Source of the DNA: a virus
Virus record (IMG/VR): IMGVR_UViG_3300022141_001072
Location: 1-63,091 of that record
DNA: 63,091 bases
Strand: one strand, 5' to 3'
Numbering within the stretch: the first letter of the stretch is position 1; every line of letters starts with the position of its first letter. Position numbers and translations under genes: made by a program. Of the stretch, positions 1 through 63,091 are shown one piece after another. The notes beneath the pieces are model-generated. The model was given only the letters and a program-made list of their open reading frames with translations. It made no database searches and had not been told where the DNA came from.

Positions 1-22
1 ACCAAACTCAATTTTGTCAAAT
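1..22. repeat. Contig-tip direct repeat of 1625-1646
   Basis: Bases 1-22 are identical to 1625-1646, which lie inside the large gene at 68-3610, and the match stops at base 23. No gene or function fits a second copy here. A chimeric read or assembly-graph extension at the contig end is the simplest explanation; a true duplication is less likely. Confidence 0.8.
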
Positions 23-26
23 AAAT

Positions 27-58
27 AACCCCTACTAGGATAATTCCTAATAGGGGTT
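27..58. terminator. Bidirectional hairpin terminator at the convergence of the two arms
   Basis: The arms at 27-40 and 45-58 form a 14-bp stem with one C-A mismatch and a TAAT loop. On the plus strand it is followed by TTTTTATTT and on the minus strand by a weaker TTATTTATTT. It lies just past the stop codon of the last leftward gene. If the genome is closed here, it would also stop rightward transcription from the other arm. Confidence 0.75.
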
Positions 59-67
59 TTTATTTGA

Positions 68-3000
68 TTAAGTAACGTTGTAGATACGACCAGCTTTAGC
101 TAGTCTGTGCATCTCACTGTTAGCTCGCTTACGAGCACTCTTATAGTCAGTCTTGTCGGTTACTCCGTTCCAACGTTTCAAATCAAAGATTAAGTGTTTG
201 TAATTCATAAACTGTTTAACAGTGTTAATGAATTGTGCATCACTAATATAGTATTGATCTGGGCGATCGGCTTTAGGCTTCCAACCAGACTTGTCTGATT
301 CTAAGAATTCTTTAAATGCTTTCTCACGAGGGGTTAATTCAGTACCAAAGTATTCATACTCTCTATCTAATGTTTGTAAGAAACCTTTGTAGGTACCTTT
401 ATCACCAATAGAAACTTCACCACCTAACGCTCTTACTTCATTTACAGCTTCTCCGAACTGTTTCTCAAAGTCTTTAACAAAAGCATCTACCATATCCCAG
501 TCTAAGACTTGAGGTAATGCGATGTTGTTAATAGCATGAAGCATTAATGGGTATGATTGTGAATTCAAAATCAAGTTATCGAATACAGGAGTAAACGGTA
601 CCATGTCTGCTGGCTGCTTACCTTCGTTGAAGTGTCGTGCAGCAATAGACAACATTACAGATTCACGATACTGACCAAAGGCTGGACCAACTTGATTGAT
701 CGCTGCAGTACCTGGACCTGGAATTACCTCATTACCAAACTCATCTGTTGTGCCTTTACGTTTGGCAGGTGCCATAGGGTCAAACACTGTAATACTAGTG
801 TTGATCTTACGAGCCTTGCTCTTGTTCTTATTCTTGATCTCAACAGATTTACCTGATTCAATAGACCCGAATCTACCAAAGCTTAGCTCTTCACCAAACT
901 TACCAATAGGGTGTGGTACTCTATTGAACATTTGTAAAGTAGCTACTGTCTTTTTAGGCGTAGTAAACTGCCATTCTTGTAGAGCTGTTCTCACAGTGTT
1001 CTTCAAGATGTCGTTTAGGTCATGCACTAATTTAGTACTATCGCCATTGTACTCAGCTGACTCCAACATTTCAGTTGCAAACTCAGGGTATTCTTTTAAG
1101 AAAGCTCTTGCTTCGTCTACGTGGAACGCTGAAGATTTACCATAGCCAGTTGTAAGTAGAGTTTTCTTAGCGAACTCTTTGTTAAACTGACCTGCACCTT
1201 TGACACCAATACCACCAAATTGATCTAGCTTTTCTTTCCAGAGCGCCGATGTATCGACCTTATCAGGTCCAAATGTAGTACTGATACTCTGTTCTTTAGC
1301 CACATCCGTAAAGTAGCGACGTGGATCACCTTCAGGCATAGTATCTTGGAACTCTGCGTCAGATAAGTATTCCCAGATCAAACCAACACGGCTTAGAATG
1401 TCAAAGTTACCAATGTCAGAAGCAAGGAACATTAAGCCAGCTGAGTTAGCATCAATCGCAATTGTTACCTTAGGGTTAAATCCAGTACCATTACGCTTAG
1501 CGTTGACATAATCAGCAGCATCTACATAAGCTTGTAATACATAGCCCCATGTTTCACGGTCACCAATGCCTGTAGCCAAGTCAGCTACTTTTGCTAATGC
1601 TTTTTGCTGTACAGGTTCTAATAAACCAAACTCAATTTTGTCAAATCCTTTAAGCAAATCACCTTTGTTTGTAGGTACAATACTCTTTAGGGCATCACCA
1701 ATGAATGCTGCTTCGTGGATAAAGTCAGGTGTTACTAAAGATAGCATCTCAGGGAATACCATCTGTTCAGTCTTCATACCTACTTTAGAACCAACATCTA
1801 AGACACGACCTAATGTAGCTAAGAAGCTTAATTCCTTTTCTTTAGCAGATAAGTTAGCATTCTTGTTCTTTGATAACTCACCAATACGTTCCCAGAACTT
1901 ATTAGCGGTTTCACGATTAACACCCTTAGTATGATACTCAGTAGTAGGGTCTAACTGGAATGATGGTGAAACAAAAGATTCAACAGCACGAGTGTACTTA
2001 TTACGTTGAGCATTAAATCGAGGGTCTAAATACACACGGTGTGTACTATAGTCTTCCCATGCAGGTGTAAAGTAAGCTTGCCCTAAAGCAACCTCATTTA
2101 GGTGATCAGTTCTTTCTTTAAGTAAATCAGCAACTTTATCTTTAATAGACTTAGCTTCAGGTGTCAACTCTTTAACAGGCACCTTAGAGTTTGGCATAAA
2201 GTAGTCATCACCAAACATATTGTAAGCATCATTAGCATCTTTTTGACTAATCTTAAATAGATGCAATACATTCAAAGGTGTGCTTCGATTAGGGTCTGAT
2301 AACTGATTTAGTAACTGATTAACATATAAGGAACCAATAACAGCTTTACCAGCACCTACGTGTTTAGCAATAGAACCAACAATGCGTTTAGTCTCATCCA
2401 TTTCTGGTGTGTTTTTGAACTTATGTTTCTTCTTATCACCAGTACGAATGTTCCTTGATGCACCTACTAAATTACCCTTAGATGATACAGGCACACGCTG
2501 CTTTTGGCCAGCCATAGCTGCGTTCATTTCTTTACCCATAGCACGAGAAGTAACGTAACGCTCATGACCAAAGCCAGGTGCCATACGGACTAACTCAATA
2601 CCTTCAGGTGATACATCCTCAACTAAATGACCAGCATCAATCTCAGCTTGCAAGCCAATCTCACCTGCTTCTTCAGTACTAATATCTTGGCGAGGCATCG
2701 TAGAAGGGTCAAGCGGTTGATTGTTAGCATCAAGAGCAGAACCTTGAGCTAACTTCTTCATCAAACGACCATATGTCTTAGCTACTGAAGCACGAGGCAT
2801 AGCACCATCAACAGCAGTCATTTCAACTGGGCCTTCGCCGTCATCACGGAGAAGATCATTGATAGAGTCGTATCCAAAGTCTACATCAGACGCTTCTTCG
2901 CTAGCAGCTACAGAACCATTACCTTGACTAGCTGCACCTGAAATCATAGGACTCATCAGGATACCTGCCATGTTAACTACGTTAGCAGTAGATGCAGTTG

Positions 3001-3610
3001 ATGTGTTTAGCCCTGACTTCAATCGAGTCATTGCTGAAAGCTGAACAGCAGTAGGTGAATTACTGTCACGAAGAGTAACAGTAGTATCCGCTAATGTTTC
3101 ACCAATAGCTTTAGAAGCTCGCTGGATAATACCAGCTTGAGTAGGTTTAGCAGAATCAGGGAACGCATCACGAAGTTCTTTAATTGAAGTCCAGTCCTTG
3201 TTAAGTGGCTTCATTAAGTTAGCTTGTCGGCTACGTTCTTCTTCATACATTTGTTGGATTGCTTCTGGATCCGTAATCTCATTACCACGGATATCCATCA
3301 AACGAGAAGGCATACCTTCCATGACATCACTGAAAGGTGAAGGTTCATAGGTAGGTGCCTTAACACCCGAAGCAGCAAAAGAAGGATAATCTTCCTCTTC
3401 TCCTTGGTAACCTACAGCAGGTACACTGCCTGTTGATTGCATATTCTGAGGGATTTCTCCCATAGCATTTGCTTGTCGAGCTGCAATAGACTCGTCTGTT
3501 ACATCTAGCGATGGTACAACAGGTACTTGCTGTTTAAGTTGATCTTCAAGGAATCGGTTGCTCTGACCTAGTGAAGGTACATTAGCTCCGGATGGAATGT
3601 TAATAGCCAT
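68..3610 (-). CDS. Virion-operon protein with single-subunit RNA polymerase motifs (N4 vRNAP-like candidate)
   Basis: This 1180-residue protein ends the late leftward operon, after two ejection-type proteins. Its C-terminal half carries the ordered motifs of T7/N4-class RNA polymerases: D520-x4-R525-VY (DxxGR-like), D720ANSAG (motif A), K815-x7-Y823-G (motif B, in KKTLLTTGYG) and D1011 in TPVFDNLIL (motif C). The D720-K815 spacing (95) and Y823-D1011 spacing (188) are close to T7 RNA polymerase (94 and 173), and K-x7-YG is exact. The N-terminal 500 residues are not recognised and contain low-complexity stretches. By analogy with N4, it may be packaged and injected to transcribe early genes. 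The enzyme class rests on motifs only; an unrelated ejection protein remains possible. Confidence 0.68.
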   Translation of the reverse strand: MAINIPSGANVPSLGQSNRFLEDQLKQQVPVVPSLDVTDESIAARQANAMGEIPQNMQSTGSVPAVGYQGEEEDYPSFAASGVKAPTYEPSPFSDVMEGMPSRLMDIRGNEITDPEAIQQMYEEERSRQANLMKPLNKDWTSIKELRDAFPDSAKPTQAGIIQRASKAIGETLADTTVTLRDSNSPTAVQLSAMTRLKSGLNTSTASTANVVNMAGILMSPMISGAASQGNGSVAASEEASDVDFGYDSINDLLRDDGEGPVEMTAVDGAMPRASVAKTYGRLMKKLAQGSALDANNQPLDPSTMPRQDISTEEAGEIGLQAEIDAGHLVEDVSPEGIELVRMAPGFGHERYVTSRAMGKEMNAAMAGQKQRVPVSSKGNLVGASRNIRTGDKKKHKFKNTPEMDETKRIVGSIAKHVGAGKAVIGSLYVNQLLNQLSDPNRSTPLNVLHLFKISQKDANDAYNMFGDDYFMPNSKVPVKELTPEAKSIKDKVADLLKERTDHLNEVALGQAYFTPAWEDYSTHRVYLDPRFNAQRNKYTRAVESFVSPSFQLDPTTEYHTKGVNRETANKFWERIGELSKNKNANLSAKEKELSFLATLGRVLDVGSKVGMKTEQMVFPEMLSLVTPDFIHEAAFIGDALKSIVPTNKGDLLKGFDKIEFGLLEPVQQKALAKVADLATGIGDRETWGYVLQAYVDAADYVNAKRNGTGFNPKVTIAIDANSAGLMFLASDIGNFDILSRVGLIWEYLSDAEFQDTMPEGDPRRYFTDVAKEQSISTTFGPDKVDTSALWKEKLDQFGGIGVKGAGQFNKEFAKKTLLTTGYGKSSAFHVDEARAFLKEYPEFATEMLESAEYNGDSTKLVHDLNDILKNTVRTALQEWQFTTPKKTVATLQMFNRVPHPIGKFGEELSFGRFGSIESGKSVEIKNKNKSKARKINTSITVFDPMAPAKRKGTTDEFGNEVIPGPGTAAINQVGPAFGQYRESVMLSIAARHFNEGKQPADMVPFTPVFDNLILNSQSYPLMLHAINNIALPQVLDWDMVDAFVKDFEKQFGEAVNEVRALGGEVSIGDKGTYKGFLQTLDREYEYFGTELTPREKAFKEFLESDKSGWKPKADRPDQYYISDAQFINTVKQFMNYKHLIFDLKRWNGVTDKTDYKSARKRANSEMHRLAKAGRIYNVT

Positions 3611-3614
3611 AGAA

Positions 3615-6600
3615 TTATTCTCCTAATTCTTTTTGTAAATATTTAGCCAAGGCGGGACTTGTTCCAACAATAGGAAGCAACCTGGCACCCTTTTCAATTC
3701 GCTTACCCTCAGGTGCTGATAAAGCAGAATTGATTTTGTTGATGAATGATAATTGGGGTGATTGATCAGAGATCTGGTCATATACCTGACCAAGAATACT
3801 GTTAGCCTTTTTATCATTACCAACGGTAGGAGATATAGTATCCCAAATACGTTGACCAGTACCTAGTAAGCCTACTTGGTTAATCAAACGTTGAAATTCT
3901 TTATCTTCTTTTAGCCATTTAGGTGGATGCTCATTGTACTTGATCATGTCTTTTACATACAGAGCAAGCATAGATAAAGCAAACATCATGGCAATTGTTG
4001 CGGCAGCATTACGCTGGTCATCAGAACCTTTCTTACCTAGATCACCTAGTAATCTTGGAAGAGTAGTTGCTGTGAATGTTGAGGTGTAACCTTGAAATTG
4101 AGTAAACAACTTCAAGTACGGGTCACTATAAAACTTAGGTCTGTTAAGTTGTGAAGGAACAACAACAGCTTCGTTAACAAAGTTGTATGCACCAGCTTGT
4201 AAGTTGGCTAACACTCTCTGTTGATTCTGTGGAGTATCCTTCTCAATGCTAGTCATAAAGTCTAAGTCAACACCAATACGAATCAAATGCTCTTTGGCAT
4301 CTTGAACTTGTTGAGGTGTGAATGTACCATTACCCTGAGCAACATTAACCCAATGATTAATGGCATCAGCAGCAATAGCTAGCTTAGCGTGACGAGTAAC
4401 AGCGGTGATAGAAGTCAAACCAGTAAGCTTGAAGAAACCTTCATTCCACTTCTGGAAATAACCTGTTAAAATGTCATTACGATTTCCAATACCACCTTCT
4501 CTTAGGAAGCCAGCTTCAGATAATTCCCTACGATGCTTAGATGCCGTAGGGTTTTTAATTCCAAATGATTCACCTAGCTCTTTGAATAAAGCGCCAAACT
4601 CTTTACCAAAAGTATTGAGAAGAATTCGAGTAGCTTTAACGGACTGAGGTGCATTTAAGTTACGGTATACCTGAGCAAACTCTACAGTAGAGCTAATAGC
4701 AGCTAGTGGTAGCGAAGTAATAGTAGATAAGAAATTAACCAAATTCAATGCACCACGAGCGTACTCATTAGTAATAGGGTGGAACTTACCTGCTCTCATA
4801 TCTAGGAAATCTTTAATTTCCTTAGCCATGAATGAAGCTTCTGCTTGAGTAATTGCACCTTTATTAACTGCATCTTGAAGTAATGTGGCTAGCTTAATAC
4901 CATCTTTACCAATTAATTCTTTGTTAACTGCAATAGCAGCGCCACGAGCAGCTAATGAATAAGCATTGTCTAGCAAATCAGTAGACATATAAGGTGCAAA
5001 TTTAGCTTTTAACTCTGGACCATTAAGTTTCTTTTCAATTTCTGCTTTGCTTTTAATTTTATTAGCATCAGGGTTTAGCCAATCATCAATTGTGTCTTCA
5101 ATACTGTTTACATCATTATTGTTTAATACCGCTTGAGCCATTTGAGTGGCTTCAGCTTGGTCAACACCAAATGAACTTTGAATATCAGAAATAAATTGAT
5201 TGAAGTTTTTAGAGACTAGTGTTTTATCTAATGGATGGTTCTCTAAGAATCTTTCTACGGAGATATCACTACCTGTTGCTCTATTATAATCGTTAACTAG
5301 GTTATCAATCTTATTAGCGTATTTTAAAATACCTTCTTTATGTAGTACATCAGCACCAAGGTCAGCATCAATATCAAGACCATCAATAGAACCAGTTAAA
5401 CGTTTGTTACGAATCAATCGACTAACTACATCAACTACATTCTGTTTAGATAACAGAGCAGATGCTTCTTTAGTGGACATGCCATTAAAAGCTGACTGTA
5501 GTTCTTCTTTATTACCAAAGTTCTTAAAGATGTTTGATTCTAGTAAGTGTTGAGTTTCATCAATAGATAAACCATTAACAGCACGAGTAGAACCAAGTAA
5601 GGTGCTTAATGCAGCAAGAGACTCATCAGCATAATCTTTACCCTTCATAATCACATTAGACCACTTACCAAACAAAGATGTTAAACCTTTATCCTTGAAG
5701 AATGAACCAGTCTTAGCGGCTACACCTTCAATGTTTCGTTTAGTAGTTTCCATCTCAGCTAACTTATCTAAGTCAGGGATTTCATTTGATTGACTAACAT
5801 TCTTTTGAGCTTTAACTAAAAGTTCAGAAGCAGTAGGAACAGTAGTTGTATTGTTATTTGCCTTGTATCGTTCTCTGTATTGTAAGTCAGAACCTTCTTT
5901 AGTAGAAGCTGCTGAGTTAGTTAGTGTAGCTAAACCTTTACCAGCACCTGAAAGACCACCACCAAGGATAGCACCACCAACCGCAGCATTAGCTGTACGG
6001 CTTTGTAGCTTAGCCCATTCCTCAGGTGTCTTTGGTGCTAGTGTAACTTCTTCACCTAAATAAGAAGCAATCTCTTGTAATGCTTCTGTACCACCTTCGG
6101 ATACAGCGCCTTTTCCAATAGCACCCATAACCGCACCAGCACCTAAGTTCTGTTTGATAGCAACAGCTCTCATAGCATCTGATACGTCTTTAACCGCTTC
6201 TTGGGTAGATTTAAGAACCATTTTCTCAGCAGCTTCTTGAGTAATACCTCTACCCATAAGCTCTTTAACAACCATTGACTGTGTAGCTTTGTCAGTAATT
6301 TTTAGGGCAGCACCAGCGCTAATACCTTCTAAACCTACTTTATCAAGAACAGCTTGTGTTACACCTGACAAAATAGCTGCAGTAGCGTTCTTTTCTTTTT
6401 GGGCATTCCATACATTACCTGTATAGATAGCTGCAGGAACTGACATTGAAGCACCATAGGTTAATGGTGAAGCCATAGTTGCAATAACAGACGCTACCAT
6501 TTGAGGGGCTGATGATGCAGCCATACCAACTGAATAGTCAACTACTTTACCAAATGAATCTAGCTTCCAATGACCTTTATCATCAAAGGCTTCAGCGTTC

Positions 6601-7409
6601 TTTAGGAAAGGGAGGTCTCTTAAGATAGACTCTTGTTGTTTTACGTTTGCCTTACCCATGTCAGCTAAGAAATCAATACCTGTTTTAGTGCCGACTAAGT
6701 CTAAAGCACCAAACCAACCTTGTTTCATTTGAGCAGTACCAATGTCTAAACCTGTAGACCAGTTACTCTTGGCTCTTCCATAGCGATCTTCTTCAGGTCT
6801 AATAACTGCAGGACCAGCAAAGTAGTCACTTGACGTACCTTCACCAACAGCTTGACCGAATTCTTTAGCAGTGTTAGTGTATCGTTTTGCTTGTACACCA
6901 CCTTGATTACGCTCAATATTAAGGTCAGTTAATAGCTTATCCGCTACTGTCTGAGTACCTTCTGCTTGACGTTTAGCTCTATCTAGACGACCCAAATAAG
7001 CTGAATCCATTTGCTGTTGTGTAACAGAAATAGATGGATCAACGTAACCTAGCTCAAGTAAACGGTTTGACAATGGCTTACCATTAGCATCTGTTAACTC
7101 ACCTAAGTTACGTTTGTAAATATCTTTGGATGTACCAAGAGAAGGGGTGGCATAACCTTCCTGATTGATAACATCTCTAACTAAGCCTGTCTGTGTGTCG
7201 GCTCCCAACTGAGGGGCGATAAAGCCCTCCTCTTTAAGCTTGCCCGATTCACGAGCGTTGATACCGGGAACTCTCAGTGTAGTCCCGTTATCAAGAAGGA
7301 TTGTATCAGCATCCTTCAAGCTACCACCTTCAATTTTAAAGTTAGAGGCTTTAGGGATATCTTTTGAATTGACTCCTAACTCCATTAGCGTTTGTTCTAA
7401 TTTATCCAT
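3615..7409 (-). CDS. Large internal (ejection) virion protein with N-terminal SNase-like domain
   Basis: This 1264-residue protein resembles the large podovirus ejection proteins (T7 gp16 class) in size, position and composition. Residues 31-125 look like a staphylococcal-nuclease domain: DADT (33-36), R46, E54 and R100. The R46-E54 and E54-R100 spacings (8 and 46) nearly match R35, E43 and R87 of the nuclease (8 and 44). The position of calcium ligand D40 is asparagine (N51). The middle, about 290-500, has Gly/Ala-rich hydrophobic stretches that could line an envelope channel. A short hydrophobic segment lies near residue 1135. It starts 15 bases downstream of the muramidase gene stop and is probably translated in the same operon. 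The nuclease assignment is inferred from motif spacing. Confidence 0.65.
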   Translation of the reverse strand: MDKLEQTLMELGVNSKDIPKASNFKIEGGSLKDADTILLDNGTTLRVPGINARESGKLKEEGFIAPQLGADTQTGLVRDVINQEGYATPSLGTSKDIYKRNLGELTDANGKPLSNRLLELGYVDPSISVTQQQMDSAYLGRLDRAKRQAEGTQTVADKLLTDLNIERNQGGVQAKRYTNTAKEFGQAVGEGTSSDYFAGPAVIRPEEDRYGRAKSNWSTGLDIGTAQMKQGWFGALDLVGTKTGIDFLADMGKANVKQQESILRDLPFLKNAEAFDDKGHWKLDSFGKVVDYSVGMAASSAPQMVASVIATMASPLTYGASMSVPAAIYTGNVWNAQKEKNATAAILSGVTQAVLDKVGLEGISAGAALKITDKATQSMVVKELMGRGITQEAAEKMVLKSTQEAVKDVSDAMRAVAIKQNLGAGAVMGAIGKGAVSEGGTEALQEIASYLGEEVTLAPKTPEEWAKLQSRTANAAVGGAILGGGLSGAGKGLATLTNSAASTKEGSDLQYRERYKANNNTTTVPTASELLVKAQKNVSQSNEIPDLDKLAEMETTKRNIEGVAAKTGSFFKDKGLTSLFGKWSNVIMKGKDYADESLAALSTLLGSTRAVNGLSIDETQHLLESNIFKNFGNKEELQSAFNGMSTKEASALLSKQNVVDVVSRLIRNKRLTGSIDGLDIDADLGADVLHKEGILKYANKIDNLVNDYNRATGSDISVERFLENHPLDKTLVSKNFNQFISDIQSSFGVDQAEATQMAQAVLNNNDVNSIEDTIDDWLNPDANKIKSKAEIEKKLNGPELKAKFAPYMSTDLLDNAYSLAARGAAIAVNKELIGKDGIKLATLLQDAVNKGAITQAEASFMAKEIKDFLDMRAGKFHPITNEYARGALNLVNFLSTITSLPLAAISSTVEFAQVYRNLNAPQSVKATRILLNTFGKEFGALFKELGESFGIKNPTASKHRRELSEAGFLREGGIGNRNDILTGYFQKWNEGFFKLTGLTSITAVTRHAKLAIAADAINHWVNVAQGNGTFTPQQVQDAKEHLIRIGVDLDFMTSIEKDTPQNQQRVLANLQAGAYNFVNEAVVVPSQLNRPKFYSDPYLKLFTQFQGYTSTFTATTLPRLLGDLGKKGSDDQRNAAATIAMMFALSMLALYVKDMIKYNEHPPKWLKEDKEFQRLINQVGLLGTGQRIWDTISPTVGNDKKANSILGQVYDQISDQSPQLSFINKINSALSAPEGKRIEKGARLLPIVGTSPALAKYLQKELGE

Positions 7410-7424
7410 ATCACCTCTTTTAAA

Positions 7425-10400
7425 TTATTTCTCAAGGCTCTTTCTCAGAGCTTCTGTAGCGAACTGATAGAAAGCAGTTTCGTTGCTTGTACCTTTGAAT
7501 TGCTCTCTTAACTTAGCACTCTTAGGGTTAGCCCACACTTGATGTAGTCTTTGAATTTCACTTGTTGCCTGAGCTTCATTAGGTTTACCGTCATTACTTA
7601 CTGCAGAGAATCTACGAGCAAGGTTATTCAAGTCAACAATCTTTTCAGCTGGCATTGGTTTATCTTTTTCTAACATCAAAGCGTTAGGATCAATACCCAT
7701 GCGTTGAGTAATTACGTTACGAGCTAAGTACGGCTCAATGCTGTTTATTTTAGTACCAGCATTTTTAGCTGCAAGCATATCTTTAGTAGCATTACCCATT
7801 AACAATCTTGCTTCTTGCATCTGACGACCATCTTCTAAATTGAAACCAATATTAGAGAAATAACTACCAGCTTGATCAGCAATTTGTTTAGGTCCAGGAA
7901 TACCTTGACGGTTAGGGTTGGCTTTACCTTTGACGTTATCAGCACCTAATTCAGCAGTAAGAATTTCATCTGCTACTTCCGAAGCAAACTTAGTATTCTT
8001 AATCTGACGTTCAGTCTTACCTGTTACACCATGAGTAGATTCGCTCCAAGGTGTTAATGATAATCCCTGCTTTTGTAATGCGTCTAGAGGTACTTCTCGA
8101 CCATCAATAGTTGCAACTTCATAACGATCGCCTTTACGTTTACCTGTCTTTTCTTCAACTGTATGTACAACAATAGGCTTGTTATACAATGCAGGATCAG
8201 TAGACATCATAGTACGAGACTCACCAACACGAACAGTAGTTCTTGTAGGCTCACCTAATTGACGAGCATCGTTTGTCTTGAAGTATTTATCAATAGCTTC
8301 TTGTGGGTAACCTGCTTCAATGAGTTTAGCTTCAATAGTTCTACGGTGCTGTTCGTTAAGCATGTTAGCTTGACGAGCATCTGCACGATCTTGTAGTGCC
8401 ATACTGTTCTTAAACTGCTCTTCACGATCTTGTCTGTGTAGAGAATTTTCAAAAGTAGTACGACCAGCAAATGATAATGAACGGGCACCATCATAACCAC
8501 GAGCACGAGAACCTAAGTACATTGCACCCATACGAGCAACATCTTGGTTATTCAAACCTAAAGCATCTTTCAAACCTTTGTAAGAGAAAATGTCTTTAAA
8601 TGTTTCTAAGAATGTACGGTCATCACCTTTAGCAGCATTGTATGCAGCATCTACTTGTGGATTAGTAGTCTTTAAGGTTTCTGCTACTACTTGTGGAGTT
8701 GGTTGAACTGTTGGTTTGTTAGTTACAACATTACCAGAGTCATCTAAACGAGGAACTACTTCACCAACTTGCTTAACGTCTGGGTTGTACTGATCATCAG
8801 CAAACTCAGGTACATAATTACCTTTAGTAATCTGTTCACGATAAGTTAAAGGAGTTAAACGTTGTTCACCCACTGTAGCGGCAGGATTCATACTTGCAGC
8901 TTTGTCTGTACGCTCGTACCAAGCTTTCTTGTATTTAGCTTTAGATGGATCATTAGCAATGATCTTATCATATTGAGCCTTACGTAACTCATTAAACTTA
9001 ATTACATCACCACCAGAAGCTTCTAAGAGTTTCTTAGCAGTATCTTGACCCATATTAATACTTGCATCAATAACAGCGTTAGCTAATGCAGGGTTAGTAG
9101 CGTATAACTTATCAAACCCAGGACCACGAATGTATTTAGTCTCGTAAAGTTTAGCGGCATCTTCACGAGTAAGCTTATCCATTGTATCACGAGAATAACC
9201 CATTTGAGCTAATTCTTTTTGGTTAGCTTCCCAGTTAATACCATGATTAGTTGGACCGCGTCCTGCATCATCTGCAACAAAGCCACCTTCTGTTTGGAAA
9301 GACTTATTGATAATATTTTTGACAGGATCTCCCATATCAACAATCTTACCATTGGCATCCATAACTTTATAAGTGCTTGTTTTAGCTACAGGCATTTCTA
9401 CTTTAACAGGTTCTTCAACCTTAACAGGAACAACAGGTGTTGCTGGTGGAGCATATTTATCTGTTGGAACTACAGAGGCAACGTTACCCATACGGTTGTA
9501 ACCGGGTACAGGTGCTGCAACAGGCTTATTCTTTAGCTGCTCTTGGTATTCGGCAGAACGAGCATCTTGCTCATTAATTGCATTTTGCTTTAATTCAGCT
9601 TCACGTTGCAAACGTTTTTCAACTAATTGTCGTTGGAAATCGTCACCACCAATAGGGCCAGCTACATTAACGCCATCTGATACAGTAGGCATAACAAAAC
9701 TTGTATAGTTATCAGGCAACTCACCAGTAAAAGACGGTTGAGCAGATAACTCATTTAAAGGTACAGGAGGCGGTTGACCAACATCAGTAGTACCAACTGT
9801 GTAGTAATGAGGCTCAACTTGGGTAGTACCATCTTCCATAGAAGCAGCACTGTCTGTGTGATAATAGTTATTTAAATTAGGGACTGATTCAGTACCTTCG
9901 GCATATCCTTTTGGATTACGCTTAGGCGCTACCTTAGGTAGAATAGGGATTAAGTTTTGTTGTTGAACAATACCAGTAGTCCCTTGAGCATGATACTGTG
10001 CTTGACGACCTTGTTGAACCATTTGTTTAATTAAAGGCTTATTCTTTGGGTCTTGAGCAGCAGCTTTAGGAATAACAGCTTCACCTGGAGTGAGCATTGC
10101 AGGTACGGTATCAGTACCTTTAGGTAACATGTGCTGACCTCTGTGGAATACCTCAGCTCCGGCTAAAGGGTTGTTACTTGGTAACCCCATCTTTTCTCGG
10201 TTCATACGCTTACCAGAAAGCGGACCGCCTAATTCTTTTACTTTGAGATTATGTAGCTCTTCTTTGTGAGCAACACCTTGACCAGCTTTAACAGCTGCTT
10301 CTTGCATTTTAATCTCGTGTAATTCTTGTTTACGACTTTCCTCGTTCTCCATTTTCTTGGTTTCACGAGCTTCTTTAGCGTGGTGTTTAGCCCACTCACG

Positions 10401-10430
10401 TTCTTGTTTTGCAGACAAAGGTGCAATCAT
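7425..10430 (-). CDS. Internal virion protein with GH108-like muramidase domain
   Basis: This 1001-residue protein starts with a charged helical region (about 1-70), then a segment with GTDTVPAMLTPGEAVIPK, a motif common in phage tail and virion proteins. A proline-rich linker follows, then a domain at about 370-500 resembling glycoside hydrolase family 108. The putative catalytic Glu381 lies in TEGGFVADDAGRGPTNHGI. The C-terminal 450 residues are unassigned. The expected role is local cell-wall opening during DNA ejection, as for the muramidase or transglycosylase domains of other podovirus core proteins. Downstream lie two more ejection candidates. Confidence 0.7.
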   Translation of the reverse strand: MIAPLSAKQEREWAKHHAKEARETKKMENEESRKQELHEIKMQEAAVKAGQGVAHKEELHNLKVKELGGPLSGKRMNREKMGLPSNNPLAGAEVFHRGQHMLPKGTDTVPAMLTPGEAVIPKAAAQDPKNKPLIKQMVQQGRQAQYHAQGTTGIVQQQNLIPILPKVAPKRNPKGYAEGTESVPNLNNYYHTDSAASMEDGTTQVEPHYYTVGTTDVGQPPPVPLNELSAQPSFTGELPDNYTSFVMPTVSDGVNVAGPIGGDDFQRQLVEKRLQREAELKQNAINEQDARSAEYQEQLKNKPVAAPVPGYNRMGNVASVVPTDKYAPPATPVVPVKVEEPVKVEMPVAKTSTYKVMDANGKIVDMGDPVKNIINKSFQTEGGFVADDAGRGPTNHGINWEANQKELAQMGYSRDTMDKLTREDAAKLYETKYIRGPGFDKLYATNPALANAVIDASINMGQDTAKKLLEASGGDVIKFNELRKAQYDKIIANDPSKAKYKKAWYERTDKAASMNPAATVGEQRLTPLTYREQITKGNYVPEFADDQYNPDVKQVGEVVPRLDDSGNVVTNKPTVQPTPQVVAETLKTTNPQVDAAYNAAKGDDRTFLETFKDIFSYKGLKDALGLNNQDVARMGAMYLGSRARGYDGARSLSFAGRTTFENSLHRQDREEQFKNSMALQDRADARQANMLNEQHRRTIEAKLIEAGYPQEAIDKYFKTNDARQLGEPTRTTVRVGESRTMMSTDPALYNKPIVVHTVEEKTGKRKGDRYEVATIDGREVPLDALQKQGLSLTPWSESTHGVTGKTERQIKNTKFASEVADEILTAELGADNVKGKANPNRQGIPGPKQIADQAGSYFSNIGFNLEDGRQMQEARLLMGNATKDMLAAKNAGTKINSIEPYLARNVITQRMGIDPNALMLEKDKPMPAEKIVDLNNLARRFSAVSNDGKPNEAQATSEIQRLHQVWANPKSAKLREQFKGTSNETAFYQFATEALRKSLEK

Positions 10431-10440
10431 TTATTTCTCC

Positions 10441-10887
10441 TTAAGCGGCTTCTGCAGCAGTAGTTAGCATAGCCATAAGCCCACCTGAACCTTGTTGAGC
10501 TAATTGTTCATCTAATAAGGCTTTGGCTTGAGCGTCAGCAGCTGCACTACCTACATCTAAAGTAGGAACTGTGTTTGCAGCTTGAGGTTGTGATACAGGT
10601 GTGGGTACAGCATCTTCTACCGGAACCTTGGAAGGATCATGCGGTGTTGGTGGTACTTCTGGCTTTGAAGGGAATGCTTTATCGTACTCTGTATCAATCT
10701 TTTTAAACCCAGCATTCATAGCTCTATTAGTCATAGCCTGTTGGAATGGACTAGAATAAGGTGCTACTGGAGGAGGTGCTTGGGTATTCCCTTGACCACC
10801 CACAGGTACAATTTGCGAAGTTAAAGCTTGTAATTGAGGGTCAACCTTAAAAGGCGTTGACCAATCCCAAGGGTCTTGTCTGTTCAT
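10441..10887 (-). CDS. Proline-rich virion-associated protein, unknown
   Basis: This 148-residue protein is rich in Pro, Ala and Gln, with no recognised domain. Its start overlaps the stop of the 10887-11531 gene, and the muramidase gene begins just downstream, so it is co-translated with the ejection proteins. I infer a small core or internal virion protein from position only. Confidence 0.6.
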   Translation of the reverse strand: MNRQDPWDWSTPFKVDPQLQALTSQIVPVGGQGNTQAPPPVAPYSSPFQQAMTNRAMNAGFKKIDTEYDKAFPSKPEVPPTPHDPSKVPVEDAVPTPVSQPQAANTVPTLDVGSAAADAQAKALLDEQLAQQGSGGLMAMLTTAAEAA

Positions 10888-11531
10888 TATTTACCACCCA
10901 TAGCAGTTTGTTTAGCAGGGTTACCATACACAGCAGATGACATACGTTGTACACCTTGCCATGTAGAATCTAGTTGTGACTGATCTACAGCACGTTCTTG
11001 GCTACCTAAACCAGTTAGGGTATTAGCAGTACCACTAATCAATGAACCTTCATTAGCAACGTTACCTGATAATGCAGCTTCTGCAGCAGCTTTATTAGCC
11101 ATAATCTGCTTCTCGTTATCAGCAATAATAGCGCCTTTAGCGGTATCTTCTGCTAGTGCATGTCGTGCAGAACCTAATGTACCTGCTGCACCGTATTGAT
11201 TACCAATACCAGCACTAGTTTTACCTAGGTTTAAATCAAGAGCAGCTTGTAAGTCTTCACGACCACCACCTTGAGCCATCTTCAGAATCCTAGCTTGCTG
11301 TTCTTCTAGCGTTCCCAGATTCTTTCCCGTAGTGTCCTTCATAGTCTGACCAAGATCAAAACCACTTGTTAAGTTTTGATTCTCACCAGCTACTTTACTT
11401 AATTCACCTGCATCGTAAGCGCTAGTTGCAGTGCTAGCGGCTTTCTCCATAAATGGTTGTAACCAAGCAGGGACTGATTGAGTGGTTGTACCACTATTAC
11501 CACCACCAAAGATATCACTAAAAATACTCAT
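10887..11531 (-). CDS. Internal virion protein, Ala/Gly-rich
   Basis: This 214-residue protein opens with MSIFSDIFGGGNSG followed by VPAWLQPFMEKAAS, an N-terminus often seen in small podovirus internal or head-tail proteins. The rest is helical and rich in Ala and Gly (GAAGTLGSARHALAEDTA). Position upstream of the ejection proteins suggests a role like T7 gp14, a small ejection protein. No catalytic motif is visible, so the function is inferred. Confidence 0.6.
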   Translation of the reverse strand: MSIFSDIFGGGNSGTTTQSVPAWLQPFMEKAASTATSAYDAGELSKVAGENQNLTSGFDLGQTMKDTTGKNLGTLEEQQARILKMAQGGGREDLQAALDLNLGKTSAGIGNQYGAAGTLGSARHALAEDTAKGAIIADNEKQIMANKAAAEAALSGNVANEGSLISGTANTLTGLGSQERAVDQSQLDSTWQGVQRMSSAVYGNPAKQTAMGGK

Positions 11532-11944
11532 TCTATTTCCTTTCGCATAACTACGTACGCTTGTTCAAATCCGGGTACATACTTAGGAAGTACCTTAGCC
11601 CACCCTTGTCGGCCCCATTGTTCAATAGCTTTACAGCCGCTATTCTTAGCGAAATCTTCCACAGTGGAAAATACCTTTGATTGCTTCTCAAAGTCCTCAC
11701 CAGAGAACGTAATGATATGAAGCGTTTTATGAGTAGCATATTGTAGGAATTCAGTTAAACCAATTCCAGTAATACGTGCATCCTCTATAAGTGCCCAACA
11801 TTGAGCATCATTGTTTAAAATCTTTCGGAGATAGTCAGAGAGTTGAGACTCACCTTGACCATACACCATTGCCTTTTTGAGATGAGTAGCTACTGTGTCC
11901 CAAAAAGCTATTACATCCTCATGGGACATCATCACTAATTTCAT
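11528..11944 (-). CDS. GNAT-like protein, T7 gp13 position
   Basis: This 138-residue protein has the size and pattern of a GNAT acetyltransferase fold, with CWALIEDARITGIGLTEF in the middle and a C-terminal helix-strand ending PGFEQAYVVMRKEIE. A clear acetyl-CoA loop is not obvious. T7-like phages keep a protein of similar size with a GNAT-type fold (gp13) next to their core proteins, and this one lies in the same place. Both its ends overlap neighbouring genes. Confidence 0.5.
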   Translation of the reverse strand: MKLVMMSHEDVIAFWDTVATHLKKAMVYGQGESQLSDYLRKILNNDAQCWALIEDARITGIGLTEFLQYATHKTLHIITFSGEDFEKQSKVFSTVEDFAKNSGCKAIEQWGRQGWAKVLPKYVPGFEQAYVVMRKEIE

Positions 11945-12615
11945 ACATCAACCTCAATAAAAGGGTTAGCAAATAAAGCACGAACTAAGTCCATGCGGCG
12001 AGCTAGTTTAGCGTGTACTACATAAGCCATTTGCCAGTTAGCTAGTACACCAGTATCTGTCTCAACAAAGTTAGAGTATCTACGGTAAGCTACTACTTGA
12101 TCGTCTTTGACTAATGCGCTAAAGACTGTATCATGGTTAACACCTGTAAGATCTAATCCTAATGTTTGAGCGCCTTCAGTACTTGTTACAAAGAAATATT
12201 CCTTAAAGGTTAACATATCAGGATTAACTGGTTTGTTATATTCTTCGTAATGCTCAGTCACACCAATGATAAACATATCAGGATGCGCCCATGATGGTTG
12301 TTCATCAGCAAACAGTATTGTACTATACAACATTGAAGTGTTAGTATCTACATCAAACAAACGATGAGCTGTTGCAAGTCGTTTACCAACCATAGCCTCT
12401 GCTGTTGGAAGCATTACACAAGTTCTAATAACTTGGTTACCGAGGATTTCATGTGTGTATTTGTCTGATACTGCTCTGTGGTCAATCTCATTGAACCAAT
12501 CAAACTTACTTTTGATTTCAGCAAACAAAGAATCAGTTAATTCTTTTTCATCTTTGTTGTGGTTAACAACCTTAGTGTTGTCTTGTTTGTATAGTACATC
12601 AGGCATTAAATCCAC
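11941..12615 (-). CDS. Unknown protein of the virion operon
   Basis: This 224-residue protein is not recognised. It is mixed alpha/beta and acidic, without signal peptide or membrane segment. Its stop overlaps the start of the GNAT-like gene by four bases and its start overlaps the 12606-12821 gene, so it belongs to the same translation-coupled group. Confidence 0.6.
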   Translation of the reverse strand: MDLMPDVLYKQDNTKVVNHNKDEKELTDSLFAEIKSKFDWFNEIDHRAVSDKYTHEILGNQVIRTCVMLPTAEAMVGKRLATAHRLFDVDTNTSMLYSTILFADEQPSWAHPDMFIIGVTEHYEEYNKPVNPDMLTFKEYFFVTSTEGAQTLGLDLTGVNHDTVFSALVKDDQVVAYRRYSNFVETDTGVLANWQMAYVVHAKLARRMDLVRALFANPFIEVDV

Positions 12616-12821
12616 CCCGTATCTTTAAGGTTGTTGAAAATAACTTCATCAATATCTTCACCTGTATTTACATGTACAGCTGTTTCCATCACTTTAGTTT
12701 TGCTCTTAGTCTCATCAATCTGTTCTGTACGAGAGACCCGAAAGAAAACAGTAGTACCATCTACTTCGTCTCTTGTAGACAGTATCTTAAACGGTTTAAT
12801 CATAACGTGATGCATCTCCAA
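12606..12821 (-). CDS. Small unknown protein of the virion operon
   Basis: This 71-residue protein lies between the tail-tip gene and the 224-residue gene and overlaps both. It is charged with no motif. The overlap and continuous reading direction support it as a real gene; nothing indicates its function. Confidence 0.5.
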   Translation of the reverse strand: MEMHHVMIKPFKILSTRDEVDGTTVFFRVSRTEQIDETKSKTKVMETAVHVNTGEDIDEVIFNNLKDTGWI

Positions 12822-13707
12822 TAATCACAGCAGCAGCTGATAAGTTAAGAGTTTCATTTGAGTAGGGCCATGTACCACCACCACCTGAATCACCACCAGT
12901 ACCAATACCAATGAGCGAGTCATCTTGGTTATAGTTCCAGTGACAACCGTATTCAACTGTAATCCAGCCAGCTCTTACTTCGTTACTGTCTGCAGCAATA
13001 CCACCACGATAGAAAGCCCAATACCATGAGTTCCAATCATACACTGTTCTTGTAATACAGATACCAAATTTGTCTGAGCCTAAACAGTTAGTTTCACTAT
13101 CATGGAACTGTGCTTCTCTTTCAGCTTGAGCAAGAGAAGGATAAAAGAACATTGGCTTAGCTGGTAATGAAGTTGAGTAAGTATTGTATTCAGTAGGTGG
13201 AAAGAAACCACTAGAGTCAGAACCACAGTACCTTGCAGATAAGCTATAAGGAAAACTTGGGCGGGGATTACTTGGGTGAGTTACATTAAGACCACCAGTA
13301 ATAGCTAACGGTAACTTACGACTGTCAAAAGCAGCTGTACCATCATCTCTATACACAATCATACCATAAGTATCTGTTGCTGTAGAACCACGAGGGTCAG
13401 CAAAGACATACACTTCAGGGTATAAACCAGAAGAACCTGACTGAATAATCTCAATATCCCATTGACCACTACCAATGTCAGTTACCCGAGATACCGCTAC
13501 ATAGTTACCACCGGGGGCAGTAAAGAAAGGTACAGGAGTAACAGCACAAGTGGTACGATACCTTAAGATATTCATACCACCATAACCACCATTTGTATAG
13601 TCAATAAAAGTAGGTGAACCAATCTTTTGTACTAAGTGAAGGTTACGAGTATCACTCGAAATAAGTACTTGGTTACTATCGTTAACCGCAAGAAAGCCAT
13701 ATGTCAT
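12796..13707 (-). CDS. Tail-tip or fibre-associated structural protein
   Basis: This 303-residue protein is beta-rich with many Gly, Tyr and Ser residues, starting MTYGFLAVNDSNQVLISSDT. Proteins with this opening accompany tail-fibre and tail-tip genes in several phages. The 13704-13982 product opens similarly (MYGMNIKKSDGSLAYST), so the two may be a split or paired tail-tip component. No enzyme motif is visible. Confidence 0.55.
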   Translation of the reverse strand: MTYGFLAVNDSNQVLISSDTRNLHLVQKIGSPTFIDYTNGGYGGMNILRYRTTCAVTPVPFFTAPGGNYVAVSRVTDIGSGQWDIEIIQSGSSGLYPEVYVFADPRGSTATDTYGMIVYRDDGTAAFDSRKLPLAITGGLNVTHPSNPRPSFPYSLSARYCGSDSSGFFPPTEYNTYSTSLPAKPMFFYPSLAQAEREAQFHDSETNCLGSDKFGICITRTVYDWNSWYWAFYRGGIAADSNEVRAGWITVEYGCHWNYNQDDSLIGIGTGGDSGGGGTWPYSNETLNLSAAAVIIGDASRYD

Positions 13708-13982
13708 CTCATTAACACCAATATATAAGCAGCTTCAGAACCACCAGACACAGATACATTTGTACCTGACACTGTAATAGTATGAGCATAAGCTCGTCTA
13801 TTTGTAGGTGGTGAGTTAACTAAAACTTGAGTTGTAAGAACCTCTTTACCAGAGATAACGGGATAATCGTAGCTAGCAGAACCTCCACCGGCTATCATAA
13901 AGAAGTCTACTTGATTCCAAGTAACATCTGATGTTGAGTAAGCTAAAGAACCATCACTCTTTTTAATATTCATCCCGTACAT
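13704..13982 (-). CDS. Small tail-tip protein paired with the 303-residue protein
   Basis: This 92-residue protein opens MYGMNIKKSDGSLAYST and ends in a short beta-rich repeat. The opening resembles that of the next gene, with which it shares a four-base overlap. I infer a structural tail component; no experimental family is recognised. Confidence 0.5.
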   Translation of the reverse strand: MYGMNIKKSDGSLAYSTSDVTWNQVDFFMIAGGGSASYDYPVISGKEVLTTQVLVNSPPTNRRAYAHTITVSGTNVSVSGGSEAAYILVLMR

Positions 13983-13991
13983 AGATTCTCC

Positions 13992-14837
13992 TTAAGCAGC
14001 TAGGTTACCAATGTGTACTCGAAGAACACCTGCATTGTATACTTTGATTGTCTTTAAGTCAGCACTAATAATGACACCATTAGTAGTGTTACCTGCAGCA
14101 ATAGTGCCAGCATTAATAGTACCTAAGTTAGCACTGATAGCGCTTAGAGCAAGTACCTTAATAGAAGCTAAATATGGAGCTGACCAAGTAGTATAACCTG
14201 TACCAGCATCATATACACCAGAGATAATATATAAGCCTTCACCCTCACCTAATGTAGGTGGAGTACCTTGCCATGTTTCTCCAGCACCCCATTGGTTGTA
14301 TACTGGATACGATTGATTACCAATAGTAGTTACAGTTGCAGGTGTAGATGCAATAGTGTATGCCGTAGCTGTTGCATAACCTACACGACCAATCTTACCG
14401 CCAACAGTAGAGATAACATCCATATCAACGGCTGTACCAGCGTCAACAGACCAAAGTAAGTTAGGTGCAGTAGTACCAATGAATGTCTGAATAAGACGTC
14501 CACCTAGTACTACGTACCATAAACTCTTTGTAGTACCAAATCCGTTAGCTACTCTAAACCAAGTATAGTCAGCAGCATTAGTTGATTCAGTACTTGATGC
14601 TGAGTTATATAAACCAAAATAGGTTTTATTTGTAGGTGAATTAGTTAATCCAGTACCTACGTCATCATCAGCATATTTAATATGAAGATATTGTTGAGTA
14701 TAACCCACAGCAGCGTTACCTGTAACACCATTGCTAATATCTGAATATGAAGTTGGTGTAGTAGGGTCAGACCAAAATTGAATCTGATATAGATAAGCGT
14801 CTAGCTCATCATTACCAGTAATAGGTGGGTTAAGCAT
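13992..14837 (-). CDS. Tail protein with a J-like C-terminal repeat
   Basis: This 281-residue protein is rich in Thr, Ser and Gly. Near its C-terminus lies LSAISANLGTINAGTIAAG, which resembles the distal segment of many tail-tip/host-specificity (lambda J-type) proteins, followed by a short closing domain. It sits between the tube protein and tail-tip genes, so a tail-tip or fibre-attachment role is likely. Confidence 0.55.
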   Translation of the reverse strand: MLNPPITGNDELDAYLYQIQFWSDPTTPTSYSDISNGVTGNAAVGYTQQYLHIKYADDDVGTGLTNSPTNKTYFGLYNSASSTESTNAADYTWFRVANGFGTTKSLWYVVLGGRLIQTFIGTTAPNLLWSVDAGTAVDMDVISTVGGKIGRVGYATATAYTIASTPATVTTIGNQSYPVYNQWGAGETWQGTPPTLGEGEGLYIISGVYDAGTGYTTWSAPYLASIKVLALSAISANLGTINAGTIAAGNTTNGVIISADLKTIKVYNAGVLRVHIGNLAA

Positions 14838-14839
14838 TA

Positions 14840-16381
14840 TTATCTCCGATCTGCTTGTTTAGCATCAACAGCAATTAAAGCAAGTCTCCAAGGACCATCT
14901 GAAGTAATACGGTAATTTAATACACGACCATTAACACGAGGGTCAACTTTATAACCTTGTGACTTCTCATTATTAGGTTGAAATACAAAAGTATCTTTTA
15001 AGTTAGGATCATCAGTTGATAAGTCAGCATAATCAACATAATTATTTTGACCTTTAATTCGAACTGTAATAGTAGCGTTACTAGGTACCTTATCAAACAC
15101 AGGGTAAATAGAACTAATTAAAGAACTACCTGTAATATCACCTGTATTCATCTTTAGTTTTTCAACATAAGAAGTAAAAGAAGTTAATGCAGTGCCATTC
15201 CACATTAAATATCCATCATCAGTAACTAATGTTTGAGTACTATTAGTACACATATATACTACTTCTTTTGAATATAGGAAAGTATTATTAATATTCTGTG
15301 GACCAGTAAATGAATATGTCAATGAAGGTAATACTCTCTTTGACCATGTATCATTTCTATAATTATAAATAAGAGCTTCATTACAAACAGCAGAATTACC
15401 TTCAGGGAAATTAATCCAAATTTCTTTATAATAAGGGTGTTTAGTAATATGTACTTTATTTAAAGCAGCTCTATTTAATTCATTAAAGAAATATTTCTTT
15501 ACACGCCAATCAGCAATAGATTTAATTTGACCTGAACCGTTATGAATATAAATATCATTACGATCTACTACAAAATGATTACCATCAAATTCAGCTACAC
15601 AATCTGTATTTAAAATACCATATGATTTACTATATGAAGATACACGAGTAGTTGCACCAATAGAAATTAATGAAATACTATCTTGGGAATATACAAACAT
15701 ATTACCACGTAGTTCCATCATATCAAGTACAGGTGATGTAGATGATAATTCAAATTCATCTGCTGTGTCAGTAGTTAAGCCGGGTTGCCATACAGTAGGG
15801 ATAGCACCAGTAGCGGCTTGCACAGAGATTCTAATAGTTCCGGGTGCGTAAGTAGTTACACCACCAGAAACAACTGTTAAGTTAGCTGCAACTAAAGAAT
15901 AATTTAATGACCTAATTACTTTTGCTGTAACGGTAAGTCCTGAAGTATAGTTCCAGCCAGGTAAGGGTTGGAAAGAACTACCAGCGGTAGAGCTTCCATA
16001 TAGACAATATAGAGGGGTAGAAGTACCATTATTAAGGACAATTGCATAGCCTCCATTAAATAAAGTACCTTGCCAGTCACTGTTATTATATTCTGTACCA
16101 GTACTATGAAACATAGATGAGGTATTACCTGCAGCATCTACACGTACAATATCCCCGTTTTTAGCGAAGATATTGTACCCTTGATCTGGTCTTGCCCAAT
16201 GAACACCGTAGTCAGGAGCAATAGCGACTGTTTTATAGGTAGTCTCACCTGTAATTGTTTGTACACTCTCATCATCAAAACGAATATTATATCCATCCGT
16301 GAAAGTATTTGGAGGCACAAGCATAGGGGGTAAATCTTTATTAAGACCACCCTTTCCTAAGCCGCTAATTGGTTCTGCCAT
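14840..16381 (-). CDS. Tail tubular (nozzle-like) protein
   Basis: This 513-residue, beta-rich protein begins ISGLGKGGLNKDLPPMLVPP and continues with NTFTDGYNIRFDDESV, an opening typical of podovirus tail stabilisation or nozzle proteins (the T7 gp12 / P22 gp10 role). It lies immediately downstream of PhoH and upstream of the tail-tip genes. The role is inferred from the N-terminal pattern, length and context; the T7 gp12 protein itself is longer. Confidence 0.6.
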   Translation of the reverse strand: MAEPISGLGKGGLNKDLPPMLVPPNTFTDGYNIRFDDESVQTITGETTYKTVAIAPDYGVHWARPDQGYNIFAKNGDIVRVDAAGNTSSMFHSTGTEYNNSDWQGTLFNGGYAIVLNNGTSTPLYCLYGSSTAGSSFQPLPGWNYTSGLTVTAKVIRSLNYSLVAANLTVVSGGVTTYAPGTIRISVQAATGAIPTVWQPGLTTDTADEFELSSTSPVLDMMELRGNMFVYSQDSISLISIGATTRVSSYSKSYGILNTDCVAEFDGNHFVVDRNDIYIHNGSGQIKSIADWRVKKYFFNELNRAALNKVHITKHPYYKEIWINFPEGNSAVCNEALIYNYRNDTWSKRVLPSLTYSFTGPQNINNTFLYSKEVVYMCTNSTQTLVTDDGYLMWNGTALTSFTSYVEKLKMNTGDITGSSLISSIYPVFDKVPSNATITVRIKGQNNYVDYADLSTDDPNLKDTFVFQPNNEKSQGYKVDPRVNGRVLNYRITSDGPWRLALIAVDAKQADRR

Positions 16382-16391
16382 GTGTATTCCT

Positions 16392-17075
16392 TTAAATCTT
16401 TTCTTTAATAAACATCCTTACTAAATCACCTACGATATCTGATCTAACAATATCGTCTACTGTGAACCTCACAATAGGAATTTCAATACCGTTATTCTCA
16501 CACATTTTACAGAACTTAAGGATATTAGTTCCTCTATCAATATCAGATTGAGAAGCATCACCCATAAGAACCATTTTACTATTCTCACCTAAGCGAGTAG
16601 TAATAGCTTTTAATTCTTCAATGGTAATATTTTGTACTTCATCAACTAAAATAAGAGCGTTCTCAAATGAACGTCCACGGATAGTTTCAATAGGTTGGTA
16701 CTGGATAGTATCTTTAGCAAGTAAATACTCGTACTTAGTTTGTGTTAATTGTTTCTGTAACACAGTAATCATTGGAAGTAGCCACGGAGCTAACTTCTCT
16801 TTAATGTCGCCGGGAAAGAAACCTAATGACCGTCCTGTTGGGACATTACTTCTTGTGAGAATAATGTGGTCATATGTACCCGACTGAAATAGTTGTGCTA
16901 CTTTTGAGGCTGCACAGAAAGTCTTACCTACACCAGCCGCACCTAAAGTGACTGTGATAGGGAAGTACTCGATAGCGTCTAACAATAATCCTTGGTTGTG
17001 AGTTTTAGGTTGGATGTGGAAAGAACGAGGACGAGCCTGTTGTTCTTTTACCTTGTTACGTTGGTTTCTTTTCAA
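16392..17075 (-). CDS. phoH: PhoH-like ATPase, TTG start
   Basis: This 227-residue protein has the PhoH core: PKTHNQGLLLDAI, then Walker A GAAGVGKT (45-52), a Walker B with VDEVQN, and MGDASQSD. PhoH proteins are widespread phage ATPases linked to RNA metabolism; their exact role in infection is not settled. The start codon is TTG at 17075 because no ATG fits the N-terminus. The AGGAAAC upstream serves as the ribosome-binding site and is also the +1 region of the promoter at 17080-17102, leaving a leader of about 10 nt. Confidence 0.85.
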   Translation of the reverse strand: MKRNQRNKVKEQQARPRSFHIQPKTHNQGLLLDAIEYFPITVTLGAAGVGKTFCAASKVAQLFQSGTYDHIILTRSNVPTGRSLGFFPGDIKEKLAPWLLPMITVLQKQLTQTKYEYLLAKDTIQYQPIETIRGRSFENALILVDEVQNITIEELKAITTRLGENSKMVLMGDASQSDIDRGTNILKFCKMCENNGIEIPIVRFTVDDIVRSDIVGDLVRMFIKEKI

Positions 17076-17079
17076 GATT

Positions 17080-17102
17080 GTTTCCTATTAGGTACCGATT
17101 AC
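17080..17102 (-). promoter_or_regulatory. Phage-type promoter before phoH
   Basis: Reading leftward, GTAATCGGTACCTAATA then GGAAAC matches the 23-bp family consensus at about 21 positions. Predicted +1 is 17085. It would drive phoH and all genes to 68, giving the tube, tail-tip and ejection genes their own late transcript. Confidence 0.75.
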
Positions 17103-17488
17103 GGGGTCTTACGACACTCGATAAGGGATTGTTTTAGGGTTTCAGCTCGGGTAGCTTCCCCGATAAGAAATTCTGCATCCTCTCTAAATAGTTGTTGTCC
17201 AGTGCTTCTTGCTCCTGAGCTGACAACGGGTAGAGTTTGTGCTTGTTCTCTTGTGGGACGCTGCTGCAAGCTACTAAGGATAGAAGCATGACGAGCATTA
17301 ATACTACGAATCTCATCTTCTTTCTCCTGCTTGTTTTTGATAACAAGAGCTTCATGCTCTTTGTTTTGTTTTAGGTTTAGTTCTGCTTGTTCTCTTTTAT
17401 AAGAATCAAACTTAGATTGTACTCTTAACTCACCATAGTTAAATGAGAGCAGCATACAAACGACTAATCCTACAATGTATTTGTACAT
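17099..17488 (-). CDS. Rz: Inner-membrane spanin (Rz-like)
   Basis: This 129-residue protein has one N-terminal membrane segment (IVGLVVCMLLSF) and then a long charged coiled coil (about 25-90), the design of i-spanins. Its start overlaps the endolysin stop. A second lysis gene is nested inside it in another frame. Together the two would bridge and fuse inner and outer membranes at the end of lysis. Confidence 0.8.
   Translation of the reverse strand: MYKYIVGLVVCMLLSFNYGELRVQSKFDSYKREQAELNLKQNKEHEALVIKNKQEKEDEIRSINARHASILSSLQQRPTREQAQTLPVVSSGARSTGQQLFREDAEFLIGEATRAETLKQSLIECRKTP
17134..17316 (-). CDS. Rz1: Outer-membrane lipoprotein spanin (Rz1-like), nested in Rz
   Basis: This 60-residue reading frame lies wholly inside the Rz gene in a different frame. 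It starts with a signal peptide (RFVVLMLVMLLSLVAC) whose LVAC is a lipobox, so Cys17 would be lipidated. The ATG at 17316 has AGGAG upstream, which I prefer to the upstream in-frame start at 17355. A nested Rz1 is the classical arrangement in lambda. Confidence 0.8.
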   Translation of the reverse strand: MRFVVLMLVMLLSLVACSSVPQENKHKLYPLSAQEQEALDNNYLERMQNFLSGKLPELKP

Positions 17489-17937
17489 AGTTTATATTCC
17501 TCTTGACGTCTCTTAGTCAATCCGGGTAGTGGGTTTCCTTTGAACTTGTCCCATTTTAAAATCTCTTTACATGCACCATCATAGTCATAAGCTTCAAGCT
17601 TTTTAACTAAAGTTGATTTACAGAAATTATTAGGGCCAATGTTATAAGATAGAGAAACATAAGAGTCGTATTCATACTGAGTTAAAGGTACTGTTACACA
17701 CTGCTTGACTGCTCCACTAAATTTATTTGTATCGTTTAAAAGCTTTGCTAAAGCACGTTCTACAGTAATAGTATCACCTGCTTTAACATTCTCTGTTGTA
17801 CCAAATCCTATGGTGGCAACATCACCCTTCACAGGTGTATAGGCTTCTGACCTATAACCTTCGTGAAGAGCAATACTAACTAAGGCTGAAGCACTAAGTA
17901 CTAACCCGCTTAGTTGGGTTCTGTTGATACTGGACAT
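17470..17937 (-). CDS. Endolysin, GH24-type lysozyme with signal-anchor-like N-terminus
   Basis: This 155-residue lysozyme has catalytic Glu26 in HEGYRSEAY and the downstream ATIGFGTT of the T4/P22 lysozyme family. The usual catalytic Asp position is replaced by TP, with GD (38-39) nearby, as in a subgroup that reads PVKGD before TIGFG. The N-terminal LSGLVLSASALVSIAL is weakly hydrophobic and rich in Ala, Ser and Gly, fitting a signal-arrest-release endolysin exported without a large holin hole. It overlaps holin and Rz. Confidence 0.8.
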   Translation of the reverse strand: MSSINRTQLSGLVLSASALVSIALHEGYRSEAYTPVKGDVATIGFGTTENVKAGDTITVERALAKLLNDTNKFSGAVKQCVTVPLTQYEYDSYVSLSYNIGPNNFCKSTLVKKLEAYDYDGACKEILKWDKFKGNPLPGLTKRRQEEYKLCTNTL

Positions 17938-18134
17938 ACGGGTTTAATGAAGTCCTTGTACATCTGCCAAATCTTATGGGTGATCATAAGGCTTGTATAG
18001 ATGAGAGTAGCCCACAGAACTAGATCTGAGACTTGGTACCCTGCTACAGTTGCTAAGGATATTGTTACAGGAGGCGCTGCTTTAGTCATAATTGCTGCTC
18101 CTGTTTCTGTTGTAATAGTTGTGTGATCGCTCAT
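17910..18134 (-). CDS. Holin
   Basis: This 74-residue protein has a mildly hydrophobic stretch at about 20-34 and a clear membrane segment (about 37-54: DLVLWATLIYTSLMIT), with a charged C-terminus. It overlaps the endolysin by 28 bases, and holin-endolysin-Rz-Rz1 is a standard lysis cassette. A pinholin working with a signal-anchor endolysin is a reasonable alternative. Confidence 0.7.
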   Translation of the reverse strand: MSDHTTITTETGAAIMTKAAPPVTISLATVAGYQVSDLVLWATLIYTSLMITHKIWQMYKDFIKPVCPVSTEPN

Positions 18135-18667
18135 TATGCTGCCCTTATAAGTGCGCCGTTAAGATATGTGAGGCTACCACCTCCAAGAGAAGTTAAACCG
18201 GTAGATGTGTATACAAACAATTCAACATAGTCTGTTGATCCGTTTAAATAAATTACTGCAGAACCTGACATTTGATAGACTGAGCTTGCAAGGTTACTGT
18301 CAACAAGGCGTTTAAATTCATTATTGTTTTTAAACAATGTTAAATTTATACGACTGCCGCTTAAGTTACTAAAAAACGCGCCGTTAAACATATAATAACC
18401 TGCTACAGTTGGTGTAAATCGGTAGGTAGTTGTGCTGTCAAAATTATTATTAGTATCAAATTCTTCTGCATTCAAAACAACTTTTGCTTGTACACCTGCT
18501 CCAATAGTTTGAGCCGCCGTAGCATAAGCGCTAAACGCAGGGCCATTACCAACAATATTAGATGCAAGTTTTGCTTGGGTAATACCTGCGTCAGCAATAC
18601 CTGCTGTTTGCACTTGTCCATTAGAATTTAATAGAGCACCTAATTTTGATAAATATCTTCCAATCAT
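18134..18667 (-). CDS. C1q-like tail-fibre or receptor-binding protein
   Basis: This 177-residue protein has a C-terminal jelly-roll pattern of the C1q/TNF type: YRFTPTVAGYYMFNG followed by spaced strands and SLTYLNGALIRAA at the end. C1q-like domains form trimers and are common tips of phage fibres. Its stop overlaps the holin start. It is the last fibre gene before lysis and belongs to the fibre array spanning 18134-24738. Confidence 0.6.
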   Translation of the reverse strand: MIGRYLSKLGALLNSNGQVQTAGIADAGITQAKLASNIVGNGPAFSAYATAAQTIGAGVQAKVVLNAEEFDTNNNFDSTTTYRFTPTVAGYYMFNGAFFSNLSGSRINLTLFKNNNEFKRLVDSNLASSVYQMSGSAVIYLNGSTDYVELFVYTSTGLTSLGGGSLTYLNGALIRAA

Positions 18668-18676
18668 ATCTGCTCC

Positions 18677-19180
18677 TTATCCAATGAAATAACCAGCAAA
18701 CAAAGTTTCGCTAGGAGTAGTAGCCATAGAGACACTACCAGTAGATGCTTCAGCATAAGGTTGAATGTAATCACCCGCCGCCAATTTAATTACCATAGTC
18801 ATAGCTACACTTGAATAAACACCAGTTGTTCTAGTATAAATTGTACCCCTAGATGGGTCATAAGTCGCGCCGTTTTTATATAAAATTATGCGATGCCAAC
18901 TTAAGCTTGGAGCACCAGTTTCTTGTCTAATTTGCCCATAAAAGAAATATGTGCCAGCTACAGGTGCTGTAAATTTATAATTAGAAACATCATAATTGTT
19001 ACCTATATTATGGAGATTAGATCCAAAAGGTAAAATTTGATTAGTAGTATAAGAAGTTGAATTCAAATACATAGCAAATGACGGCTGGTTAGGTAATAGT
19101 ACCCGACCAGAACTATCCAACGTAATATTATCAACAGAACTCCCCAAATGGCGAATAGCGTTTGTTTGAAGTTTACTCAT
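18677..19180 (-). CDS. C1q-like tail-fibre or receptor-binding protein
   Basis: This 167-residue protein again carries the C1q-like signature (YKFTAPVAGTYFFYGQI, closing with TLFAGYFIG). It is similar in plan but not in sequence detail to its two C1q-like relatives at 18134-18667 and 21890-22867. Probably a trimeric fibre tip. Confidence 0.6.
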   Translation of the reverse strand: MSKLQTNAIRHLGSSVDNITLDSSGRVLLPNQPSFAMYLNSTSYTTNQILPFGSNLHNIGNNYDVSNYKFTAPVAGTYFFYGQIRQETGAPSLSWHRIILYKNGATYDPSRGTIYTRTTGVYSSVAMTMVIKLAAGDYIQPYAEASTGSVSMATTPSETLFAGYFIG

Positions 19181-19785
19181 GCTGCTATCTCCATAAGTGT
19201 AATAGTAGAGGTTGCTCTCGAATCATAGTAAGATGTGTCCCTATCAGCATGAGTTCTATTAATAGCATAAACAACACCATTACTGTCACCACCAATCTCT
19301 AAACTGTAAGTAAGGGCTGATGTTGAGCTAGGTGAATCTAAGTAATTAGATGTAATTTGTAGCATACCATAAAGATCAATATTTGAACCACTACCGTTGT
19401 AAACCTGAGCAAAAGCTCTTCTTCTATTTGAAGCGGCATCCGCAATATTTATAGGTGAACCGTTTCTTAAAAGCCGGGTAGAAAAAATAGAGTTAGAAGG
19501 TGATGCTGCTTTTAAGTCAATCATAACTAAAATTTTACTAGTAGCTAAAGTAGGGGTAATAGATGCAGACAATCCTGATACTGCAGCCCACAAGCCACCA
19601 AAGGTACCGTATTGTGTATCTGTTTTAACAACCTGAACAACTTGTAATACGCATCCAGGTGTTTTATTAGTCAACACCTTTGCCCCGTCATACGCAGGGA
19701 CTTCCATCACGACATCCGTAGATGTAGCAACAGGTGGGTTTAATTGTACTGACCCACCACCAGCACTACGTAGACGTAATGGCAT
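19177..19785 (-). CDS. Tail-fibre paralogue ending TLMEIAA
   Basis: This 202-residue protein contains VLQVVQVVKTDTQYG, TPTLATSKILV and a C-terminal STITLMEIAA. The same order of motifs occurs in the products of 20081-20608 and 21052-21600, so the three are paralogues. They are likely beta-structured fibre heads. Its stop overlaps the next gene's start. Confidence 0.6.
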   Translation of the reverse strand: MPLRLRSAGGGSVQLNPPVATSTDVVMEVPAYDGAKVLTNKTPGCVLQVVQVVKTDTQYGTFGGLWAAVSGLSASITPTLATSKILVMIDLKAASPSNSIFSTRLLRNGSPINIADAASNRRRAFAQVYNGSGSNIDLYGMLQITSNYLDSPSSTSALTYSLEIGGDSNGVVYAINRTHADRDTSYYDSRATSTITLMEIAA

Positions 19786-19787
19786 GA

Positions 19788-20084
19788 TTAACCTTTCGGG
19801 AATTGAGCTTTAACAGCTTGTACCTGAGCTAACATTGCAGCTGCAGCATCTCCACCCTTCCAAAGAGCGTCTAGCTGATCACCAATAGCAGGATATGCTT
19901 TGGCCCTGTCACGTTGGTATTGTGTTGCTAAGTACTCAGCATCTAAACGAGCTGACTCAGCTTGAATTTCTTCGAGAGTTGGCTTAGCAACGTCTGTAGA
20001 GAGCCATTCAAGACCCTCATAAGTGTCACCTCGGAGTACCCATTGAGCACCCGGGCGTAGTGTTTGTAGTGATTTTGCGATCAT
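19788..20084 (-). CDS. Small fibre-associated protein, possible assembly chaperone
   Basis: This 98-residue protein starts with a short beta region containing WVLRGDTYEGLEWL, followed by helices with LDAEYLATQYQRDRAKAYP and DQLDALWKGGD. This resembles small tail-fibre assembly and XkdW-type proteins found beside fibre genes. It sits between two fibre paralogues and overlaps one of them. Confidence 0.5.
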   Translation of the reverse strand: MIAKSLQTLRPGAQWVLRGDTYEGLEWLSTDVAKPTLEEIQAESARLDAEYLATQYQRDRAKAYPAIGDQLDALWKGGDAAAAMLAQVQAVKAQFPKG

Positions 20085-20608
20085 CCTTTGATCTCCATAA
20101 GTGTAATAGTAACAATTGGGCTATAAGCACCAAAATAATTGACGTTGAACGAATAAGAACCACCACCTGCACCATTAGGTGCAACTCTAAAATAAGGCTG
20201 GTAAGTTACAGGTGAAGTTGTAGCAGGGCTATCTAAATAAGTAAATGAATGGTTTATAACTGCAGTACCGGACGAAGAATAAGGGCTTGTCCAATCAGCT
20301 GTTTGTGCAGTTACCGCAGAAAAACCACCAGAAGCAATTTGTCTGTATAATTTATTGTCACCACCACTATTAGTTACACTAGCGTAGCCACCACCACCTG
20401 AAATAATAACAAGTATTTTACTAGAAGCGGATAGTGGTGTAAGCGTAGCTTGCAAACCTGTTCCTGCATATGTTGACGTACTATTAGTTACAGTGGTATT
20501 TACACTACCTTGTACAACTTGCAAAACACTACCTGCAGGAAGCATATCCTTAGTAGTAGTTCCTACGTTTCCTGAGAGACCACCTGAGCCTGATAAAATA
20601 AGAGGCAT
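20081..20608 (-). CDS. Tail-fibre paralogue ending TLMEIKG
   Basis: This 175-residue, Ser/Thr/Gly-rich protein has VLQVVQGSVNTTVTNS, TPLSASSKILV and ends VTITLMEIKG. It is a paralogue of the 19177-19785 and 21052-21600 products. It probably folds as a beta-rich, trimeric fibre module. Confidence 0.6.
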   Translation of the reverse strand: MPLILSGSGGLSGNVGTTTKDMLPAGSVLQVVQGSVNTTVTNSTSTYAGTGLQATLTPLSASSKILVIISGGGGYASVTNSGGDNKLYRQIASGGFSAVTAQTADWTSPYSSSGTAVINHSFTYLDSPATTSPVTYQPYFRVAPNGAGGGSYSFNVNYFGAYSPIVTITLMEIKG

Positions 20609-20617
20609 ATGTTCTCC

Positions 20618-21055
20618 TTAAACGATAGTCCAGATAGAGCCAGTAGGTGCTGTCACCAAGACTCCATCATTGATTGTAATATTACCAGCAGACATTGCGT
20701 TCTTACCAGCTGTGATTGTATAGTTAGAGGTTACTACTTGGTCGTTCTCAAAGAAGATCTTATCGTTACCACCACCACGAGCTACGCTTGAGTTGATAGT
20801 ATCAATGATGTTAACAGGCCAATATGCTGTTGACTGGAATTCATCGTTAGCAGCACATGCTACGTTGAGAACTACGTTGATACCGTCTGATGCGGTAAAG
20901 TCTGTGTTGAGTAGTCTGACACCGTTAATAACAATATCAATATAACCTACAATATAACCACCTGAAGGTTGGAATGTTGTTTGAGATGCTGATGCGATTT
21001 TCTCGGTAATGGTCCGGACGGTTTGTCCGAATGGGGGTACGCCTATGTAACTCAT
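20618..21055 (-). CDS. Tail-fibre attachment-like protein
   Basis: This 145-residue protein begins MSYIGVPPFGQTV, an opening widely seen in virion-proximal fibre proteins, and continues with a phage fibre beta domain (IVINGVRLLNTDFTASDG). A closing part resembles the stem-like NITINDGVLVTAP pattern. It overlaps the paralogue at 21052-21600 by four bases. Confidence 0.55.
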   Translation of the reverse strand: MSYIGVPPFGQTVRTITEKIASASQTTFQPSGGYIVGYIDIVINGVRLLNTDFTASDGINVVLNVACAANDEFQSTAYWPVNIIDTINSSVARGGGNDKIFFENDQVVTSNYTITAGKNAMSAGNITINDGVLVTAPTGSIWTIV

Positions 21056-21600
21056 CCTGCGATCTCCATAATAGTCATCCGTACTTGAGCATTAATACTG
21101 TTGTAATTGTAAAAAGACGATCCATTAATATAAGCAGTGCCTGTGTTCATACCTGCACGAACTTGAATTAATCTTGTTGTTGTGCTTCCAGAATTAAATA
21201 ATTCATGCACTGTGTGATAATTACCAGCAAGGTTACCGCCAAAATGGGTATATAGCCAAGTACCAGAGTTAGCTGCAATGAAAGAACTACCATTCCATAA
21301 GGCAACCCAACACATATCACCTGCATTTGATTCCTCACTAACAGCAATAGTGCTTGTTTGAACTAAAATTTTACTGGTAGCTGAAACAGGCGTAAAATTA
21401 ATACCAAACACCTGAGCACCGTTTGTTATTACATCAGGGGATCCACCAACTGAAGTACTAATAAAACCATTTAATACCGTTGTTTGAATTTGTAAAATAG
21501 CATTAGCACCAAAATTATCCCTAGCTGCACCTGAAGCTAAATCAGTTGCCGCAACAGATGCATCTAAAATAGACGCTGAGTTAATCTTACTGAGGGCCAT
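21052..21600 (-). CDS. Tail-fibre paralogue ending TIMEIAG
   Basis: This 182-residue protein has AILQIQTTVLNGF, TPVSATSKILV and ends RMTIMEIAG. It is the most diverged of the three paralogues in the fibre array. It overlaps its neighbours at both ends. Confidence 0.55.
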   Translation of the reverse strand: MALSKINSASILDASVAATDLASGAARDNFGANAILQIQTTVLNGFISTSVGGSPDVITNGAQVFGINFTPVSATSKILVQTSTIAVSEESNAGDMCWVALWNGSSFIAANSGTWLYTHFGGNLAGNYHTVHELFNSGSTTTRLIQVRAGMNTGTAYINGSSFYNYNSINAQVRMTIMEIAG

Positions 21601-21877
21601 TCATTTGCTCCTGTGCCTGAGCCTCAAATTCAGCTTGGCGTTGAGCAGCAGTCTTAACCCAACCTTGTGTGAAGGCTAGTTCTACCATTTCCTCTTTTGA
21701 ACCTGGAATCTGTGTAGAAGTCTCTAAGCATTTTGCTACTGTGATCTGAACGATTTCATCGATAGCTACTCGGCAGCGTTCATGTACTGCGTTTTGAATC
21801 CAGTCGTCTTGTGAAAGAGCTGCGTAAGAGAGTGCAGAGTCTTCTGCAGTAGAGAGTGTGATTGTGTAATTTGTCAT
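21587..21877 (-). CDS. Small helical fibre-associated protein, unknown
   Basis: This 96-residue protein is helical and acidic, with a C-terminal QAEFEAQAQEQMNG. It sits between fibre genes in a position like the 98-residue protein at 19788-20084, so the array may repeat a fibre-plus-helper unit. The function is not recognised. Confidence 0.45.
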   Translation of the reverse strand: MTNYTITLSTAEDSALSYAALSQDDWIQNAVHERCRVAIDEIVQITVAKCLETSTQIPGSKEEMVELAFTQGWVKTAAQRQAEFEAQAQEQMNGPQ

Positions 21878-21889
21878 TTGTTTTATCCT

Positions 21890-22867
21890 TTAAGCGATTA
21901 GCGAAATAGATACTGATACGCCAGAAGCGTCACCACACCATAATGTGCCGCTAGAAATGTAGTGATCAATATAATCGTTTACTGCGCAATTTAAAATTAA
22001 TGTTTTAGAAGATGCAGCATAGCTACCAGATGGAACAGATGCATAAGTGTATGCAATGCTTGTACCATTTTTTCTGATATTGTGCGCAGTAGGCTGAGAA
22101 TTTTCAGCATGACCCTCTATTGATACTAAATATTTTCCAGCAACAGGGCAAGTAAATCTACCAGTAGATTGGCTATAACAACTACCAATATCAGTTATAA
22201 CTGAATTATGAATTACAACGTTACCCGCGCCTATAGTGTTTGGTGAAGTACTTCTAAATCCACAAAACATGGGCTGGTATAATACAGTTAATCTACCAGC
22301 GCTATCAATACTAGCTCTTGATATACCATTAGTGCCAAATTCAAGAGTATTATTTGAGTTATTGTAAGCTACGCGTCCTCTAAAATCAGAGCCGTTACCA
22401 TCACTGAAATCTAACCAAGAAATACCATTTGTACCTGATACAATTTCAAGGCCAATATTGTTTGGAGTTATAGGGTCATAACCCGCATAAATACCTCTTG
22501 CAGTAGGCGAAATAGTTGTTAGAGGACCATCTATTTTAAGCTGACCAGTCATTGTATCACCAGTACGTCTTACAGCACCCGTATCCGTAATACTTTGCAA
22601 AGGCTGATCACGGTAAATAACATAAATATTATTTGTACCGCTTGAAGGTGCCTCACTAAACAACAATGTAGTCAATCCAGTGACAGTATAAGAACCATCA
22701 AAAGGAGATTGTTGAACGTTATTAACAACAACCTCAATATTGTTAACACTAGCTACTGCTCTATTTAAAGTAAATGAAGTAGCTGAACCAGTACCATTAA
22801 AGGACTGCGTATAAATAGAACTAAACTGAGAAGTATTAGCTGTTGGAGCTGATCCAATATATGCCAT
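21890..22867 (-). CDS. Tail fibre with attachment domain and C-terminal C1q-like tip
   Basis: This 325-residue protein begins MAYIGSAPTANTSQFSS and includes SFNGTGSATSFTLNRAV and VVVNNVQQSP, a virion-proximal fibre domain. A central shaft follows, then a C1q-like domain (about 200-325: RFTCPVAGKYLVSIEG). It combines in one chain the modules found separately in neighbouring genes. Confidence 0.65.
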   Translation of the reverse strand: MAYIGSAPTANTSQFSSIYTQSFNGTGSATSFTLNRAVASVNNIEVVVNNVQQSPFDGSYTVTGLTTLLFSEAPSSGTNNIYVIYRDQPLQSITDTGAVRRTGDTMTGQLKIDGPLTTISPTARGIYAGYDPITPNNIGLEIVSGTNGISWLDFSDGNGSDFRGRVAYNNSNNTLEFGTNGISRASIDSAGRLTVLYQPMFCGFRSTSPNTIGAGNVVIHNSVITDIGSCYSQSTGRFTCPVAGKYLVSIEGHAENSQPTAHNIRKNGTSIAYTYASVPSGSYAASSKTLILNCAVNDYIDHYISSGTLWCGDASGVSVSISLIA

Positions 22868-22876
22868 AAAAACTCC

Positions 22877-23203
22877 TTAAGTAATGTTCAATACAGAGGT
22901 CACAACATCAAGTGAAGATGCTACAGATGATACTACCTTAAGCACATCACCAGTTGTTAATACAACCTTTTGATCGCCACCAACAACCACAAGAGTACCA
23001 CCTACGGGTACTAAAGCAGATTTAATTAAATAGTAGTCTACACCTGAACGTGTAAAATAGACGTCTGCATATACAGCAGTTGAAGTAGTGTTTGCACATG
23101 ACAAACCGATAATAGTTGTCTGTGTAGATGCGCCAACCGTTACGATTGTTGCAGCAGATGTACCCACGGATTTATTACCGTAGGATGTAAATGTATTTGC
23201 CAT
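22877..23203 (-). CDS. Small beta-rich tail protein
   Basis: This 108-residue protein is almost entirely Val, Thr and Ser strands (TIIGLSCANTTSTAVYADVY), typical of small fibre-proximal or decoration domains. It lies between the long fibre and the modular fibres. No specific function can be assigned. Confidence 0.5.
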   Translation of the reverse strand: MANTFTSYGNKSVGTSAATIVTVGASTQTTIIGLSCANTTSTAVYADVYFTRSGVDYYLIKSALVPVGGTLVVVGGDQKVVLTTGDVLKVVSSVASSLDVVTSVLNIT

Positions 23204-23220
23204 TTATTTTCCTTTATGTG

Positions 23221-24738
23221 TCAACCTAAAGCAATCGCCATTGCGACACCTACACCCGCAGCATCATAGATAGTTGTACCGTCAATGTTTTTGTATAAGC
23301 TTGTTGCTGAGTCGTATGCAATGATGTTCTTGTCTGCTACTGAAGTAATAAGTACGTTATGTAGTTCTTCTAGTTCGTAACCATTAGCAATCGATACAAT
23401 GATTTCACCTTGATTAGCGTGTGAACGTTGTACTACACCTACTTTAACTGCGTGATTAGGCGCAACTGGTTTTGTAGTTGTGTATCCACCAGCTGTTGTT
23501 GGAGATAGCCATAAGACTTGTCCGGCTGTGTATGCTGATGTATCTAAACCTGCTACAAGACCGCCTGTAACAGCGTCACCGTTAGTATTAGTTGTTAAAT
23601 CATAGCGGATAACACCAAAGGTACCTGAAGAAGTTGCTTCGCTGTTTGCCTGAGCTTTAACAGCTAAAGGTTTATTACCTGAGTTACCGTTTAGTAAAAT
23701 AACAGTACCAGCTAGGTATGTTGCGCCTGACTCGTTGCGTACAGTAGTTGTTGCTGATGTAGAGTAGTTGTAAGCGTTAGTTGCTGATGTGGCTGCACTA
23801 GCGGCGCTTGCAGAAGCATTAGTTGCTTGAGTTGTTGCAGTAGATGCGCTTGAAGCAGCTGATGTAGCCGAAGCTGCAGAGTTAGTTGCGGATGTTGCTG
23901 CATTAGTAGCCTGTGTAGTAGCAATACCTGCTTGGGTTGTAGCAGTAGTCGCACTAGTAGAAGCACTTGTTGCAGAAGTACTTGCATTTGCCGCTTGAGT
24001 AGTTGCTGTCGTTGCAAATCCTGAAGCGCTAGTTGCACTTGCAGCAGCATTAGTTGCAGATGTTGCCGCAGCTGTTGCGCTATTATTAGCTGCGATAGCC
24101 GATTGTGAAGCAGCGTATTCTGGGCGTTCCCATACAGAACCGTTATAAAAACGAATCTCTTGTACAGGTGTATTCCAGTACATTTGACCTGCAACAAGAG
24201 GGTTACCGTCATTATCTACTGTTGGATCACTATTCTTAGCACCTAAATAGATATCATCAAAGTTATCAAATACGGTTTGAACAGCCGCAAGAGTAGCTGC
24301 AGCAGCAGTTGCAGAGGCAGTAGCATTAGTAGCCTGTGTAGTGGCAATACCTGCTTGAGTTGTTGCAATACCAGCCTGTGTGGTTGCTGTTGTAGCACTG
24401 TTAGCTGAGCTAGTTGCTGACGTAGCTGAGGCAGAAGCACTATTAGCACTGTTGGTTGCTGATGTAGCAGCTGCAGTAGCGCTTGCTGAAGCTGAATTTT
24501 TATAAGATAGCGCGTTAGCCTCTGACGTTGCAGCAGCATTTTGAGAAGCCAAAGCAGCTACTTCAGATGCATGAGCAGCATTTTGAGAAGCTAATGCAGC
24601 GGCGGCGCTAAGAGCTGCAGCAGCAGCATCTTCAGCACCTAAAATAAAGTAGTTATGGGAATTGACCGTGTCTAAGTCATCATACTCACCACCACCTGAG
24701 ATATTTCCGGTCATACCCGGTTTTTGTTCGTATGCCAT
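23221..24738 (-). CDS. Long tail fibre with Ala/Ser/Thr repeat shaft
   Basis: This 505-residue protein has a short head (MAYEQKPGMTGNISGG), then shafts at about 35-150 and 205-325 built from repeats of the SATSATNSAASAT and TTATTQAGIATTQA kind, separated by a small domain (PVQEIRFYNGSVWERPE). A C-terminal globular part follows (about 330-505). Such repeats form trimeric coiled or beta-helical shafts. It is the first fibre gene after the head-tail adaptor. Confidence 0.7.
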   Translation of the reverse strand: MAYEQKPGMTGNISGGGEYDDLDTVNSHNYFILGAEDAAAAALSAAAALASQNAAHASEVAALASQNAAATSEANALSYKNSASASATAAATSATNSANSASASATSATSSANSATTATTQAGIATTQAGIATTQATNATASATAAAATLAAVQTVFDNFDDIYLGAKNSDPTVDNDGNPLVAGQMYWNTPVQEIRFYNGSVWERPEYAASQSAIAANNSATAAATSATNAAASATSASGFATTATTQAANASTSATSASTSATTATTQAGIATTQATNAATSATNSAASATSAASSASTATTQATNASASAASAATSATNAYNYSTSATTTVRNESGATYLAGTVILLNGNSGNKPLAVKAQANSEATSSGTFGVIRYDLTTNTNGDAVTGGLVAGLDTSAYTAGQVLWLSPTTAGGYTTTKPVAPNHAVKVGVVQRSHANQGEIIVSIANGYELEELHNVLITSVADKNIIAYDSATSLYKNIDGTTIYDAAGVGVAMAIALG

Positions 24739-24748
24739 TAGACTCTCC

Positions 24749-25660
24749 TTAGATGTTTCCGTTGGTGTTAAAGTTCATCTGAACGTTACCACCAGATGCT
24801 CTACGCATTTTCTCTTCTTTGTTCATGGACAATAATGTTTCCATAAACTTCTTTTCATATCTCTTTTCCATTGTATCGTCAAATAGGTACGCACCTAAGT
24901 TATACAATGCACCCCATACTACTAACCGTTCGTTACTATCTCGTAGCCAGTTAGATACTTCTTTACCAGTAAACATTTTAGTAGTTACTGTTGAGTTATA
25001 TGCTTGAGCTTCTGATAATGTTTGAAAACATTTCTGCACACCACCTGAAGTAGACAAATACAAGTTAGTTCCACCTGAACCTACAGGCGACAAATAAGGT
25101 TGTTCTGCATCCGCTAAACCAATAACGTAGTTAATAGGTGTTACATCATACACTGCATTCAAAGCAGGTAGTCTACGGTAGTAGTGAATCTCTACTTGAG
25201 CGCCTACAGCTAATTGTGGGTGAATAAAGATCTTACCTTCCATCCACATCCAGTTATATACTGAATACTTTTCACCATAGAGGTCAAAGAAAGTACGCTT
25301 ATCAGTTACTTCGTTAAATACTTTACTGACGTTTGATGGGTATGTTGAGTACGATGTACCAGCGTTTTCTTGAGCTAATGTACGTACAAACACAAACTGT
25401 GTTAAATCTTCAGGCATAGCGAATGAAGTGTACGCATTACCAAAAGGTAGCCCTAAACTATTCTCACCAATATTATCTTCCGCAGTTACTGTGTAAGTAA
25501 CAGAATATTCTAAAGGTGGAATTCTTAATTGGCGGTAAGCCTCATCCGCAGAATAAGATAGGCAATCACCAATGACGCTGTCGGGAATAGTTTGTACTTC
25601 GGGTTTGTTTGACCAATCTCTTACTTTTGCTACCAGAGCGTCAAATTTAGGTGTTGCCAT
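24749..25660 (-). CDS. Head-to-tail adaptor (tail tubular A-like)
   Basis: This 303-residue protein has the pattern of podovirus adaptor proteins: an N-terminal helical part (DALVAKVRDWSNKPE, then DSVIGDCLSYSADEAYRQL) and IFIHPQLAVGAQVEIHYYRR before the C-terminal helices. It lies between head and fibre genes, the usual place of the T7 gp11-type gatekeeper. The assignment is moderate and rests on pattern plus context. Confidence 0.6.
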   Translation of the reverse strand: MATPKFDALVAKVRDWSNKPEVQTIPDSVIGDCLSYSADEAYRQLRIPPLEYSVTYTVTAEDNIGENSLGLPFGNAYTSFAMPEDLTQFVFVRTLAQENAGTSYSTYPSNVSKVFNEVTDKRTFFDLYGEKYSVYNWMWMEGKIFIHPQLAVGAQVEIHYYRRLPALNAVYDVTPINYVIGLADAEQPYLSPVGSGGTNLYLSTSGGVQKCFQTLSEAQAYNSTVTTKMFTGKEVSNWLRDSNERLVVWGALYNLGAYLFDDTMEKRYEKKFMETLLSMNKEEKMRRASGGNVQMNFNTNGNI

Positions 25661-25672
25661 ATGTTATTCTCC

Positions 25673-25996
25673 TTATAAGGCTCTTACGTTACTTGTCTTG
25701 AGCGCCGGATATTCGGTGTCAATTAGTTTCTTTAATTTACGTAGGTTAAGAGGGTCATGCATGAAGTCGGGTGCATGAATGTCTAAACCAAATTTAGTTA
25801 ACATATCAATAGCTACAATATCTGGAATGATAGCAAATGAGCGATATGTTCTTCCGTTAGCTGCAAATGAATCGCGTTCACGGGAAAGTGCAGCATAGTC
25901 TTTGTATGCCTGAACGTCTTGTTCTAATCTAAAATCTTTTTCATCAGCTTTAACTGTGAAACTATTTTTATTGTCTTCTTGTGATAGAAACCCCAT
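25673..25996 (-). CDS. Unknown small virion-operon protein
   Basis: This 107-residue protein begins MGFLSQEDNKNSFTVKADEK, and the rest is helical with no motif. It lies between the adaptor and capsid-adjacent genes and may complete the head or connector. The function is not recognised. Confidence 0.5.
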   Translation of the reverse strand: MGFLSQEDNKNSFTVKADEKDFRLEQDVQAYKDYAALSRERDSFAANGRTYRSFAIIPDIVAIDMLTKFGLDIHAPDFMHDPLNLRKLKKLIDTEYPALKTSNVRAL

Positions 25997-26011
25997 TGTG
26001 TCCTCTTTATT

Positions 26012-26299
26012 TTAGTTAGACATAGTGGCGACAAATGCACCATCTACTGTGAAACAACCATATTGGTATCGTGCGTTAGTACCATCATATGCACCAACTG
26101 CTGTTACAACTAAAGCACCTGCTGTTGCATTGGCACCGTCATAATATGTTACGCCTGTAATACGACCACGAATAACCTTAGGTGCGCTATAGTTAGAACC
26201 AGCATCTTGTGTATCAGCTGCAGTTGTAATCTTTACGACATAGTTATCGGGAATGTATTGCTTAGTACCGTCTGTTGCGGTAATTCTTAGAAACTCCAT
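26012..26299 (-). CDS. Possible capsid decoration or cement protein
   Basis: This 95-residue beta-rich protein (MEFLRITATDGTKQYIPDNY) is the first gene past the capsid terminator. Small beta proteins in that position often decorate capsids. There is no sequence proof of that role here. Confidence 0.4.
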   Translation of the reverse strand: MEFLRITATDGTKQYIPDNYVVKITTAADTQDAGSNYSAPKVIRGRITGVTYYDGANATAGALVVTAVGAYDGTNARYQYGCFTVDGAFVATMSN

Positions 26300-26318
26300 T
26301 TGTTTTCCTTTTGAAATA

Positions 26319-26348
26319 AAAAGGGAAAGGATTTCTCCCCTCCCTTTT
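26319..26348 (-). terminator. Terminator behind the major capsid gene
   Basis: Reading leftward, AAAAGGGA (26348-26341) pairs with TCCCTTTT (26326-26319), and TATTTC follows. It lies directly after the capsid stop codon, as the T7 late terminator lies after gene 10. It would raise capsid transcript relative to the tail genes if read-through is partial. Confidence 0.6.
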
Positions 26349-26358
26349 AATTGGTCAA

Positions 26359-27474
26359 TTAAGCACCTGACAAACCGAAGATCAAGCCAGCGCCTTTTGG
26401 ATTACGGCACTCCAAGGTACCCTCTTCAACGATTTGACCGATGATAGAGTCACCAAGCTGACCGAGGTCAACTTCTTGTAGAGGACGTAGAGAAGCGTAG
26501 CTGAACCACATTGGGTCGTACAAGAATGCGCTGAAGTTAGCGGCTTGGTCAAGACCTGATACGCTGGTATTAGAAATACCCATTACGTAGTTAGGAACAA
26601 CCATGATGTCGCCGAAGTCAGACATGTAGATCTCGACTGACTGACGGAGTTTACCATCAGCATCGATGTTACGGCGAACGTTACCGTCACCAGCGTTGCT
26701 TGTGCTAGAACCAGCAGACTGTGCCTTAGCACTGAATACACGGCGGTTAGCAGGAGACAACATCAACTTAGTAGCTTTACCACCGTTCTCATAGATAGCT
26801 TGCATTACGGTGTCAACGTGTGACAACTGTAAGCTGTTCTTATCAGAGCTAGTAACAGTAGTGAAAGTACCAGCTTGACCACCACCCATGTTGGTAGGTG
26901 CAGTGTACTCAGCGCCAGTAGTCAATACGTTCAATGCTGTTGCAGGAGTAGTTGTAGCAGCAGTGTAGTTGACCCAAGCTTGGTAGCCACCAAACTTACG
27001 AGTGCCAGAACCGTTTGAGCTGTTCCATGAGTTGACCAAGTCGAACTCTACGTCACGGCGCAATTCAGTACCACGCTTCTTGAGTTGGTATGCGTATTCG
27101 TCAGCAACACCAGCTTGATCAACAGCACGCTTAGTACCAGTTACGGTAACAGTCTTAGAGTTGATCTGGGTGTAGTTGCCCAAACGAGTACGGAAAGGTT
27201 CTGCGCCTTGAGCAGCGTTCTGAGTAGCGTATGATACGCCTTCAGCAACAGCAGCAGAAGTAGGAGCAGCCAATTCGTCAGTTTGCCATTCGTGGAAAAC
27301 AGCAGTAGCCTTAGTCTTGCCGATTGAAGACAAGAAAGGGGTTTCGTCACGGCTAATCATAGAGATGAAGTTAGCCAAGTCCTCGCGTTCACCAGAGTTG
27401 ACAGCGTTACCAGTAGCAGATGCGCTACGGGCTGCGGCCTTAGGACCGCCAGTTGCAAAGTTTGTTGCAGACAT
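26359..27474 (-). CDS. Major capsid protein
   Basis: This 371-residue protein has EREDLANFISMISRDETPF and GKTKATAVFHEWQTDELAAP, hallmarks of the SU10-type (DUF5309) major capsid family, an HK97-type fold. It lies just downstream of the scaffold gene and is followed by a terminator. Its codons use more C-ending triplets than its neighbours, as expected of the most highly expressed gene. Confidence 0.9.
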   Translation of the reverse strand: MSATNFATGGPKAAARSASATGNAVNSGEREDLANFISMISRDETPFLSSIGKTKATAVFHEWQTDELAAPTSAAVAEGVSYATQNAAQGAEPFRTRLGNYTQINSKTVTVTGTKRAVDQAGVADEYAYQLKKRGTELRRDVEFDLVNSWNSSNGSGTRKFGGYQAWVNYTAATTTPATALNVLTTGAEYTAPTNMGGGQAGTFTTVTSSDKNSLQLSHVDTVMQAIYENGGKATKLMLSPANRRVFSAKAQSAGSSTSNAGDGNVRRNIDADGKLRQSVEIYMSDFGDIMVVPNYVMGISNTSVSGLDQAANFSAFLYDPMWFSYASLRPLQEVDLGQLGDSIIGQIVEEGTLECRNPKGAGLIFGLSGA

Positions 27475-27504
27475 TTTATTATTTCCTTAAAGTGAAATTT
27501 GGTT

Positions 27505-28641
27505 TTATAGTTTTTTGCTCACAGAAGAAATACGTTTTAGAAAATCTAATTCGTCTTGTTTTGATCCTTGACCAGAAAGAACCTTAGAACGGTTTTCAGT
27601 TACAGCTTGTTGAACCTTCTTCGCAGCAGGTGTTCCATTTTTCGTGGGTACCGACTTAACGCTTGGGGCTGCTTTACGCTTTGCTTCACCAGTTTCCTTG
27701 GCAGTCTTTAACTTGCGATAATCATTAATGAACTTTACAATGTTAACATCATAAATTACATCAAGAATAGTCTCAGGTAGACCTTCTTTAACAGCAAACT
27801 CACGAATAGATTTAGCAACTTTATCTGAATAATCGGGAATTACTTTCGTAATATTTTCCTCATACGCTTTCAGTAACGCTTGTTGCTGTGCTTCTTGATT
27901 CGCTTTTAGCTGTTCTGCTACTTGATTTGCATTAGCCTCACGTTTATTTCGTGCGTTCCAATACTTTTCTTGTGCTTCCTCTAGCTGCTCTTTAAGTTCT
28001 CGTGCTGTATATGAGTCACCTTCTTCACGAGCCTTATCGATATTGGCTTTGATTTTGTGATACTCATTAGCAAACTTAGTTTCAGTGGCAGTCAATTCTT
28101 CATTGATTACCGTAGCTAGTGTTAGTACTTCTTGTAGCTTTTCATTTCTTTCAGTCTCGATCTGCTTCTTCAGCTCGCCGAGTTCGCGCCCTTTTTGAGA
28201 TAGATGCTTATCAGTAGAGTAACCCTTACGGATTTCCTCTAGGGTAACATACTCAGTTTTACCATCAACAGTGACGGGTACTTTGTATTCCCAATCAATA
28301 TCCTCTTCAGTTGGTAGCTCTGTATCTTGGGTAGACTTGTCATCCTCAACAGTATTCTCTTCCTCAGATTCTTCTGATTCTTCATTTTCATCTAGGTCAT
28401 TTTCAGCTTCCGAGTCGTTCTCTTGGGCTTGTTCTTCTTCCGACTCTTCATCTGGATTTGGGACGCTTTCGTCTTCTTCTGGTAGAGATTCTTTTAACCC
28501 GAGCAATTCTGCTGCAGGGCTATTACGTAGAATGTCATCAAGACTTTTTGCTTCCAAATCTGCACTTACACTTCCGTCATCAAAACTCGCACTGCTTATT
28601 TCTGAAGCAGGGGTGTTGGTAGAGAGATGTGATAAATTCAT
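27505..28641 (-). CDS. Capsid scaffolding protein
   Basis: This 378-residue protein has a very acidic region (about 55-110, long runs of E, D and S), then a long coiled coil (about 150-265) and a basic C-terminus (KRISSVSKKL). Acidic plus coiled-coil design and the position right before the capsid gene are typical of podovirus scaffolds. Confidence 0.8.
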   Translation of the reverse strand: MNLSHLSTNTPASEISSASFDDGSVSADLEAKSLDDILRNSPAAELLGLKESLPEEDESVPNPDEESEEEQAQENDSEAENDLDENEESEESEEENTVEDDKSTQDTELPTEEDIDWEYKVPVTVDGKTEYVTLEEIRKGYSTDKHLSQKGRELGELKKQIETERNEKLQEVLTLATVINEELTATETKFANEYHKIKANIDKAREEGDSYTARELKEQLEEAQEKYWNARNKREANANQVAEQLKANQEAQQQALLKAYEENITKVIPDYSDKVAKSIREFAVKEGLPETILDVIYDVNIVKFINDYRKLKTAKETGEAKRKAAPSVKSVPTKNGTPAAKKVQQAVTENRSKVLSGQGSKQDELDFLKRISSVSKKL

Positions 28642-28663
28642 ATATTAATTCCTTGTGTCCGTT

Positions 28664-28915
28664 TTATTGTGCAGCTTTTTCAGCCGCTTTAGCTGCCTTA
28701 GCAGCCTTCATTTTCTCAGCAAAGTTTTCCTTTGGCTGATCTTGTGTACCCGTAATGCGATCGATTGCTTCGATAGCACCCTGCAAGTTAACAAGAATAG
28801 GGGCGAAACGTTGGGATAGACCCACACCACCACTCTCACCTGCACGAACGAGCTCACCTAATACTTCGTCTCGTGAACGAACTAGAACTTCTTTTGCTTT
28901 AACGTATTTACTCAT
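28664..28915 (-). CDS. Unknown small head-operon protein
   Basis: This 83-residue protein is helical, with a Lys/Ala-rich C-terminal tail (EKMKAAKAAKAAEKAAQ). It lies between portal and scaffold genes and overlaps the next upstream gene by eight bases. Its function is unknown. Confidence 0.5.
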   Translation of the reverse strand: MSKYVKAKEVLVRSRDEVLGELVRAGESGGVGLSQRFAPILVNLQGAIEAIDRITGTQDQPKENFAEKMKAAKAAKAAEKAAQ

Positions 28916-29273
28916 TTTCTTTCTTGCCCTCTTCTTTGGCTTCTTGTTTTAACTTGTTAATGTATTTGATGTTGTTACCAAGCATCTCAATACCTACAAG
29001 CTTTTCTTTAACGCTACCTAATGCCATAGCGGTATGGTATAGGAACTCTCGCTCTTTAACAGCGTGAGGTTCAGTCTTCAGCCAAGTAACAAAGAGGTCT
29101 GCTAAGATCTCTGAGTACGCTTCACCAAAGAATTGTTCTCGTTCTCTTACTGCGAATTCTGCTTTACCTAGTGATACTTGAGCATCACGGAAAGGTTCTA
29201 CAACATATTCACCAGTATCATGGTTCATTTTTGGCTTTGTTCTCTTCTGAAAGCCTTCTTTGTATTTGTCCAT
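28908..29273 (-). CDS. Unknown head-operon protein
   Basis: This 121-residue protein is helical and charged (AEFAVREREQFFGEAYSEIL) with a Lys/Glu tail. It follows the portal gene after the hairpin at 29291-29314. A head assembly role is plausible from position only. Confidence 0.5.
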   Translation of the reverse strand: MDKYKEGFQKRTKPKMNHDTGEYVVEPFRDAQVSLGKAEFAVREREQFFGEAYSEILADLFVTWLKTEPHAVKEREFLYHTAMALGSVKEKLVGIEMLGNNIKYINKLKQEAKEEGKKENE

Positions 29274-29290
29274 TATTTAAAGTGTTAGGT

Positions 29291-29314
29291 GAACTCTCCC
29301 TTTCGGGAAAGTTC
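29291..29314 (-). promoter_or_regulatory. Stable GAAA-tetraloop hairpin after the portal gene
   Basis: Reading leftward, GAACTTTCCC and GGGAGAGTTC form a 10-bp stem (one T-G wobble) around a GAAA loop. No T-run follows, so it is not a normal terminator. It could be an mRNA processing or stabilising site between the portal and scaffold-side genes. Confidence 0.45.
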
Positions 29315-29322
29315 GGGTTACA

Positions 29323-31599
29323 TTATTGTGGTTGTTCCATAGCTGCAGCTGGCCCTTGAACCTGCGGCATGGGCTGTCCACCTTGTGGGCGGGAAGCATC
29401 ACCAGTCACTTCACCTTTGATGAATGCCTGTGCCATTTGTAGGAGTTGTTGAATATCAGGTTGCTTAGGTGGATCAACACCTTCTTTAGCCGCCATGATA
29501 TACAGCTTACCCCACTCCTGATAAGATTTATCAAGAGCAACCATAAGTTGTTTAGTATTATCTTGAAGAGCGTTCTTAGCTTGTACATTAGTAAGATCGA
29601 CCGTAGCCTGTCTTTGTGCTAAGTCCAATTGCTTGGCTTGCTCTTCTAAAGCTTTTTGTTTCTCTTGAGCTTGTTGTTCAGCTTGTCGAGACTTTTGGGC
29701 TTGTTCTTTAAACTTAGGGTCCGTGTAGTCTACCATGTAGTCTAATGGGTCTAAATCTAAAGCTTCTAAAGTCTTACAGGCAATACGCACTGCAGCTTCA
29801 GGATTTACAGCACCACCTGCACCCGCTGCTTGCAGGGCTGGAATTAGCTGTTGACCAACCATAGCCATCTTTTTGATAGTGTTATGGTTAGAATTCTCAC
29901 CTACGTCCACATCAATGTATAACAAGAGGTTAGAGGGTAATGTACCTGGATCTACACTCTTAAAGATATCATTTTGATCGTAGTAGTGCATGGTCTTACC
30001 ACGCATCTTATCACGGAGAGTCTTGTAGATACCCTCAGTAAGTCGTTTAAAGCCTGTCTCGGCAAATCTACGAGCCATGTACTGAATACGTACTTGTGCT
30101 GCAGACATAGCCTTAGCCATTTTCTCTTCACTGTTACCTGATACGTACAACGTGTCATTGAGACCCTGAGCTGCTTTTGACAGACCAGTGGCTTGCTCTT
30201 TGTGGAGTTGTAGCATCTCTAGTAATGGTACAGTACCTGAGCTAATAGTGTCAGGAGTCAACGCTTGAACAGCGCCTGTAGGATTACCGTTAGTAGCAAT
30301 GATTTGCTTAGGCTTCATGTTTTGAAGCGCACTGAAGTCAACTACGTTAGGGTCAGCTAACTTAGGTGAGTAGTTTGTCAAGTATACGTTCTCTACGAAA
30401 CCGCGCATGATAGCGGTAGTAGCTAACGTAGCTGGGCGAATCATATCCGCAACAGACAAACCAAAGAACTCGTGAGGTACTTCGAAAGGGCAAAGAGTCG
30501 CCAGCGGAATAGTGTCACAGTCTTCTTCAAGAAGAATCATTGAGCCAGCAATAATAAAGTGCTTTAGCTCTGCGATACCGTCACCATCTCTGTCAACTCT
30601 CAGCCAACATTCGATAACAGTAATTTGTCTATTCGCCTCTGAAGGAAATAGTTCACGGGAATTTCCACCAAGCCAATACTCTTCGCCAACCAGACGTTTA
30701 CGAGCAGACTGCTCTTCGGTGTACTTGGTGGCCCAATCATATGACCCATCACCAATAGTGTCCCAGTTGATCTCTTCAGCAATATGTGGAAAATACTTAC
30801 GGATTTCAGAACGAGTCATGTCGATCTGAACACCCACGAACGCTGCATCATCTAATGAGTGCGCATCACGAGTGATACGGAAACATTCTGGATGTACGTT
30901 CTTAATATTAATTCTTGTCTTATTATGTTTACGGCGAAGTCTTACGTTCTTGTAAACCATTTGGTAAACAGCGTTACCCTGTTCATCATTACCAAGTTCG
31001 TTATCATACTCAAGTTTACCCATGACTTCGATACCGTCATCGGCTAACAAGATGTCTAGGTTATCTTGACTGATAGTATCGTACTCTTCAAATGAGTAGT
31101 CGAAGTCCTCAATGAACTCCCAACGAACAATACTGTTCTTCCATAACAAAGCAGATTTAACCCACGTATTAAGGATTTCCCAACCGTTATTTTGCTTAAA
31201 GATAGCATAGTTAACTAGGTCAGAAGCAGTCTTGGCTTCATGAAAATCTTTAGGTTGAGATCCGGCGGGAATAAACCTAGCCAACCTATTGTTGTTAAAC
31301 ATAAGTTCAGCTAAGATTGCTGTATAACCTTCTACCGCCTCTACTGTATCAGATGAAACAATCTGAGATACACCTTGAGGAGTCAAGTGGAAGTTAGGCA
31401 TCATACCATATTCGTATGTAGCCTTCTGGCGTTCACGAGCTAAGTCGGAACTGTTTAAGAAGTCACCAACAGAGTTAGTAATACCCTGTTCAATCATCTG
31501 TAAGAGTTCGTCATCTCCAACGGACTCTTTATACCTATCTGCTTTAAAGCGATGGATACCTTGTTTGTCTGTCATGTTAACCTTCCTTGGAACATTCAA
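29323..31599 (-). CDS. Portal protein
   Basis: This 758-residue protein has the P22/N4-type portal layout: an N-terminal crown and wing with ELMFNNNRLARFIPAG, a central segment LCPFEVPHEFFGLSVADMIR, then VRIQYMARRFAETGFKRL. A C-terminal Gln-rich coiled-coil barrel covers about 640-715. Its length is close to portals of large podoviruses. It forms the dodecameric DNA gate at one capsid vertex. Confidence 0.85.
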   Translation of the reverse strand: MNVPRKVNMTDKQGIHRFKADRYKESVGDDELLQMIEQGITNSVGDFLNSSDLARERQKATYEYGMMPNFHLTPQGVSQIVSSDTVEAVEGYTAILAELMFNNNRLARFIPAGSQPKDFHEAKTASDLVNYAIFKQNNGWEILNTWVKSALLWKNSIVRWEFIEDFDYSFEEYDTISQDNLDILLADDGIEVMGKLEYDNELGNDEQGNAVYQMVYKNVRLRRKHNKTRINIKNVHPECFRITRDAHSLDDAAFVGVQIDMTRSEIRKYFPHIAEEINWDTIGDGSYDWATKYTEEQSARKRLVGEEYWLGGNSRELFPSEANRQITVIECWLRVDRDGDGIAELKHFIIAGSMILLEEDCDTIPLATLCPFEVPHEFFGLSVADMIRPATLATTAIMRGFVENVYLTNYSPKLADPNVVDFSALQNMKPKQIIATNGNPTGAVQALTPDTISSGTVPLLEMLQLHKEQATGLSKAAQGLNDTLYVSGNSEEKMAKAMSAAQVRIQYMARRFAETGFKRLTEGIYKTLRDKMRGKTMHYYDQNDIFKSVDPGTLPSNLLLYIDVDVGENSNHNTIKKMAMVGQQLIPALQAAGAGGAVNPEAAVRIACKTLEALDLDPLDYMVDYTDPKFKEQAQKSRQAEQQAQEKQKALEEQAKQLDLAQRQATVDLTNVQAKNALQDNTKQLMVALDKSYQEWGKLYIMAAKEGVDPPKQPDIQQLLQMAQAFIKGEVTGDASRPQGGQPMPQVQGPAAAMEQPQ

Positions 31600-31688
31600 T
31601 CATTCAATCAGTCAACACGACTGTTATGGGTGCTACTACTATCATCCCTGCCATGAGTAGCCAACGGATAGGACACAAGGGATATTCC

Positions 31689-31832
31689 TTAGCGACCTCT
31701 GATAGGTAAAGTCCTTTCAGACTTCTCGCCTACCTTTTCCTTAGGGTTCATTAATTTACCCTGAGGAGTTGGTTTAACAAAAGAACTCATTTGTTTCTTT
31801 TGTTCACTTGTTAATTTTAAATCTATAGCCAT
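31689..31832 (-). CDS. Small protein overlapping the terminase stop
   Basis: This 47-residue frame starts MAIDLKLTSEQKKQMSSF and ends RTLPIRGR. Its ATG at 31832 overlaps the last codons of the large terminase gene, a typical translational coupling. It is basic, with no recognised family. The 89 bases between it and the portal gene hold no convincing gene. Confidence 0.55.
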   Translation of the reverse strand: MAIDLKLTSEQKKQMSSFVKPTPQGKLMNPKEKVGEKSERTLPIRGR

Positions 31833-33454
31833 TTTGTATTATCCGGTTCAAAGGATCCTATCTTCTGTGTGAAGGATACCTTGTTGGTTGTTAGTCTATC
31901 TCCGTGAGTACGGATCACTTCGAGCGCAATCGCAAGAGCAATAACAGTATCGTCATTATGACCGACAATAGCGTTAGTGCGTCCGTTATCGTCAGCAACA
32001 TAATTCATCAACTCCCCAATAACAATTCGGGAAGGAATCCAAATGTCTTCCTGCTCGATAGCATTCTTCAAGAATCCAATAATGGCTGGTTTAGAAGCCA
32101 TTGTGGTTCTCCACCCAATACGGGTGCCTTCTTCTTTACTCACGTTAGCCATCTTCGTTTGGAAGTACATATTGACATAACCCATTTGAGTTAGCCTATT
32201 TAGAGTAGCAATACCCATACTGTTAGATTCTACAGCCAATAAAGCATTATTATAATACCTGCCAAGGTAGAACAATAGATCGCCAAACTGGGATGGGTCA
32301 ATAGTATTATTTCTATATACTGCACATACTTCTCTTTTTGCATTCATCACTATCGCCGTGGAATAGTCCTTCCCAACCCCGAGACTAACATCAGCCCCAA
32401 TAGCAAAAGAATCTTCAAAAGTAGGATACTTAAAAATTTCAATCGATCCATTCTTTACCTGCTCCATCATTTGAGACTCAAAGTTAAAGTCCATCTGAGC
32501 AAGTATAGGTTGAGGAACAAGAGCTGATAACTTCTCTACATTAAATACATTACTACCTGAAACAATAAATGCTTCATCAGGTGTGCTAGGGTACTCTTGT
32601 CGGAACTTATCCAACCCACCCTCAGCTACCTTTAATCTTCTCCAATATAACTGATCATTATCAAGATTAAATCTTGTAACAAGAAGCTCTTCTTCAGGAG
32701 TTCTTTCAAAACCTTCTGGCGCAGCCCGTCTATATTCCGTCATCAAAAACCATGGTACGAAAATAGGGATATACTCGTTGGTACCTTCTACGGCACCCTT
32801 CCATAATCTATGGAAAGAATTACCTACGCCGTTAGCTGTACTCTCAAGGATAACCTCGGTACCGTCAGCCTGTGAAATACCCTGAAATAAACCCGCTAAG
32901 ATCTTCTCATCGTGAAGCCAGAAAGCTACCTCTGAAAGGTGAGCAATCGTAGGTGTAATACCTCGACCCGCTTCAGGAGAACCCGCAGTATATAGCCTAT
33001 ATCCACTCTCATTATGTTCAAACATAATCTCTTTGGCGTTAGACTTCTTTAATTCTGGACGGAACTCATCCGTCATGTGGGAAATAATATTTCTTGACAT
33101 CGTAAACAAAGCATCCGAAGTAGCACTATCATGCGCCATAACAACAGACTTGTTATACTTATTGAAATATGATTTCCAAAATACTCTACTCGCAGAATAG
33201 GTCGATAACCCCATCTGTCTCGCTTTTAAAATGATAGCTCTTACTTTACCAGTTTCTTTCAACTGTTTTTCAATAGCATCATTTACAATATGTTGTGCCT
33301 CGTTAAAGACAAAAGGTTGGAACCCCTCTCGGGAATCTTTCGGGAGAATACGGATTTGTTCTTTGGCGAATGTCTCAAAGTTACCTGTATATTCTTTAAT
33401 CTTTTCCCGTCTTTTTAATTCCCTTAAAGCCTCTAGCTTTTTATGGTTGTTCAT
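31823..33454 (-). CDS. terL: Terminase large subunit
   Basis: This 543-residue packaging motor has a Walker A-like KARQMGLST (about 77-85), an ATPase coupling segment HLSEVAFW, and a C-terminal RNase H-like nuclease starting AIGADVSLGVGKDYSTAIV, with further acidic residues near AVESNSMG and VGHNDDTVIALA. It is the first gene of the leftward late arm and follows the promoter at 33477-33499. Confidence 0.92.
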   Translation of the reverse strand: MNNHKKLEALRELKRREKIKEYTGNFETFAKEQIRILPKDSREGFQPFVFNEAQHIVNDAIEKQLKETGKVRAIILKARQMGLSTYSASRVFWKSYFNKYNKSVVMAHDSATSDALFTMSRNIISHMTDEFRPELKKSNAKEIMFEHNESGYRLYTAGSPEAGRGITPTIAHLSEVAFWLHDEKILAGLFQGISQADGTEVILESTANGVGNSFHRLWKGAVEGTNEYIPIFVPWFLMTEYRRAAPEGFERTPEEELLVTRFNLDNDQLYWRRLKVAEGGLDKFRQEYPSTPDEAFIVSGSNVFNVEKLSALVPQPILAQMDFNFESQMMEQVKNGSIEIFKYPTFEDSFAIGADVSLGVGKDYSTAIVMNAKREVCAVYRNNTIDPSQFGDLLFYLGRYYNNALLAVESNSMGIATLNRLTQMGYVNMYFQTKMANVSKEEGTRIGWRTTMASKPAIIGFLKNAIEQEDIWIPSRIVIGELMNYVADDNGRTNAIVGHNDDTVIALAIALEVIRTHGDRLTTNKVSFTQKIGSFEPDNTKWL

Positions 33455-33476
33455 TATGTGTCCTATATTAAATAGA

Positions 33477-33499
33477 TTTTCCTAATAGGAACCGACTAA
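33477..33499 (-). promoter_or_regulatory. Phage-type promoter for the head-tail late operon
   Basis: Reading leftward, TTAGTCGGTTCCTATTA then GGAAAA matches the family at about 20 of 23 positions. Predicted +1 is 33482, about 28 bases before the terminase start. It would drive terminase through the lysis genes. Confidence 0.75.
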
Positions 33500-33560
33500 T
33501 ACTTTCGTTTATAAAAGCCCATAGTAATATTTATTATTATTTTCTTGGGAGAAAATATAC

Positions 33561-33566
33561 TATAAT
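33561..33566 (+). promoter_or_regulatory. Candidate host-type -10 box of the early operon
   Basis: A perfect TATAAT lies in the AT-rich stretch upstream of the first rightward genes. No good -35 element exists at 16-18 bases upstream (TTGGGA at 33545-33550 is too close). It could be a weak sigma70 promoter, or only chance in AT-rich DNA. Confidence 0.35.
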
Positions 33567-33680
33567 TTTTGGGTACCCCTACCACTCTTCAGAAAGAATC
33601 GGAAAGTGAAGTTTTCTGGGGAGTGTCTGTGGGAGGAAGTCTGTGGGGTAAAGTTTCTTTGTGTGTGAAAAAGGATTAAA

Positions 33681-33984
33681 GTGTGTTGGTTCGCCCTTGT
33701 GCTTCCTTCCGTGTCCCCCCCCTGCTTTTGCTTGGGCTGTCGTGGTGGTTGCTCGGGCGTGTCGTCCCTTGTCTCTGTTCTCTCTTGGAGGTGTCCTGTG
33801 TCTGCTCTTCTTTCTCTTCTCACTGTTGGTTGCTGCTTCTGTTTGCTCGCTGTTGTGGCGGGTGTCGTGTGGTCTGTCCTTCCTCTTTGGGTTGGTGCTG
33901 TGTACTCGTTCTGTTTGTGTGGTTCTCTTGTGGCTCTCTGGGCTGCTTGACCTGTTCTCTTTCTTTCTTTCTTTGGAGGTTCCT
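33681..33984 (+). other. Adenine-depleted leader before the first early gene
   Basis: In 304 bases the plus strand has only five adenines (33789, 33822, 33904, 33950, 33977), including 108 bases with none (33681-33788). All stop codons need A, so all three plus frames stay open by composition alone. I see no gene with a plausible start and ribosome site until 33985. Upstream, 33617-33648 is G-rich with three runs of three or more G. The whole stretch 33500-33984 otherwise holds only the promoter candidates. Confidence 0.8.
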
Positions 33985-34356
33985 ATGTTTGCTCGTGTCT
34001 TGTTCCGCTCTTGGTCTGTGTTGACTGGTTCTTTGTTCCGTGTTGGTATGTGGTTTGTTCGCCTGTCCAACCACCGCTTGTGTCGCTCGTCTTCCAGTGG
34101 TTGGCGTGTTGAGCACTGGTCGTCTGACCTGTGTCCTCTCCGTGCTGAGGACCGTGATCGCTATGCTGCTGACCTGAAGGTGTTCCTGTGGGCGTTGGCT
34201 GAGCCGTCTGCTCACGGTCATGCTGGTGATGTTCCTCTTGCTCAGTACCTGTTGCTCAAGGAGCTGGTCTCTACCATCTGGTCTGGTGGTCGTACTGTTG
34301 CTGTCGTTGCTTTGATCGACGAGGTCATGGCTGCTGAGGATCTCGTTGTTGCCTAA
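33985..34356 (+). CDS. First early protein, unknown
   Basis: This 123-residue protein is chosen to start at ATG 33985 because TTTGGAGG lies seven bases upstream. The same frame is open back to 33661, but that part is a Leu/Val/Cys/Ser-rich composition artefact. The N-terminal half is basic (FARVLFRSWSVLTGS). The C-terminal half is helical and acidic (AEDRDRYAADLKVFLWALAE). Codons are GC-richer than in the rest of the genome. No family is recognised; its position suggests a host-takeover protein. Confidence 0.6.
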   Translation: MFARVLFRSWSVLTGSLFRVGMWFVRLSNHRLCRSSSSGWRVEHWSSDLCPLRAEDRDRYAADLKVFLWALAEPSAHGHAGDVPLAQYLLLKELVSTIWSGGRTVAVVALIDEVMAAEDLVVA

Positions 34357-34367
34357 GAGTCCTGCCT

Positions 34368-34396
34368 ACAGGGTTATGCCCTGTGGAGAGCGCTCT
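34368..34396 (+). promoter_or_regulatory. Hairpin pair between early genes
   Basis: ACAGGG (34368-34373) and CCCTGT (34379-34384) form a six-bp stem with a TTATG loop, followed at once by the palindrome AGAGCGCTCT (34387-34396). No T-run follows, so this is more likely an RNA processing or translation-control structure than a terminator. Confidence 0.4.
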
Positions 34397-34424
34397 TGCT
34401 CTGTCATGTTCTAAGGAGACCAAC

Positions 34425-34610
34425 ATGAAATACCTCATCCACGGCTCAGTGCTATTGTTCTGGGCTAACTGTGTACACTACGCTATGATCGCTCTTGAGC
34501 AACAAGGCTATGACCTCTTGTTGGTTGGTGTCTTGTTCTTTAGTGGTGTCACTGCTTGTGCACAACTATTCATCTTACTAACCGAAGCAGAGGAGATCGT
34601 ATGTCGTTAA
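34425..34610 (+). CDS. Small early membrane protein
   Basis: This 61-residue protein starts at ATG 34425 after AAGGAG. It has two hydrophobic segments (SVLLFWANCVHYAMIAL and LLLVGVLFFSGVTACAQLFI) and is likely an inner-membrane protein. Its end overlaps the next gene. The function is unknown. Confidence 0.6.
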   Translation: MKYLIHGSVLLFWANCVHYAMIALEQQGYDLLLVGVLFFSGVTACAQLFILLTEAEEIVCR

Positions 34611-34768
34611 TGATCCAAATCAAGGTATCAGCCTTGAATGAAGTCCAAAGAGAGTTCTTTGAAGAACGTGCTGGTATTTTAGAGTACCAAGCTAACATGC
34701 ATCGTGACCAAGCCGAAGAGATCGCATTGCAACAAACCATTGATTACTACAACCTCAAAGGAGAGTAA
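34601..34768 (+). CDS. Small early protein, unknown
   Basis: This 55-residue protein starts at ATG 34601 with GAGGAG upstream inside the previous gene. It is helical and charged (MSLMIQIKVSALNEVQREFF). No family is recognised. Confidence 0.6.
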   Translation: MSLMIQIKVSALNEVQREFFEERAGILEYQANMHRDQAEEIALQQTIDYYNLKGE

Positions 34769-34769
34769 T

Positions 34770-34880
34770 ATGTACTACGTGTACTTTAAACAGACAGGTC
34801 GTTTGATCACCAAGACAAATGATGTCAATGAGCTAAACAAATATTTACCAGCGATGGTAGATGTAGTTCGTTACTACTGA
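34770..34880 (+). CDS. Very small early protein
   Basis: This 36-residue frame (MYYVYFKQTGRLITKTN...) has AAAGGAGAG just upstream and starts right after the previous stop. The ribosome site and tight packing support translation. Its function is unknown. Confidence 0.5.
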   Translation: MYYVYFKQTGRLITKTNDVNELNKYLPAMVDVVRYY

Positions 34881-34961
34881 GTAATGCTCTTCTCGGGCTT
34901 ATAACGGAGAGACCACTTGGGGTAGGTACCAAGCAACAATCATCAACTCAAAGGAAATATT

Positions 34962-35291
34962 ATGACTAAAGCTTTCACACCTAAATTCACATCTATCAAC
35001 AAGATCGATGTATTGTTCTCTACTAACAACCCATTGGGAGAAGATCGTATGTCTAATCCTGTGAAGATCAAAGAACTCTCGTTCAATGAGATCACTCGTA
35101 GTATCGAAGCGACAGGCTCTGATGGATACAAGCGTCAATGCCGTATCGATCGTATCACTCACACTGAGACATTGAAGGCACTCACTAAAGACCTCCAGAA
35201 AGCCTACGACAATGGTGATCTGGTACGCTTTATTGCTGCTGGTGGTAACGATCCAAAGGTTTGGTTCTACAACATCGAGTCAGCTGAATAA
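34962..35291 (+). CDS. Early protein, unknown
   Basis: This 109-residue protein follows a leader with AAAGGAAATATT before the ATG. It has mixed strands and helices (ITRSIEATGSDGYKRQCRID) and no motif. The gap before it contains CTTGG...CCAAG, a short hairpin. Confidence 0.6.
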   Translation: MTKAFTPKFTSINKIDVLFSTNNPLGEDRMSNPVKIKELSFNEITRSIEATGSDGYKRQCRIDRITHTETLKALTKDLQKAYDNGDLVRFIAAGGNDPKVWFYNIESAE

Positions 35292-35317
35292 TCCACAGAC
35301 ATTTCAAGGAGAAAATC

Positions 35318-35566
35318 ATGTCTAAATACCTTTTGCTCAACCCACTCACACCAGAACAGTTCGGAATGGACTCTTGGGACGCTCTCTACGAATCTCTCGA
35401 AGAATTCGCATGTAACGCTCTCATGTCGGCTGATGTCGAGGGTCGTCCTGTAGCATTCGCCTATGCTTCTACCAAGGCAGCACTCGAACAGATGTGTACT
35501 ATCGTAGATCTTGACGGAACTATGGTAGAATACACAGCAACTTATGACCAACTCGTCCGAATCTAA
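35318..35566 (+). CDS. Early protein, acidic, unknown
   Basis: This 82-residue protein begins MSKYLLLNPLTPEQFGMDSW and is acidic (net negative), preceded by AAGGAG. Small acidic early proteins of phages often bind host enzymes. That is only an analogy. Confidence 0.6.
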   Translation: MSKYLLLNPLTPEQFGMDSWDALYESLEEFACNALMSADVEGRPVAFAYASTKAALEQMCTIVDLDGTMVEYTATYDQLVRI

Positions 35567-35647
35567 GGAGAAATACACAAAGGAGGAGCTGAAACAACGC
35601 TCTTCCTACAGATTTCGTAGGTTTAACACAAAACAGGAGAAGAAATC

Positions 35648-35875
35648 ATGCGACTAACCAAGCATAGAGGGACATTCTCTCTAGAAATGTCCTCAGAAGA
35701 GGTAAATGTGCTATGTTTTCTGCTGAAAGGCTACCAACAGACCATCCAAATACTGGATAAACAGGTAAATGCACCAACAGTGGAGAATAAACTAGCAGAA
35801 TACCTACAGGAACTCACAGTGTACCAACGAGAGGCATACGCTTATGACGCATACCTAGAGAAGGAACACCAATAA
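35648..35875 (+). CDS. Early helical protein, unknown
   Basis: This 75-residue, mostly helical protein (VLCFLLKGYQQTIQIL) is preceded by AGGAGAAGAAATC. The leader contains the hairpin CCTAC...GTAGG at 35605-35621. No recognised family. Confidence 0.55.
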   Translation: MRLTKHRGTFSLEMSSEEVNVLCFLLKGYQQTIQILDKQVNAPTVENKLAEYLQELTVYQREAYAYDAYLEKEHQ

Positions 35876-36010
35876 CGGCTCCAAGAAGGTACCGTTATGG
35901 CATTCCTTGGGTATATTCTGAGAGGAAAATACCCAGAGAAGTGTCATAGCGGAGATTCTCGGGAGAAATCGGGGTTTGTGGAGAGTGTTTTGTGGGTGTC
36001 AAAAGCTGAT

Positions 36011-36100
36011 AGTTAGTGAGTGCTAACTTACTATCAGACCATACCTTTCAGACACTCATAGTTAGTAACCACTAACTTAATACCCATCAGACCATCATCC
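36011..36100. repeat. Tandem imperfect repeat, each copy with an AGTTAG/CTAACT hairpin
   Basis: Copy one (36011-36045) and copy two (36060-36100) share AGTTAGT...CTAACTTA followed by ATCAGACCAT. Each contains an inverted repeat: AGTTAG with CTAACT around a six-base loop, and AGTTAGT with ACTAACT around AACC. They lie in the 249-base gene-free stretch before the 36125 gene. Candidates are a dimeric regulator's operator pair, a hairpin promoter, or origin elements. Confidence 0.6.
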
Positions 36101-36124
36101 AAAAACATCTAAAGGAACATCCAT

Positions 36125-36484
36125 ATGTGGACAATCTACCTCATTGACGTCATCGAAAACCTCGCATGTCTGTCATTAATCTGTTTCATCATTGCTGCTT
36201 TCATAGCATTCATCTCAGGAATGACCTTAGCAACCACTACATGGCGTGAGTGTGATACCGAAAAGAAAATGTTTAAAGCATCTTTTATCGTAATCATCGT
36301 CACAGCCTTCTTAATGGTATTCTTACCTGCTAAGAAAACCATGTATCTGATGGTTGGTGCTTACGCTGTTGAGCGTGTTGTCGAGACACCTGAAGCTAAA
36401 GAGTTTGGTTCTAAGCTCCTTAAAGCCGTTAACTCTAAGTTAGATGAAATCATCGAAAAAGAGGAGTCTAAATCTAAAAAGTGA
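36125..36484 (+). CDS. Two-segment membrane protein, unknown
   Basis: This 119-residue protein has two membrane segments (about 13-36, LACLSLICFIIAAFIAFISG, and 52-68, FIVIIVTAFLMVFLP) and a cytoplasmic helical tail ending EEKESK-like (Lys/Glu/Ser-rich). It is the last gene before the first rightward phage promoter. Confidence 0.65.
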   Translation: MWTIYLIDVIENLACLSLICFIIAAFIAFISGMTLATTTWRECDTEKKMFKASFIVIIVTAFLMVFLPAKKTMYLMVGAYAVERVVETPEAKEFGSKLLKAVNSKLDEIIEKEESKSKK

Positions 36485-36501
36485 TATAAATCAACAACTT
36501 C

Positions 36502-36524
36502 ACAGTCGGTACCTATTAGGAATT
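36502..36524 (+). promoter_or_regulatory. First rightward phage-type promoter
   Basis: ACAGTCGGTACCTATTA then GGAATT matches the 23-bp family at about 18 positions. Predicted +1 is 36519. It separates the early genes from the middle genes. About 90 bases of AT-rich leader follow before the 36613 gene. Confidence 0.7.
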
Positions 36525-36612
36525 TTCCTCCTCCGTTAGGTAGGTGATTATTAATAATAGAGTATTAATTAAGAGAATATCATCAAAGAGTTTTAATCAA
36601 AGAGGTTAATCA

Positions 36613-36957
36613 ATGAATGTTAATCAATACACCAATGTATCCTATGAGAAGGTTATCAAAGAGGTTCCAGTGGTTACTACTACTTACAAAGAAGTAGAAG
36701 AACTAGTAAAGAAAGAGGAACAAGTATATGAAGTAGAGTTAACTCAAGAACAGTTAGATGTTATTGTTGCTATCTGTGGAAATATTACTGGTGGAGGTCC
36801 AACAAGACGTCTAACTGATAGTATCTGGAGTGGATTACAAAAATATGCTAGTAATAGCGGTAGTGTAACAATGAAAACTTATCATTTTGAAGATTACTTC
36901 AGGGTTAAAGAATCTTCATACAAAGAATGTGGTTATATCGTTACTAAGGAGTACTAA
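36613..36957 (+). CDS. Unknown middle protein
   Basis: This 114-residue protein has a Lys/Glu/Val-rich N-terminal half (EELVKKEEQVYEVELTQEQL) and a C-terminal part with NITGGGPTRRLTDSIWSGL. Preceded by AAAGAGG. No family is recognised. Confidence 0.55.
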   Translation: MNVNQYTNVSYEKVIKEVPVVTTTYKEVEELVKKEEQVYEVELTQEQLDVIVAICGNITGGGPTRRLTDSIWSGLQKYASNSGSVTMKTYHFEDYFRVKESSYKECGYIVTKEY

Positions 36958-36958
36958 A

Positions 36959-37258
36959 ATGATTGAGATCATCAAAGCCTATATCGCTGGTAAGACTATT
37001 GAATATCGCGAGTTAGACCGTAGTAAACTACAAAGATGGAATATTAAAAACCCATACAAAGGTGAAATTACTTTTTTTCCTAATGACTTCGAATATCGCA
37101 TCAAACCTGAAACTCATGCGCGATACACTAAGGTGTTTAAAGATGGAGCTTATAATACACAATTCACTGACGCAGTACATGAGGATGCTAAACAACCATA
37201 CCACAATCTCAAACTAACATTCGAAGATAACAAACTAACCAAAGCAGAGGTAATCTAA
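36959..37258 (+). CDS. Unknown protein, tandem paralogue A
   Basis: This 99-residue protein starts at ATG 36959 with AAGGAG upstream; an in-frame upstream start at 36887 lies inside the previous gene and is unlikely. It shares GKTIEYR, NPYKGE and a C-terminal TFEDNKLTKAEVI with the next gene product, suggesting a tandem duplication. The function is unknown. Confidence 0.6.
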   Translation: MIEIIKAYIAGKTIEYRELDRSKLQRWNIKNPYKGEITFFPNDFEYRIKPETHARYTKVFKDGAYNTQFTDAVHEDAKQPYHNLKLTFEDNKLTKAEVI

Positions 37259-37576
37259 ATGAAGAAAATCTATCGTGGATTCCATCCAGCCATCGTCAAT
37301 GACTTCCTATTTGGTAAAACTATCTCGTTTCGTAGAGATGAAAGCCAAGAATGGCAAAAAGTAGCTCCATACAAACACCCGGGTGATGTCTACCGTGTAA
37401 GTAGTGATATGTATGAATTCACTTCTAAACCTATGACTACTACTGCTAACATCCATGTTCATATTGATACCCGTTACAACACTGTATGGGCTACAGCTGA
37501 TCAACAACCTTGTGCTGACAATATCAAAGTAACATTTGATGAGCATGGTACACCAATCAAAGCAGAGATTATCTAA
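37259..37576 (+). CDS. Unknown protein, tandem paralogue B
   Basis: This 105-residue protein has GKTISFRRDES, APYKHPGDVYRV and a C-terminal TFDEHGTPIKAEII that parallel the 36959-37258 product. It starts on the base after the previous stop codon. The function is unknown. Confidence 0.6.
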   Translation: MKKIYRGFHPAIVNDFLFGKTISFRRDESQEWQKVAPYKHPGDVYRVSSDMYEFTSKPMTTTANIHVHIDTRYNTVWATADQQPCADNIKVTFDEHGTPIKAEII

Positions 37577-37780
37577 ATGATTACAATCATATCAACCAAA
37601 GAAAAACCAAAGTTTGGACCTGTAAATGTGTCTATAACATTCGATGACGAAAACGAGTATGAAGCGTTCAAAAACATAATGCGTCATAACATCTCTGTCC
37701 CTGAATTCCTATACCACTCAGAAGAAAAACAAAAAACATGCGCTAAAGTAATGATTTCGATCGTCAGAGAACTACCATGA
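37577..37780 (+). CDS. Small unknown protein
   Basis: This 67-residue protein starts immediately after the previous stop. It has VSITFDDENEYEAFKNIM, a strand-helix pattern of small adaptor-like domains. No motif is recognised. Confidence 0.5.
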   Translation: MITIISTKEKPKFGPVNVSITFDDENEYEAFKNIMRHNISVPEFLYHSEEKQKTCAKVMISIVRELP

Positions 37781-37950
37781 TCTGGCTAGCTATACTCAGT
37801 GTATGGTTTCTCATTATGATGCTGTTCAGAGTATGGTACGATAGACGCTCTGAAAAGAAACGTAAAGAAATCCTTGATTCAAGAGAAATAGACAAAGGAA
37901 AGAACCTAAATGCCAAGCTTACAGCCGAGGAATCCAGAAAACGCCGCTGA
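37777..37950 (+). CDS. Small membrane-anchored protein
   Basis: This 57-residue frame overlaps the previous stop in an ATGA. It has one N-terminal membrane segment (IWLAILSVWFLIMMLF) followed by a strongly basic tail (YDRRSEKKRKEIL). It overlaps the next gene by 41 bases. Confidence 0.5.
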   Translation: MIWLAILSVWFLIMMLFRVWYDRRSEKKRKEILDSREIDKGKNLNAKLTAEESRKRR

Positions 37951-38116
37951 AATCTACAGACAACTCATTGTAAAAGTAAGGAAGTCTGTTAAAGATAAAG
38001 AGCGTATTGTGTTTGATCCCATAACAGGTGTTCAAAAATGCTTTCTAGATGGTAAACTCATATGGGTTAAGTATGTGAGAGGTTCAGGAGTAACATTTGA
38101 CAAAGATCAGGAATAA
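37910..38116 (+). CDS. Small unknown protein
   Basis: This 68-residue, basic protein is helix then hairpin (RIVFDPITGVQKCFLDGKLI). It starts inside the previous gene after GGAAAGAA. No family is recognised. Confidence 0.5.
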   Translation: MPSLQPRNPENAAEIYRQLIVKVRKSVKDKERIVFDPITGVQKCFLDGKLIWVKYVRGSGVTFDKDQE

Positions 38117-38414
38117 GGAGAGTCTAACTGCAATCATCTATGATAAACGAGGTAGAGTCCTAAGTATAGGTCAAAACAACTATACGAAGTCTCACCCATT
38201 CCAAGCTGAATGTGCTGCAGCTGTAGGTTTACCTGAAAAAATATTCCTACATGCTGAAATTGATGCTATCATCCGATGCAAAGACCTAACCAAAGCACAT
38301 TCTATTCACATCTTCAGAACAGGAAAGTCAGGAAAATGGCTACTAGCAAAACCGTGCCTAGCGTGTCAAAGGGCAATAAACCTAACACCAATAAAGCAAA
38401 TTACACATACCTAA
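38097..38414 (+). CDS. Cytidine-deaminase-fold protein, TTG start
   Basis: This 105-residue protein has the zinc site of the deaminase superfamily: H52-A-E54 (LHAEIDAI) and PC87-x2-C90 (KPCLACQ). The start is TTG at 38097, six bases after AGGAG; no ATG is in frame. It is shorter than typical dCMP deaminases and has the local motif of small phage/bacterial nucleotide-deaminase-like proteins. The substrate is unknown. The genome also has a separate dCMP-deaminase-like gene at 49582. Confidence 0.7.
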   Translation: MTKIRNKESLTAIIYDKRGRVLSIGQNNYTKSHPFQAECAAAVGLPEKIFLHAEIDAIIRCKDLTKAHSIHIFRTGKSGKWLLAKPCLACQRAINLTPIKQITHT

Positions 38415-38605
38415 TCTACACCGTAGATGAGCATGGTATCGTTGAAGAAGATATGTTATGGGATTTCGCTGGTGATATCACCCTAGAACGAATCATCCAA
38501 GATATCCGTGAACAATGGGATAATGCTGACCTAAGCCGTGTTCGTGTTGTTAAAGTTAAGAACACTGACATCAAGCGTATCAAAGAAACTGTTGAACTTG
38601 TATGA
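38336..38605 (+). CDS. Unknown protein overlapping the deaminase gene
   Basis: This 89-residue protein starts at ATG 38336 (CAGGAAAATGG), overlapping the deaminase gene by 79 bases. It contains FAGDITLERIIQDIREQW and RVRVVKVKNTDI. No family is recognised. Confidence 0.5.
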   Translation: MATSKTVPSVSKGNKPNTNKANYTYLIYTVDEHGIVEEDMLWDFAGDITLERIIQDIREQWDNADLSRVRVVKVKNTDIKRIKETVELV

Positions 38606-39135
38606 ACCAAGTCATATTCGCAACATACCTAATCATCCAGAAGGATGAAGCGAATCATAGAGAAAACCATGGTAAAATATGGTCAAACTATGACATGCAG
38701 CTACTACGCGTAGAAATCAATGCAGGTAATCTGTCATCTCTACAAATAGCAAAAGAACTAAAGCGTTCTGTTAACTCTATCTGCATAAAAGCTAAAGCCC
38801 TAAACCTTCTAACTTTTGACCCCGTTAGTTGCTGTTACTATGTAGCTCGGGAAATAACCAACCCTTGTGCTGAAGTCAACATCAGCAATACTCAACCCTG
38901 TACCTTGGAGAACACTATGTCAACACCTATCATCACCACTCAAACTATCGTATTCGGAGCAGTCATTGAAAAGACTTGCCCTGATAGCCTCATGGAGCTT
39001 CTTGTACGAATCAAAAACAAACAAACCGAACTGTCCAACCTTGATGCAGGATTAAATGCCTATGTAGTTAAACAACTCCAAGAACTTGCCCTAGCTAAAG
39101 CAGCTGTGTTAGCTGAACTCGAAAAGCGAGCTTAA
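38602..39135 (+). CDS. Putative DNA-binding protein with SANT/HTH-like segment and possible internal start
   Basis: This 177-residue protein has, at about 23-60, KIWSNYDMQLLRVEINAG then LSSLQIAKELKRSVNSICIK, a helix-turn-helix pattern like GcrA or Myb-type domains. The C-terminal 72 residues are a separate helical part. An in-frame ATG at 38917 is preceded by TTGGAG, so a second, short product (MSTPIITTQ...) may be made from the same gene. Confidence 0.55.
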   Translation: MNQVIFATYLIIQKDEANHRENHGKIWSNYDMQLLRVEINAGNLSSLQIAKELKRSVNSICIKAKALNLLTFDPVSCCYYVAREITNPCAEVNISNTQPCTLENTMSTPIITTQTIVFGAVIEKTCPDSLMELLVRIKNKQTELSNLDAGLNAYVVKQLQELALAKAAVLAELEKRA

Positions 39136-39136
39136 T

Positions 39137-39391
39137 ATGACAATCCACAAACTAATCTTAGATGACGATAACGAATACAATAGTCATATTGAAGTAATCG
39201 AAGAAGGTGAATGGGAAATCAGCTTCAAAGATTATGCCTTTAAACAAGATATTGTTAAATGCAATACTAAATTCTACGCTGTAACACACAATCGCTCAGG
39301 TAACTACTACAGCGACTATGACTACGGTGACGTAGAAATCGTTGAAGTAAAACCTGTACAAGTAACTGTCACTCAATATCAACCACTCTAA
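39137..39391 (+). CDS. Unknown acidic protein
   Basis: This 84-residue, acidic protein (IHKLILDDDNEYNSH) is beta-rich, ending with KPVQVTVTQYQPL. It lies one base after the previous stop. No family is recognised. Confidence 0.5.
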   Translation: MTIHKLILDDDNEYNSHIEVIEEGEWEISFKDYAFKQDIVKCNTKFYAVTHNRSGNYYSDYDYGDVEIVEVKPVQVTVTQYQPL

Positions 39392-39400
39392 GGAACTACC

Positions 39401-39727
39401 ATGAACACAATCTCTATCAACGTCAACGGTACTGACCTCGAAACAATCAACATCACTCTCACTGATACTGAAGTAAAGTCTATCTATGAAGCTAACAAAG
39501 ACATGAAAGCTAAAATTGAACAGCTAACAAAAGATATTGACTACGAAAAACGTATGAAAGATCATTACTCAAAATTAGAAGATACCGCTAAAGCTGAACT
39601 CAACAGTATGCATGCTTTGTTTAATGCCTTTGAAGTACCTGAAAAGTACAAAACTGAAAGCATGTACTCTGAAGTAACCTACCCATTGGCTACTCGTATG
39701 GCTCTCTATTTGTCTAAGAAAGACTAA
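39401..39727 (+). CDS. Unknown protein with coiled coil
   Basis: This 108-residue protein has an N-terminal strand region and a coiled coil at about 30-70 (AKIEQLTKDIDYEKRMKDHY). Preceded by AAGGAACT. The function is unknown. Confidence 0.55.
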   Translation: MNTISINVNGTDLETINITLTDTEVKSIYEANKDMKAKIEQLTKDIDYEKRMKDHYSKLEDTAKAELNSMHALFNAFEVPEKYKTESMYSEVTYPLATRMALYLSKKD

Positions 39728-39729
39728 AT

Positions 39730-39915
39730 ATGTGGATGTGCATGAAACAAGAAGATGAATGGGGCCGTAGCGCTGACGTCTCTTTCGGTAACTGTCCTGA
39801 AGCAGCATACAAACAATATCGTGACTACCATGATAATGAAGTTGACGCAGAAGATATGTTGTTTTATGAACTTGGTTCATCTAAAACAGCAACCGTAACT
39901 TGGCATATCGCTTAG
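39730..39915 (+). CDS. Small unknown protein
   Basis: This 61-residue protein (MWMCMKQEDEWGRSADVSF) is acidic and ends at the start of the promoter at 39912-39934. No family is recognised; the closeness to the previous gene supports it. Confidence 0.45.
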   Translation: MWMCMKQEDEWGRSADVSFGNCPEAAYKQYRDYHDNEVDAEDMLFYELGSSKTATVTWHIA

Positions 39916-39934
39916 TCGGTACCTAATAGGGAAC
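39912..39934 (+). promoter_or_regulatory. Rightward phage-type promoter directly before a terminator
   Basis: TTAGTCGGTACCTAATA then GGGAAC is the best match to the 23-bp consensus. Predicted +1 is 39929. A strong hairpin terminator begins only about 25 bases downstream, so the predicted transcript is about 60 nt unless the polymerase reads through. Confidence 0.75.
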
Positions 39935-39950
39935 ATCTCTAAGTAGAAAT

Positions 39951-39990
39951 AAAAAAGAGAATCATTACGATTCTCTCTTTATTTTTTTTT
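39951..39990. terminator. Bidirectional terminator between convergent genes
   Basis: GAGAATC (39957-39963) pairs with GATTCTC (39969-39975) around ATTAC, with A-rich and T-rich flanks on both sides giving a U-run on either strand. It separates the rightward 39730 gene from the leftward terminase-small-like gene. Confidence 0.8.
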
Positions 39991-40414
39991 ATAAACCTTC
40001 TTTACGAATAATCTCTTGCAACTCTTCATCTGAAAGGTCTGCAGTACGATTAGTGTTAGTCTGTTCAATACGGGCTAACTTCGGTTGTTCATATTCTGCT
40101 AATAAAGCAGCATACCTTGCAGCATCCTCGTAATTATCCTCAGCAATAGCTTTGTGAATAGCCATTCTCATAATGTCTAAGCTGGATAACTTAGGAAGTT
40201 CATCCATGACCTCTTGAAAGTGCTTAGCATTAAGTTTCATTGCTTCACGAGCTGCAATGTTAGCTTTCTTAGCTTCTACTGACTTAACTTGATTAACTCT
40301 TGCGGTCTCAGGTGTAAGTCGTTTAAGGTTAGCTAACGAATTAGGGTGAACACTACGCCCTTTAGTTGAACGCTCATACTCAGGGTAACCTGTTTGTGAT
40401 TGTGATTCTGTCAT
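39989..40414 (-). CDS. terS: Terminase small subunit-like protein, lone leftward gene
   Basis: This 141-residue protein has a basic N-terminus, a helical middle (LNAKHFQEVMDELPKL, then SLDIMRMAIHKAIAEDNYED), and EYEQPKLARIEQTN before an acidic end (LSDEELQEIIRKEGL). This order is typical of small terminase subunits of podoviruses, which bind the packaging site and load DNA onto the large subunit. It is the only leftward gene in the plus arm, with its own promoter at 40471-40493 and a terminator. No other small terminase is visible near terL. Confidence 0.55.
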   Translation of the reverse strand: MTESQSQTGYPEYERSTKGRSVHPNSLANLKRLTPETARVNQVKSVEAKKANIAAREAMKLNAKHFQEVMDELPKLSSLDIMRMAIHKAIAEDNYEDAARYAALLAEYEQPKLARIEQTNTNRTADLSDEELQEIIRKEGL

Positions 40415-40470
40415 AAAATTCTTTCTTTAAAACTTTGTAAGGAGCCTTCGGCACAAACCAAAACAACACC

Positions 40471-40493
40471 ATTACCTATTAGGTACCATCTAG
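40471..40493 (-). promoter_or_regulatory. Leftward phage-type promoter in a palindromic context
   Basis: Reading leftward, CTAGATGGTACCTAATA then GGTAAT matches the consensus at 18 of 23 positions, with predicted +1 at 40476. The core TACCTATTAGGTA is nearly palindromic, and the rightward reading matches about 14 positions. It may therefore fire both ways, to the terminase-small-like gene and to SSB. Confidence 0.65.
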
Positions 40494-40537
40494 TAAATTT
40501 CATCTAAACGTAAACTATCTTCCAAAAGGAAATCAAA

Positions 40538-41071
40538 ATGACACAAGCAAACAACAACGAAGGCCGCAACGAAATCATCAAAAACGTTGAACTCAACTGG
40601 GCTAAGCTCGATCCAGCTAAACCAGTTAGCCCCTTCGGTACTGACCAATGGGAAATCAGCCTTGCTGTGCCTAAGAAGCGTGCTGCAGAACTCGAAGTAT
40701 TCGGTAAAGTTAAAGCAGTTAAAGATAAAGACGGTAAAGATACAGGTAAAGTATCTATTAACCTCAAGAAGAAAGCCGAAAAGAAAGATGGTTCACCAGC
40801 AGCACCAGTTCGTATTGTTGACTCCAATAAACAACCATTAGACCCTAAGTCTATCGGTAACGGCTCTACAGGTAACGTCATGGTATTCTTAAAAGACTAC
40901 CAAATCAAGACACCCAAAGGTGTTGTAACCAAAGAAGGTACCTCTGTAATGCTCACTGCAGTACAAGTAACTGACCTCGTTAAATACGAACCAAAGAGTG
41001 GTAACTTTGTTGACTTCGATGATGAAGATGGTGGCTCTACACCTTCTACTCACGATGATTCAGACTTCTGA
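40538..41071 (+). CDS. ssb: Single-stranded DNA-binding protein, T7 gp2.5-like
   Basis: This 177-residue protein has an OB-fold-like body (VELNWAKLDPAKPVSPFGTD, later VFLKDYQIKTPKGVVTKEG) and a strongly acidic C-terminal tail (DFDDEDGGS...HDDSDF) ending in Phe, like gp2.5-type SSBs that contact polymerase and helicase through such tails. Preceded by AAAAGGAAA and followed by a strong terminator, fitting high independent expression. Confidence 0.75.
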   Translation: MTQANNNEGRNEIIKNVELNWAKLDPAKPVSPFGTDQWEISLAVPKKRAAELEVFGKVKAVKDKDGKDTGKVSINLKKKAEKKDGSPAAPVRIVDSNKQPLDPKSIGNGSTGNVMVFLKDYQIKTPKGVVTKEGTSVMLTAVQVTDLVKYEPKSGNFVDFDDEDGGSTPSTHDDSDF

Positions 41072-41096
41072 GCTGACAACTACCCACTGTAAAACT

Positions 41097-41137
41097 AGCC
41101 CTTCGGCAGACCCACAAGTCTGTTGAACGGGCTTTTT
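41097..41137 (+). terminator. Terminator after SSB
   Basis: AGCCC...GGGCT with an inner stem CAGAC/GTCTG is followed by TTTTTATTT. It is a standard intrinsic terminator shape for the rightward strand. Confidence 0.8.
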
Positions 41138-41159
41138 ATTTCATCCAAAAGGAACCCAT

Positions 41160-41399
41160 ATGATCAGTCATTCAGCCCGTGTATTAGCCCGTAAAGCCCT
41201 AATTGAACAACTAGAAAACGTAGAATACAACATCTGCTTCAGTAAAGCAATGGTAGCTAAAAACTACGACCGTTGTGACATCCTACTCGCTGAAGAAACA
41301 AGTGAAGACTTTCGCCGACTAAACTTCTGGAAAACAGAACTACGTAACGACCGCAACAAAGCTACTCGCATCCGTAAAGCTCTTAAGGAACTCAAATGA
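41160..41399 (+). CDS. Unknown helical protein
   Basis: This 79-residue, basic helical protein (SARVLARKALIEQLENVEYN) is preceded by AAAAGGAAC. It overlaps the next gene through ATGA. The function is unknown. Confidence 0.5.
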   Translation: MISHSARVLARKALIEQLENVEYNICFSKAMVAKNYDRCDILLAEETSEDFRRLNFWKTELRNDRNKATRIRKALKELK

Positions 41400-41680
41400 T
41401 CCACGATATTATATCAATCGAAACAGCTGTTGCATACCGCAAACACCTTGATGAACGTCCAGCTGACTATGAAAAACCAACTGTATTCTTTGTAGGTACA
41501 CCTATCTTTGATACAGATATGTTCGAAGGTCATGAAGTAGCTCATGTTCGTACTGTTAACCACCCTGCATGGGGTTCTGATAAAGTGCGTACATCATCTG
41601 TACTTAAAAAGTTTGATGACGGTAGCTTCGAAACTCGTAACACATTGTATAAACCTTATGTTGAAATGATGGGAAATTAA
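41396..41680 (+). CDS. Unknown protein
   Basis: This 94-residue protein contains FFVGTPIFDTDMFEGHEVAH and NHPAWGSDKVRTSSVLKKFD, the pattern of a small beta-rich phage protein. Coupled by ATGA overlap to the previous gene. No family is recognised. Confidence 0.5.
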   Translation: MIHDIISIETAVAYRKHLDERPADYEKPTVFFVGTPIFDTDMFEGHEVAHVRTVNHPAWGSDKVRTSSVLKKFDDGSFETRNTLYKPYVEMMGN

Positions 41681-41811
41681 TGAACATTAAAGACAAACTA
41701 ATTATTGCCCTGCTGCTACTCATAATCGATAAGCTAGCAGATGTCCCTGGTGTATGTCTCTATGATGACGACAAAGACTTAATGAAAGAAGCTCTAAAGG
41801 TGATTAAATGA
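41680..41811 (+). CDS. Small hydrophobic protein
   Basis: This 43-residue frame overlaps both neighbours (TAATG and ATGA). It has a hydrophobic N-terminal part (DKLIIALLLLIIDKLADVP), possibly membrane-bound. The coupling supports translation. Confidence 0.45.
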   Translation: MNIKDKLIIALLLLIIDKLADVPGVCLYDDDKDLMKEALKVIK

Positions 41812-42170
41812 CAGTATTCATCGGCGATTTTGAATCTAAAGAAGATATCATTAAAGAATTCTTTGATGACCCTGCATGGCAAAGTATGCACCTATATAAC
41901 GGTGAGCTTGATGACATTGAAATCCTGCTAGCAGCATACACCTATGAATGCTATGAAGGTGATGCTTTCGTACTATTCCGTAAAGACGGTAAACTGTTTG
42001 AAGTAAACGGTGGTCACTGCTCTTGCTACGGTCTTGAAGGTCAATGGGATCCAGAAGAAACTACCAAAGAAGCCTTAATGCACCGTATCACTGAGGGTAA
42101 TCTAGGTAAAACATACCGTGACGAAAACACTTTTGCAAATGAACTAATTGAGGTACTAAAGAATGTCTGA
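41808..42170 (+). CDS. Unknown acidic protein
   Basis: This 120-residue acidic protein contains VLFRKDGKLFEVNGGHCSCYGLEGQWDPEETTKE (described here as a Cys-Ser-Cys-containing loop near 73-80). Its aromatic and acidic composition resembles small phage proteins of unknown role. ATGA overlap with the previous gene. Confidence 0.5.
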   Translation: MTVFIGDFESKEDIIKEFFDDPAWQSMHLYNGELDDIEILLAAYTYECYEGDAFVLFRKDGKLFEVNGGHCSCYGLEGQWDPEETTKEALMHRITEGNLGKTYRDENTFANELIEVLKNV

Positions 42171-42321
42171 ATGGTTTGTAACAATAGAAATTTCACAAGG
42201 AATGATGATAGATGCTGACTCTCGTGAAGAAGCAGAAAAACTAGCCCTAGAGTGCTTCGATATAACATCTATCGATAGCGAACCCTACGTATCTGAGTCG
42301 TGGAGTTACGATGATGAGTGA
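42163..42321 (+). CDS. Small acidic protein
   Basis: This 52-residue frame (MSEWFVTIEISQGMMIDADS) overlaps the end of the previous gene by eight bases. It has a strand-helix-strand pattern with REEAEKLALECF in the helix. No family is recognised. Confidence 0.45.
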   Translation: MSEWFVTIEISQGMMIDADSREEAEKLALECFDITSIDSEPYVSESWSYDDE

Positions 42322-42445
42322 TAAAGAAATGGAACTGTACTTCTTGGTGCTGCCCCTCGGTATTATCATGTGGAGCTGTGCTATCGGAGGTGTCGTATGG
42401 TTAGCATGCGAACTTGTTAGCTTTGTGAAATGGAAACTAAAATGA
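42311..42445 (+). CDS. Small membrane protein
   Basis: This 44-residue frame has one membrane segment (LYFLVLPLGIIMWSCAIGGV) and a basic end (FVKWKLK). It overlaps both neighbours. Confidence 0.45.
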   Translation: MMSDKEMELYFLVLPLGIIMWSCAIGGVVWLACELVSFVKWKLK

Positions 42446-42579
42446 GTGATGTAGAAAAGTACTACAAGAAAATGCAAGAACATTTTCCTAACAGCCGACC
42501 TTGGGATCAACTACATCCACAAGAACAAATGATGATTGTGCAAGCTATCAATATGACTCTACAGGTATTATCAACATGA
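42442..42579 (+). CDS. Small protein with WDQLHPQEQ motif
   Basis: This 45-residue protein contains RPWDQLHPQEQMMIVQAINM. Short phage proteins with a W-x-x-L-HP-x-EQ pattern are common, and their role is unknown. ATGA overlap links it to the preceding gene. Confidence 0.5.
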   Translation: MSDVEKYYKKMQEHFPNSRPWDQLHPQEQMMIVQAINMTLQVLST

Positions 42580-42836
42580 ACCACGATTTTGTATACTTTG
42601 ATGAAGAAACTAAAATCACATTCATGTGTGATATCTACTATTCACCTGAAGAGAAAGGCTCCCTTGATGGTTATGGCTTAAAAAACGAACCTGACTACCC
42701 AGAAGAGTGCTACATTGAAAAAATGTCCATGATCACTGATCACCACAACCGTGATATCTCCCCAATGATTGATGAAGGTATCAAAGACTATATCGTACAA
42801 CAATTCTTAGAGGAATTTAAAAGTGAAAACTTCTGA
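42576..42836 (+). CDS. Unknown acidic protein
   Basis: This 86-residue protein starts at ATG 42576, overlapping the previous stop. A longer in-frame start at 42501 would lie inside that gene. It is acidic, with MCDIYYSPEEKGSLDGYG. No family is recognised. Confidence 0.5.
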   Translation: MNHDFVYFDEETKITFMCDIYYSPEEKGSLDGYGLKNEPDYPEECYIEKMSMITDHHNRDISPMIDEGIKDYIVQQFLEEFKSENF

Positions 42837-42999
42837 AGTAAACCATTACCTAGTATTTCGCCGACAAGGTCTTGATCGTATGTACTACGGTGTTGCTGGT
42901 AAAGAAATCGAGTACAAAGATGCTACACTATTCCTAACCGAAAAAGAAGCACAAACCTATGCAGATAAACTAAACGGAGTTGTTGATGAAACTGTATGA
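42823..42999 (+). CDS. Small protein with GTG start
   Basis: This 58-residue frame begins with GTG at 42823, preceded by GAGGAATTT. It reads HYLVFRRQGLDRMYYGVAGK and ends in a helix. Tight overlap with both neighbours supports it. The function is unknown. Confidence 0.45.
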   Translation: MKTSEVNHYLVFRRQGLDRMYYGVAGKEIEYKDATLFLTEKEAQTYADKLNGVVDETV

Positions 43000-43183
43000 G
43001 TTAAAACGAGGTTCACATTTCAAACTAACTGAAAAACCACAAGTTCCACCTGATGCACTTGTCCCAATGACACCTGACTTTGAATACAAACTAACAAACA
43101 TTGATGGTATGTATAGCCACTGTGTAGGTGAAGACAATAATGTGTATCATTTTGAAGCATGGTCTGAAGTAGAGGAAGTATGA
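42986..43183 (+). CDS. Small conserved-type phage protein
   Basis: This 65-residue protein starts at ATG 42986 after CGGAG. It has KLYELKRGSHFKLTEKPQVP and FEYKLTNIDGMYSHC, the layout of a frequent small phage beta-barrel protein of unknown role. Confidence 0.5.
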   Translation: MKLYELKRGSHFKLTEKPQVPPDALVPMTPDFEYKLTNIDGMYSHCVGEDNNVYHFEAWSEVEEV

Positions 43184-43491
43184 TGGCTAAACACGCATAT
43201 AAACTCTTTCGACTCCGTAAAGATGGTTCACTTGGTCCACTATTTATCAACCGTACCCAACGAGTTGAATTAAATAAAGAATACCAAGCAGAAGATCATC
43301 CAACTAAAGGTTATGCACATCGTCCCGGTTGGCATTGTTGTGCTGAAATGAAAGCACCACACCTATCAAAGAAAGGTCGTGTATGGTGTCGTGTGATCAT
43401 CAAAGACTACACTAAGCATGTACGCCCAGAGTCTCAAGGTGGCGTATGGTACACAGCAAACTCCCTTAAAGTAACAAAGGTTCTTAAATGA
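43180..43491 (+). CDS. Unknown basic protein
   Basis: This 103-residue protein is basic, containing KLFRLRKDGSLGPLFINRTQ and AHRPGWHCCAEMKAPHLSKK. The RPGWHCC-APH part resembles phage proteins sometimes seen near nucleic-acid enzymes. The function is not known. Confidence 0.55.
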   Translation: MMAKHAYKLFRLRKDGSLGPLFINRTQRVELNKEYQAEDHPTKGYAHRPGWHCCAEMKAPHLSKKGRVWCRVIIKDYTKHVRPESQGGVWYTANSLKVTKVLK

Positions 43492-43769
43492 AAGAAACCT
43501 TCTCAGCACAATGTGTAGTATCAAACGTGCAAAGGAATCTAGGCTCATTCGATATAAAGAATGAAATTAAACATAAACTAATTAACCAAATTGCATCACA
43601 TATCGCAGAAGCAACAATAAAAGAGCACGTAGCCGATTTCAATACTACTTACTCCTGTCGTGTTATCATCTGTGACGTTGATCATTTCTGGGAAATTGTA
43701 CATAATAAGGCAAGAGACTATGGCTTTCATCAAACACCTACATGGATTAATGATAAGGAAATTAAATGA
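43488..43769 (+). CDS. Unknown protein
   Basis: This 93-residue protein is helix-rich (HKLINQIASHIAEATIKEHV) with a strand segment VIICDVDHFWEI. ATGA overlaps on both sides couple it to its neighbours, including RNA ligase. Confidence 0.5.
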   Translation: MKETFSAQCVVSNVQRNLGSFDIKNEIKHKLINQIASHIAEATIKEHVADFNTTYSCRVIICDVDHFWEIVHNKARDYGFHQTPTWINDKEIK

Positions 43770-44659
43770 CTGAATTCATCAAATACCAACACCTTGAAAA
43801 GCTTCACACTGATGAAACTGACGGTATCGAAGTAGGTACATCATATGTATTTCCTAAAATTGACGGTACTAACGGTAGTATCTGGTATCAAAATGACTGT
43901 ATTCAAGCAGGTAGTCGTAATCGTCACCTAACACTTGAAGCTGACAACGCAGGTTTCTACCATGCAATGTCTATCAGTCAAGCACATATCGAGCTTACTA
44001 AAGCACACCCTCATCTAGTGTTCTATGGTGAATGGCTTGTACCACATAGCCTTAAAACCTATCGTGATGATGCATGGCGTAAATTCTATATCTTCGATGT
44101 GTATGATCGTAGTTCTGAAAAGTACATCCACTATGATAAATACAAAGACATCTTGGATGCTGCACTTGTAGACTACATTGCACCTATCGCTATCATCAAG
44201 AACGGTAACTATGAAACATACCAAGAATGTCTCAGCCGTAACTTCTTCTTGATTGATGACGGTAAAGGTAATGGCGAAGGTATTGTTATCAAGAACTATG
44301 CTTACGAAAATAAGTATGGTCGTCAAACATGGGCTAAGCTAATCACTAATGCTTTCAAAGAAAGTCATCACAAAGAGATGGGCGCTCCATTAGTAGGTGG
44401 TGAAATCATTGAAGATAAAATCATTAGCAAGTTCGTTGATAAACACCTTGTTGATAAAGTCCATGCTAAAATCACAAATGAGATGGATGGTTGGTCTTCT
44501 AAGTACATCCCTCGTTTGTTGACAACTGTGTACCATGATCTAATCACTGAAGAAATGTGGAACATCCTTAAAGACTTTAAAAATCCTAAGATTGACTTCA
44601 GAACATTAAACAATCTGTGTACTCAAAAAGTTAAAGAACTTAAACTAGAGGTATTCTAA
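43766..44659 (+). CDS. RNA ligase (Rnl2-like)
   Basis: This 297-residue nucleotidyltransferase has motif I with the adenylated lysine K31 in FPKIDGTNGSIW, motif III-like FYGEWLVPH, motif IV EGIVIKNY and motif V TWAKLITNAF. That set fits ATP-dependent RNA ligases of the T4 Rnl2 group. In T4-type phages RNA ligases repair tRNAs cut by host nucleases. No polynucleotide kinase partner is visible here. Confidence 0.8.
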   Translation: MTEFIKYQHLEKLHTDETDGIEVGTSYVFPKIDGTNGSIWYQNDCIQAGSRNRHLTLEADNAGFYHAMSISQAHIELTKAHPHLVFYGEWLVPHSLKTYRDDAWRKFYIFDVYDRSSEKYIHYDKYKDILDAALVDYIAPIAIIKNGNYETYQECLSRNFFLIDDGKGNGEGIVIKNYAYENKYGRQTWAKLITNAFKESHHKEMGAPLVGGEIIEDKIISKFVDKHLVDKVHAKITNEMDGWSSKYIPRLLTTVYHDLITEEMWNILKDFKNPKIDFRTLNNLCTQKVKELKLEVF

Positions 44660-44854
44660 ATGAGCAAAGGTGAGTACTTAAAATACTTACTAAAAGGTAA
44701 AATTGGTAGTATTACCTTAACAAACGCTGCATTATTGTTCTGGCACAGCCAAGTACCCTGTAATGATGCTCGTGAATACATAACTAATCTTGAAAGTAAA
44801 CTAAATGAAAAGAACCGTGTATCTCGCAGGTCCAATGGAGCATGTATCAGCTGA
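44660..44854 (+). CDS. Small unknown protein
   Basis: This 64-residue protein (KGEYLKYLLKGKIGSITLTN) starts on the base after the RNA ligase stop. Its C-terminal end overlaps the next gene by 50 bases. The function is unknown. Confidence 0.45.
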   Translation: MSKGEYLKYLLKGKIGSITLTNAALLFWHSQVPCNDAREYITNLESKLNEKNRVSRRSNGACIS

Positions 44855-45212
44855 AGCCGCTAAAGGTTGGCGTGACATTGCATCATGGCAACTAAACCAA
44901 AATGATGTACTAACATTAGACCCTACCCGCCGAGTACATAACTTCGAACAACGCTACATGAAGCGTATCTTCGAGTTAGATCTACGAGACATTCAAGAAT
45001 CTGATATCATCCTTGTCAACCTTGATAATCCAACAGTAGCCAAGCATGGTACTGCTATGGAAGTATTCTATGCTTCGTATGTTCTACGCAAACCCGTAGT
45101 AGCATTCAAAGCTGATGCTTCTATTATCCATCCATTCTTTGAATCCCTTGTCACTGAATGGCGTTCAACTGTCGATAAAGCATGCGACACTATCATTGCG
45201 GAGTATCTATGA
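44805..45212 (+). CDS. Nucleoside 2-deoxyribosyltransferase-like protein
   Basis: This 135-residue protein has YLAGPM (6-11), a DIQESDIILVNL segment and GTAMEVFYA with the likely nucleophile E86, hallmarks of the nucleoside 2-deoxyribosyltransferase family. These swap bases between deoxynucleosides or hydrolyse deoxynucleotides. In phages this may serve nucleotide salvage or base modification; I cannot tell which. Confidence 0.75.
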   Translation: MKRTVYLAGPMEHVSAEAAKGWRDIASWQLNQNDVLTLDPTRRVHNFEQRYMKRIFELDLRDIQESDIILVNLDNPTVAKHGTAMEVFYASYVLRKPVVAFKADASIIHPFFESLVTEWRSTVDKACDTIIAEYL

Positions 45213-45271
45213 TTGGTTTAGTAGGAATCATTGCAGTATACTATATCTGGTACCGAGTATCATTTCACTAA
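45209..45271 (+). CDS. Possible tiny membrane peptide
   Basis: A 20-residue frame (MIGLVGIIAVYYIWYRVSFH) overlaps the previous stop as ATGA, and a ribosome site for the next gene follows at once. It is hydrophobic and could be a membrane peptide, but such short frames can arise by chance. Confidence 0.3.
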   Translation: MIGLVGIIAVYYIWYRVSFH

Positions 45272-45280
45272 GGAAAATTA

Positions 45281-45550
45281 ATGCCCTACTTACCCCCTGA
45301 AACAAAAAGTAAACTAATCACACAACACCGTGGTAATGTAGTTGATCTCAATACAGAATTCCCTGACCAAGCAGGTGAATTAAACTATGTTATTACTATG
45401 ATTATCAAAAACTACTTCAATAACAAACCCTGTTATCAAAGTATTAATGATATCGTAGGTGCTCTCGAAGGTGCTAAACTCGAATTCTACCGCCGTGTAG
45501 CTGCACCTTATGAAGATTCTAAAATCATTGAAAACGGAGATGTGTACTAA
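45281..45550 (+). CDS. Unknown protein
   Basis: This 89-residue protein contains LNTEFPDQAGELNYVITMII and CYQSINDIVGALEGAKLEFY, a helical pattern like small phage proteins next to nucleotide genes. Preceded by AAGGAAAATT. TAATG overlap joins it to the next gene. Confidence 0.55.
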   Translation: MPYLPPETKSKLITQHRGNVVDLNTEFPDQAGELNYVITMIIKNYFNNKPCYQSINDIVGALEGAKLEFYRRVAAPYEDSKIIENGDVY

Positions 45551-45903
45551 TGACTGACTTCTACGATCAACAATCATTTAAACAGCTGTGGCCTAATGCA
45601 CGAGCAAAATCATACAACAGTGAAATTGATGAACATGAAACCTCATTTCAAATCTTAACTACACAGGAACCGCCTATGATCAAAGACCAAATCAATCCTG
45701 ACCACTACAAAAATGTAGCATATGGCTACCAATACATGGACCTAATGGTACCTATGCTAGATCGTTTTAATGGGGTAGAAGCCCACTTAATGGGTCAAAT
45801 CTACAAATACTTAATGAGATCAAAACTCAAAGACCCATTTGTACAAGACCTAACAAAAGCTAAATGGTACTTAGACAAACTAATTGAAGTATCAAGTAAA
45901 TAA
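45550..45903 (+). CDS. DUF3310-domain protein
   Basis: This 117-residue protein has IKDQINPDHYK then VEAHLMGQIYKYLMRSKLKD and AKWYLDKLIE, the core of DUF3310, often annotated as a nucleotide-kinase-associated domain. About 45 N-terminal residues are extra. Its biochemical role is unproven. It is the last gene before the promoter at 45909-45931. Confidence 0.75.
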   Translation: MTDFYDQQSFKQLWPNARAKSYNSEIDEHETSFQILTTQEPPMIKDQINPDHYKNVAYGYQYMDLMVPMLDRFNGVEAHLMGQIYKYLMRSKLKDPFVQDLTKAKWYLDKLIEVSSK

Positions 45904-45908
45904 TCCTT

Positions 45909-45931
45909 TTAGCCGGTGCCTAATAGGAAAA
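45909..45931 (+). promoter_or_regulatory. Rightward phage-type promoter before the HNH endonuclease
   Basis: TTAGCCGGTGCCTAATA then GGAAAA matches about 20 of 23 positions. Predicted +1 is 45926. The HNH gene starts 21 bases downstream. Confidence 0.72.
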
Positions 45932-45946
45932 TAAGAAAGGAATATT

Positions 45947-46498
45947 ATGCACCGTCACCATATAATCCCAAAACACATGGGTGGTACAAATGATGAATGG
46001 AATTTAACAGCACCCATAACTGTAGAAGAACACGCATTAGCTCATAAAAAACTATACGAAATTTACGGTAAACCCCAAGACTATATTGCATGGAAATGTC
46101 TAGAAGGTAGTATATCTAACCAAGAAGCTAGAATATTAGCTAGCAAACTAGTGACTTCAAAATCAATTACAGTAAATAATATTGAATACGAATCAATAGC
46201 TGCAGCTCAAAAGGCTCTAGGATTATCTTATAAACGTATAGTAAAAGCCGTACTAGAGGGTAGAGATCCAACTATATATGCAACAGCTAAACCAATTACA
46301 GTTAATGGTATAGAATACAAATCTCTAAGAGAAGCTTCCATTGCTACAGGAATCTCTAGAGTTAAATTAACAACAAATAACAATGTCAATACTGACATGC
46401 GTAAATCAAAAATTAAATGTCCACACTGTAATAAAGAAGGAGACCTTTTAAATATGAAACGGTGGCACTTAGACAACTGTAAATTAAAATGCGACTAG
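45947..46498 (+). CDS. HNH homing-type endonuclease
   Basis: This 183-residue protein begins with the HNH fold (HRHHIIPKHMGGTNDEWNLT and VEEHALAHKKLY). Two NUMOD1-like repeats with VNNIEYESIAAAQKALGLS and VNGIEYKSLREASIATGIS follow. It ends with a zinc-finger-like CPHC...H...C. The repeats are DNA-recognition modules of free-standing homing endonucleases. Preceded by its own phage-type promoter and AGAAAGGAA. Confidence 0.85.
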   Translation: MHRHHIIPKHMGGTNDEWNLTAPITVEEHALAHKKLYEIYGKPQDYIAWKCLEGSISNQEARILASKLVTSKSITVNNIEYESIAAAQKALGLSYKRIVKAVLEGRDPTIYATAKPITVNGIEYKSLREASIATGISRVKLTTNNNVNTDMRKSKIKCPHCNKEGDLLNMKRWHLDNCKLKCD

Positions 46499-46635
46499 TC
46501 CTTATACTCAAAGACATCCTACGAGTATACGAAGGTAGAACTATGCTTGCTGAATACGAGTATGGTTCCCCTAACGACATCTCACCTGAAATCATTGAAC
46601 AACTTAGGACACAAGCATATGATTCTAAAGCCTAG
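46489..46635 (+). CDS. Small unknown protein
   Basis: This 48-residue frame (MRLVLILKDILRVYEGRTML) overlaps the end of the HNH gene by ten bases and the next gene by 17. It is acidic toward its end. The function is unknown. Confidence 0.4.
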   Translation: MRLVLILKDILRVYEGRTMLAEYEYGSPNDISPEIIEQLRTQAYDSKA

Positions 46636-46774
46636 AATCGTAAAGACCCAACAATCAAAAGTCAATGGTAAAGTCGTCATAGGTCATGCTTATGAATGCC
46701 CTAGATGTAAATCCATCTGGTTAACTAAACAGGAATACAAAGAGCATGTATGCAAGTTGAATCTCCTATCTTAA
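46619..46774 (+). CDS. Small zinc-finger-like protein
   Basis: This 51-residue protein starts at ATG 46619. It has a possible C2HC zinc finger (CPRCKSIWLTKQEYKEHVC) after a basic N-terminus. Probably nucleic-acid or protein binding. No family is recognised. Confidence 0.5.
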   Translation: MILKPRIVKTQQSKVNGKVVIGHAYECPRCKSIWLTKQEYKEHVCKLNLLS

Positions 46775-46902
46775 TCGCCTGTGTTGGTTTCGTATACCTC
46801 TATATTGCTATAGAACAGTATATGAAAGGCAACATAGGTATGTCAATAACTTACTTCGGATATGCTCTCGGTAACGTGGGCTTATATATGTTAGCACAAT
46901 GA
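46750..46902 (+). CDS. Small membrane protein
   Basis: This 50-residue frame has two hydrophobic stretches (ILIACVGFVYLYIAI and MSITYFGYALGNVGLYML). It overlaps both neighbours, the second through ATGA. Likely an inner-membrane peptide. Confidence 0.45.
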   Translation: MQVESPILIACVGFVYLYIAIEQYMKGNIGMSITYFGYALGNVGLYMLAQ

Positions 46903-47504
46903 ACTTAATCAAGACTGTCAAACGATGGGTCGCAGGTAGTGATAAACTCTTTGATATCTACGAATGTACCGTAGATGAAGTTGAAGAGTATACCTCTGAC
47001 TCAGGTAAGTCTATGGTGAAGGTTACTATCGGTGACACTGAGTATACAGGACTCCATAACAAATGGGTCTATGAACATCTCTGTGAAAACGAAGGTAGTC
47101 CTTCATTCGTAGTAATGTGGCGAGCACCTAAGGGTAAACCTATGGTTGCTTATGTGAAAGAAATATGGCAAGACCATATCAAGGGAGAATACAATGTCGA
47201 AGTCCCTGCCGAGACTAACGCCTACAGCAATAGCGGTGAGTCATTTGTGTACTTGTGGATTTGCAAGGACACCGATAGAAAGTATATCGGAAAGCACAAG
47301 GGAACAGCTGATGATGGATATGTCTGCAGCAGTGAAAGCCTTATCGCAGAGTACAATGAATGCCCCTCAAGATTCATCCGTACAATCTTAGCCTATGGTA
47401 CTGATCAGGAGATGTTGGAATTAGAGACTCAACTTTTGATCACACTCCAAGCTAAGAAGAGTCATCTATACTATAATATGTCACACAACCTAACAGGAAA
47501 GTAA
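46899..47504 (+). CDS. GIY-YIG-like domain protein
   Basis: This 201-residue protein has an unassigned N-terminal domain (about 1-105). A C-terminal part holds SFVYLWICKDTDRKYIGKHK and later ELETQLLITLQAKKSHLYYN, which follows the GIY-YIG nuclease order (YLW...YIG, then the distal Glu and Asn). It may be a homing nuclease fused to another domain. Moderate certainty. Confidence 0.55.
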   Translation: MNLIKTVKRWVAGSDKLFDIYECTVDEVEEYTSDSGKSMVKVTIGDTEYTGLHNKWVYEHLCENEGSPSFVVMWRAPKGKPMVAYVKEIWQDHIKGEYNVEVPAETNAYSNSGESFVYLWICKDTDRKYIGKHKGTADDGYVCSSESLIAEYNECPSRFIRTILAYGTDQEMLELETQLLITLQAKKSHLYYNMSHNLTGK

Positions 47505-47505
47505 T

Positions 47506-47754
47506 ATGAGAGAACCAGTATCATACACATTCACCCCTAAGTATCCCATCGGGGCATTCGTGTACTACTACAATGATGACAAAGAAGCAGTACACAAGTT
47601 AGAGATCATTAGTATCCAACCGATCATCCATCAAAGCGGTACCTATGAGAACCCTACTATTGAGACGTCTATCAGGTACTATGTAAGAGGTACTGTCCAG
47701 AAAATAGTAGCTGAAAAATTCCTATTCGCAACAGCAGAGGAGGCTTTCAAATGA
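47506..47754 (+). CDS. Small unknown protein
   Basis: This 82-residue protein (EPVSYTFTPKYPIGAFVYYY) is beta-rich like SH3-type small domains. It overlaps the DNA ligase start through ATGA. No family is recognised. The partial promoter-like GGTACCTAT inside it (47638-47646) is coding and considered chance. Confidence 0.5.
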   Translation: MREPVSYTFTPKYPIGAFVYYYNDDKEAVHKLEIISIQPIIHQSGTYENPTIETSIRYYVRGTVQKIVAEKFLFATAEEAFK

Positions 47755-48632
47755 AACCAATGTTATTACCACGAGAGTTACCTGACTTAGATACTCTCAA
47801 GTACCCTATCTATGTAACGCCTAAACTAGATGGTATCCGTGTATTGTTTCATAATGGCGTTGCCCTTAGTCGCACTCTTAAACCTATCCCTAACAAACAC
47901 ATTCAATCGTGGGCTTTCATTAACGCTAAAAAGCTTGAAGGTATGGATGGTGAACTTATTGTAGGACCAGCGACATCACCTACAGTATATCGTGATACTA
48001 ACTCTTTTGTTATGTCACATGATAAAGTAGGTGAATTCTTTTTCTTCCACTTTGACTATTGGAATGACCTAATCAACACATACCATAATCGGATGGAAGG
48101 GTATCACGAAGCACGTAGTATGCCTGATAACTACCGTAGGATTATTGCACATCCTGCTTATGATAAAACAAAGTTATTAGAACTAGAAGAAGTATGTCTT
48201 GAGAAAGGATATGAAGGAGTAGTACTACGTAGTCCTCATGGTAAATATAAGTATGGTCGTTGTACTATGAAAGAAGCTAATGCCTTTAAGCTTAAACGCT
48301 TTGAAGATGCTGAGGCTGTTATTGTTGGTTTTGAGGAAGAGATGCACAATGGGAACGATGCTGAAACAAATGAACTTGGACGAACTAAACGATCAACAGC
48401 AAAAGCTGGACTCACTGGGAAAGGAACTCTTGGTGCTTTTATCTGCAGAACCAGTGACAATATTGACTTTAACATCGGCTCAGGTTTTGACCAGCAAGAT
48501 CGACTTAACTTTTGGAAAAATAAAGAATCTTTGGTGGGAAAATTTGTTAAGTACAAACACTTTCCAATCGGAGTCAAGGACAAGCCACGACACCCAATCT
48601 TCTTGGGGTTTAGGGATGTCATCGACATGTGA
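47751..48632 (+). CDS. ATP-dependent DNA ligase
   Basis: This 293-residue ligase has motif I K25 in TPKLDGIRVLF, motif III-like FFFHFDYWND, motif IV GYEGVVLRSP, motif V AFKLKRFEDAEAVIVGF, and a short OB domain with GTLGAFICRTSD. This compact layout is T7-ligase-like (359 residues in T7). Its job would be joining Okazaki fragments. Confidence 0.88.
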   Translation: MKPMLLPRELPDLDTLKYPIYVTPKLDGIRVLFHNGVALSRTLKPIPNKHIQSWAFINAKKLEGMDGELIVGPATSPTVYRDTNSFVMSHDKVGEFFFFHFDYWNDLINTYHNRMEGYHEARSMPDNYRRIIAHPAYDKTKLLELEEVCLEKGYEGVVLRSPHGKYKYGRCTMKEANAFKLKRFEDAEAVIVGFEEEMHNGNDAETNELGRTKRSTAKAGLTGKGTLGAFICRTSDNIDFNIGSGFDQQDRLNFWKNKESLVGKFVKYKHFPIGVKDKPRHPIFLGFRDVIDM

Positions 48633-48690
48633 TAGTGGTAGCTCTTACTCATCATCTGACTCGTCATCAAGCTGTTCATCTGGAGACTAA
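48616..48690 (+). CDS. Possible Ser-rich micro-protein overlapping ligase
   Basis: This 24-residue frame (starting MSSTCDSGSSYSSSDSSSS) overlaps the last codons of the ligase gene and has GGGG-rich sequence upstream. Two thirds of its residues are serine and nearly all others are Asp, Gly or Cys. Codon choice for serine is varied, which speaks for selection on the protein, but the length keeps this tentative. Confidence 0.35.
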   Translation: MSSTCDSGSSYSSSDSSSSCSSGD

Positions 48691-48692
48691 TT

Positions 48693-49001
48693 ATGAAAGA
48701 TTTTCTTGGACAAGAAGTAAATGTAGGTGACTACTTTGCTTACCCAACTATTGTTGGACGTAGTGCATCTATGAATGTGTATCAATTCAGAGATATTGTT
48801 AATGGAAAAGTTAAAGCGCACCCGATAGAACGTTCTTATGGTTTGTATGGTAATCCATATGAAGTATTTGATCTTCTAGAAGAAGGTAAATACGGTTATC
48901 GCCCAATGACACCTAAAGAACGCGAGAAATATGACAACAAATGTAGTACTCTACAAATGTTTTCTGAACGAGCAATCTTATTGAAAGACTTCAAACCCTA
49001 G
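48693..49001 (+). CDS. Unknown protein
   Basis: This 102-residue protein begins MKDFLGQEVNVGDYFAYPTI, reminiscent of KOW/SH3-like small phage proteins, and ends in a basic-acidic helix. The stop overlaps the start of the promoter at 48998-49020. Confidence 0.5.
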   Translation: MKDFLGQEVNVGDYFAYPTIVGRSASMNVYQFRDIVNGKVKAHPIERSYGLYGNPYEVFDLLEEGKYGYRPMTPKEREKYDNKCSTLQMFSERAILLKDFKP

Positions 49002-49020
49002 TCGGTACCTTATAGGAACA
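48998..49020 (+). promoter_or_regulatory. Rightward phage-type promoter before the replication genes
   Basis: CTAGTCGGTACCTTATA then GGAACA matches about 19 of 23 positions. Predicted +1 is 49015, only ten bases before the 49025 ATG. It would drive MazG-like, dCMP deaminase, DNA polymerase, exonuclease, primase and RNA polymerase genes. Confidence 0.75.
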
Positions 49021-49024
49021 CACC

Positions 49025-49171
49025 ATGAAAAAGACCATTGTAACCATAGTAGTTGAACTCCAAGACACTTACCATGAAGATGTAAAAATGTTAATGGATG
49101 TTTGCTTTAGTGCTGGCCTACGCCCAGACGAAACTTATCAAATTGTAGAAATTGAGGACATCGAAGAATGA
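49025..49171 (+). CDS. Small unknown protein
   Basis: This 48-residue protein (MKKTIVTIVVELQDTYHEDV) has a strand-helix-strand pattern and an acidic end. The promoter +1 region GGAACA doubles as its ribosome site. It overlaps the next gene. Confidence 0.5.
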   Translation: MKKTIVTIVVELQDTYHEDVKMLMDVCFSAGLRPDETYQIVEIEDIEE

Positions 49172-49437
49172 ATCTAATCCCTGTAGCCACCCAAGAGGAA
49201 TGTGCTGAAGTAATCCAAGCTATCAGTAAATGTTTTCGATTTACATTGAATCACCCACACCCTGAAACAGGTGTAACAAACAAGTCACACTTAGAGACTG
49301 AAATTGGTCAACTCAAGTGTATGCTTGACTTACTATCTAACAAATGGGAGTTAGACCGTACAGCTATAGGTCGTGCTTATGACCTCAAGCTAATGAACTA
49401 CAACTACTGGGACAAACAACATGGAGTTCTCAAATGA
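49168..49437 (+). CDS. MazG-like nucleotide pyrophosphohydrolase
   Basis: This 89-residue protein has QEECAEVIQAISKCFRF and ETEIGQLKCMLDLL, matching the paired EExxE/ExxD helices of small phage MazG-like (all-alpha NTP pyrophosphatase) proteins. It would hydrolyse NTPs or alter the host alarmone pool. It lies beside the dCMP deaminase, supporting a nucleotide role. Confidence 0.65.
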   Translation: MNLIPVATQEECAEVIQAISKCFRFTLNHPHPETGVTNKSHLETEIGQLKCMLDLLSNKWELDRTAIGRAYDLKLMNYNYWDKQHGVLK

Positions 49438-49598
49438 TGGTTGAACACTCGGAGGGTGCCATAAAGGTACTCATCCTACTACCTGAACCAGATAACTACA
49501 TTAAGGAAAATGCCTTAATAAACCTGTTAGACATCATGTCTGATGTTCAAAAAGCTTATATCAACCTGTGTAAGGACCAAGATGAAAAGTCAACGTGA
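49434..49598 (+). CDS. Small unknown protein
   Basis: This 54-residue acidic frame (MMVEHSEGAIKVLILLPEPD) is coupled by ATGA to the MazG-like gene and overlaps the deaminase start by 17 bases. The function is unknown. Confidence 0.45.
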   Translation: MMVEHSEGAIKVLILLPEPDNYIKENALINLLDIMSDVQKAYINLCKDQDEKST

Positions 49599-50028
49599 CT
49601 GGGATGAATTCTACTTGCGTGTTGCTGAAGTAACCGCACAACAATCGTATGCAGAAGACCGTAAGGTTGGTGCATTAATCGTTAAAGACGACAACATTAT
49701 TTCATTCTCTTATAATGGCACACCTCCAAAAACTAACAACGACACTCAAACAAACACTGTACTCCATGCTGAAGCTCAAGCCATCGCTAAGGTGGCGCGT
49801 TCAAATAGCAGTACTGTTGGGGCTACTCTGTATTGCACCCTCAGTCCTTGCATTGATTGCGCTAAACTTATTTTTAGTGTTGGAATTAAGCGAGTAGTAT
49901 ACCGAGATAACTACAAGTGTATGGATGGTGTAGACTTCCTTCGTAAGATGGGAGTAGGTATCAACCAGAACTCACCTCAAAACAGTCTTGCTGACCCTGC
50001 TTGGTTAGCTAAAACAGGATTAAACTAA
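49582..50028 (+). CDS. dCMP deaminase-like protein
   Basis: This 148-residue enzyme has the zinc site H62-A-E64 (VLHAEAQAIAK) and PC90-x2-C93 (SPCIDCAKLI), with EDRKVGALIVKDDNII earlier, as in deoxycytidylate deaminases. It would turn dCMP into dUMP for dTTP supply. The start at 49582 follows AAGGACCAAG; an upstream in-frame start at 49543 lies deep in the previous gene. Confidence 0.8.
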   Translation: MKSQRDWDEFYLRVAEVTAQQSYAEDRKVGALIVKDDNIISFSYNGTPPKTNNDTQTNTVLHAEAQAIAKVARSNSSTVGATLYCTLSPCIDCAKLIFSVGIKRVVYRDNYKCMDGVDFLRKMGVGINQNSPQNSLADPAWLAKTGLN

Positions 50029-50219
50029 TGCTCACAGAGGGTGGAACCAACATTCTCCTTCTCATTTCACTATTCTATATCGTATACCTACAATATCTTA
50101 ATAGTGAACTAGAAGAAACTATTGAAAGCTATGAGGAACTTACCATGCAAATGGCTACGGAATTAACCGAGTTAGGCTCTCCTAACGTAACATGGAAGAA
50201 GATCAATGAGGAAGGATAA
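50028..50219 (+). CDS. Small membrane protein with helical tail
   Basis: This 63-residue protein has one membrane segment (NILLLISLFYIVYLQYL) then an acidic helix (LEETIESYEELTMQMATEL). It overlaps both neighbours. Confidence 0.5.
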   Translation: MLTEGGTNILLLISLFYIVYLQYLNSELEETIESYEELTMQMATELTELGSPNVTWKKINEEG

Positions 50220-50691
50220 ACGATTTCCTACTGTTCAAGTAGAAGTAGCTTGCTTACCGGCAGCTGAAGAGAACGTTGCTAAGGTATTCTTCAATATCCT
50301 TGATGACTACTGCAAGCGATTTAATGTAAAGGTCACTGAGGAAAAATACAAAGTGAGTATTGCCTGTGTTGAATACGCAGACGATGATCACGAAATGGGT
50401 ATGACTATTCATGGTGAAGACCAAGCTGGTCGTATCCTAGTACAGATTCGTGATCCATATCTTAGTGACTGGGAAAATAACTACTTCACTAAGCAACTGT
50501 TTCTTTATATTATGTGCCACGAGTTTGTTCATGTGTGTCAACACTTAACAGGTCGTGATGGATTCAAAGTTCCTAAGTGTACATACGATAAAGAGTCATC
50601 CCGTGAATCATACTTCTTTGACCCGTGTGAGGTTGAAGCTCGTGTATTCGAACACTTCTACACTGTAATGTATGCAGATAAACTCCTATGA
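50206..50691 (+). CDS. Putative zinc metallopeptidase (HExxH)
   Basis: This 161-residue protein contains H105-E106-FVH109 within IMCHEFVHVCQHLTG, the zincin motif, and a distal CEVEARVFEHFY with possible third ligands. The part before it is a beta-rich domain. No signal peptide is present, so it would act in the cytoplasm or be a nonpeptidase zinc-binding scaffold. The target is unknown. Confidence 0.6.
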   Translation: MRKDKRFPTVQVEVACLPAAEENVAKVFFNILDDYCKRFNVKVTEEKYKVSIACVEYADDDHEMGMTIHGEDQAGRILVQIRDPYLSDWENNYFTKQLFLYIMCHEFVHVCQHLTGRDGFKVPKCTYDKESSRESYFFDPCEVEARVFEHFYTVMYADKLL

Positions 50692-52535
50692 CTAAACTAA
50701 GATTGTGTGTTGACATCGAGACTAATGGTCTTATGCCACACGTAGATAAAATCTGGTGTATGGTTGCTATCAACTCAGACACTGGAGAAGTACATTCTTT
50801 CTCTGACTATGATGAAAACTTACCTTCGCTCCGAGATGGTCTCGACTTTATCAGTACTGCTGATATCATCTATGGTCACAACTTTATTGGTTATGACCTT
50901 GTTGTGCTCAAGCATATCACTGGATGGTCTCCTCCTGATTCCGTTAAGGTAATTGACACTTGGATTATGTCCCAGACAAACCAGTTTAAGCGTGAGCATA
51001 AACATGGTCTTGAAGGTTGGGGTTCTAAGCTTGGATTCCCTAAGCTAGACTTCAATGACTGGGAAAAGTACTCTCAAGAGATGCTTACCTATTGTATCCG
51101 TGACGTTGAATTGAACGTTAAGGTATACAAGGTCTTAGTAGAAGAAGCTAAGAAGATCATTGGTAAGTTCCCTATGTACGCCAAAGGTCTTGAGGTTGAG
51201 AACCGTTTCGCTGCTATCGAAGCAGCTATCCGAACTAAAGGTTGGGTCTTCGATATGGCTGGTGCTCAGACACTACTAACCAAGATGAACAATGAAATGG
51301 AACGTATTGAAGGTGTATTAGAGCCTTTGATTGGTCTTCGTTGTATCAAGAAAGATAAGCCTGATGAAGTTAAAACACCAGCATGGCGTAAGGATGGTTG
51401 CTATACCTCTGCTACTGTCAAATGGTTTGGTTACACACAAGAGTCTGGTAAGGAAGATCGCCCTATTGCTGGCCCCTACTGCCGTATCTCCTTTGAACAA
51501 GGTAAGGTAGGTAGTATTGAAGTAGTAAAGGATTATCTATATTCTATCGGATGGGTACCTGATGAATGGAACGTTGAACGTGTCAACGGTAAGTTCGTTA
51601 ATAAGTCACCTAAGATTACTGATACTTCGCTAGCAATTCTTGGTGGTGGTGCTCCTTTAATCAGTGAGTACTATACGCTACGTGCTCGTAAGGGTATCTT
51701 GGAGGGATGGATTCGTGAAGCAACAGAACACCCAGACCACCGTCTTCATGGTCGTATGTGGACTATTGGTACTCCTACCTTTAGGTGTCGCCACGAGGTT
51801 ATTGCTAATCTACCTAGTGTTGACGCTGTTTACGGCAAAGAGATGCGTGGATTACTTAAGTGTGAGGATGGAACCGTTATTATCGGGGCTGACTCTGCAG
51901 GTAACCAGATGCGTGGTCTTTGTCATTATATCGGTAACGATGATTTTACTAATGAGGTAATCAATGGTGACGTTCATACTCGAAACGCTGAGGCTATTGG
52001 CACCACACGTAAACTGGCTAAGCCATTCTTGTATGCCTTCCTCTTCGGGGGTGGTGCAGCTAAGCTTGGCAGTATCCTTACCGGAAAGCGTGATGCTAAA
52101 GTTGGACAAGAAGCTATGTCCAAGTTCGAAAATTCAATCCCCGGACTTGCCGAACTCAAAGCCAAGCTTACAGGACAATTCGAAAGAACTGAAGCTGCGT
52201 TTGGTAAAGGGAACGCTTGGGTCAGAGGTTTAGATGGTCGTATTGTATTCGTAAGTTCTCAACATCAGGTATTAAACTATGTCTTACAAACAGCAGAAGG
52301 TATCACTTGTAAAGCTGCAGCAGTATACATGCAGGATGAGATGCGTAAGCGTGGAATCCCTCACTACTTTGCTTTACATTACCATGATGAATTTGCAATT
52401 GTGGTTCCTGAGCAGTATGAGCAAGAAGTAAAAGAGTTATCCATTGAAGCGTTCACTGAAGCGCCTAAGTGGTTTGGTATTAATTGTATGGGCGGTGATG
52501 CCCACGTAGGAAAAACATATGCAGAAGTTCATTAA
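50688..52535 (+). CDS. DNA polymerase, family A (T7-like)
   Basis: This 615-residue polymerase has a 3'-5' exonuclease domain beginning with DIETNG (D9, E11). The polymerase domain has motif A DSAGNQMRGL, motif B around RKLAKPFLYAFLFGGGAAK and motif C HYHDEFAIV. T7 gp5 has 704 residues; the shortfall of 89 suggests loss of insertions such as the thioredoxin-binding loop, so this enzyme may not use thioredoxin for processivity. Confidence 0.92.
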   Translation: MTKLRLCVDIETNGLMPHVDKIWCMVAINSDTGEVHSFSDYDENLPSLRDGLDFISTADIIYGHNFIGYDLVVLKHITGWSPPDSVKVIDTWIMSQTNQFKREHKHGLEGWGSKLGFPKLDFNDWEKYSQEMLTYCIRDVELNVKVYKVLVEEAKKIIGKFPMYAKGLEVENRFAAIEAAIRTKGWVFDMAGAQTLLTKMNNEMERIEGVLEPLIGLRCIKKDKPDEVKTPAWRKDGCYTSATVKWFGYTQESGKEDRPIAGPYCRISFEQGKVGSIEVVKDYLYSIGWVPDEWNVERVNGKFVNKSPKITDTSLAILGGGAPLISEYYTLRARKGILEGWIREATEHPDHRLHGRMWTIGTPTFRCRHEVIANLPSVDAVYGKEMRGLLKCEDGTVIIGADSAGNQMRGLCHYIGNDDFTNEVINGDVHTRNAEAIGTTRKLAKPFLYAFLFGGGAAKLGSILTGKRDAKVGQEAMSKFENSIPGLAELKAKLTGQFERTEAAFGKGNAWVRGLDGRIVFVSSQHQVLNYVLQTAEGITCKAAAVYMQDEMRKRGIPHYFALHYHDEFAIVVPEQYEQEVKELSIEAFTEAPKWFGINCMGGDAHVGKTYAEVH

Positions 52536-52698
52536 ACTTATTTTAAAAGTGGTTGCTTGTATTACTATCTTAGTATTCTGTATGCCGTTCTTTATTGCAG
52601 GGTTTCTTTATGAAGAAATCAAAGGTAATTTTGTAACAGGTATGGCGGCTTCAAGTGAAGGTGCTAAAGTGTTTGATGATTGGTTGAACAATGATTGA
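52519..52698 (+). CDS. Small membrane protein
   Basis: This 59-residue frame has a single long membrane segment (LKVVACITILVFCMPFFIAG) and an acidic tail. It overlaps polymerase at one end and exonuclease at the other. Confidence 0.5.
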   Translation: MQKFIKLILKVVACITILVFCMPFFIAGFLYEEIKGNFVTGMAASSEGAKVFDDWLNND

Positions 52699-53491
52699 AC
52701 GTAACTTTGATGAGGTAATCATTGACGTAGATAGTATCATCTACCAGATTGCTTTCACTACACCTTCACCGGCATTAGCTAAGAAGTCTCTTGATAACTT
52801 TATTAAGGATATCATTGAAACTACTGACTCTGGTACTGCTCTTATCTTTATGAAGGGTGCTAATAACTTTCGATACATCTGTGATCCTGAATACAAGAAT
52901 ACCCGTAAGGATACTATTGAACCTGAGATTAAAGATCGTATTGAGAAGCTGTATGAGTACGCTAAAGACTTCTGTACTGAAGGTACTGACGGTGAGGCTG
53001 ATGACTACTGTTCTATCTACGCTAAGAAAGCTTTAGATGAAGGTCGTCCTTATGTAGTAGCTCATATTGATAAAGACCTCAACTGTATTCCAGGTTGGCA
53101 CTATAACTTTCGTAAGAAAGAGTTTTACTTCATGGATGATTCAGAGGCTTACCGCTTCTTGATGATGCAGGTATTAACAGGTGACGCTACAGATAACATC
53201 CAAGGTCTACGTGGTGTAGGTGAAAAGACAGCTATCAAGCTTACTAAAGACACACCTAATAACCTCCTATGGGGGAAGGTTATTGAAATCTGGAAAGCAA
53301 AACAACCTGAAACATGGGAAAATAACTTCCTTAAATGTGCTAACTGCATCTACATGCGTGAGTCTCTTGATGACCTACGACATCTCAACTTTGAAGAATT
53401 AAAAGAACGTCTAACCTGGAACAACAATGGCAACAAAGAAACCACTAACACCTTGGATGTATCAGGGTCAACTATTCCAGACACCGAATAA
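52691..53491 (+). CDS. 5'-3' exonuclease (FEN/PIN-type, T7 gp6-like)
   Basis: This 266-residue protein has IIDVDSIIYQIAF, EGADDY-like DGEADDYCSIYAKKA, VVAHIDKDLNCIPG and GDATDNIQGLRGVGEKTA, the acidic metal sites and H3TH helix-hairpin of the FEN1/T5 exonuclease family. It would remove RNA primers and process recombination intermediates. The GIY-YIG gene starts inside its 3' end. Confidence 0.88.
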   Translation: MIERNFDEVIIDVDSIIYQIAFTTPSPALAKKSLDNFIKDIIETTDSGTALIFMKGANNFRYICDPEYKNTRKDTIEPEIKDRIEKLYEYAKDFCTEGTDGEADDYCSIYAKKALDEGRPYVVAHIDKDLNCIPGWHYNFRKKEFYFMDDSEAYRFLMMQVLTGDATDNIQGLRGVGEKTAIKLTKDTPNNLLWGKVIEIWKAKQPETWENNFLKCANCIYMRESLDDLRHLNFEELKERLTWNNNGNKETTNTLDVSGSTIPDTE

Positions 53492-54077
53492 TAAGTTCGG
53501 TTTTGTATACTTAGTTACTTGTACTCATCCTGAATACCAAAAGAAGTACATTGGTCGTAAGTTTTTCTATACCAACTTCGGTAAGAAAACTAAGCAAAAA
53601 GAATCTGATTGGAATACCTATAAAACATCGTCTGTATATGTCAAAGAAGCTATTAAAAAATATGGTCTTGAATACTTCACATTTGAAATTGTAGAATTGT
53701 TTGATACACGCGCTGGTGTAGTATCAGCTGAAGTAGAACTGCAATGGGCGGCAAGAGTATTGCATGCTGTTGATGATAAAGGTGAACGTACCTACATCAA
53801 CCAAGCTATTGGTAATATTAAGTTCATTGCTAAAGAACAACTCTCAGAAGAAACTCGCCGTAAAATGAGTGAGTGGCAACGAGGCGACAATAACAGCTCT
53901 AAACGGCCTGAAGTAAGAGCTAAAATGTCTGAATCAGCTAAAGGAAAAGTCATCCCTGATACTGTAAAAGCAAAAATGTCTGCAGCAGGTAAAGGGAAAA
54001 CTAAAACTGAAGCGCATAAGGCTGCTATTGCTGCAGCTCAAAAAGCATCTTGGGCTAAACGTAAAGAAAATGAGTAA
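53427..54077 (+). CDS. GIY-YIG homing-type endonuclease with NUMOD3 repeats
   Basis: This 216-residue protein has FGFVYLVTCTHPEYQKKYIG as the GIY-YIG core and the C-terminal NUMOD3-like repeats (RRKMSEWQRGDNNSS, EVRAKMSESAKGK, VKAKMSAAGKGK). It resembles SegE-type free-standing endonucleases. It sits between exonuclease and primase and overlaps the exonuclease 3' end by 65 bases. Confidence 0.8.
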   Translation: MATKKPLTPWMYQGQLFQTPNNKFGFVYLVTCTHPEYQKKYIGRKFFYTNFGKKTKQKESDWNTYKTSSVYVKEAIKKYGLEYFTFEIVELFDTRAGVVSAEVELQWAARVLHAVDDKGERTYINQAIGNIKFIAKEQLSEETRRKMSEWQRGDNNSSKRPEVRAKMSESAKGKVIPDTVKAKMSAAGKGKTKTEAHKAAIAAAQKASWAKRKENE

Positions 54078-54237
54078 GAAATTTAAACCACCAATCAAGA
54101 ATGTCCAGTATGAGGATGAGGTCTCATTAAAGGATGAATTCAAAAACAAATTCAAAGAAAAGAAACAAACCCAACGTCAAGCAAGTGACCGCAGAAATTT
54201 CCTACGTGAGCTTCGTGAAGAACGAGACTGGAACTAA
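54070..54237 (+). CDS. Small basic protein
   Basis: This 55-residue protein (MSKKFKPPIKNVQYEDEVSL) starts at 54070, overlapping the nuclease stop. It is highly charged (KNKFKEKKQTQRQASDRRNF). It could bind nucleic acid or be a helicase partner. No family is recognised. Confidence 0.5.
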   Translation: MSKKFKPPIKNVQYEDEVSLKDEFKNKFKEKKQTQRQASDRRNFLRELREERDWN

Positions 54238-54239
54238 CT

Positions 54240-55844
54240 ATGTCACGATGGATCCACGCACCGTGTCCTAAATGTTCATCATCCGATGCATTTAGTTACA
54301 AAGAAGATGACTCACATGGCTTCTGTTTTAGTTGCCAAAAGTCATCTCCAATCGACCCCGCATATACACCAACTGAATACTACACCGAAGACTACAACAT
54401 GCACAACCTAAATGAGATTAAAGATTATGACACACGAGGATTTCAAGAACGAGGTATCACAAAAACTGTGGCGGCTCAATATGGAGTTAAGGTATCTTAC
54501 GCTGAAGATGGTACTATGGCTAGCCATTTCTATCCATACACTAAAGATGGGGTGGTCGTTGCTTACAAAGAACGAAAGCTACCAAAATCATTTATCATTC
54601 ATGGCGACTTTAAAGGAACTCAACTCTTTGGACAAGCCAACGCTACTGGTGGTAAGAGAATTATCATTACAGAAGGCGAACTTGATGCGCTTGCAGTTGC
54701 TCAAGCTCAATACGACAAGTACCAACGATTCTATCCAGCAGTGGCCCTTCCCAGTGCCTCAGCAACAGGGCTAATCTTAGAGCAACGTGAATGGCTACGC
54801 TCATTTGATGAAGTAGTCTTGATGTTTGACATGGATGAACCCGGTCAAAAGGCTGTTCAAGCTGCAGCTAAGATCATTGGCTATGATAAAGTAAAGGTAG
54901 CATCACTACCTGAGAAAGATCCATGTGATGTACTAATCAAACATGGTTCTGCAGCTTTAATGAACTGTATCTTTGATGCTGCAACATACAGTCCTTCAGA
55001 TGTAGTCAAGGGTGAAGCTGTATGGGAACAGTTCAAACTTAAACAGTCTGTTGTATCACTAGCCTACCCACCATGCTTGAACTCACTTAACGACAAGCTC
55101 TTTGGTATGCGCTTAGGTGAAATCGTACTGTTCACTTCTGGTACTGGCTCAGGTAAATCTACTGTTATTAAAGAGATTGTACTAGAAATCCTAGACAAGA
55201 CTGAAGATATGGTAGGTATGGTTTCCCTTGAAGAATCTGTAGGTGACACTGCAGAGAAGTTCATTGGTATGCACCTGAAGAAAGACCTTAAGTCAGGTGA
55301 AGTACCTGAGGAAGAACAGTATGAAGCATTCAAGGCTGTATTCGGTGATGAACGCTTAGTACTACTTGACCACCAAGGTTCTGTTAGTGATGAGTCATTG
55401 ATTGATAAGATCGAACACCTAGCATTGATGGGTTGTAAGTATCTTATCCTTGACCACATTACTATTGCTGTATCTGAAGGTGTTAAAGGTAAGACAGGCA
55501 ACGAAGCAGTAGATGCTTTCATGTCTGACCTACTTAAGATCACTAAGAAACATAACATCTGGTTAGGTGTTGTTTCTCACTTGCGTAAAGGTGAAAAGCC
55601 ATTCGAAGAAGGCCACATGCCTTCTATTGATGACATCAAAGGCTCAGGCTCTATTAAACAAATCTCGTTTGATATCATTGCTTTCTGCCGTAACATGGTT
55701 GCTGAGATGGAACAAGTCCGTAACACAATCCGACTCCGTGTCCTTAAATGCCGACACACTGGTCGCACTGGTGACTGTGGTAGTACATCTTATGATGCTA
55801 AAACAGGTCGTCTAAATCAAACTTCTTTCGTAGACTTCGAATAA
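54240..55844 (+). CDS. DNA primase-helicase (T7 gp4-like)
   Basis: This 534-residue protein has an N-terminal zinc ribbon (C9, C12, C29, C32), a TOPRIM primase domain with IIITEGELDALAVAQ and LMFDMDEPGQ, and a RecA-type helicase with Walker A GTGSGKST, Walker B LILDHI and the downstream SHLRKGE and DIKGSGSI segments. The layout and length are like T7 gp4 (566 residues). It unwinds DNA and lays lagging-strand primers. Confidence 0.92.
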   Translation: MSRWIHAPCPKCSSSDAFSYKEDDSHGFCFSCQKSSPIDPAYTPTEYYTEDYNMHNLNEIKDYDTRGFQERGITKTVAAQYGVKVSYAEDGTMASHFYPYTKDGVVVAYKERKLPKSFIIHGDFKGTQLFGQANATGGKRIIITEGELDALAVAQAQYDKYQRFYPAVALPSASATGLILEQREWLRSFDEVVLMFDMDEPGQKAVQAAAKIIGYDKVKVASLPEKDPCDVLIKHGSAALMNCIFDAATYSPSDVVKGEAVWEQFKLKQSVVSLAYPPCLNSLNDKLFGMRLGEIVLFTSGTGSGKSTVIKEIVLEILDKTEDMVGMVSLEESVGDTAEKFIGMHLKKDLKSGEVPEEEQYEAFKAVFGDERLVLLDHQGSVSDESLIDKIEHLALMGCKYLILDHITIAVSEGVKGKTGNEAVDAFMSDLLKITKKHNIWLGVVSHLRKGEKPFEEGHMPSIDDIKGSGSIKQISFDIIAFCRNMVAEMEQVRNTIRLRVLKCRHTGRTGDCGSTSYDAKTGRLNQTSFVDFE

Positions 55845-55848
55845 CAAA

Positions 55849-58050
55849 ATGAATCCAACACAATATCTTACTGAACGTGTATCCAAGGTAGTATTAAACT
55901 CAGATAAGATCTATAATGAGGGTGCTAGACTCCTTGCACATCACCCTACATGGGAATACGACTTAGAAAGGTTTATCAATGAATCGTGGGACACCTTGCT
56001 GCGTTACTGTATCCGTAACAAAAATGCAACACACTCTGCGTCAGTTAAGCTTACTTTCGCCTCTGACCTTATCGGGAAGCGAATTGCAAGAGCTATTGGC
56101 ACGGACGAGCATAATATCAAATCAACTTTATCTCTTGGAGACCTTCTGCTTGAAACATTCCTCCAAGACGGTCTAATCGATATCTTCCGTGAGTATGATG
56201 GTCGTAAGGCTCCATACATGGTACGTATCGTTAACCAGACAGACGATCTTAAGCCCACGTTAATCGGCACATCATTTGAACCGTTATTACCTATCACTGG
56301 TTTGTATAGTCACCTTACTAAAGAACCGTTCATTAAGGGCTGGTCTAACAGTCGTTTGTTCCATGAGTACCTAGACAAACCATTCATCAAGAGTCTAGAG
56401 ACATTACGCCAACAGCCTTGGAAGCTTAATCTACCAGTGCTAGAGGCTATGGAGCATACATACCCTTCAGAAACTCTTGACTTGGTTGATGAGAATGGTG
56501 AAATCTTTGTATACAACATTCACCATGAGAACCTTAACTTACCTAAGAAACTTAACCACTTAGACGGTACTAAGTTCATGGGTAAGAAAGACCCTAAGCT
56601 ACAACGTATGCTTAGTAAGTACTTCGAATACAATCAGGTACTAAAGAAAGCACGATTAGTTAATGATCAGACCTTCTACCAAGAAGTATCTTGTGACTAT
56701 CGTGGACGAGTCTACTATGCTGAATCATTCCTTGAGTTCCAAGGTAGTGACTTAGCCCGTAGTCTCTTTTTATTCGCTAACAAAAAGCATGTCAGTGAAA
56801 AAGGTTTCTTCTGGTTAAAGGTACATACAGCAGCTTGCTACAATACATCATTCAACATTGATGAAATCCCAAGCTACTTTAAGACTGACTACAAAGCTTA
56901 TCTACAAGAAGAAGGTCTTGATACTATCTCTTTAGACAAGATGACCTTAGATGATCGTGCTGCTTGGGTTGATAACAACATGACCTTCTTAATGGAGATT
57001 GCCAAGCAGAAACGTATTGACATGTCAGCTGAAAAGCCATATAGCTTACTAGCTTGTTGTTTAGAGATTCAAGGGTACAAAGTAGCTAAGATGTTACGTC
57101 AAGAGTATATGTCAGGGTTCCCTATCCCTATTGATGGTTCTAATAACGGCTGGCAGCATCTTGCAGCTATGTCCAAAGATAAGCAAGCAGGTACATTAGT
57201 GTCCTTAGTACCTACTCCTATCCAAAAAGACTTCTATGTAGCTGTTGCTAAAGAACTCATCACAATTATGCCTGAATGGTTTGAAGAAAAGCAGATGCCT
57301 ATGAAGCATATCCGTAAAGGTATTGCTAAACGAGGCTCTATGACTCGTGCTTACTCAGCAGGTAAACAACGTATCGCCAAGAACATGTATGATGATTGTC
57401 ACGTAGAAGGTTTCACTGTCAAGTATAACATTGATCAGGATCAGTGTGATACTCTTGCAGGTAACCTAATCAAAGCAATCAACACTGTATGTGCTGGTCC
57501 ACTTAAAACAACTAAATACTTACAGAAGATTGCAGAACATGAACTTAACTCCGGTAGAAATAACCTTACTTGGCACACTCCTAGTGGCTTCCCTGTGGTT
57601 TACAAAGCTTATCTTCAGCACGAACGCAAACAGCGAGGTACGATACGAGGTATTACGGGAAATAAAGACGGTCGTATCATGCACGTTATTAAAGTGGATG
57701 TCCTCAATAAAGAAACTGGGGAAAAAGTACCATGCCGTAGGAGTTTTGCTTCGGGTATTAGCCCTAATGTGGTACATTCCTATGATGCTGCTCATATGGC
57801 TAACACTATTGTTGGCTTCAATGGTAGTTTTGGTGCAGTTCACGATTCTTTTAGTACCCACGCTGATGAAGTGGATTTTCTACAAGAAGTAACTAAGATG
57901 AACTTCATTGCTCAGTATGACACAGAGAACTTCTTTAACACCCTCCAAGATACCCTCATGGAGAATAAAGAATCATTCACTTTTGCTCAACCTGAAACAG
58001 GAAGTTTAGACCTCCAAGACGTTTATAACTCAAAGTATTTCTTTTGCTAA
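55849..58050 (+). CDS. Single-subunit DNA-dependent RNA polymerase (T7-like)
   Basis: This 733-residue polymerase has CDYRGRVYYAESF (R287), motif A D429GSNNGWQH, motif B R489KGIAK494-x7-Y502 and motif C H665-D666-SFSTHADE. T7 RNA polymerase is 883 residues, so it is a compact version, and its D429-K494 spacing (65) is shorter than in T7 (94). It is the best candidate for reading the 23-bp promoter family, since such promoters and polymerases occur together. Confidence 0.93.
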   Translation: MNPTQYLTERVSKVVLNSDKIYNEGARLLAHHPTWEYDLERFINESWDTLLRYCIRNKNATHSASVKLTFASDLIGKRIARAIGTDEHNIKSTLSLGDLLLETFLQDGLIDIFREYDGRKAPYMVRIVNQTDDLKPTLIGTSFEPLLPITGLYSHLTKEPFIKGWSNSRLFHEYLDKPFIKSLETLRQQPWKLNLPVLEAMEHTYPSETLDLVDENGEIFVYNIHHENLNLPKKLNHLDGTKFMGKKDPKLQRMLSKYFEYNQVLKKARLVNDQTFYQEVSCDYRGRVYYAESFLEFQGSDLARSLFLFANKKHVSEKGFFWLKVHTAACYNTSFNIDEIPSYFKTDYKAYLQEEGLDTISLDKMTLDDRAAWVDNNMTFLMEIAKQKRIDMSAEKPYSLLACCLEIQGYKVAKMLRQEYMSGFPIPIDGSNNGWQHLAAMSKDKQAGTLVSLVPTPIQKDFYVAVAKELITIMPEWFEEKQMPMKHIRKGIAKRGSMTRAYSAGKQRIAKNMYDDCHVEGFTVKYNIDQDQCDTLAGNLIKAINTVCAGPLKTTKYLQKIAEHELNSGRNNLTWHTPSGFPVVYKAYLQHERKQRGTIRGITGNKDGRIMHVIKVDVLNKETGEKVPCRRSFASGISPNVVHSYDAAHMANTIVGFNGSFGAVHDSFSTHADEVDFLQEVTKMNFIAQYDTENFFNTLQDTLMENKESFTFAQPETGSLDLQDVYNSKYFFC

Positions 58051-58093
58051 TACCAATCTTAACCCTTCTCATTCTTTGGTTGTGGATTCACAA

Positions 58094-58116
58094 CTAGTCG
58101 GTACCTAATACCGTAT
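58094..58116 (+). promoter_or_regulatory. Promoter-like site with CC instead of GG at +1
   Basis: CTAGTCGGTACCTAATA is a near-perfect upstream part of the family, but the next bases are CCGTAT, so the usual initiating GG is missing. It stands between RNA polymerase and the GIY-YIG gene. It may be inactivated, or start a few bases away. A hairpin (GTTGTG/CACAAC, 58079-58094) is directly upstream. Confidence 0.55.
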
Positions 58117-58132
58117 AATGAGGAAAATAAAA

Positions 58133-58606
58133 ATGATAAAAGAATTATACTACCTGTACCAACATGTTGATCCTGATTCAGGTGAAATTGTTTACATTGG
58201 TATGGGTACCGGAAGTCGAGCATGGGCCACAGGCACTTCTTCAGGGAGTCACCGTAGTCCTGCTCATTCAATGTGGATTAGTAATCTTTATGAGCAAGGA
58301 TTCACTATGGGTGATATTGCAAAAGTAACTCATACTTTACTCACTAAAGATCATGCACTTGATTTAGAGTTAAATTTAATTAAAGAAGTTAAACCTATTT
58401 ATAATAGATTAGGTAACCCAGATAAATTTTATTGTAAATCCTTTACACCTGATCAAGCAATACTTGCAAACGAATTGTTTGAAGGTGGTAAAAGGTATTA
58501 TGAAATACCTGACATACTCAATATTAATTCATCAAACAAAAGCGTAACCGGAAAACGCATGGTTACTGCTGGAAAACAAATTTTACAAAGGACAATTAAA
58601 CAATGA
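58133..58606 (+). CDS. GIY-YIG nuclease-like protein
   Basis: This 157-residue protein has YYLYQHVDPDSGEIVYIGMG as GIY-YIG core, an Arg in GSRAW, and a Glu-containing helix later (LDLELNLIKEVKPIYNRL). The ATG at 58133 has GAGG at suitable distance and is preferred over 58118. It separates RNA polymerase from ribonucleotide reductase and looks like an inserted homing gene. Confidence 0.75.
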   Translation: MIKELYYLYQHVDPDSGEIVYIGMGTGSRAWATGTSSGSHRSPAHSMWISNLYEQGFTMGDIAKVTHTLLTKDHALDLELNLIKEVKPIYNRLGNPDKFYCKSFTPDQAILANELFEGGKRYYEIPDILNINSSNKSVTGKRMVTAGKQILQRTIKQ

Positions 58607-60474
58607 ACTCTTACCAAGAACTGATTGCAAAATCAAGATACGCTCGCTATCTCCCTGAGAAAAAGCGCCGTGAAAACTGGGACGAAACAGCAGACCGCTG
58701 GACAGACTTCTTTAAGGAACAATTAGCAGATAAATTAGATACCACAGACAGCATCTGGGGTATGTTAAACCAAGAAATTAAATCACTAAGTACCCTTCCC
58801 TCAATGCGCTCAATTATGACTGCAGGTGAGGCACTCCGCAGGACTCACGTAGCAGCTTACAACTGTAGCTACCTACCTGTAGACCATCCCCGCTGTTTCG
58901 ATGAGGCGATGTACATCTTACTATGTGGTACTGGTGTAGGTTTCTCATGTGAGTCTCAATATACCCAACAACTTCCTGTCGTACCTCAGCTACATCAATC
59001 AGAACATATCATTGTTGTAGAGGATAGCAAAGAAGGTTGGTGTTATGCCTTCCAAGAACTCGTAGCATGCTTATACAAAGGTATTATTCCTACATGGGAT
59101 GTATCTAAGGTACGTCCAGCAGGTGCTCCACTGAAAACCTTTGGTGGTCGTGCTAGTGGTCCAGAGCCTTTGGTATCTTTGTTTAACTACACAGTTAAGA
59201 AGTTCACTAAGGCTAAGGGTCGTAAGCTAAAGAACATCGAAGCACACGACATCATGTGTAAGATTGGTGAAGTAGTAGTGGTTGGTGGTGTACGCCGTTC
59301 AGCTATGATCTCCTTAGGTGACTTGTCTGACCGTGACCATGCTACCGCTAAGGCTGGTGAATGGTGGAAAGGCTTTGGCGAACGTGCCTTAGCTAATAAC
59401 TCAGCAGTATACCAGACTAAACCATCTGTCGGTGAGTTCATGAAGGAATGGTTAGATATTTACAACAGTCACTCAGGTGAACGTGGTATCTTCAACCGTG
59501 AAGCTTCTCAAGTACAAGCTGCTAAATGGGGTCGCCGAGCAAAAGACGTACAGTACGGTACTAACCCTTGCTCAGAGATTATCCTTAAGCCATATCAGTT
59601 CTGTAACCTCTCTACCATTGTAGTTGAAGCAGAAGATACCCTTGAATCACTCAAACTGAAGGTTCGCTTTGCTACTATCATGGGTACTATGCAGTCTACC
59701 TTGACTGACTTCCCTTACCTACGTGATATCTGGAAACAGAATACAGAAGCAGAACGTTTACTAGGTGTATCTATGACAGGTATTCTAGATAATGCTATCC
59801 TCCGTGGAGAAGCTTTTAACCTAGATGCAGTGCTATCAGAACTCCGTGATGTAGCCCGTGAGACTAACAAGGAATGGGCTGGTATCTTAGGTATCCCTGA
59901 GTCTGCAGCTATTACTTGTGTTAAGCCAGAAGGTACAGTGTCTCAGTTGACATTGACATCTAGTGGCATCCATGCAGGTCATGCCCCATACTACATTCGC
60001 CGTATTCGTCAAGATAAGAAAGACCCATTGACTCAGTTCTTGATCTCTCAAGGTATCCCTAATGAAGACTGCGTAATGAAGCCAGACCAGACAGCTGTGT
60101 TTAGCTTCCCTATGCGTTCACCCGGGTTTACTCGTGAAGACTTAACTGCTATTCAACATCTTGAGATCTGGTTGGCCTACCAAAGAAATTGGTGTGAGCA
60201 TAAGCCCTCAGTTACTATCTCGGTCAAAGAACACGAGTGGCCTGAAGTAGGTGCATGGGTTTATAAGCATTTTGATGAATGCACCGGAGTCTCCTTCTTA
60301 CCTGATGACGGCGGTACATATCGCCAAGCGCCATACGAGAATATTGATTCCTCCGAGTACAAACGTTTGAAAGATACACTACCCTCAATCGATTGGGAAT
60401 TGTTTATCGAAGACCGTGACAATGTAGAAGGTGCTCAAATGTTGGCTTGCACAGCTGGTCAATGCGAACTATGA
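58603..60474 (+). CDS. Class II (B12-dependent) ribonucleoside-triphosphate reductase
   Basis: This 623-residue enzyme has GTGVGFSCESQYTQQLP, NPCSEIILKPYQFCNLS and CVKPEGTVSQLT (the fingerprint of the monomeric adenosylcobalamin type), and ends with a redox-active CTAGQCEL tail. It reduces ribonucleotides to deoxyribonucleotides using cobalamin and needs no oxygen or second subunit. Thioredoxin is encoded two genes downstream, the likely electron donor. Confidence 0.9.
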   Translation: MNSYQELIAKSRYARYLPEKKRRENWDETADRWTDFFKEQLADKLDTTDSIWGMLNQEIKSLSTLPSMRSIMTAGEALRRTHVAAYNCSYLPVDHPRCFDEAMYILLCGTGVGFSCESQYTQQLPVVPQLHQSEHIIVVEDSKEGWCYAFQELVACLYKGIIPTWDVSKVRPAGAPLKTFGGRASGPEPLVSLFNYTVKKFTKAKGRKLKNIEAHDIMCKIGEVVVVGGVRRSAMISLGDLSDRDHATAKAGEWWKGFGERALANNSAVYQTKPSVGEFMKEWLDIYNSHSGERGIFNREASQVQAAKWGRRAKDVQYGTNPCSEIILKPYQFCNLSTIVVEAEDTLESLKLKVRFATIMGTMQSTLTDFPYLRDIWKQNTEAERLLGVSMTGILDNAILRGEAFNLDAVLSELRDVARETNKEWAGILGIPESAAITCVKPEGTVSQLTLTSSGIHAGHAPYYIRRIRQDKKDPLTQFLISQGIPNEDCVMKPDQTAVFSFPMRSPGFTREDLTAIQHLEIWLAYQRNWCEHKPSVTISVKEHEWPEVGAWVYKHFDECTGVSFLPDDGGTYRQAPYENIDSSEYKRLKDTLPSIDWELFIEDRDNVEGAQMLACTAGQCEL

Positions 60475-60851
60475 TTTGCAAACACGAAGGTTGTACTAAC
60501 TTAGCTCGTACATACACCCGTACTTACAAGACTGGCAAGACGTATCATTGTGTTGATACTGAATGTCTGTCTTGTAAAAATAAATTAAGCAAATATGGAA
60601 TAACAACTCCACAAAGAGACGCACTTTTGTTATCACAAAATAATCAGTGTGGGTGTTGTGGATTCCCTATTTCCTTTACAAGTGCAATACGATTAGGTGC
60701 AGGTAAAAGCAATGCAGTAATTGATCATGACCATACCACAGGGAAAGTACGTGGTATTCTTTGTGGTGAATGTAATACAGGTATAGGTAAACTAGGTGAT
60801 TCTATTGAATCCCTAAAGAAAGCCCTTAACTATTTAGAAAGAAACCAATGA
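60471..60851 (+). CDS. Endonuclease VII-like recombination nuclease
   Basis: This 126-residue protein has four zinc-type Cys (CGCC in the middle) and VIDHDHTTGKVRGILC then ECNTGIGKLGDSIESL, the signature of T4 endonuclease VII relatives that resolve branched DNA. The start at 60471 overlaps the reductase stop. It could equally be a homing-type enzyme, since this fold is also found in mobile genes. Confidence 0.75.
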   Translation: MICKHEGCTNLARTYTRTYKTGKTYHCVDTECLSCKNKLSKYGITTPQRDALLLSQNNQCGCCGFPISFTSAIRLGAGKSNAVIDHDHTTGKVRGILCGECNTGIGKLGDSIESLKKALNYLERNQ

Positions 60852-61111
60852 ACAAACTAATTAAAGTATACACTGAATGGTGTGGTCCCTGTAAAGTAAT
60901 GACAGGTATTCTTAACGACATTGATCTTGTAGGTGAGTTTAATACTACGCTAGAAGAGATTGATGCCGCTCAAGATAAAGAGATTTTAATCAAACACCAA
61001 ATCCGAGGTGTACCTTACTTTATCTTAGAAGATTCTGAAGGTAATGTACTACGTAAACAAAGCGGTACTATGACTCTAGAAGAAACAAGGAAGTTTTTAG
61101 CTGGAGCCTAA
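60848..61111 (+). CDS. Thioredoxin-like protein
   Basis: This 87-residue protein has the active site WCGPC (11-15), then GVPYFILEDSEG with the cis-Pro. It is shorter than host thioredoxins (about 105) and glutaredoxin-like in size. It most likely reduces the ribonucleotide reductase. Its 3' end overlaps the promoter at 61097-61119. Confidence 0.85.
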   Translation: MNKLIKVYTEWCGPCKVMTGILNDIDLVGEFNTTLEEIDAAQDKEILIKHQIRGVPYFILEDSEGNVLRKQSGTMTLEETRKFLAGA

Positions 61112-61119
61112 TAGGAAAC
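61097..61119 (+). promoter_or_regulatory. Rightward phage-type promoter before the tRNA cluster
   Basis: TTAGCTGGAGCCTAATA then GGAAAC matches about 19 of 23 positions. Predicted +1 is 61114, 13 bases before the first tRNA. It would transcribe the tRNAs and the last genes of the arm. Confidence 0.65.
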
Positions 61120-61126
61120 AATTTAT

Positions 61127-61202
61127 AGCGGTGTGGAGAAATGGTATCTCAGCAGCCTCATAAGCTGCAGATAGTTGGTTCGATTCCAACCACTCGCTTC
61201 CA
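61127..61202 (+). tRNA. tRNA-Met (CAU)
   Basis: The anticodon arm is GCAGC-CTCATAA-GCTGC (CAU), the T arm is GTTGG-TTCGATT-CCAAC and the D stem is GAG/CTC. CCA is encoded at 61200-61202. The acceptor pairs AGCGGTG with CACTCGCT, leaving one extra T on the 3' side. An Ile tRNA with modified C34 is the alternative. Confidence 0.7.
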
Positions 61203-61335
61203 TATATCAGTAGAAACTCCGCTCCCACACCTTAACGGGTACCTAAGCTGGTGAAGACCTAATCACGAATTTACGTGTGAGCTATATAGACGTATATAGT
61301 AACTGAGTTCTCGATGGTGATAAGCCATCAACTAT
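61203..61335 (+). other. Structured spacer between tRNAs
   Basis: This gene-free spacer contains three hairpins: CACG/CGTG (61264-61277), CTATATA/TATATAG with a GACG loop (61282-61299), and GATGG/CCATC with a seven-base loop (about 61313-61329). It also holds GGGTACCTAAGC (61236-61247), resembling the promoter core. It may be a degraded tRNA or a small RNA. Confidence 0.4.
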
Positions 61336-61414
61336 TCCGGAAAACCCGAGCAAGGTGCATGGGCTTGACTGTTAATCAATGGTTAGGTCGGTTCGATTCC
61401 GACATCCGGAGCCA
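61336..61414 (+). tRNA. tRNA-Asn (GUU)
   Basis: Acceptor TCCGGAA/ATCCGGA (one mismatch), D stem CCC/GGG, anticodon stem TTGA/TCAA with loop CTGTTAA (GUU), T arm GTCGG-TTCGATT-CCGAC, and encoded CCA at 61412-61414. Confidence 0.75.
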
Positions 61415-61422
61415 AAAATAAT

Positions 61423-61497
61423 GCAGTCGATAGTGTAATAGTAGCACACCTGTCTGTGAAACAGGTAGATAGGGAGCGTAACCCATCGTTCTGCCCA
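61423..61497 (+). tRNA. tRNA-His-like (GUG), atypical
   Basis: The anticodon arm is CCTGT-CTGTGAA-ACAGG (GUG), there is a G at -1 facing C73, and CCA is encoded. The T loop reads AGCGTAA instead of a TTCGA-type loop, and the acceptor has a mismatch and an extra 3' T. It may be a diverged working tRNA or a decaying one. Confidence 0.55.
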
Positions 61498-61502
61498 ATA
61501 AC

Positions 61503-61592
61503 GGAGACGTGTCAGAGTGGTTTAATGTATCTGGCTTGAACCCAGATGTTGGGGCAACCCGACCGTGAGTTCGAATCTCACCGTCTCCTCCA
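61503..61592 (+). tRNA. tRNA-Ser (UGA)
   Basis: Acceptor GGAGACG/CGTCTCC, anticodon TCTGG-CTTGAAC-CCAGA (UGA), long variable arm as expected for Ser, T arm GTGAG-TTCGAAT-CTCAC, CCA encoded. An antisense frame here gives a well-known false protein and is discarded. Confidence 0.92.
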
Positions 61593-61599
61593 CTAACCT

Positions 61600-61675
61600 G
61601 AGTCATTAGCTCAGTGAATAGAGCATCGGTCTTCTACACCGTTGGTCGGCGGTTTGAATCCGTCATGACTCACCA
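61600..61675 (+). tRNA. tRNA-Arg (UCU)
   Basis: Acceptor GAGTCAT/ATGACTC, D stem GCTC/GAGC, anticodon UCU in a CGGT/ACCG stem, T arm GGCGG-TTTGAAT-CCGTC, CCA encoded. It reads AGA, a codon often rare in hosts. Confidence 0.88.
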
Positions 61676-61695
61676 TTAACAATAGGACACATTAA

Positions 61696-62052
61696 ATGAA
61701 ACCCCAATTAGAAAAAATCGCACAAGTATGTCACGAAGCTAATCGTGCTTATTGCCTAGCTTTAGGTGATGACTCTCAAGTATCATGGGCTGATGCTCCT
61801 GAATGGCAAAAAGAGTCAGCATACAAAGGAGTTGTATATCACTTTAACAACCCAGACTCTACACCTGCAGACAGCCATAATGAATGGTATGCAGTTAAAG
61901 ATGCTGATGGTTGGGTATACGGTGAAGAAAAGAATGTAGAAGAAAAGACACATCCTTGTATGGTTGAGTATGAAGACTTACCTGTTGAACAACAAGCTAA
62001 AGATTATATTTTCTCTGCTATTGTTAAGACAATGAAAGCACAAGGGGTATAA
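61696..62052 (+). CDS. RyR-domain protein
   Basis: This 118-residue protein contains CHEANRAYCLALGDDSQVSW, WQKESAYKGVVYHF and a closing EQQAKDYIFSAIVKTM, the pattern of prokaryotic and phage RyR (ryanodine receptor) domains. Its function in phages is not known. It overlaps the next gene by one base. Confidence 0.8.
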   Translation: MKPQLEKIAQVCHEANRAYCLALGDDSQVSWADAPEWQKESAYKGVVYHFNNPDSTPADSHNEWYAVKDADGWVYGEEKNVEEKTHPCMVEYEDLPVEQQAKDYIFSAIVKTMKAQGV

Positions 62053-62141
62053 TGGAAGACGCTATTGAAGACTACGAATTAAATTTACCCTATGACCCCT
62101 TATATGAGTCATCATGGGATACATTCAATCAGGAGAATTAA
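62052..62141 (+). CDS. Possible 29-residue acidic protein
   Basis: A short acidic frame (MEDAIEDYELNLPYDPLYES) begins on the last base of the RyR gene. The coupling supports it, but its size makes it uncertain. Confidence 0.35.
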   Translation: MEDAIEDYELNLPYDPLYESSWDTFNQEN

Positions 62142-62142
62142 T

Positions 62143-62331
62143 ATGGGTAAAGGTTCAGGACGCCGTAATGAAGATGCTGAAAAAGTACGCAGTAATTGGG
62201 ATGCCATTTGGAGTCCAAAGAAACCTGCAGAAACGTTAGCTGAACATGTATTCAATGACAAGGTTAAAGAATACGCATATGCGGTTGACACTGCATTAAT
62301 AAAAGGAAACAATGATGACGACAAAAAATAA
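62143..62331 (+). CDS. Small basic-acidic protein
   Basis: This 62-residue protein starts at ATG 62143 after CAGGAG. It begins MGKGSGRRNEDAEKVRSNWD, which recurs in small phage proteins, and ends GNNDDDKK. It overlaps the Dps-like gene by 20 bases. The function is unknown. Confidence 0.55.
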   Translation: MGKGSGRRNEDAEKVRSNWDAIWSPKKPAETLAEHVFNDKVKEYAYAVDTALIKGNNDDDKK

Positions 62332-62776
62332 GGATACCTTAGTATCCGCATTACGCTGTTTGTTTGCTGATAACTTTGTGGTGTACTATAAGTCTCACGG
62401 CTTTCACTTCAACGTTCAAGGGCAGACATTCTCTCAAGACCATTCATTGTTAAACGATATCTATGATTATCTCTATGAAAATCACGATACGTTGGGTGAA
62501 CAAATCCGTCAACTAGACAAGCCAGCACCTACTACTTTAAAGAGTATCTTAAGTGTTAGTGAAATTGATGAAGAGACTAATGTAATCGATAATCCAGCTA
62601 AACAACTTGAAGCTTTAACTGCTGACTTTGAAACACTATTACGTAATGGTCAATGGGTGTATGAAGAAGCAGGTCGTCAAGGTGTTGGTGGCTTAGAGAC
62701 TTATCTAGGTGACTATCTTGCAGGTCTATCTAAGCTTAACTGGAAAGTTAAAGCAACATTGAAACGGAGTCTATAA
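62312..62776 (+). CDS. Dps/ferritin-like protein
   Basis: This 154-residue protein follows the Dps pattern: YYKSHGFHFNVQGQTF, a long helix with LLNDIYDYLYENHDTLGEQI, and the closing helices. It would be a four-helix bundle of the DNA-starvation protection type. Such phage homologues are known, but their role (DNA binding, iron, or virion-related) is unclear. Confidence 0.7.
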   Translation: MMTTKNKDTLVSALRCLFADNFVVYYKSHGFHFNVQGQTFSQDHSLLNDIYDYLYENHDTLGEQIRQLDKPAPTTLKSILSVSEIDEETNVIDNPAKQLEALTADFETLLRNGQWVYEEAGRQGVGGLETYLGDYLAGLSKLNWKVKATLKRSL

Positions 62777-63057
62777 TGAAATCATACAACATGGAAGCTC
62801 TACGTGGTCACAACTACGATGACCATGAATTCCAACAAGACATGGCTAAGTCAGGTGTACATATCCCTGACAATCTATTGTATACTCCTGAGATGAATCC
62901 GTTTGTTATTAATGAAATCTACAAACAGAATATTGCAGGTCTACCTACAGTAATCAACGATAAAACAAATAAGAACTACACACCAGAAGAAGCTAAAGAA
63001 GAAGCTGATATGTTGCGTAGCGCCGCTTTACAGGCACACAAAGCTTTGACAGCATAA
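62776..63057 (+). CDS. Unknown protein at contig end
   Basis: This 93-residue protein contains FVINEIYKQNIAGLPTVIND and TPEEAKEEADMLRSAALQAH. It overlaps the Dps-like gene by one base. The stop codon coincides with the beginning of the duplicated contig tip, so its true 3' end should be treated with care. Confidence 0.55.
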   Translation: MKSYNMEALRGHNYDDHEFQQDMAKSGVHIPDNLLYTPEMNPFVINEIYKQNIAGLPTVINDKTNKNYTPEEAKEEADMLRSAALQAHKALTA

Positions 63058-63091
63058 TCCAGCTAAACAACTTGAAGCTTTAACTGCTGAC
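63054..63091. repeat. Contig-tip direct repeat of 62589-62626
   Basis: The last 38 bases equal 62589-62626, inside the Dps-like gene, starting at the stop codon of the last gene. A misassembled extension is more likely than a true partial duplication. The genuine sequence joining this end to base 1 may be missing. Confidence 0.85.

Follow-up and report, generated by a model that had tools for sequence, protein, structure and literature searches.

The window, by which we mean the whole 63,091-nt stretch of viral DNA analysed here, comprises a minus arm (68-33454) and a mostly plus arm (~34.4 to 63.1 kb). The nine 23-mers listed by the first-pass annotation were all found in it, each at its position and on its strand. 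On the minus strand, GTAATCGGTACCTAATAGGAAAC (17080-17102) lies upstream of the PhoH-like gene 16392-17075(-), TTAGTCGGTTCCTATTAGGAAAA (33477-33499) heads the virion arm, in front of the large terminase gene 31823-33454(-), and CTAGATGGTACCTAATAGGTAAT (40471-40493) precedes a conserved 141-aa gene, 39989-40414(-), whose product belongs to no named family; that it is the small terminase subunit is only a guess. On the plus strand, ACAGTCGGTACCTATTAGGAATT (36502-36524) is the first phage-type site of the replication arm. The next one, TTAGTCGGTACCTAATAGGGAAC (39912-39934), is convergent with 40471(-) and has a T-run hairpin just downstream (39956-39976); in this convergent pair, the hairpin and T-runs on both strands occupy 39952-39980. 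Further along, TTAGCCGGTGCCTAATAGGAAAA (45909-45931) lies ahead of the homing endonuclease gene 45947-46498, and CTAGTCGGTACCTTATAGGAACA (48998-49020) is the last site before the genes of the DNA polymerase, the helicase and the RNA polymerase. CTAGTCGGTACCTAATACCGTAT (58094-58116), a member of a subclass with CC at +1/+2, is located 44 nt behind the RNA polymerase gene (55849-58050, plus strand), and TTAGCTGGAGCCTAATAGGAAAC (61097-61119) 7 nt ahead of the tRNA cluster, where the tRNA-Met gene begins at 61126.

Other features lie beside these sites. The stretch 33500-36500, between the divergent head sites, has a higher G+C content and carries small plus-strand ORFs, probably early genes read by the host. 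Behind the polymerase gene, a ribonucleotide reductase of the B12-dependent type is encoded at 58603-60474 (phrog_367; PF21995 insertion domain). ARAGORN placed four tRNA genes (Met, Asn, Ser, Arg) at 61126-61675, of which tRNA-Asn (61336-61414) was absent from the Rfam matches at gathering score. Next to the cluster are an RyR-domain protein (61696-62052) and a ferritin-like protein (62312-62776).

The site family and its proposed reader

The sites form one family, for which the earlier wording "near-identical" was somewhat generous and, as a definition, too strict, as they are 1-6 bases off the consensus TTAGTCGGTACCTAATAGGAAAC (mismatches: 17080, 2; 33477, 3; 40471, 5; 36502, 5; 39912, 1; 45909, 3; 48998, 4; 58094, 6; 61097, 4). 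Four sites in the window have at most three mismatches, compared to 0.00 expected from 100 shuffles. With a weight matrix built from the nine sites themselves, which makes their rank circular, the nine scored 25.3-33.3 bits and the best other place in the window 14.8, a large gap; the matrix revealed no tenth site in the window. When noncoding 17-mers were compared unsupervised, with no motif given, the site family ranked first. It is best described by AG-NN-GG-W-N-CCTAATA. The specificity proposed initially, GGTACCTAATA|GG, is too strict, since positions -9/-8 vary within the class and +1/+2 may be CC.

Eight of the nine sites lie in noncoding DNA or share just a few nt with a stop codon, and the sites sit at gene edges; the largest overlap is that of 61097-61119 with the last 15 nt of ORF 60848-61111. 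The placing between or at the edges of genes stands, and so does the orientation toward downstream genes, except for 39912(+), which points into the minus-strand gene 39989-40414, the next plus-strand gene being ~600 nt further. The layout is that of T7-class promoters, as first suggested, i.e., a compact conserved block spanning about -17 to +6, present in several copies outside genes.

The proposed reader of the sites is the 733-aa product of ORF 55849-58050, which by homology, catalytic residues and modelled fold is a T7-class single-subunit RNA polymerase. It matches Pfam RNA_pol (PF00940, 3.2e-56). The T7 catalytic residues D537, R632, Y639, H811 and D812 align to D429, R495, Y502, H665 and D666, which are invariant across 37 relatives. 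The AlphaFold model (pLDDT 86, pTM 0.82) has T7 and mitochondrial RNAP as its closest folds, with a Z-score of 31.8 over 647 residues against the T7 polymerase-promoter complex 1cez. A predicted specificity hairpin, with strands 590-598 and 609-617, lies in the region that aligns with the T7 specificity loop.

The motif and the specificity hairpin in related phages

Relatives of the polymerase were found in ~110 contigs of uncultured viruses. In the first 80 loci, the motif gave 128 matches versus 2 in the reversed control, at corresponding places; the recurrent ones are directly behind the polymerase gene and ~2.2 kb beyond. Counterparts of the 48998 site lie ~6.5-7 kb upstream of the RNAP gene. 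Several sites recur almost letter for letter: GTAATCGGTACCTAATAGGAAAC (17080) and TTAGTCGGTTCCTATTAGGAAAA (33477) are unchanged in G001 at 30500 and 11367, respectively, and TTAGCCGGTGCCTAATAGGAAAA (45909) is unchanged in L033 and L084. G001 also has nearly the same sequence as the 40471 site (CTAGATGGTACCTAATAGGTAAT) at 5173, and for the 17080 site G014 has TTAATCGGTACCTAATAGGAAAC at 16459. Seven other genomes (G001, G003, G005, G006, G009, G013 and G014) also have the convergent pair around the conserved minus-strand gene. The search of the window and its relatives that the first-pass annotation had called for found the sites mostly outside genes: in 11 long genomes, 59/78 are noncoding, while only 7% of the sequence is. 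In some relatives the RNAP gene is split by an insert of ~740 bp (L096:10001-12945, L098:1673-4617, L099:10001-12947, L103:3-1744). The insert may be an intron or mobile element and holds a motif copy of its own (e.g., L096:11515).

We also searched 2.9 million viral contigs with the motif only. All 20 stretches with the exact class A 18-mer (classes are defined below) encode relatives of window proteins, and 15 of the 16 with the class B 17-mer are in relatives of this phage, so the motif belongs to this phage group and little else. The remaining class B match, L182, was taken as chance, having no homologous window protein. One genome retrieved via the motif alone (G025) encodes a 60% identical polymerase, which keeps Q595 and M611, as expected. 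A search of 84,980 bacterial and archaeal genomes turned up no relative.

The relatives fall into classes by hairpin and motif. The 60 full-length class A enzymes all have Q595 and M or T611, and their promoters read AG-NN-GG-W-N-CCTAATA; with M611, positions -9/-8 are TA, TT, TG, AA, AG or TC. Class B (L030, L039-L043, L045, L048, L071, L091-L093) is one clade with full support in the tree, with polymerases 80-82% identical to that of the window. Its hairpin carries H595, P/T606, K607 and R/N611, and all of its recognised promoters, on both strands and genome-wide, read AG-NN-G-N-CCCCTAATA. L078, in a separate part of the tree, combines F595 with R611, and both of its sites have GGCCCC. Class C (L107-L119, ~62-65% identity) is a clade with a rebuilt hairpin, RYQGTIKGVNNNKSISH. 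The class A pattern was not found at the usual places in class C genomes; a de novo search of noncoding DNA gave AGCYCWGCYCTAARGGA, which is present at corresponding places in class C relatives but nearly absent from class A or B genomes. The weight matrix from the nine sites missed classes B and C, and their motifs were recovered with a pattern in which the recognition bases were left free and by the de novo search. In the first de novo run, which also covered coding DNA, codon-like repeats dominated the output. For L120/G017, which has a distant polymerase, the de novo search found no motif, and a dyad score of the consensus sequences gave no discrimination.

CC at -9/-8 was present in 0/96 distinct sites with M/T611 (Q595) versus 14/14 with R/N611 (H/F595), and by locus (59 versus 13) there was no exception; sites and loci are not independent events here, and the tree supports about three switches, namely class B, L078 and class C. 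The covariation thus rests on few events; in these, as in T7-class promoters, the recognition bases change along with the polymerase's specificity loop. An all-column alignment scan, in which the hairpin was not preselected, separated class B and L078 from class A at columns 595, 611 and 724, the last being near the C-terminus and outside the hairpin. The only columns wholly different from class A in both B and C were 595, 607 and 611. Possible intermediates are seen in class A, where -8 tolerates C, and in the GGCCCC of L078.

The bases that change between the classes occupy the positions contacted by the T7 loop, -11 to -8, and the changing residues are in the matching hairpin. In T7, loop residues N748, R756 and Q758 contact -10/-11, -9 and -8, respectively (PMC5937735). 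Arg611 with C at -9 in the present group resembles R756 with C at -9 in T7.

Promoter reading, alternatives and probable recoding

We are highly confident that the phage's single-subunit T7-class RNA polymerase uses the nine sites as its promoters, as predicted from their sequence and that of the enzyme. The first-pass assignment to the 55849 polymerase gained support from the noncoding placing, the group specificity and the change together with the predicted hairpin. This evidence is stronger than that from a mere repeat, because reader and target change together.

We infer that the enzyme binds the DNA and where it starts, as well as the timing and role of the individual sites, as follows. 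The β-hairpin (590-598, 609-617) would read the major groove from about -11 to -6, and the polymerase would melt the TAATA element and start near +1; a start at GG is plausible from the geometry. In the simplest view, from a model that contains no DNA, the hairpin would recognise bases from about -11 to -8, with residue 611 and its neighbour 595 setting -9/-8. The divergent head promoters 33477(-) and 36502(+) would drive the virion arm and the replication arm, and the internal promoters would serve single genes, the polymerase-bearing block, the gene(s) behind the polymerase and the tRNA cluster. Specifically, 48998(+) would lead into the genes of the DNA polymerase, the helicase and the RNA polymerase, giving positive feedback, whereas 58094(+) would serve the gene(s) behind the polymerase and 61097(+) the tRNAs. 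The small conserved minus-strand gene inside the plus arm would be served by 40471(-), with 39912(+) facing it. The small ORFs at ~34.4-36.1 kb, upstream of the first plus-strand site, are presumably read by the host polymerase; a sigma-70 scan of 33.3-41.2 kb for an early host promoter gave fewer matches than shuffles and found none.

Several points count against the promoter reading. Switches in the covariation are few, and column 724, outside the hairpin, separates the groups as well. Moreover, 39912 faces an antisense gene, and the conserved CC subclass does not fit the usual G start. Of the distinct class A sites with M611, 84 in all, 51 carry G and 28 carry C at +1; C is also found at +2 in 28. 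Most class A and B relatives retain CC at +1/+2 behind the polymerase gene, at counterparts of 58094 (e.g., L009:11660, L041:12199). GG at +1/+2 is not a requirement of the motif: one conserved subclass, with 58094 among its members, has CC there. Initiation with C is rare for T7-class enzymes, so at the CC sites the start may be shifted to the preceding A, or the site may be kept weak.

We weighed three other explanations. The class A core GGTACC is a palindrome with partly palindromic flanks, and the unsupervised search returned matches on both strands, as would suit operators bound by a dimeric regulator from the phage or the host. However, the conserved TAATA is one-sided and the orientation follows the genes. 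The palindrome is also lost in class B (GNCCCC) and class C, whereas TAATA or TAA and the placing stay, and the changes go with the polymerase hairpin; we consider operators very unlikely. Middle or late promoters read by the host RNA polymerase with a phage sigma factor or activator would likewise be expected in both the replication and the virion arm, and sigma-70 sites are sparse in the scanned region. Among the genes checked (annotation is partial), none was recognised as coding for such a factor, and a single 17-23-bp block with T7-promoter geometry that tracks a residue change in the polymerase argues against this explanation, to which we give extremely little weight.

Repeats spread by homing endonuclease cassettes, without a common function, would account for 45909 lying directly ahead of a homing endonuclease gene, for 58094 preceding a small GIY-YIG-like ORF and for the copy in the insert of the L096 RNAP gene. 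Nevertheless, most sites have no endonuclease and keep their places from genome to genome; behind the RNAP gene of relatives, the site occurs without the GIY-YIG-like ORF and precedes another gene. These syntenic cassette-free sites largely refute a spread by cassettes, and its probability is close to nil.

Taking the sites as promoters of the phage polymerase, we find it likely, as one joint reading, that this phage group represents a series of polymerase-promoter systems recoded in nature and that it has a conserved promoter subclass beginning ACC instead of AGG. A few hairpin changes, at 595 and 611, with 606/607, would have switched GGWN to GNCC, all promoters of the genome would have followed, and a similar code would have arisen again in a separate lineage. 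Close relatives may now be mutually orthogonal. The kind of promoter is already known; of more interest is that whole promoter sets have probably been recoded in nature. This bears on an old question, namely how a master regulator can acquire a new target sequence if numerous sites have to change at once. Here close relatives, with polymerases 80-82% identical, show a completed change at all recognised sites. Several promoter codes are added for a compact 733-aa polymerase, with pairs suited to in vitro testing. No earlier description of this promoter family was found in the sources searched, whose coverage leaves out most subscription journals.

Comparison with known systems

The nearest named phage by polymerase is Roseobacter phage CRP-7 (MK613349; 31.6% identity), which has the same two-armed gene order. 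It has its own intergenic motif with AG-N13-GG, one copy of which lies just ahead of its polymerase gene, but the motif obtained by de novo search, TATAGTCCCYTATTAAAAGG, has another recognition sequence. The CRP-7 paper makes no mention of promoters (PMC6918029). DSS3_VP1 and DSS3_PM1 (Naomviridae) have a homologous polymerase (24%). The intergenic motif of DSS3_VP1, ATAGGGTGCGTTAAAGARGGG, has the AG-N13-GG spacing seen in the window and again another recognition sequence; unlike in the window, its annotated genes are all on one strand. Putative polymerase promoter families were thus noted in two isolated roseophages (L090 and L156 for CRP-7, L157 and L158 for DSS3_VP1).

As in Klebsiella phage KP34, the polymerase gene lies behind DNA metabolism genes and a promoter right behind the polymerase, but KP34 has another promoter sequence and two unrelated promoter classes for one enzyme (PMC6834552). 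One promoter of that phage, predicted because its sequence was repeated, turned out to be inactive (PMC6834552), which warns that predictions from repeats only can be wrong. The one-strand, one-direction gene arrangement of the Autographiviridae is absent here, and the phage is not filed in that family.

The likeness to phage T7 extends to the single-subunit polymerase, alike in fold and catalytic residues, to the compact promoter with a recognition stretch, an A/T-rich melting element and a predicted start at about +1, and to several promoter copies per genome, one of them right behind the polymerase gene. The polymerases, however, share only ~22% identity over the aligned fold, and hairpin and promoter sequence differ; in addition, the sites here are on both strands of a two-armed genome and include the conserved CC subclass at +1/+2. 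As reported by Garry et al. (2018, PMC6171733), T7 grown on a respecified polymerase, with its preference changed at -11 to -9, selects promoter changes there. In that laboratory T7 with an altered polymerase, only 4-5 of 16 promoters changed (PMC6171733), whereas in the present group every recognised class B promoter carries the new code.
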